DNA of 19,759 nucleotides from Boothiomyces macroporosus (lineage: Eukaryota; Chytridiomycota; Chytridiomycetes; Rhizophydiales; Terramycetaceae), in NCBI GenBank assembly GCA_027604185.1, contig JADGKB010000182.1, positions 1 through 19,759 of the forward strand, in the 5' to 3' direction. The notes beneath the pieces were generated by a model. That model searched no databases and was not told the DNA's origin. It saw only the letters and a list, made by a program, of their open reading frames with translations. Shown piece after piece: positions 1-19,759 of the stretch. Every line of letters starts with the position of its first letter. Position 1 is the stretch's first letter. Both the position numbers and the translations under genes were made by a program.

Positions 1-72
1 TCTTCTAGATATTTTGGTTGATCTCCACAAGAGTAATCTTCTAGATATTTTGGTTGATCTCCACAAGAGTAA
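1..72. repeat. 36-bp tandem repeat, two copies at left edge
   Basis: Two identical 36-bp units occupy 1-36 and 37-72, followed by a partial third start (tcttc). More copies may lie left of the window. The unit is 12 codons long. Read on the plus strand in frame 2 it is open and gives LLDILVDLHKSN twice, so the duplication preserves a reading frame. Confidence 0.9.
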
Positions 73-133
73 TCTTCGGGAACTCCTGTGGAAAGACATG
101 TGGGCACCAATGAAAGAGGCGCAAGTACCATGA
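2..133 (+). CDS. Possible 3' end of a plus-strand gene, cut by the window edge
   Basis: Frame 2 is open from the left edge to a TGA at 131-133 (44 codons including the stop) and includes the two 12-residue repeats, then RELLWKDMWAPMKEAQVP. The same frame stays open after this TGA to a second stop at 263-265, with protein-like content (RFDFKLKLDGYEYPLAKRF). This could be the real end of a gene, a gene broken by one nonsense change, or chance. I recognise no family. The in-frame repeat is the main argument for coding. Confidence 0.25.
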   Translation, partial: LLDILVDLHKSNLLDILVDLHKSNLRELLWKDMWAPMKEAQVP

Positions 134-298
134 CGGTTTGATTTCAAATTGAAACTAGATGGGTATGAATACCCGCTCGCCAAAAGGTTTGTTTATACCA
201 GAGTTAATTTGGCCAGGATAGTAAGAGAATCAGTATGTTTAATTCTAGTGCTCCTGGAATATTGAACTCAGCTCCGAGTTATTCTCAAATCTTTATTT

Positions 299-1794
299 CT
301 ATTTGGTGATGTTAACTGAAGACAATATAGGAGGTTGGTCTCCAGGATTTCCAATGGCCTCTTGAGGAATATAGGATGGTACCTGGGCACTTGAATTCGA
401 ACCGTGATTTCCAAAAGGGGTTTGCACTGCAGACACTAATATATCTTTTGGTGATCCGATCTGTCCGTTAAACAAGATAGGCGGCATTTGAGGAGACTGC
501 ACAGTATTTGCTTCAGGTGCAATAGGAGACATTGGTCCTGAATATACGCTTTTGGATGAAGCCTTCTTTTTCAATGACGAATTGAAAGGTATTGCTTCAT
601 AAGCAACTTGTTTGCTAAAAGCATTTTCCGGTTGGTTAAAGGATTGCACTGGCGACGATGCTTCTCCAATTGGTGAACCAGAGTATTGTGAAATTTGGTT
701 ATTGTAAGGACTAGAGGTTCTATCGACAGAGTTAGGAGATGATTGCATGGATACCATTAGTGTCTGCGGTGCATTGTACATATTGTACGAAGGTGTGGAT
801 GGTGGAACACTATTCAAGGTAGAAATTAACTCTGAATCTTGTGTCTTCTTTCTGGCATTCATCATATACAGGAAACCTAGCCCAGCAATGATAACCACAC
901 CAAAAACGATACCACCGATATATAAGCCCATATTGCTGGAGCTGGTACTTGAGTTGCTTTGAGACGAACTTTGAGAGCCACCACCATTACTTCCACTACC
1001 ATCTCCTGAAGTTGAACCTGAATCTCCGTTTACAGTAACGCCATTAACAGAGGCTCCTGCATTGGAATTAGAAGAGGTTCCAGATGCCTGAGAATTAGAC
1101 GAGCTTGGAGTGCTTGAGGCAGTAGACCCAGATGCTTGAGTGATAGTTGGCTTGTTGTTTCCACTGTTAGCGCCATTGGTATTTCCAGAGCCAGGGGAGC
1201 CATTACCAGGGTTCGGATTATTATTGTTTGCGCCGTTTGTATTTCCAGAAGAGGAGCTTGAGCTGCCTCCTGAATTGCTTGGAGGTGGATTCGAGCCTCC
1301 TTGTCCGTTTGAACTACCCCCAGATGATCCTGGATTGGAAGGAGTAGTTGGTTGCGGTTTTGGTGGAGGTGGTGGAGGACTGGGACTAAAATTAATTGAC
1401 AACTCACGGATTGCATACATAGTTACTTCCTTGAATTGAGCATTCGGGACTGTTCCTTGAAACACTAAGTCCGCAAGCGAATGCTACTCCTTGGTTAATC
1501 GCATTATTCGAAGCAATAGTGTCAACATACACCTTTCGAGAAAAAAGATTGCATGTGAATGAGCTTGGATCATAGGTAAAGTGAGTGCAAGAAGGATTCG
1601 CCAGACAGCTATTTCCACAGTTTGTATTTCCCTCTTGAATGTGTTGGATTTGAATACCACCTGGGAAATCACAGTAACTTGTATACAGACCATCACCGTC
1701 ACTATATTAGCGAGAATTACAGTGTCATTTGAAACCCCTGGTAATTGATTTGGGCATAAATTCCCACTGCTAATAGCAGCAATTTCATTTCCAT
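299..1794 (-). CDS. PAN-domain, mucin-like single-pass membrane protein
   Basis: Three exons (1794-1721, 1701-1408, 1385-299) separated by introns of 19 and 22 nt join into 484 aa. Seen: an N-terminal signal peptide (MEMKLLLLAVGIYAQ; a second ATG lies at 1788), then a cysteine-rich segment at about residues 35-121 (Cys 35, 53, 57, 63, 75, 101, 112, 121). Its CDFPGG...NCGNSC...CTHFTYDP pattern fits a PAN/Apple domain, which in this family binds proteins or sugars. Then come a proline run, a Ser/Gly/Asn/Thr-rich stalk (about 128-274, probably O-glycosylated), one transmembrane helix (275-298, GLYIGGIVFGVVIIAGLGFL), a basic stop-transfer (NARKK) and a Ser/Pro-rich cytoplasmic tail of about 185 residues. 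The layout resembles fungal wall-stress sensors, but the tail matches nothing I recognise. Surface adhesion or sensing is inference. Without splicing, the first two exons look like unrelated frames. Confidence 0.8.
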
Positions 1795-2139
1795 TTTCTT
1801 TTGACAACCCTGAATCCGCCACTTGAAAGCTCAAAGAGATGAAATTCCCGAGTTTTTTAAATTAACATTCAGTCAATACTTAGGGACTATTATTTAGTGC
1901 AGATAAGAAGTTGAACGACTCTATGATGGTGAAATCAGGACAAGTGCACAGATCGTCACTAACCTTCAGATAATTATTCATCAATAAAATGATAGTAACT
2001 GTGAAATTGATAAACAATCTATATAATGTGAAATTGATAAACAATCTATATAATCTGGAAACCTACCAGTAACTTTTCGTGGGTTGCAAATGTGGTTTTG
2101 AAATATGGAATTTGCTGCGACTCGGAATTTCCGGAACAA
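1795..2139. other. Intergenic, upstream of the PAN gene and tRNA-Gly
   Basis: About 345 bp without a supported gene. It must hold the promoter of the minus-strand PAN gene and the upstream region of the plus-strand tRNA-Gly. It contains the 27-bp tandem duplication at 2000-2053; otherwise nothing is recognised. Confidence 0.6.
2000..2053. repeat. 27-bp perfect tandem duplication
   Basis: Two identical 27-bp AT-rich units (2000-2026 and 2027-2053), each beginning tgtgaaattgataaac, end 86 bp upstream of the tRNA-Gly gene. Read on the minus strand the unit gives YIDCLSISH, but no supported gene lies there. Confidence 0.9.
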
Positions 2140-2210
2140 GCGCCAGTGGTTTAGTGGTAAAATTCGTCGTTGCCATCGACGAGCCCCCGGTTCAATTCCG
2201 GGCTGGCGCA
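2140..2210 (+). tRNA. tRNA-Gly (anticodon GCC)
   Basis: A 71-nt cloverleaf: acceptor gcgccag/ctggcgc with A discriminator, anticodon stem cgtcg/cgacg around loop ttgccat (GCC at 2172-2174), T arm cccgg ttcaatt ccggg. No intron and no encoded CCA. It is identical over all 71 nt to the minus-strand copy at 16871-16941. A T-run follows directly. This is the only tRNA gene of the window not in a pair. Confidence 0.97.
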
Positions 2211-2216
2211 TTTTTT
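2211..2216 (+). terminator. Pol III terminator of tRNA-Gly
   Basis: Six T residues start at the base after the discriminator. Confidence 0.85.
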
Positions 2217-2665
2217 AGTTTTTATGTTCAATCAGAATGATATAATTTATTTTCCCCTTTTAAGCAAATTAATCAATTATTTATATTCATTTTCGAGAAA
2301 GTGTTAATCTATTCAACTTTGGAACAAATCCAATTACTTGAATTCACTTTATGAATATGTTCATTTGAATCTCTGGGAAGATACACTATTTTATCAACAT
2401 TCAAATACTAACCAAAGAATCCCTGTTAAATTCTATAGACCCCTGTTATAAAGGGAAAATGATAGAAATTCGTGTTTTCCAGCTCTGGCGTTTGTAATGC
2501 AATTCAAGATCTTCACAGTGGACATTTCAACGTTGAAATATCTTTAAAGTATACTTATTGCATAACCTAGAGTAGGTTCACATTGTAACATGCTATTGTA
2601 CAAAGTCATCTGATACAAACTTATGCATTATGCACTGTAGTTTAGTATAAAAGGACCTCTACCTT
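2217..2665. other. Gene-free stretch between tRNA-Gly and the gag remnant
   Basis: About 450 bp of AT-rich sequence with no reading frame, RNA gene or clear repeat that I can support. If the gag remnant came from a longer element, its downstream part (protease, reverse transcriptase) would be expected here, and I see no trace of it. Confidence 0.5.
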
Positions 2666-2926
2666 TCAATGACCTTTCTTATCGGGTATTAATAGTGGAG
2701 TATCTTTCTGGTTGAAGTATAAAAAGGGTTTCATATGGTTGATAAAGGTTCTAAAATTCCTCCTATCACCGTCGAATCGGTCAGGTAATGTCATTCTTGG
2801 AGACTTTTTCTTACCTTCTAGATCGGCTTTCTCTTTGCATGACTGAATTTTTAAATTTTCCATTTCATTTAACAAAAACTGAACTGCCTTTGACAAATTG
2901 TCTTTTTCTGAATCTTCAGAGGTCAT
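2666..2926 (-). pseudogene. Truncated Ty3/Gypsy-like retrotransposon gag
   Basis: An 86-codon frame starts with ATG at 2926. Residues 1-45 are charged and helix-prone. The segment TLPDRFDGDRRNFRTF followed by INHMKPFLYFN matches the start of the retrotransposon gag domain (pattern LPxxFDGdxxxFxxFlxqxxxyF), which packages element RNA in virus-like particles. A full gag is several hundred residues. This one stops where a capsid helix should continue, and no zinc knuckle, protease, reverse transcriptase or integrase follows. It lies between two tRNA loci, which fits the Pol III-gene targeting known for Ty3. It is most likely a dead 5' fragment, though a domesticated gag peptide cannot be excluded. 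Confidence 0.6.
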
Positions 2927-2983
2927 ATCGTGTTATCTGTTACAATGAATAAAGTTATACGTGTTTATTGATAATAACACGAT
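2927..2983. repeat. 10-bp perfect inverted repeat just 5' of the gag start
   Basis: Arms atcgtgttat (2927-2936) and ataacacgat (2974-2983) are perfect reverse complements with a 37-nt spacer. The left arm abuts the gag ATG, so it sits in the would-be leader of the element. It may be an RNA hairpin or part of a decayed LTR; the function is unknown. Confidence 0.7.
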
Positions 2984-3082
2984 CCCACAAATCACTAAGG
3001 GAAGTTCTTATGTGCCAAATTTCTGTAAATAATGGGTTGATTTATTTCAATTGAGATGCAACAATGTCAAATGACTGACATC

Positions 3083-3155
3083 GGCCGCCTGGCCCAATGG
3101 TTAAGGCGCTTGACTACGAATCAAGAGATTGCAGGTTCGACTCCTGCGGTGGTCG
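3083..3155 (+). tRNA. tRNA-Arg (anticodon ACG), first of a tRNA pair
   Basis: A 73-nt cloverleaf: acceptor ggccgcc/ggtggtc (two G-U pairs), loop ctacgaa with ACG at 3116-3118 (A34 expected to become inosine), T arm gcagg ttcgact cctgc, discriminator G. There is no intron. Only five bases (ttgat) separate it from the following tRNA-Thr, with no T-run between, so the two are probably one Pol III transcript. Confidence 0.96.
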
Positions 3156-3160
3156 TTGAT

Positions 3161-3233
3161 GCCCTTTTAGCTCAGTGGTAGTAGCGCTTGCCTAGTAAGC
3201 AAGAGGTCCTCTGTTCGATCCAGGGAAAGGGCA
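3161..3233 (+). tRNA. tRNA-Thr (anticodon AGT), second of a tRNA pair
   Basis: A 73-nt cloverleaf: acceptor gcccttt/aaagggc, TA at positions 8-9, D stem gctc, AGT at 3194-3196, T arm ctctg ttcgatc caggg with one U-G pair, discriminator A. It carries the only terminator of the pair. Confidence 0.95.
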
Positions 3234-3239
3234 TTTTTT
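3234..3239 (+). terminator. Pol III terminator of the Arg-Thr tRNA pair
   Basis: Six T residues directly follow the tRNA-Thr discriminator. No T4 run exists between the two tRNAs. Confidence 0.85.
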
Positions 3240-3308
3240 GCTTTTTGGATCATCTTGAATGGAGTGTGAGAACATACTATTAAAGTACAGGTGAATGTAC
3301 AAAAATAT

Positions 3309-4505
3309 CTACATCAATTTATTAGAGAGCTGGAAATGCTGTTGTGATGTGTTTTTGTCTGGTTTTGGCAGAGAGTCAACATTGATAAATTTGAAAAGCT
3401 CTTGGACAATATTTCCATGTTGGTAATGCAGAGCCTGTCTTATAGCATAATTGTTTAATGCTGAAGGATCCACTCTTTTATCAGATAAAAGAAGACGTAC
3501 CACCTCCAAGTGCCCATTCTCTGAAGCATTTCTTATAGCGTAATTTTCATCTGCAGTAGGATCAACTCGAGGATCTTGAAGTAATAGTTGAACAACACCA
3601 AATTTCCCATTTTTTGAAGCTTTTCTGATCGCAAAATTATCCAGTGCTGCAGGATCTATTCTTTTGTCATTCAATAACAATTTCACCACTTCTTCTTTTC
3701 CTTCACAAGCTGCTATTCGCAGGGCATAGCTCTGTTCTGCCGCTGGATTTACCCTTGAATCAAGTAATAGCATTTGCACCACTTTTGTGTAGCCATTTTT
3801 CGCTGCTTTCTTTATTGCTTGGTTGTTATCAGCCCCAGGATCAATTCTAGGATCTTTGAGAAGTAGTTGCACAACCGCCAAGTATCCTTGTGAACAAGCC
3901 GATCTAATAGGATAGTTGTCTATAGCAGTAGGATCCACTCTATAATCTCGTAGAAGCATCTCTAGTATTTCTATTCGATCGAACCAAGAGGCTTGGCATA
4001 TTCCTATATTGTAATCTGCTGAAGGATCAAACCTACAGTCGCATAAAAGCTGTTTGAATAATTCTGTCTTTCCTGAAACTATTGCTTGGCGAAGAATCAT
4101 ATTGTAATCTTTTGGAGACATTTCAGTAAGTTCGGGTATTTTGCCAACAATCGACAGAGCTAATTCTGGACTGAACTCTGCATCATTTCTAATATAGTTT
4201 ATAAGGGCTTTCTTTAGATCTTCAAAGCCCTCCTTCTGACAAATAAGCTGTTGTAGTAGGAATCCAAGCTGGTGATGTAGAACAAAAGCATAAATGTCTT
4301 TCGTTATAGAATTGCGAGACAGAATGAGGTATCTAGACAAGTCTTCTTTGGTCCTTCCCAATTCAATCGTCTCTTTGTAAGCTGCGAATGTCATCACTGG
4401 TCGTTTTCGCAGCTTGATATCCTTGCACGCATATTGTAATTCGTAATATTCCTTTAAATTCAAATGAGTAGAGACTATCGTCAATTCGTTTAAAATGCTG
4501 AGCAT
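3309..4505 (-). CDS. Ankyrin-repeat protein (31-residue repeats)
   Basis: A single uninterrupted frame of 398 aa from ATG at 4505 to TAG/TAA-type stop at 3309-3311. The first 130 residues have no motif I know. From about residue 130 come at least seven repeats of about 31 residues with the core RVDPxAxxNYAIRxASxxG followed by xxxVVxLLLxD. This is the ankyrin helix-turn-helix type abundant in amoebae, chytrids and giant viruses, and it mediates protein binding. No signal peptide or membrane segment is seen. The repeats differ at many positions, so they are not recent copies. The partner and role are unknown. It points away from the NADPH oxidase gene across about 1 kb. I saw no need for an intron, although a 21-nt stop-free intron would be invisible in an unaligned repeat protein. 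Confidence 0.85.
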   Translation of the reverse strand: MLSILNELTIVSTHLNLKEYYELQYACKDIKLRKRPVMTFAAYKETIELGRTKEDLSRYLILSRNSITKDIYAFVLHHQLGFLLQQLICQKEGFEDLKKALINYIRNDAEFSPELALSIVGKIPELTEMSPKDYNMILRQAIVSGKTELFKQLLCDCRFDPSADYNIGICQASWFDRIEILEMLLRDYRVDPTAIDNYPIRSACSQGYLAVVQLLLKDPRIDPGADNNQAIKKAAKNGYTKVVQMLLLDSRVNPAAEQSYALRIAACEGKEEVVKLLLNDKRIDPAALDNFAIRKASKNGKFGVVQLLLQDPRVDPTADENYAIRNASENGHLEVVRLLLSDKRVDPSALNNYAIRQALHYQHGNIVQELFKFINVDSLPKPDKNTSQQHFQLSNKLM

Positions 4506-4882
4506 TTCTTTTTACGAAAAGTTTTGGTTTTTTCCGACATTTAAACTTTGAGTGGAGGTCACGCCGATTGTTCCAGACAAGTCAAGATTTCTTTAGAAGA
4601 ATTTAAAAGTAGAAAAAACTGGCAATTGGATAGTGTTGTAATATCGGATATTAAAGAATTTTAGCGTCAAATGCTTTGCTGGTTGAAATAACTCTGTTTT
4701 CCTCTTAGTCTGGATGAACCTGTTGCTCATCGAAATTTATCCGCTCTGATCACGTGATAAATGTCAATGTTTGCAATTCTAGAAATAACTAGTAGACTTG
4801 CGCTTTGTGGAGCTGTTCTTTATAGCAATCCAGTCACAAATAGGTTGTTTTCCTAGGTTTGAATTTCAATTGCTTAAGCAAC

Positions 4883-4962
4883 GGCAGTATCTCAAAGATT
4901 CTCAAAATACTAGATTTTCAATGGCAGTATCTCAAAGATGATTGAAATACTTGATGTTGGCT
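4883..4962. repeat. 40-bp imperfect tandem repeat
   Basis: Two units start with an identical 17-bp block (ggcagtatctcaaagat at 4883-4899 and 4923-4939) exactly 40 bp apart. The remaining 23 bp are partly conserved (aaatact.gat.tt). Confidence 0.75.
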
Positions 4963-4969
4963 AGATTTA

Positions 4970-4988
4970 CATTGAAGTATCTTCAATG
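4970..4988. promoter_or_regulatory. Perfect 8-bp palindrome with TAT centre
   Basis: CATTGAAG (4970-4977), TAT, CTTCAATG (4981-4988). It lies just beyond the 40-bp repeat and shares with it the core GTATCT. It could bind a dimeric regulator; this is inference only. Confidence 0.35.
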
Positions 4989-5492
4989 ACAAGCTTGTCT
5001 CTTGGCTTAATTGTACAGCCAGAATTCAAGCATGCTTTGAATCAGATTGAAGCCTCACTAGTATGAAGTGAATAATTCACGTAAAAAACAGATATACTAA
5101 GCGGAATGATCTGGAAACTCCTTTAATCTCGTAGATTAATAACATTCTTTGAAATAGAGAGCTGTAGTGGTTTATGAATGAAAATTTAATATGTTTGCTG
5201 GCCTCTGACCAAAATGCTTTCTTGGTAAGCCAAAGTAAAATATCTTTTCAAACACCTATTGGTCAATGTACATCAGATAGTGGGGGTTTCATTTGTCCGT
5301 AGCCGTGTTGCTTTGCTCTTTGAATGCTTTTTTGATAGCAAATTCTTACGAAATGCAACCCCTTTGTTGAAACCTGAAACAATGACTTTATGTTTCATTG
5401 GCTCTCAGAATTTTCGTTACTAATTTTCATTGAATGGGCGCTCCTGGGCTACTGTGGCGAAATGGGCTCCACCCCAGTATAAAACTGAAAAC

Positions 5493-7166
5493 ATGATGAC
5501 GGAAAACTTGTTTGAAAAAATGGTCGACACCTCCGTGCACTTAGGGAGATACCACAATGCTCCAAGAAAGTCTGGCATGTTTGTAAATTTTAGAAATTGG
5601 ATGGTTAACGAAGGTTAGTCTAATATAACATAGGCCGTGCCAAAATAGTATTTTGGTTATTTGTAATTGCCCAGCTTCTTTACTTTGCACAATCATACTA
5701 TGTTTTATGGACTTCACCTTCAGTCAAAACATTCAGAAGTGTCCTTGGGCAGGGTTTACCAATTGCTCGTGGAGCTGCCAATATTATTAATCTCAACTGT
5801 GCAATTCTCCTCTTCACCGTCTGTAGAAATTTGATATCCGGATTAAGAGGAACTTTTTTGGGCAGAATTATCCCGTTTGACAAGAACATCACTTTCCACA
5901 TTTGGATTGCCTATTTTATAGTCTTCTGGACTATTGTTCATGTTATCGCCCATTACTTTAATTACTTGAATGTCGCAATTGTTTTTGAAAAGGTTACTTC
6001 ATGGCAACTGGCAATGATTTCTGGTCCAGGATGGACAGGGCAAGTTATTTCAGTCTCTTTCTTCCTTATGGTTACCTCTGCACTAGAAGCTGTAAGGAGA
6101 AAGTATTTCGAAATGTTTTGGTTTACTCACCACTTGTTTATTGTCTTCTTTGGCGCTTTGTTGATGCACGGCTCATTCTGCTTCATCAAAGGTGATACTG
6201 GTGACCCATGCAGAGGTGGCCCAACATTCTGGAAATGGTGGGTTGCTTCTGGTGTTGCATACTTTTTAGAAAGGGTTTATAGGGAATTCCGTGGCCGTGA
6301 AAAGACTATCGTTTCTAAAGTTGTTCAACATCCATCCAAGGTAGTTGAAGTTCAATTCAAAAAATCTACATTCAAGGCAAAGGCTGGCCAATATATATTT
6401 ATTTGCTGCCCAGAAATTAGCATTTGGGAATGGCATCCGTTTACTCTCACTTCTTCTCCATACGAAGACTTTGTGTCTCTTCATATTCGTGTAGTTGGTG
6501 ACTGGACCACAAAGTTTGCTCAGAGACTTGGATGTAGATTTGGTGGGCCAGAAGAAGCTGGCATGTCTCCTCCTAAATCCCTTCCGTTTGTTATGATTGA
6601 TGGTGGTTTCGGTTCCGCTTCAGAAGATGTATTCGACTATGAAGCTGCTATCTTGGTCGGCGCTGGTATTGGTGTTACTCCTTTTGCTTCTATTTTGAAA
6701 ACTATTTGGTACAGATTGCAAAACAGAGAAGGAACAATTGCCTTGAGAAAAGTATATTTTGTTTGGACGTGTAGAGACAAGGAGGTAATTCAATCATTAA
6801 TCATAGGCATTCGAATGGTTCCAGGATTTGCTGGTTACGCTTGAAGAAGAAAATATTGATGATTTCCTCGAAATTCACTCATATCTAACCGGAAAATTGA
6901 AAATTAATGAAGTCAAGAATATTTGTATTAATGATGGAGAAGATGGCAAAGACGCCATTACCGGATTGCGTGCTCGTACTCACTTTGGGAGACCAAACTG
7001 GGATGAAATCTTTTCTGGTGTCAGAAACAAGCATCCTGGTGCTGACGTTGGTGTATTTTTCTGTGGACCAAAGGTTCTCTCTCAAGCACTACACAAAGCA
7101 TGTAACAAATGGACTGAAGCTACTCCAACAGGTACTCGTTTCTATTATGGAAAAGAAAACTTTTAA
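5493..7166 (+). CDS. nox: NADPH oxidase catalytic subunit, fungal NoxA/NoxB type
   Basis: Three exons (5493-5613, 5634-6784, 6807-7166) with introns of 20 and 22 nt give 543 aa. The enzyme moves electrons from NADPH through FAD and two hemes across the membrane to make superoxide. Seen: six membrane segments, heme ligands His129 and His143 (14 apart) and His206 and His219 (13 apart), FAD motif HPFTLTS at 308-314, NADPH motif GAGIGVTPF at 383-391, the WTCRD and FCGP blocks, and the family C-terminus GKENF. There are no EF hands, as in NoxA, NoxB and gp91phox. ATG at 5493 is the first usable start: the frame runs back to a TAA at 5421-5423 without another ATG, and the family has only a short N-terminus before the conserved NEG. 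A tiny upstream exon remains possible. Regulation in fungi is by NoxR/Rac; partners are not in the window. Confidence 0.95.
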
Positions 7167-7270
7167 TCATGTAAATAAATATGATACTGAAATTACTTGT
7201 TTGTTGAAAGAGACGCGTGATTTGTTTAACTTTCAAAATGGTAAATTTCGAGTAATGATAGTCAAAGGGC

Positions 7271-7902
7271 ATGACGGTTAAGGATGCGCTGAAGCTATGG
7301 GAAGAAAAGCACCCAGGTCAACCAATAGCAGAAGCGACGGTTGTAAAATTAATGATGATGCAACCCTTTATCGTAAAGATGGATGCATCTCTAGCAGCAC
7401 TTACGAAAGTAGAGTAATCGATGATTAAACAAGACAACTGTCATTAAGTACAAATCAAATAGAGAAAATTAGCAACCTGAACGGCTTGTCAAACCTGAGA
7501 ATCTTGTCACTTGGTAGAAATTCTATAAAGAAAATTGAAGGTTTAGAAGCTGTCGCAGACACATTGCAGGAGCTGTGGATATCTTACAATATGCTGGAAA
7601 AGTTGAACGGTACTAGGTAACTGACATAGGTGTGGAATGCTGCAAGAAACTCAAAGTACTGTACGCAAGCAACAACAAAATCAAAGATTGGGCAGGTTTA
7701 GCTCCGGCGGTAAATATTATTAATTCAGATGGGTCTCCCTGTTGAGGACATTTTATTTTCTGGTAATCCAGTTGAGGAAAAGGCAACCGCTGATGGTTCA
7801 TGGATTCCAGAAGTTACGAAGCGATTCCCAACTGCCAAAAAGCTGGACGGAAAGACTCTGATTAGACAAGATGCTGTAGAAGAAGAAAAACCACCAGAAT
7901 AA
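7271..7902 (+). CDS. DNAL1: Axonemal dynein light chain 1 (leucine-rich repeat)
   Basis: Four exons (7271-7413, 7434-7609, 7630-7709, 7729-7902) with introns of 20, 20 and 19 nt give 190 aa, the same length as the human protein. Light chain 1 binds the microtubule-binding region of an outer-arm dynein heavy chain and tunes flagellar beating. Seen: WEEK near residue 10, KMDASL, then LRRs with the family hallmarks KLSLSTN-like ([12 protein letters not shown]), [41 protein letters not shown] and FSGNP, and an acidic end. All three junctions are fixed by continuous alignment with known light chain 1 proteins. It starts 104 bp after NADPH oxidase and stops 30 bp before the next gene. Its presence implies a flagellated (zoosporic) life stage. 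Confidence 0.95.
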
Positions 7903-7932
7903 AAACGAAATTTTTCAACTTTTTAAAATCCA

Positions 7933-8553
7933 ATGCTGCTTACTAGAGTCAGACCCACAATTGTAAACTACATTGGAAATAGACTACGAGCGCCGATTAC
8001 TTCCAGGTTCAACTTTGATACATATAAATTGGTGCGCCAACTGGAGAGACAAAACTTTACAAGAGGACAGGCGGTTGCTTTAATGCGTACAATCAACGCC
8101 TTTCTAGTCGATTCTACTCTTTCGGTGAAATCAGACTTGGTTTCAGAAACGCAACTGGAAAATGAATTATACCTATCCAAAACCAATTTACAGGATTTGC
8201 GGAACGAACTATCTTCTCTTCGCCAGAATGACTCTGCAACTCTTAAATCTGAAGCAGAGGCGATCCAGCGCGAAGTGGAAAGTTTGGATTTAAAGTTTTC
8301 TGAGCAACTCATTTCGTTAAAAACCGATATCAACATGGATATAAGCGGACATCGAGCAGAATACAAGGAACTGTCTACTCAAATTGATTCTAGAATTCAG
8401 GATATACACCACAAGCTAGTAATCCGTTTGGCAGACCTGAAAACGAATATTGAAACAATGAAAGTTGAGTTAACCACCAATATCACGTGGATGACAGTGA
8501 TTACTATTGGATCGATGATGCTGTTTGACTGGCTGTTACAAGAGCAGGAATAA
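7933..8553 (+). CDS. Fmp32/CCDC90-MCUR1 family mitochondrial inner-membrane protein (DUF1640)
   Basis: An uninterrupted frame of 206 aa, about the length of yeast Fmp32. Seen: a basic, acid-free N-terminus suited to mitochondrial import (MLLTRVRPTIVNYIGNRLR), the family core FDTYKLVRQLE followed by xxFTRGQAVALM at about 28-55, a long coiled coil (about 70-175) and one C-terminal membrane helix (about 184-200, WMTVITIGSMMLFDWLL). Family members sit in the inner membrane; yeast Fmp32 is linked to respiratory-complex assembly and the animal homologue MCUR1 to the calcium uniporter. Which applies here is unknown. It has no introns, unlike both neighbours, and is spaced 30 bp and 89 bp from them. 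Confidence 0.85.
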   Translation: MLLTRVRPTIVNYIGNRLRAPITSRFNFDTYKLVRQLERQNFTRGQAVALMRTINAFLVDSTLSVKSDLVSETQLENELYLSKTNLQDLRNELSSLRQNDSATLKSEAEAIQREVESLDLKFSEQLISLKTDINMDISGHRAEYKELSTQIDSRIQDIHHKLVIRLADLKTNIETMKVELTTNITWMTVITIGSMMLFDWLLQEQE

Positions 8554-8642
8554 ACCGCCCTGTTAATAAACTGTTATTTCAATACTCTTATCGTAATTGA
8601 TCAAACTTGTATGAGGAAAACTTTTTCCAATCCAGACTTGAA

Positions 8643-11600
8643 ATGACCGACACTCAATTATCAAATGTGGTATCTGCATTAAATATAATTTACAATCCAC
8701 AATCATCGAATGATCAGCGCTTAGAGGCACAGCGATATTGTGACTCCATCAAGTCTGGTCCAACTCACACTCTTGGATTCTCCCTATTTACAGGACCTTA
8801 TCCCGAAACAATCAAATACTATGGGCTAGATTTGATTCAAAACAGCATAATGGAAGTGAATGGTCAGTTGCTGCTCACGATGCTAACCGATTCTATTCCT
8901 TGCCCGAAATATATAAGAGAGAAAGTTGTAGTAGTGTTTGTGGAATATGTGAAACGCAATTGGCCATTGAACTGGACAGATATGGATGTAGTATTGCGAA
9001 ACATGTACATGAATCCGGAGTACCGCTCAATCGTCATGGCGATTTACAAAACACTAGCGGATGATCTATTCATATACGAAGATCCAGTGGCAACCCTACG
9101 AAAAAATGAACTAGTTACTTCTCTATTTGCAGTAACATTGGATCCGGTTCAGCTTGGAATTTGGTTAAGCAGGATTGAATCTTCAATGTCCGAATCCAAA
9201 GCAAATATTGAAATGCTGGTGCAGACGCTGCAGGGGGATTCTCAAAACGTTGGATGGCTTAAACGGTTGATTGCTGGACTTGGAGAAGCAGCTGATAAGT
9301 CAATGATGATTGGCACTCTCTCAACTCTGACTTCCTTCTCTAGCTGGACTCCAATATCGTAACCTTGATATTAAACTAGTGCAATTATAGAGTCAAGATT
9401 GGTGTACACTATGTTTGATATGCTATTTTCTGTGTCTGATCTGGATATCAAAATATCTTGTTTGGAAGTATTAGATGCAGTTGCTAGCCGCCCAGTGGTT
9501 GTTCACGAAGATGGAAGCGATTATTCAGATATACTCATTAAGGCGCTATTTGCCACTCAGTATTTGGATCAGTCAATTAAGCTGTGGGCTGAACTTCATG
9601 GGTTATCTCTGGAGAATTACAAGACTAATCAACGACAAGTGTTTGTGGAAGAGGATGAATATAAAGTGCTTAAATCGCTAAATAATGTGCTCGTGAATAT
9701 TGGATGTATACATATATGTGCAAAAATCACTACTGGAGTTCCAGATTCATTCAACAGATATTTAGAGTTTATGATGTACCAAGCATTACATCCCAGTCTT
9801 ACACTTGCCAATAATGCTCTAGAGTTTTTCTATCTTGCATTGCGCCATGATAAGATAAGCAAATTGCTTGTAGATCCTTCAATTATGCCTGCTCTATTAA
9901 CAGAATTTGTCAAAGAAAATTGGATGGTAATTGAGGTGTGATTTCTAGAAAGTAACTAAACAAACTGAACACTATTCTGAAATTGATATGGAATCAAAAA
10001 GCGAGTTTAATGGTGCTTGCGCAACCTTAATTAACCGAAAAAGGTTGGCAGTTCGGATGATGGCCGAGCGACAGGTAAAGGTATTCTAATTAGCCAATTC
10101 AAGCATTTGCGTGGATCAACAATGAAATAATATTATATTTTACCAATCAATCCTCTACCTTTTCTTTGAAAAGCCTGGCTTTAGGACTAGAAGATATTAT
10201 GCAGTCCATACCAACTAATCTCTATCTAGGACCTAGTGTCAATCCATCGCTGGTAGAAGCAATGGGCCAATTGCTAAACGGCATTTTGAATTATGATTTT
10301 AAAGATTTGCAGCAGGTAATTCACCAACTGCCAATGATTGTCAGTTTTTCAGAAATAGTCGAGCTATACCCTGATATGCTATTCCCATGTTTATCAAAGG
10401 TACTTGGAATTAACCCTAGTTCTTTTACTTTGTTACCTTGGAATGTCCAATAGACCAGAAACAAGATTACGAAGATGTAAAGTACAAAGCTGCTGTTTCG
10501 CTTGTCAAGCTTGGTTTAAAGATTCCTAATTTGCTTTCTAGTTTACTAGATAAAATTATGAGTTATATCAAAGATATAACTTCAAAAAGCCCAGTCATAT
10601 CTGAATCTAAATATCTGATAGAATTCCTGATCGTAATAATGTAAACAGTAAATAATTTAGATTTGGGAGCAATTTGAGCCCTCAAGATAAGCAGAATTAC
10701 TTGGACACCATTCTTCAGCCATATATATCAGAGTTTTCAAATGTGCATGCAATGACTACAACTTTTAGCATGTTTTTGGAATCTATGGGACTAATTAAAG
10801 TATCTGAAAATATCAAATATCTTCACAATGATTCCATAGACCCCTCGCTCGGAAACGAACTTGCAAATGCCAGAGCGAACCAGCAAAGATTGGTTAGAGT
10901 TGTAGTATACTTTGCTAACTGGATAAACAGGTCGAAAGAAGCCTCTAAAAAGGTACTCTAATTGCTAACATAAGATTGGAAATCAAGATTATTTATGGCA
11001 ATCATCTCTAGAAACAGTAGTCGTTTCAGTCTTTTCCATTATGAATAATCTCCACACTCTCAACTCACCTGATACATACAATTATATATCCCCTGAACTG
11101 AAGATAATTACAGAAATAACATTGGCAGAAAAACTCAGTGCTCTTAGTTTGGAGCTACCAAGTACAAAAATTGTAGAAACTAAACCGATTAAACTATGGA
11201 TTGCTGAAACAAAAAGTGCTATTGGCAGAATGCATGAAAATTGTAATCAGTTGGTTGCAGCACTATCTCACCTTTCGATATTTTTTGACTATCCCAACGC
11301 ATTAGGTCTACTGAACCAAGGCTTATTCTCAAACATTGACTTTATACAATTACATCATTGGAAAGCTATTTTGACTACTCCAATTAGTGCATTAATTTTA
11401 CGGTGTCCCGAAGATCACTTTCCGTTGACACTGCAAACTGTTATACCACTATTCCAGCATTTGAATGTAAAAATACCACTGGTTTTCCAAAACGTAGAGC
11501 TGTCAAATACCGATGAGTAATATATTTCTAATCAAGAAATCCACCAGAAGATGAACTTAATGCTCAGATCATTAATGAAAAATTCACTAGGCTGTTTGTC

Positions 11601-12289
11601 AGGGCATATAGCGCATTGTTTGGCCAGATATTTGGTCCAAGTACTGAAGTACAAAAGAACAATCCAAACAAATCTACTCCGGTATTCAAACATCCCAGCT
11701 TGGTCAACTTTTACATCAACTGTCCAGACTTGGCCAAAGAATGGTGTCAAAGTTTCTTGGTGCTGGTGACCATTCACGACACTAAAACTTGCCAGGCTGT
11801 TATTACAATTCTCAATAGGATATTCCATATTATTATAAAAATATCAGAGTATCACGCATTTCTCGGGACAGATCTATTAGTTGCTGCGCTTAAAGTTGTA
11901 CACGACGGCTATTATGCGTCTTGTCATACAGATGCGTTCCACCTGGTAACCCATATATTTACCAACTTTCCTCAACAAACACTTCCGTTTACTACATGCG
12001 CATCTAATGGAATTCCTGTTGACAAACTTATGGTAATATTCATTAACAGTAGCAATTTGAAAAAGATCTGCATTCAGCAACCTCCCTCAAAACCAAACAC
12101 AATCTAGTGAAATCATTCTTTAGTTCATTCAAGGGCGCAGAAGTCGCTACGTGGGGAAAGAAAGAGCAACAGTTTATGGTGAATCACCGAGAAAAGAAGC
12201 TGCTGCAAAAGCCAAAACTGGAAACTAATCGATCTGATATACTATTAACCGAAGAGTCTGCTCAACTAGATTTATTATTTGGACAATAA
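8643..12289 (+). CDS. XPO5: Exportin-5 / Msn5-like karyopherin
   Basis: Nine exons (8643-9358, 9380-9926, 9949-10074, 10094-10399, 10420-10640, 10661-10952, 10975-11516, 11537-12032, 12053-12289) joined over eight introns of 19-22 nt give 1160 aa; human exportin-5 has 1204. It is a RanGTP-dependent HEAT-repeat exporter that carries structured RNAs (pre-miRNA, tRNA) or phosphoproteins out of the nucleus. Seen: an importin-beta-like N-terminus (REKVVVVFVEYVKRNWPLNW, matching the exportin-5 KREWPQHWPDM region), YKVLKSLNNVLVNIG, YLEFMMYQALHPSL matching exportin-5 YLESFLAFTTHPS, FFYFVTLE, and QNYLDTILQPYISEF. Each intron restores this alignment. ATG at 8643 is the first in frame before the conserved region. 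The C-terminal tail is basic and unaligned. The gene is convergent with capping protein beta, 20 bp apart. Confidence 0.88.
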
Positions 12290-12309
12290 ATTGCTGTAGA
12301 AAGTTTTAT

Positions 12310-13218
12310 TCAATTTTTGTTTCTTTCTTGTAATCTTCCAATCATTTGAGCATGAAGAGATGCCTGGTTCCTGACTGTTTTCAAATCTGTGAGTGATCGC
12401 AAATCATTCAAAATATCCTTTGTCTTTCCAAAATAGATTTCTTGGATACTAGACCGCATTTTGATTTCCATATCTTCGACAAGTCTTCCCATATTGTGCA
12501 CATGAGACATTGGGTTGTCTAATGGATATTCCATCTCAGCCTAGGTTAAGAAATAAAACACTTGACGAGTAAGCGATCCTCCTAAATCGATTTCTGGGGC
12601 ATCTGCGGTAGGCGGTGTGATTAATTGTAATATGACAGTGGATGTAATCTTGTAAACTGCAGATTTCTTGGCTGGAGTTACTTGAACCACATGAATAGAG
12701 TCCCATGATCCAGTATTAGTACCTTCAGTATTTTCTATGTCAATTGAAATAGTACTCTTTTGGATTAAGATTGCACCCGCAAACCCTTCATCCAAATCCC
12801 ATAAATATACAGAAGACAGTCCGCCACCAAAATACCTGTATTAGTTTCTCTTACAATTCACGATATGTGTCGAATGCATCGTTTGCTGCCTGTTCTAATT
12901 GGGCAAGTGCTGGACTTGGCTTTACGCCATCGGTCTTTGGTTGAAATTCTCCTGACCATGGGGACCTATATTAAGAGGAAATACCGATAAGACTCTCCAT
13001 CTCTGTTGTAATCGCAAATGAGGAACGGCTTTCCAGTAAGCTCGCAAGTGAGGGATGAAAGTTGGTGATCGACCGACGAAAGCAAATCTTCAGACAAGTC
13101 TGGTGAAATTTGCACCAGTTTTGAGAGATTATGTTGCATCTTTGAAGGCGGGAGTCTTCGGAGTAAATCGAGTGCGCAGTCAAGAGGATCTTCCTATTGT
13201 TTACTTGTCGAGTACCAT
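12310..13218 (-). CDS. CAP2: F-actin capping protein subunit beta
   Basis: Five exons (13218-13216, 13193-12985, 12965-12855, 12835-12562, 12540-12310) with introns of 22, 19, 19 and 21 nt give 275 aa; human CAPZB has 277. With the alpha subunit it caps actin barbed ends in patches and the cortex. Hallmarks: [75 protein letters not shown] and [10 protein letters not shown]. The first coding exon is the ATG alone: after it a GT-AG intron leads to [11 protein letters not shown], matching the human start with two residues fewer. A longer 5' exon upstream is possible but not needed. This is the first gene of a tightly packed minus-strand group. Confidence 0.95.
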
Positions 13219-13293
13219 TTTTCAAGATGAGTTGCAAAAGTTTCAACTGCGCGAAAGGTCAAAAGCAAACCTGTTAGACATTTATTATGCTGA

Positions 13294-14778
13294 TTACGCA
13301 GTAAATTCATCGCAATTATCAATCAAACTTTTTTGACTAAAATCACCAGATGCAATTTTGCCAATTGAAGCAGGGTCCAGTACAGCAACAGATATTCTAC
13401 GTTTCCAATACGGCGGTATTAAATTTGCAATACATAAATAATCACTGATTATTGTCAATATCTCGTACGGAAATTGGACAAGGGCTAACGCGCGTATTTC
13501 TGATAGCAGCTTTCCAGCCAGAGTCCTCTGGTGTTTCTTGTTCCTACCCAAAATACCTTGAATAGTAGCATCGGTACCAAAAGTATCCAATTCGTTGTAA
13601 AAATGTATTGGGTTCAGCTCTGTAATATAATAGTTGTTTTGCAATGCAGAAATAACTGGTGACAGATCACAAGGTTGAACATCAAAAAAAGCCAATGTTC
13701 TTAGCTGCGATTTGGTTACCAGCTTTGCAATATATGGAGTAATGTTGGAAACATCACTCACAATCGTTGCGGTCAAATCCAACTCTTCTATAAACGGATT
13801 CTGAGCTATAGCATCAACAAATAATTCCATTGTTTGCTTTGTAAATGTACAGCCAAACAAATCCAAGGAAATGAAATTTGATTTTTGCTTCAAGATTTTG
13901 GCGTAGTGTGCCATGTGTACACTCGTCCAATCAAAGGTAAAGAAGCCAAAAAACTGTACATGCTTGAAAGAGTTGAATATATCTATAAAATTTATCGTTG
14001 CAGCCTCCCCTATCGTAATTTGATCCACTTTCAGTCTTTTAATCCGTTTGTTATTCTGAACAGCATCAAATATACGAGAAATACTGTTTCTAATTCCACT
14101 TGAAAGAACATTAATCCCTACTAGTGAAGAACTATTCCTAATCATTGAGACTATATGATCAGTGTCTCTATCAGTCAGTCCACAGTTTTCAATAAAATAT
14201 CGCTGAAAATTGTGATTCTGTGCCAGTCCTGAGCACATTAATCCAATCCATGTTTCGTTTGGTACAAAACAATCAATAATCTTTAGTATATGGATGTTGA
14301 CAGTGTTCCACGGAACTGTTGACATCAGTAGCCAAGCTGCTTCACCAGTCAGCGCCTCCAAAGTAACTTGTTGGAAGCTATACAACGATAAGAGATTTCT
14401 GCAATTATCCACACCATCAGCTTCTAATCCAAGTATCATCAAATTCTTCTTGTGTGATCGCTCTAACGAGGCAGCGATAAAGTGATATTCTGGTTCGTCC
14501 AAGGTGAGTTCGATACATATTTCACTGCATAATATAAACTTTGAGAAATCAGTGTAGAACTCTAAAAGAAATTCCCTACTAGCATCAATGATTTTGAGTT
14601 CAGAGTCCAGGAATACGTGCCATACATCCACCTGCAAGCTCTCCAGAATGCTGTAGGATATAAAGTCGGAGGTCTTGGGAGAAACGAAATTTCCCGTTGC
14701 TAGAGATCTGAATCGATTGTACGAGTCGATAAATTCCCGATATTTGTGTCCATATTTCTCGCTTAACAATTGCAGCAT
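13294..14778 (-). CDS. Leucine-rich-repeat (RNI-like) protein with C-terminal F-box-like segment
   Basis: An uninterrupted frame of 494 aa from ATG at 14778. The middle (about residues 200-400) contains irregular LRRs of the ribonuclease-inhibitor type, such as GLTDRDTDHIVSMIRNSSSL, SNFISLDLFGCTFTKQTMEL and NPFIEELDLTATIVSD. Near the C-terminus (about 433-450) the segment LVQFPYEILTIISDYL resembles an F-box first helix (LPxEILxxIxxYL), which would bind Skp1. F-box proteins normally carry the box N-terminal to the LRRs, so this reading is tentative. The N-terminal 190 residues are unrecognised. No signal peptide or membrane helix. Its start is 31 bp from the stop of lipase 1, and its stop 75 bp before the capping protein start. 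Alternatively it is a lineage-specific LRR protein without ubiquitin function. Confidence 0.75.
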   Translation of the reverse strand: MLQLLSEKYGHKYREFIDSYNRFRSLATGNFVSPKTSDFISYSILESLQVDVWHVFLDSELKIIDASREFLLEFYTDFSKFILCSEICIELTLDEPEYHFIAASLERSHKKNLMILGLEADGVDNCRNLLSLYSFQQVTLEALTGEAAWLLMSTVPWNTVNIHILKIIDCFVPNETWIGLMCSGLAQNHNFQRYFIENCGLTDRDTDHIVSMIRNSSSLVGINVLSSGIRNSISRIFDAVQNNKRIKRLKVDQITIGEAATINFIDIFNSFKHVQFFGFFTFDWTSVHMAHYAKILKQKSNFISLDLFGCTFTKQTMELFVDAIAQNPFIEELDLTATIVSDVSNITPYIAKLVTKSQLRTLAFFDVQPCDLSPVISALQNNYYITELNPIHFYNELDTFGTDATIQGILGRNKKHQRTLAGKLLSEIRALALVQFPYEILTIISDYLCIANLIPPYWKRRISVAVLDPASIGKIASGDFSQKSLIDNCDEFTA

Positions 14779-14809
14779 TTACAAATTGGAAAAAAGCAAA
14801 GTTTATTGT

Positions 14810-15736
14810 TTAGCATTTGGCGCTCAACCATCCATAATAATCACTATGGCGAGCTGCGTTCAGGGAAAACAAATCGTTAAGGCAAGATGGACTTTCACCA
14901 GAGTTGGCTTTTACTGCACAAGCGGTAGTGCTTCCATCATCATTCAGTTCCCATTGTTGTTTAAAATGATAGTATCCCATTGCATTCAACGGCAAGTGAA
15001 CAACAGGATCACCACGTCTAGCTACTCTATATATTCTATCTACGAATGGAACTTGATCCACGTAGTTTGCCCACGCATCGTTTCCGACTCTAAAGTTAGC
15101 CTTTTGTTACCTAGGTTGACCATATGTATATAAGGAAATTCTATCTTGCATGCCAAACACATTTTGGAAATCCACTGCTGCAAATGATGCAATCGCGCCA
15201 CCAAGTGAATGTCCAGTAAATACAATCTGGTAGTTTGGCTTATTTTGAGCCAATTGGTTGGTTGCAATCAAGACATCATCTCTAATTGACCCGTATACTT
15301 CTTCGAACCCTGCGTGTACCTTTAAATTTTCAGGAATAGGGGCATTTGCAGGACTGGCAATGTTGAGAGGATATCGAGATTGCCAATCTGAATCAGTTTG
15401 AGCAAATTCAAGATCTTGAAGAGCGCCTTCAAGATTATCAGTCCCTCTGAAAGCGATAACAATGGTTTGGAGATTGTCATTGTAGCCTACATAGGAAGCT
15501 GCAGCAGAATCAGATGAATTAATGGTACTAACAATCTGAGTAGACGAAAGTGCACCGCTGCAACGGATTCCACAATTGAATGACCCTGTTTGCCAGATTT
15601 GATTACAATCTAGGTTAAAGCAGTATGTACATGAAGCGGCAGAGTATTGAATGAAAGTTGGGAAATTGGATACTGGTGATGAGGCGGTAGGTACGCCATT
15701 AGCAAAAGCAGCAAGTAAAGAAACAAAGTTTATCAT
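14810..15736 (-). CDS. Secreted class-3 (Rhizomucor-type) triacylglycerol lipase, paralogue 1
   Basis: Three exons (15736-15631, 15609-15111, 15089-14810) and two 21-nt introns give 294 aa. It should hydrolyse ester bonds of fats outside the cell. Seen: signal peptide MINFVSLLAAFANGVPTA, the fungal lipase start YSAASYC, oxyanion loop FRGT (89-92), nucleophile Ser170 in GHSLGG, Asp229 in GDPVVHLP and His283 in RHSDYYGW, plus many cysteines likely in disulfides. The first intron is a multiple of three with no stop, so an unspliced reading adds seven false residues (CTYCFNL-type) beside the YC motif. The intron is identified because the paralogue at 18572 has a frame-breaking intron at the same codon. 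The second intron, in YGQP(AG|A)VG, is absent from the paralogue. Confidence 0.93.
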
Positions 15737-15940
15737 ATCTAACACGATATTGTATGAACTCTACAGTGTGAATTTATACTCTCTCGTCCAACCCGTCCGT
15801 GATTCTTATTGTCCAAGCTTTAGTAATGTGCCAGACACGATCTATCCGTTAGTATTTACTATATTTCAGACTTGAATACAATCTACATGTTGTTGTGAGA
15901 GGCAAAGATTGGTTTCATTTGATATTTTATGGCTATTGTG

Positions 15941-15986
15941 AAATACTATTAATTGCAAAGTGATCCATTTGTAAATAATAGTATTT
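15941..15986. repeat. 11-bp perfect inverted repeat (potential hairpin)
   Basis: aaatactatta (15941-15951) and taatagtattt (15976-15986), with a 24-nt loop, lie about 200 bp upstream of the lipase 1 start. It could be a cruciform, a small mobile-element trace or chance in AT-rich DNA. Confidence 0.55.
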
Positions 15987-16025
15987 TGACAATGGTACTG
16001 TTCCTGTGATGATCCGAGCGATCAA

Positions 16026-16040
16026 GGCACAAAGTGTGCC
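16026..16040. repeat. 6-bp hairpin with 3-nt loop
   Basis: ggcaca-aag-tgtgcc is a perfect GC-containing stem in otherwise AT-rich DNA. No T-run or RNA gene context explains it. Confidence 0.45.
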
Positions 16041-16792
16041 GCAACGTAAAGGATCAAGATCACCTTTTATAGGGAAAAAAAGCAGCTTAGATGAACCAAC
16101 AACCAATTTACCTTCAATCTTTCATCTGCCTTGTATAATGTGAGCGTTGGAATATTGAATATAGGCGTAAAAATTAATTATCTATTGATCATTAAGCTTT
16201 CGGCTGTATGCGGGCGCGAATGACATGTTACACAGATGTCAAAATAATTTGTTTATGCGACCCTAACCCACAATGACACTTGTGATCTATTGCGGCAGAA
16301 CTAATATGGAATAATGAAGTCATTAATTCCACTTGTACATCCTTAACCGTAGCCCCCAAAAGAATTGGACCTAAAGATCATGAAACATTTCCAATATAAA
16401 AGCGACTCATCAAAAGGAAATTATATATTTTCTCCCATTAATGGTCTTGAACTTATTGTGGGAAATGTAATTTATGTGGATCTCCTTTTCTTACGCATCT
16501 GTAGTTACTGATCAGTAAATATTAGGTGTGCACACGATCTATTGTCTCAACTATACTTTCGTGTAACTTTATCAATCTGGATTCCATAAGCAGCATGTTG
16601 AATCATTTGTAACTAGTGTGATTGGTAATTCTTTCACATTGAACGACAGCAACATTACTCACTCTTTTATGTTGGAATAATCGCGGTTATCTTTTTTGGA
16701 TGAAATGTGTATCTCACATTAAAAAATTTCACACCACAATATTCAACAATTCTTTGCAAATATTCTAAACCAAAAAATACTCAACCACCAAC

Positions 16793-16797
16793 AAAAA
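16793..16797 (-). terminator. Pol III terminator of the Gly-Gly tRNA pair
   Basis: Five A on the plus strand (T5 in the transcript) directly follow the 3' end of tRNA-Gly(TCC). Confidence 0.8.
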
Positions 16798-16868
16798 TGC
16801 AACAGCCGGGAATCGAACCCGGGGCGCACGCTTGGAAGGCGAGCATGTTACCTCTACACTACTGTTGC
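16798..16868 (-). tRNA. tRNA-Gly (anticodon TCC), second of an abutting pair
   Basis: A 71-nt cloverleaf on the minus strand: acceptor gcaacag/ctgttgc, discriminator A, TCC anticodon (plus-strand 16834-16836) in loop cttccaa, T arm with GGTTCGATTCC. The anticodon stem ctcgc/gcgtg has one T-T mismatch where the usual eukaryotic gene has a T-A pair. Only two bases (16869-16870) separate it from the upstream tRNA-Gly(GCC). Confidence 0.94.
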
Positions 16869-16870
16869 TC

Positions 16871-16941
16871 TGCGCCAGCCCGGAATTGAACCGGGGGCTC
16901 GTCGATGGCAACGACGAATTTTACCACTAAACCACTGGCGC
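16871..16941 (-). tRNA. tRNA-Gly (anticodon GCC), first of an abutting pair
   Basis: Identical over 71 nt to the plus-strand copy at 2140-2210; GCC anticodon at plus-strand 16907-16909. There is no T-run before the next tRNA, which starts two bases after its discriminator, so both tRNAs must be cut from one precursor. Confidence 0.97.
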
Positions 16942-16966
16942 TGGTGGCTCTTTTGCCTTGCCTAGG

Positions 16967-16975
16967 TATATAAAT
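16967..16975 (-). promoter_or_regulatory. TATA-like element upstream of the Gly-Gly tRNA pair
   Basis: ATTTATATA on the minus strand lies 26-34 bp upstream of the first mature tRNA base. Upstream TATA boxes assist Pol III in some fungi such as fission yeast. The role here is inferred from position only. Confidence 0.35.
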
Positions 16976-17248
16976 CATAAAATACTTATTTTTTGAGATT
17001 CAATACAACGTCGATTAATCTCTTTCAAAGAAATTATGAGTCTGACTGGTGATGCATTTGTATTATTAATTGTCCGTCTTTTAGCATCCTGAACTTTATA
17101 CTTGTTGGGTATTGGATATTTGTTTCTGACATTCTGTTATACGGTGAATCCTGCAACGCAATAGCTATTGGCAAAGAACATACAAAATACAGTAATAACT
17201 GAAGGTGTCAGCTATAATTCAATTAAGAATCCAATTACGAGAAAGTAC
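16976..17248. other. Spacer between the two tRNA pairs
   Basis: About 270 bp without a supported gene. It separates the terminator of the His-Gln pair from the TATA-like element of the Gly-Gly pair. Nothing else recognised. Confidence 0.5.
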
Positions 17249-17255
17249 AAAAAAA
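17249..17255 (-). terminator. Pol III terminator of the His-Gln tRNA pair
   Basis: A run of A on the plus strand (T7 in the transcript) directly follows the tRNA-Gln discriminator. Confidence 0.85.
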
Positions 17256-17328
17256 AGGTCCCACCGAGATTCGAACTCGGGTCACCAGATTCAAAGTCTG
17301 GTGTGATAACCAACTACACTATGGAACC
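17256..17328 (-). tRNA. tRNA-Gln (anticodon TTG), second of an abutting pair
   Basis: A 73-nt cloverleaf on the minus strand: acceptor ggttcca/tgggacc (one U-G pair), discriminator U as in yeast tRNA-Gln, anticodon loop ctttgaa (TTG at plus-strand 17292-17294), T arm ccgag ttcgaat ctcgg. Two bases (17329-17330) separate it from tRNA-His. Confidence 0.96.
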
Positions 17329-17330
17329 AT

Positions 17331-17401
17331 TGCCATCAGCAGGAATCGAACCTGCGTCGCAGCGGTCACAACGCTGAGTACTGCCACTATACTATGATGG
17401 C
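17331..17401 (-). tRNA. tRNA-His (anticodon GTG), first of an abutting pair
   Basis: A 71-nt cloverleaf on the minus strand: acceptor gccatca/tgatggc, discriminator A as usual for eukaryotic tRNA-His, loop ttgtgac (GTG at plus-strand 17367-17369), T arm with GGTTCGATTCC. The extra G-1 would be added after 5' processing. No terminator separates it from tRNA-Gln. Confidence 0.95.
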
Positions 17402-18571
17402 TGTTGGACTGCAATTTTACTAATCATACATATTGTTTTTCAGTTTTATCTTAACCATTTCCAATAGACGTGATTGTATATCTCCCCTTTAAGCATTAAT
17501 TTAACTTATTGTGAATATTACTGTTCAAATTTTAATGTTGTGCTGTAAGGGTATTAGTACAAATAGGGGTACTAAACAGTTCAATCACGGGAATAAGCTC
17601 ATTTTACTCCTTCGAATGGATGTTTATTTTAGAACTTGACCAATTGACTCTCTTACCTGAATGTGGTAGTATATGTTGGTTGATGTACCCAGTCGTTTGA
17701 ATCTTTAAGATCATCGTTTTTGGTTAATCTACTATCCAAATTGGAAATTTTCACCATACTGTCTTTGGTGATCTCTATGATTACCCTACTATTGTAGGAA
17801 ACGTTCCCAATCTGACAGCCATTGTTTTACGGAAAGGCTACAATTATCCAATAATCGGTGATGTTATTCATGATCCTTATCATAGCAGTATAAACATATG
17901 GTAATAGTTGTTACTTTAAAGCGGAAATGCAAACGTGCAGTTAACGTGCGGCCGAATCTATCAATGTTTCGACGGTCCGTTGATCCGGCTGGTCTTGTAC
18001 GTCCAGAACAACCTGAGCAAAGATGGTCTTTTTCACTTCATTAAGGGGTTTGTTCACAAGACCAAAATAAAAGGCACGGCCACTAAAAGAAATAAGCTTT
18101 TGCGTATTTTCGATCCCTTTTGAAAGAACAATCCATATTCAGATGTATTCTCCTTGAAGAATGGTTTTACTGTTAGAAGTTTTCCCTTTGGCCGACTTTC
18201 AAGGTGATCTGTTGTCGCCCGCTCAACAGGTCATTTACCGCATTAGGTTAAGGGACAAGATAACATCACAAGAGCATTCCATATTGAATATAACTGTAAT
18301 TTAATTGCTGTTTGGTTGATCAAACATCAAAACGCGTAGTTCATGACTACCTATATCGTAAGGTTGAAACAAGCAGTCGGTGCATACAAAAGATTATTTT
18401 GACCGAATCCTTTCAGCTGGTAACTTTATCTACAACAACAGACAATCTTTTGTACAGCACGCTTTCATAAAGACGCTATGGTTACTTATGACCTCTTAGC
18501 GTTAGAAATTTGTGCCGAAGGTTGGTATAAATTATGAGCAATCTGATTATCTTTATACTACCTAGAAAGAA
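17402..18571. other. Gene-poor stretch between tRNA-His and lipase 2
   Basis: About 1.17 kb with no supported gene. A GC-richer segment at about 17935-18123 is open on both strands: 62 codons on plus, and about 65 codons on minus ending ...TVETLIDSAAR before TAA. The minus reading weakly resembles the LIDSGA active-site region of a retrotransposon protease. Neither has a convincing start or family. The last part must contain the lipase 2 promoter. Confidence 0.4.
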
Positions 18572-19497
18572 ATGTTTGCTTCTCTTCTTGTTGCTAGCGG
18601 TTTGTCTCTCCCAACCGCTGATGTTACATCCACCTTTCCTACCTTTGTCCAATACTCTGCTGCTGCATGTACATATTATCTTAACTGTAGATTGCAACCA
18701 AATTTGGACCTCTGGAGCATTTAACTGTGGTATTAGATGCAGTGGCAAACTTTCATCAACTCAAATTATTGTTGCAGCAAATGACAGTGCTACCACTGGT
18801 GCAGGATTCGTTGGCGTTAATCCAGACTTGCAAACTATTGTTATATCATTCCGAGGAACTTCCAATCCAACTGCGGATGGAGAAGATTTAGATTTCTTCA
18901 AGTCAAACGCAGACTTTCAATCTGCGAAACCTATCGACGTTCCAAATCCTGCAAATTCACCTTTGCCTACTTCTTTGCAAATTCACACTGGATTCAAAAA
19001 CACTTATGAAGGTGTCCGTCAAGCTATTCTCCCTGCCGCCGCTAATCTTGCTGCACAATATCCAAGCTACCAAATTGTCTTTACTGGACACTCACTTGGA
19101 GGAGCTTTGGCTGGATTGGCTGCTGTAGATTTCCAAAATGTATATGGCTATGATGATCGAATTTCCTTGTACACTTATGGTCAACCTCGAATTGGGGACA
19201 CAAACTGGGCAAGATATGTTGATGGTCTTTCAATTGCAAATCGCTTTTATAGGGTGGCAAGAGTTGGTGATCCAGGTATATAATCTTTTTAACATAGTTG
19301 TTCATTTACCATACAACTGGATGGGATTCCAACACTTTAGGCACCAATATGAAATCAATGATGATGGAACCACAACTGCTTGTTCAATTGATAGCAACTC
19401 TGGTGAAAGTTCTTCTTGCCTGAATGATGGCGGAGAATTCAATGTAGCAAGACACAGCGATTACTATGGATGGTTAAACGGACAATCAACTTGTTGA
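18572..19497 (+). CDS. Secreted class-3 triacylglycerol lipase, paralogue 2
   Basis: Three exons (18572-18668, 18691-19275, 19298-19497) with two 22-nt introns give 293 aa. Seen: a short hydrophobic signal region (MFASLLVASGLSLPTADVTS), YSAAAYC, FRGT, nucleophile Ser167 in GHSLGG, Asp226 in GDPVVHLP and His280 in RHSDYYGW. It is clearly a paralogue of the lipase at 14810-15736, on the opposite strand about 2.8 kb away, with long shared blocks (YQIVFTGHSLGGA, DRISLYTYGQPR, NDDG.TTAC). ATG at 18572 gives a protein that aligns with lipase 1 from the signal peptide on; an earlier in-frame start is not needed. The first intron splits the same Tyr codon (T|AT) as in lipase 1. The second splits the GDP-V codon and has no counterpart there. 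Confidence 0.93.
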
Positions 19498-19639
19498 AAA
19501 ATTCCAATAAACTAGATTTTTTGCAAAGCGTTTTGAGTAAATCAATGAAAAGTAACAATTGTTTTACTTTTATTTGCTGCTTGACTAGCAAATGAGATGA
19601 AATGTGTGGTTTTGAACTAAGGTCAAATGCAAATCATAT

Positions 19640-19759
19640 TCTACTGATACGATGAAACGCAGTGGTGGTTGATTGCTACCCGGATTGGGTAAAGCTGTAC
19701 AGTGTTGGTCACACCAATCTTAAAGAGCAGGTTTCATAATTTGTATTTTGGCCAGCAGC
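19640..19759 (-). CDS. Possible 3' end of a minus-strand gene, cut by the window edge
   Basis: From the right edge the minus strand is open for 15 codons (AAGQNTNYETCSLRL). A 20-nt GT-AG intron (19695-19714, GTGTGACC...GTACAG) then joins in phase 0 to LYPIRVAINHHCVSSYQ and a TAG at 19641-19643. Without splicing the frame meets TGA. The intron fits the size class of the window, but its TAA motif is missing and no family is recognised. It would converge with lipase 2, about 140 bp apart. Confidence 0.3.

Follow-up and report, generated by a model that had tools for sequence, protein, structure and literature searches.

Genes and introns of the window

The window analysed here, the whole 19,759-nt stretch of contig JADGKB010000182.1, comes from Boothiomyces macroporosus, a chytrid fungus (Chytridiomycota, Rhizophydiales) with a genome of 15.2 Mb, in agreement with an earlier note that had pictured the host, from the letters of the DNA, as a fungus-like flagellated organism. 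The same note had listed 23 introns in seven genes, all GT-AG and 19-22 nt long, and each of the 23 is bounded by GT..AG on the coding strand (19 nt, 5 introns; 20 nt, 7; 21 nt, 4; 22 nt, 7). Two more had been missed, at 7241-7261 (plus strand) and 12735-12755 (minus strand), so that the total is 25. Once all 25 are removed, none of the seven genes contains an internal stop and each reads to a stop codon. The further statement that every intron is 19-22 nt long stands for all those found in the window but, genome-wide, only for nearly all, a few candidates of 23-28 nt being present elsewhere. Homologues, a pair of lipase paralogues and Pfam scores back 23 of the 25.

The other two, 1386-1407 (22 nt) and 1702-1720 (19 nt), lie in a gene for a PAN-domain membrane protein (299-1794, minus strand; start codon as set by the gene finder), where their support consists of frame and splice signals; an N-terminal piece of the product matches PAN_1 with 30.9 bits. 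The NADPH-oxidase gene (5493-7166, plus strand) has two introns, 5614-5633 (20 nt) and 6785-6806 (22 nt); when its product is aligned to cytochrome b-245 heavy chain, both junctions fall where the alignment has no gaps. The gene for axonemal dynein light chain 1 (LC1; 7238-7902, plus strand) carries introns at 7414-7433 (20 nt), 7610-7629 (20 nt) and 7710-7728 (19 nt), preceded by the newly recognised 7241-7261, which is 21 nt long, lies immediately 3' of the start codon and, when removed, gives the N-terminus MSKGM, matching Globomyces LC1. The LC1 product can be aligned colinearly with LC1 proteins of chytrids and with those of solved structure, except for one residue missing four codons past the 7710-7728 junction. 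The F-actin capping protein beta (CapZ-beta) gene (12310-13218, minus strand) is interrupted at 12541-12561 (21 nt), 12735-12755, 12836-12854 (19 nt), 12966-12984 (19 nt) and 13194-13215 (22 nt), the last immediately 3' of the start codon. The second of these, a 21-nt segment that is in frame and stop-free, had previously been taken as exon; its removal raises the F_actin_cap_B match from 300.6 to 304.9 bits and leaves a product of 268 aa, near the length of its relatives. At the junctions checked, NADPH oxidase, LC1 and CapZ align with solved homologues without gaps. A second odd stretch was seen in the Globomyces protein P0002, in which no clean intron could be resolved.

The two class 3 lipase genes lie at 14810-15736 (minus strand; introns 15090-15110 and 15610-15630, 21 nt each; Lipase_3 109.7 bits) and 18572-19497 (plus strand; introns 18669-18690 and 19276-19297, 22 nt each; Lipase_3 104.8 bits). 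One intron site is common to both, occupied by 15610-15630 (21 nt) and 18669-18690 (22 nt), and the two unshared introns appear in the paralogue alignment as gaps of exactly 21 and 22 nt, opposite continuous coding sequence in the other paralogue.

The Exportin-5 gene (8643-12289, plus strand), identified by its Pfam match, contains eight GT..AG introns of 19-22 nt, at 9359-9379, 9927-9948, 10075-10093, 10400-10419, 10641-10660, 10953-10974, 11517-11536 and 12033-12052. The deposited protein (P0121) has a 167-nt intron at 9927-10093 and skips 42 residues there, an omission which, together with long introns called by a gene finder (see below), could suggest that longer conventional introns, such as this one, are the correct type and that the tiny ones arise only from the way in which GT..AG pairs were picked. 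Against this, P0121 itself agrees with six of the eight tiny introns, and replacing the 167-nt intron with two tiny introns and a 126-nt exon converts a Pfam Exportin-5 match of 178.3 bits in two stretches into one of 211.7 bits in a single stretch, the exon left out contributing 33 bits. The 42 residues appear to have been lost to a mispredicted intron, and gene prediction may therefore have damaged other B. macroporosus proteins.

Intron lengths across the genome

In the whole genome, the pattern GTAA..YTAATNNTAG was found 1198 times at spacings of 19-22 nt, compared with 59 in the reversed control; counts at 15-18 nt were 29 vs. 48, and there was no excess at 23-26 nt (45 vs. 48) or at 27-57 nt (399 vs. 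405). A spacing spectrum was computed for 249 kb that include the window, with signals that had been learned from the short introns themselves. At the loosest of three thresholds, each of the lengths 19, 20, 21 and 22 nt showed an excess of 17-77 pairs, and no other length between 15 and 30 nt one of more than 2.4. In the 31-200 nt range a single length stood out, 166 nt (5 matches), and only at the strictest threshold. A peak at 12-13 nt in the first spectrum was rejected by reasoning as an artefact, GTA overlapping TAAY, and later spectra start at 14. Judged by pattern counts and spectrum, almost the entire intron set falls within a single narrow size band in the region of 15-25 nt, as in the hyper-short sets of the nucleomorph, Stentor and mikrocytids, and roughly 12,000-18,000 introns are estimated for the genome. 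The genome-wide set of about 20-nt introns envisaged in the earlier note is thus supported by a spacing peak, in counts made from DNA, that occurs only at 19-22 nt.

Gene finders fused neighbouring genes and miscalled several genes of the window with long introns, and were used only for length histograms with decoys. With a length prior flat from 8 to 400 nt and GT..AG as sole signal, 78 of the 225 introns called in 200 kb elsewhere in the genome were 19-22 nt long, compared with 6-16 of 194-206 when any of five decoy dinucleotide pairs took the place of GT..AG. Calls of 40-400 nt amounted to 117 of 225 with this finder and to 57 of 230 with a signal-aware version; those of the former carry splice signals at background (GTA 0.29-0.33, TAAY 0.22-0.29). 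The long calls examined individually were those in the window, where seven from the signal-aware finder clash with homology-based models or fuse neighbouring genes. Taken with the lack of pattern excess at 23-57 nt, this makes conventional long introns very unlikely as the true type.

Introns that are in frame and stop-free are invisible to the gene finder, which consequently under-counts lengths of 18, 21 and 24 nt; the pattern counts are unaffected. In-frame stops were found in 23 of 27 introns of 21 nt, compared with 22/35 at 19 nt, 39/65 at 20 nt and 5/11 at 22 nt. In Paramecium, in-frame stops in introns have been linked to translational control; no such role is claimed here, as the excess at 21 nt is at least partly one of ascertainment, stop-free 21-mers escaping the gene finder.

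Splice signals and spliceosome components

Chance pairing of GT with AG at 19-22 nt is common, the window holding 416 such segments that overlap no intron, and it might be argued that sequencing or assembly indels, or the frameshifts of decayed pseudogenes, have been bridged by such pairs. When these 416 segments were used as decoys for 24 of the introns (the 25th was found later), GTA together with a YTAAY motif just before the AG was present in 14 of 24 introns and 1 of 416 decoys (Fisher p 3e-19), and YTAAY alone in 16 of 24 and 7 of 416. Such shared motifs, the 1198 genome-wide matches against 59, the exact gaps between the lipase paralogues and the full-length family matches render errors or decay extremely improbable; the first three also contradict the sequencing errors and pseudogene frameshifts that the earlier note had named as the way in which its proposal could fail. 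Individual introns score weakly against the learned splice signals, namely 13194-13215 (-0.36), 5614-5633 (0.40) and 9927-9948 (0.57).

Of 191 introns of 17-26 nt, 185 have the putative branch A at a distance of 14-16 nt from the 5' site and 175 have it 5-6 nt from the intron end, the offset having been searched within 1-6 nt only. The donor consensus is GTAATT, with G at exon position -1 in 51% of 190 introns; GTAAGT is matched in full in 7 of the 190, and at three of the four positions +3 to +6 in 52. The U12-type 5' site is RTATCCTT, from which this consensus differs.

Homologues of U1, U2, U2AF and SF1, singled out earlier for checking, were identified as genes for U1, U2, U2AF65 and SF1. 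The U1 candidate, at 68.8 bits, falls slightly short of the 69.5 cut-off and begins with ATACTTACCTGG, to which the 5' sites were judged complementary. U2 is present in two copies with GTAGTA intact, with which the branch motif can pair, U6 is present with ACAGAGA, and a U4 gene was also found. U5 was not located in the genome by an RF00020 search or a loop pattern (8 matches vs. 11 in the control). U2AF65 reaches 342.7 bits, above the cut-off, once five introns of 19-21 nt are removed; before, it was detected as pieces of 230.7 and 31.1 bits. That the segments are DNA-level insertions eliminated before transcription, like the internal eliminated sequences of ciliates, or are bypassed by the ribosome would fit their small and uniform size but is scarcely credible given GT..AG ends, a branch site able to pair with the host's own U2, genes for U1, U2, U4, U6, SF1 and U2AF65, and a fungal host.

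Proposed mechanism and known counterparts

We consider it highly probable (about 93%) that the segments are spliceosomal introns of the U2 type whose length has been reduced, throughout the B. macroporosus genome, to a minimum that hardly varies; the motifs, spacing peak and paralogue gaps support the earlier proposal of spliceosomal minimisation. Splicing in vivo, the roles of the factors and evolution by shrinkage are what we infer from the intron anatomy, its genome-wide spacing and the snRNA and splicing-factor genes, all observed directly. Ordinary U2-type splicing would be squeezed into a fixed geometry, in which U1 would pair with 5' sites resembling GTAAT, the YTAAY branch site, with its A 14-16 nt from the 5' end, would be taken first by SF1 and next by U2, and the 3' AG would follow 5-6 nt past that A. 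Two distances, each held within narrow limits, would then add up to the intron length of 19-22 nt. The branch motif and the AG are only about 2.5 nt apart, too close for a polypyrimidine tract to fit between them, so that U2AF65, though present, could not bind in the usual way; in the second step, the AG is probably recognised by its proximity.

An even chance seems fair for a broader reading, in which the spliceosome of a whole clade of free-living Rhizophydiales would be adapted to introns measuring about 19-27 nt, two fixed spacings would impose sharp lower and upper limits on their length, and U2AF65 would have been kept without a polypyrimidine tract to bind. If so, errors would be widespread in public proteomes of the group, since such introns are passed over or translated through by gene finders. 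The introns of B. macroporosus would themselves add an independent origin of the hyper-short type, in Fungi, in an organism with an estimated 12,000-18,000 introns that has kept SF1 and U2AF65. Their spacings of 14-16 and 5-6 nt provide direct numbers for the minimum size of a spliceosomal substrate and raise the question of how U2AF works without a polypyrimidine tract.

Judged from the DNA, B. macroporosus introns are among the smallest known, almost all measuring 19-22 nt, a range known from a few protists and not a record among eukaryotes. In the literature searched, microsporidian intron lengths aside, we found no description of an ultra-short intron set in any fungus. The deposited annotation of B. 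macroporosus already uses such tiny introns, without comment.

Introns of the Bigelowiella natans nucleomorph measure 18-21 nt, nearly the same size range, but in a relict algal nucleus rather than the main nucleus of a fungus. An 18-nt nucleomorph intron is cited in PMC12316389, which also describes type B introns of 23-25 nt in Trichomonas, an organism that has long introns as well; those of Paramecium, about 25 nt, are ultra-short spliceosomal introns too (PMC5014332). Both are ultra-short like those of Boothiomyces, yet longer and from other lineages. Stentor coeruleus, for which PMC9505925 gives a mostly constant length of 15-16 nt and lists snRNAs and SF1 and U2AF homologues, shares the near-constant length, but its introns are shorter and those of a ciliate. 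The spliceosomal introns of a fungus, Cryptococcus neoformans, average 63 bp, three times longer, and such fungal introns are called 'relatively short' in a 644-genome survey (PMC8476143). According to PMC10245619, the obligate parasite Mikrocytos mackini has 224 introns of 16-17 nt with conserved sequence and a strongly reduced spliceosome; the very narrow length range and conserved sequence resemble those of Boothiomyces, which in contrast has an estimated 12,000-18,000 introns and has kept SF1 and U2AF65.

Introns in the window

Each of the 23 introns claimed in the earlier note for seven genes runs from GT to AG on the coding strand and has the length assigned to it, and their removal gave family-length proteins for NADPH oxidase, axonemal dynein light chain 1 (LC1), Exportin-5, F-actin capping protein beta (CapZ-beta), two class 3 lipases and a PAN-domain protein. 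After intron removal, Exportin-5 has 1160 aa and matches its Pfam family in a single stretch (211.7 bits), CapZ-beta matches profile positions 1-237 of 237, and both NADPH oxidase junctions, which come after residues 39 and 423, fall in gap-free parts of the alignment to cytochrome b-245 heavy chain.

Two introns had been missed. Among eight aligned chytrid LC1 proteins, five begin with MSKG and three of those five with MSKGM; in the window, 21 nt running from GT to AG, with TAAT ahead of the AG (7241-7261), separate the LC1 start codon (7238-7240) from codons for SKGMTVKD. LC1 is also one residue short four codons past the junction 7710-7728, which was taken for a real deletion. CapZ-beta had seven residues more than its relatives because a 21-nt, in-frame, stop-free segment with a branch-like TTGAC (12735-12755) had been read as coding; without it the protein has 268 aa (267-268 in Batrachochytrium and Spizellomyces) and its Pfam score rises from 300.6 to 304.9 bits. 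When ten genes were scanned for overlooked introns of 18, 21 or 24 nt that keep the reading frame, no further case was accepted; the single candidate, of 18 nt in the PAN gene, was weak. In LC1 (7238-7261) and CapZ-beta (13194-13218) an intron directly follows the start codon.

At least 25 introns, each of 19-22 nt, were thus found in the window. Support beyond the reading frame exists for 23 of the 25 (Exportin-5, 8; CapZ-beta, 5; LC1, 4; lipases, 4; NADPH oxidase, 2), and for the two in the PAN gene the evidence is frame and splice signals. No intron was found in an ankyrin gene (3309-4511), a CCDC90-like gene (7934-8553) or an unknown gene (13294-14778).

Sequencing error or gene decay could also produce such segments, and the lipases at 14810-15736 (-) and 18572-19497 (+) provided a control. 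One intron site is common to both (15610-15630, 21 nt; 18669-18690, 22 nt), while the intron at 15090-15110 in the first faces an exact 21-nt gap in the second and that at 19276-19297 in the second an exact 22-nt gap in the first. These paralogue gaps argue strongly against error or decay as the origin of the lipase segments. The two genes are diverged and oppositely oriented, with a tRNA cluster between them, and have gained or lost introns since duplication.

The window also contains seven tRNA genes in two clusters (2140-3234 and 16798-17401), each with one tRNA-Gly(GCC), an 88-codon ORF (2666-2932, -) resembling by eye a retrotransposon gag fragment (candidate), and, at the contig start (1-72), two identical head-to-tail copies of a 36-base direct repeat.

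Genome-wide intron lengths

The assembly (15,203,306 bases, 216 contigs) was sampled as 20 stretches of 10 kb with a gene finder that used GT..AG as its sole signal and a flat prior over lengths of 8-400 nt. Of its 225 predicted introns, 78 measured 19-22 nt. When GT..AG was replaced by each of five decoy dinucleotide pairs, 7, 6, 11, 16 and 9 of 194-206 predictions had these lengths. GTA began 88% of the 78 short predictions and TAAY lay within 6 nt of the AG in 78% (29-33% and 22-29%, respectively, for predictions of 40-400 nt). With learned signals and lengths still flat (14-400 nt), 163 of 230 predictions were of 19-22 nt, 10 of other lengths below 40 and 57 longer; the seven longer ones inside the window, those individually examined, clash with homology-based models or fuse genes. 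When donor/acceptor pairs were scored by spacing over 249 kb including the window, with signals learned from the short introns themselves, lengths of 14-30 nt showed a clear excess at 19-22 alone, and 31-200 nt a single outlier, 166 (5 matches), at the strictest of three thresholds. Across the whole genome, the pattern GTAA..YTAATNNTAG occurred 29, 1198, 45 and 399 times at 15-18, 19-22, 23-26 and 27-57 nt, and its reversed control 48, 59, 48 and 405 times. Rough scaling gives a genome total between about 12,000 (162 per 200 kb) and 18,000 introns (pattern fraction 12/185).

Four contigs (C2, C3, C20 and C10) repeat the same introns or matches at fixed offsets of 42,596, 21,618, 45,067 and 53,656 bases, respectively; these repeats are large tandem duplications or uncollapsed haplotypes of the assembly.

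The claim that every intron measures 19-22 nt thus stands for all introns found in the window but not genome-wide, where longer candidates exist. The SF1 gene has a 24-nt candidate, which by elimination would hold the in-frame stop found in the family search, and ribosomal protein L22e a 28-nt candidate near the gene start; 5 of the 230 learned-signal predictions are of 23-26 nt. A 40-nt candidate in topoisomerase II (L034:2308-2347) splits by eye exactly into 21-nt and 19-nt GT..AG units with zero exon between, and recursive splicing of two tiny introns is possible. The genome is therefore better described by "nearly all" than by "every".

Intron anatomy and spliceosomal genes

With the branch A taken as the best-scoring site at an offset limited to 1-6, 191 introns of 17-26 nt were compared: it occupies intron position 14, 15 or 16 in 185 and lies 5 or 6 from the last intron base in 175. 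The gaps from donor +6 to the branch 5-mer and from there to the AG average 4.9 and 2.5 nt (69% pyrimidine in the latter; n=190).

The genome has a U1 gene (5' end ATACTTACCTGG; match slightly below the Rfam cut-off), two U2 copies with GTAGTA, and U4 and U6 (ACAGAGA) genes. The U2 copies are diverged: L003 scores 142.2 bits and L004, in which some stem positions are unpaired, 135.4 bits. U5 was not located with the Rfam model and a loop pattern, and its absence is not claimed because the model was equally silent in control genomes. SF1 and U2AF65 gave family matches above cut-off once short introns were removed, and each of ten gene models, hand-picked as recognisable from 33 intron-bearing ones, has at least one Pfam family above cut-off; three of the ten carry the 24-, 28- or 40-nt candidates.

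Deposited annotation, relatives and comparison

The deposited B. macroporosus (Rhizophydiales, Terramycetaceae) Exportin-5 (HK103_002395, 1118 aa) is identical letter for letter at six of the eight tiny introns, so the public annotation already uses them, silently. One 167-nt intron replaces the other two, at a loss of 42 residues, and the family score is 178.3 bits in two stretches. The best named CapZ and LC1 relatives among the matches listed are from Globomyces, Kappamyces, Gorgonomyces and other chytrids; because no Boothiomyces entry is among the best 120 of 3391 CapZ and the best 120 of 1477 LC1 matches, damage to both genes in the deposited annotation is suggested, though not proven. 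The annotated CapZ of Globomyces sp. JEL0801 has eight surplus residues exactly at the Boothiomyces intron site 12836-12854, compatible on hand back-translation with a translated GTA..AG segment of 24 nt, from which we infer a single case of a 24-nt intron. These Rhizophydiales fungi are free-living saprotrophs.

Several literature searches, covering the titles and abstract starts of best-ranked matches, with most subscription journals outside, found no hyper-short introns in chytrids. As far as these searches reach, introns of 19-22 nt are undescribed in Fungi, microsporidian intron lengths lying outside the comparison. On genomic evidence, B. macroporosus is a chytrid fungus with predicted genome-wide U2-type introns of 19-22 nt. 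Set beside the comparison data in portions of PMC10245619, PMC9505925, PMC12316389 and PMC4435813, and of PMC11649378, PMC8476143 and PMC13391722, it would join the small set of hyper-short-intron lineages.
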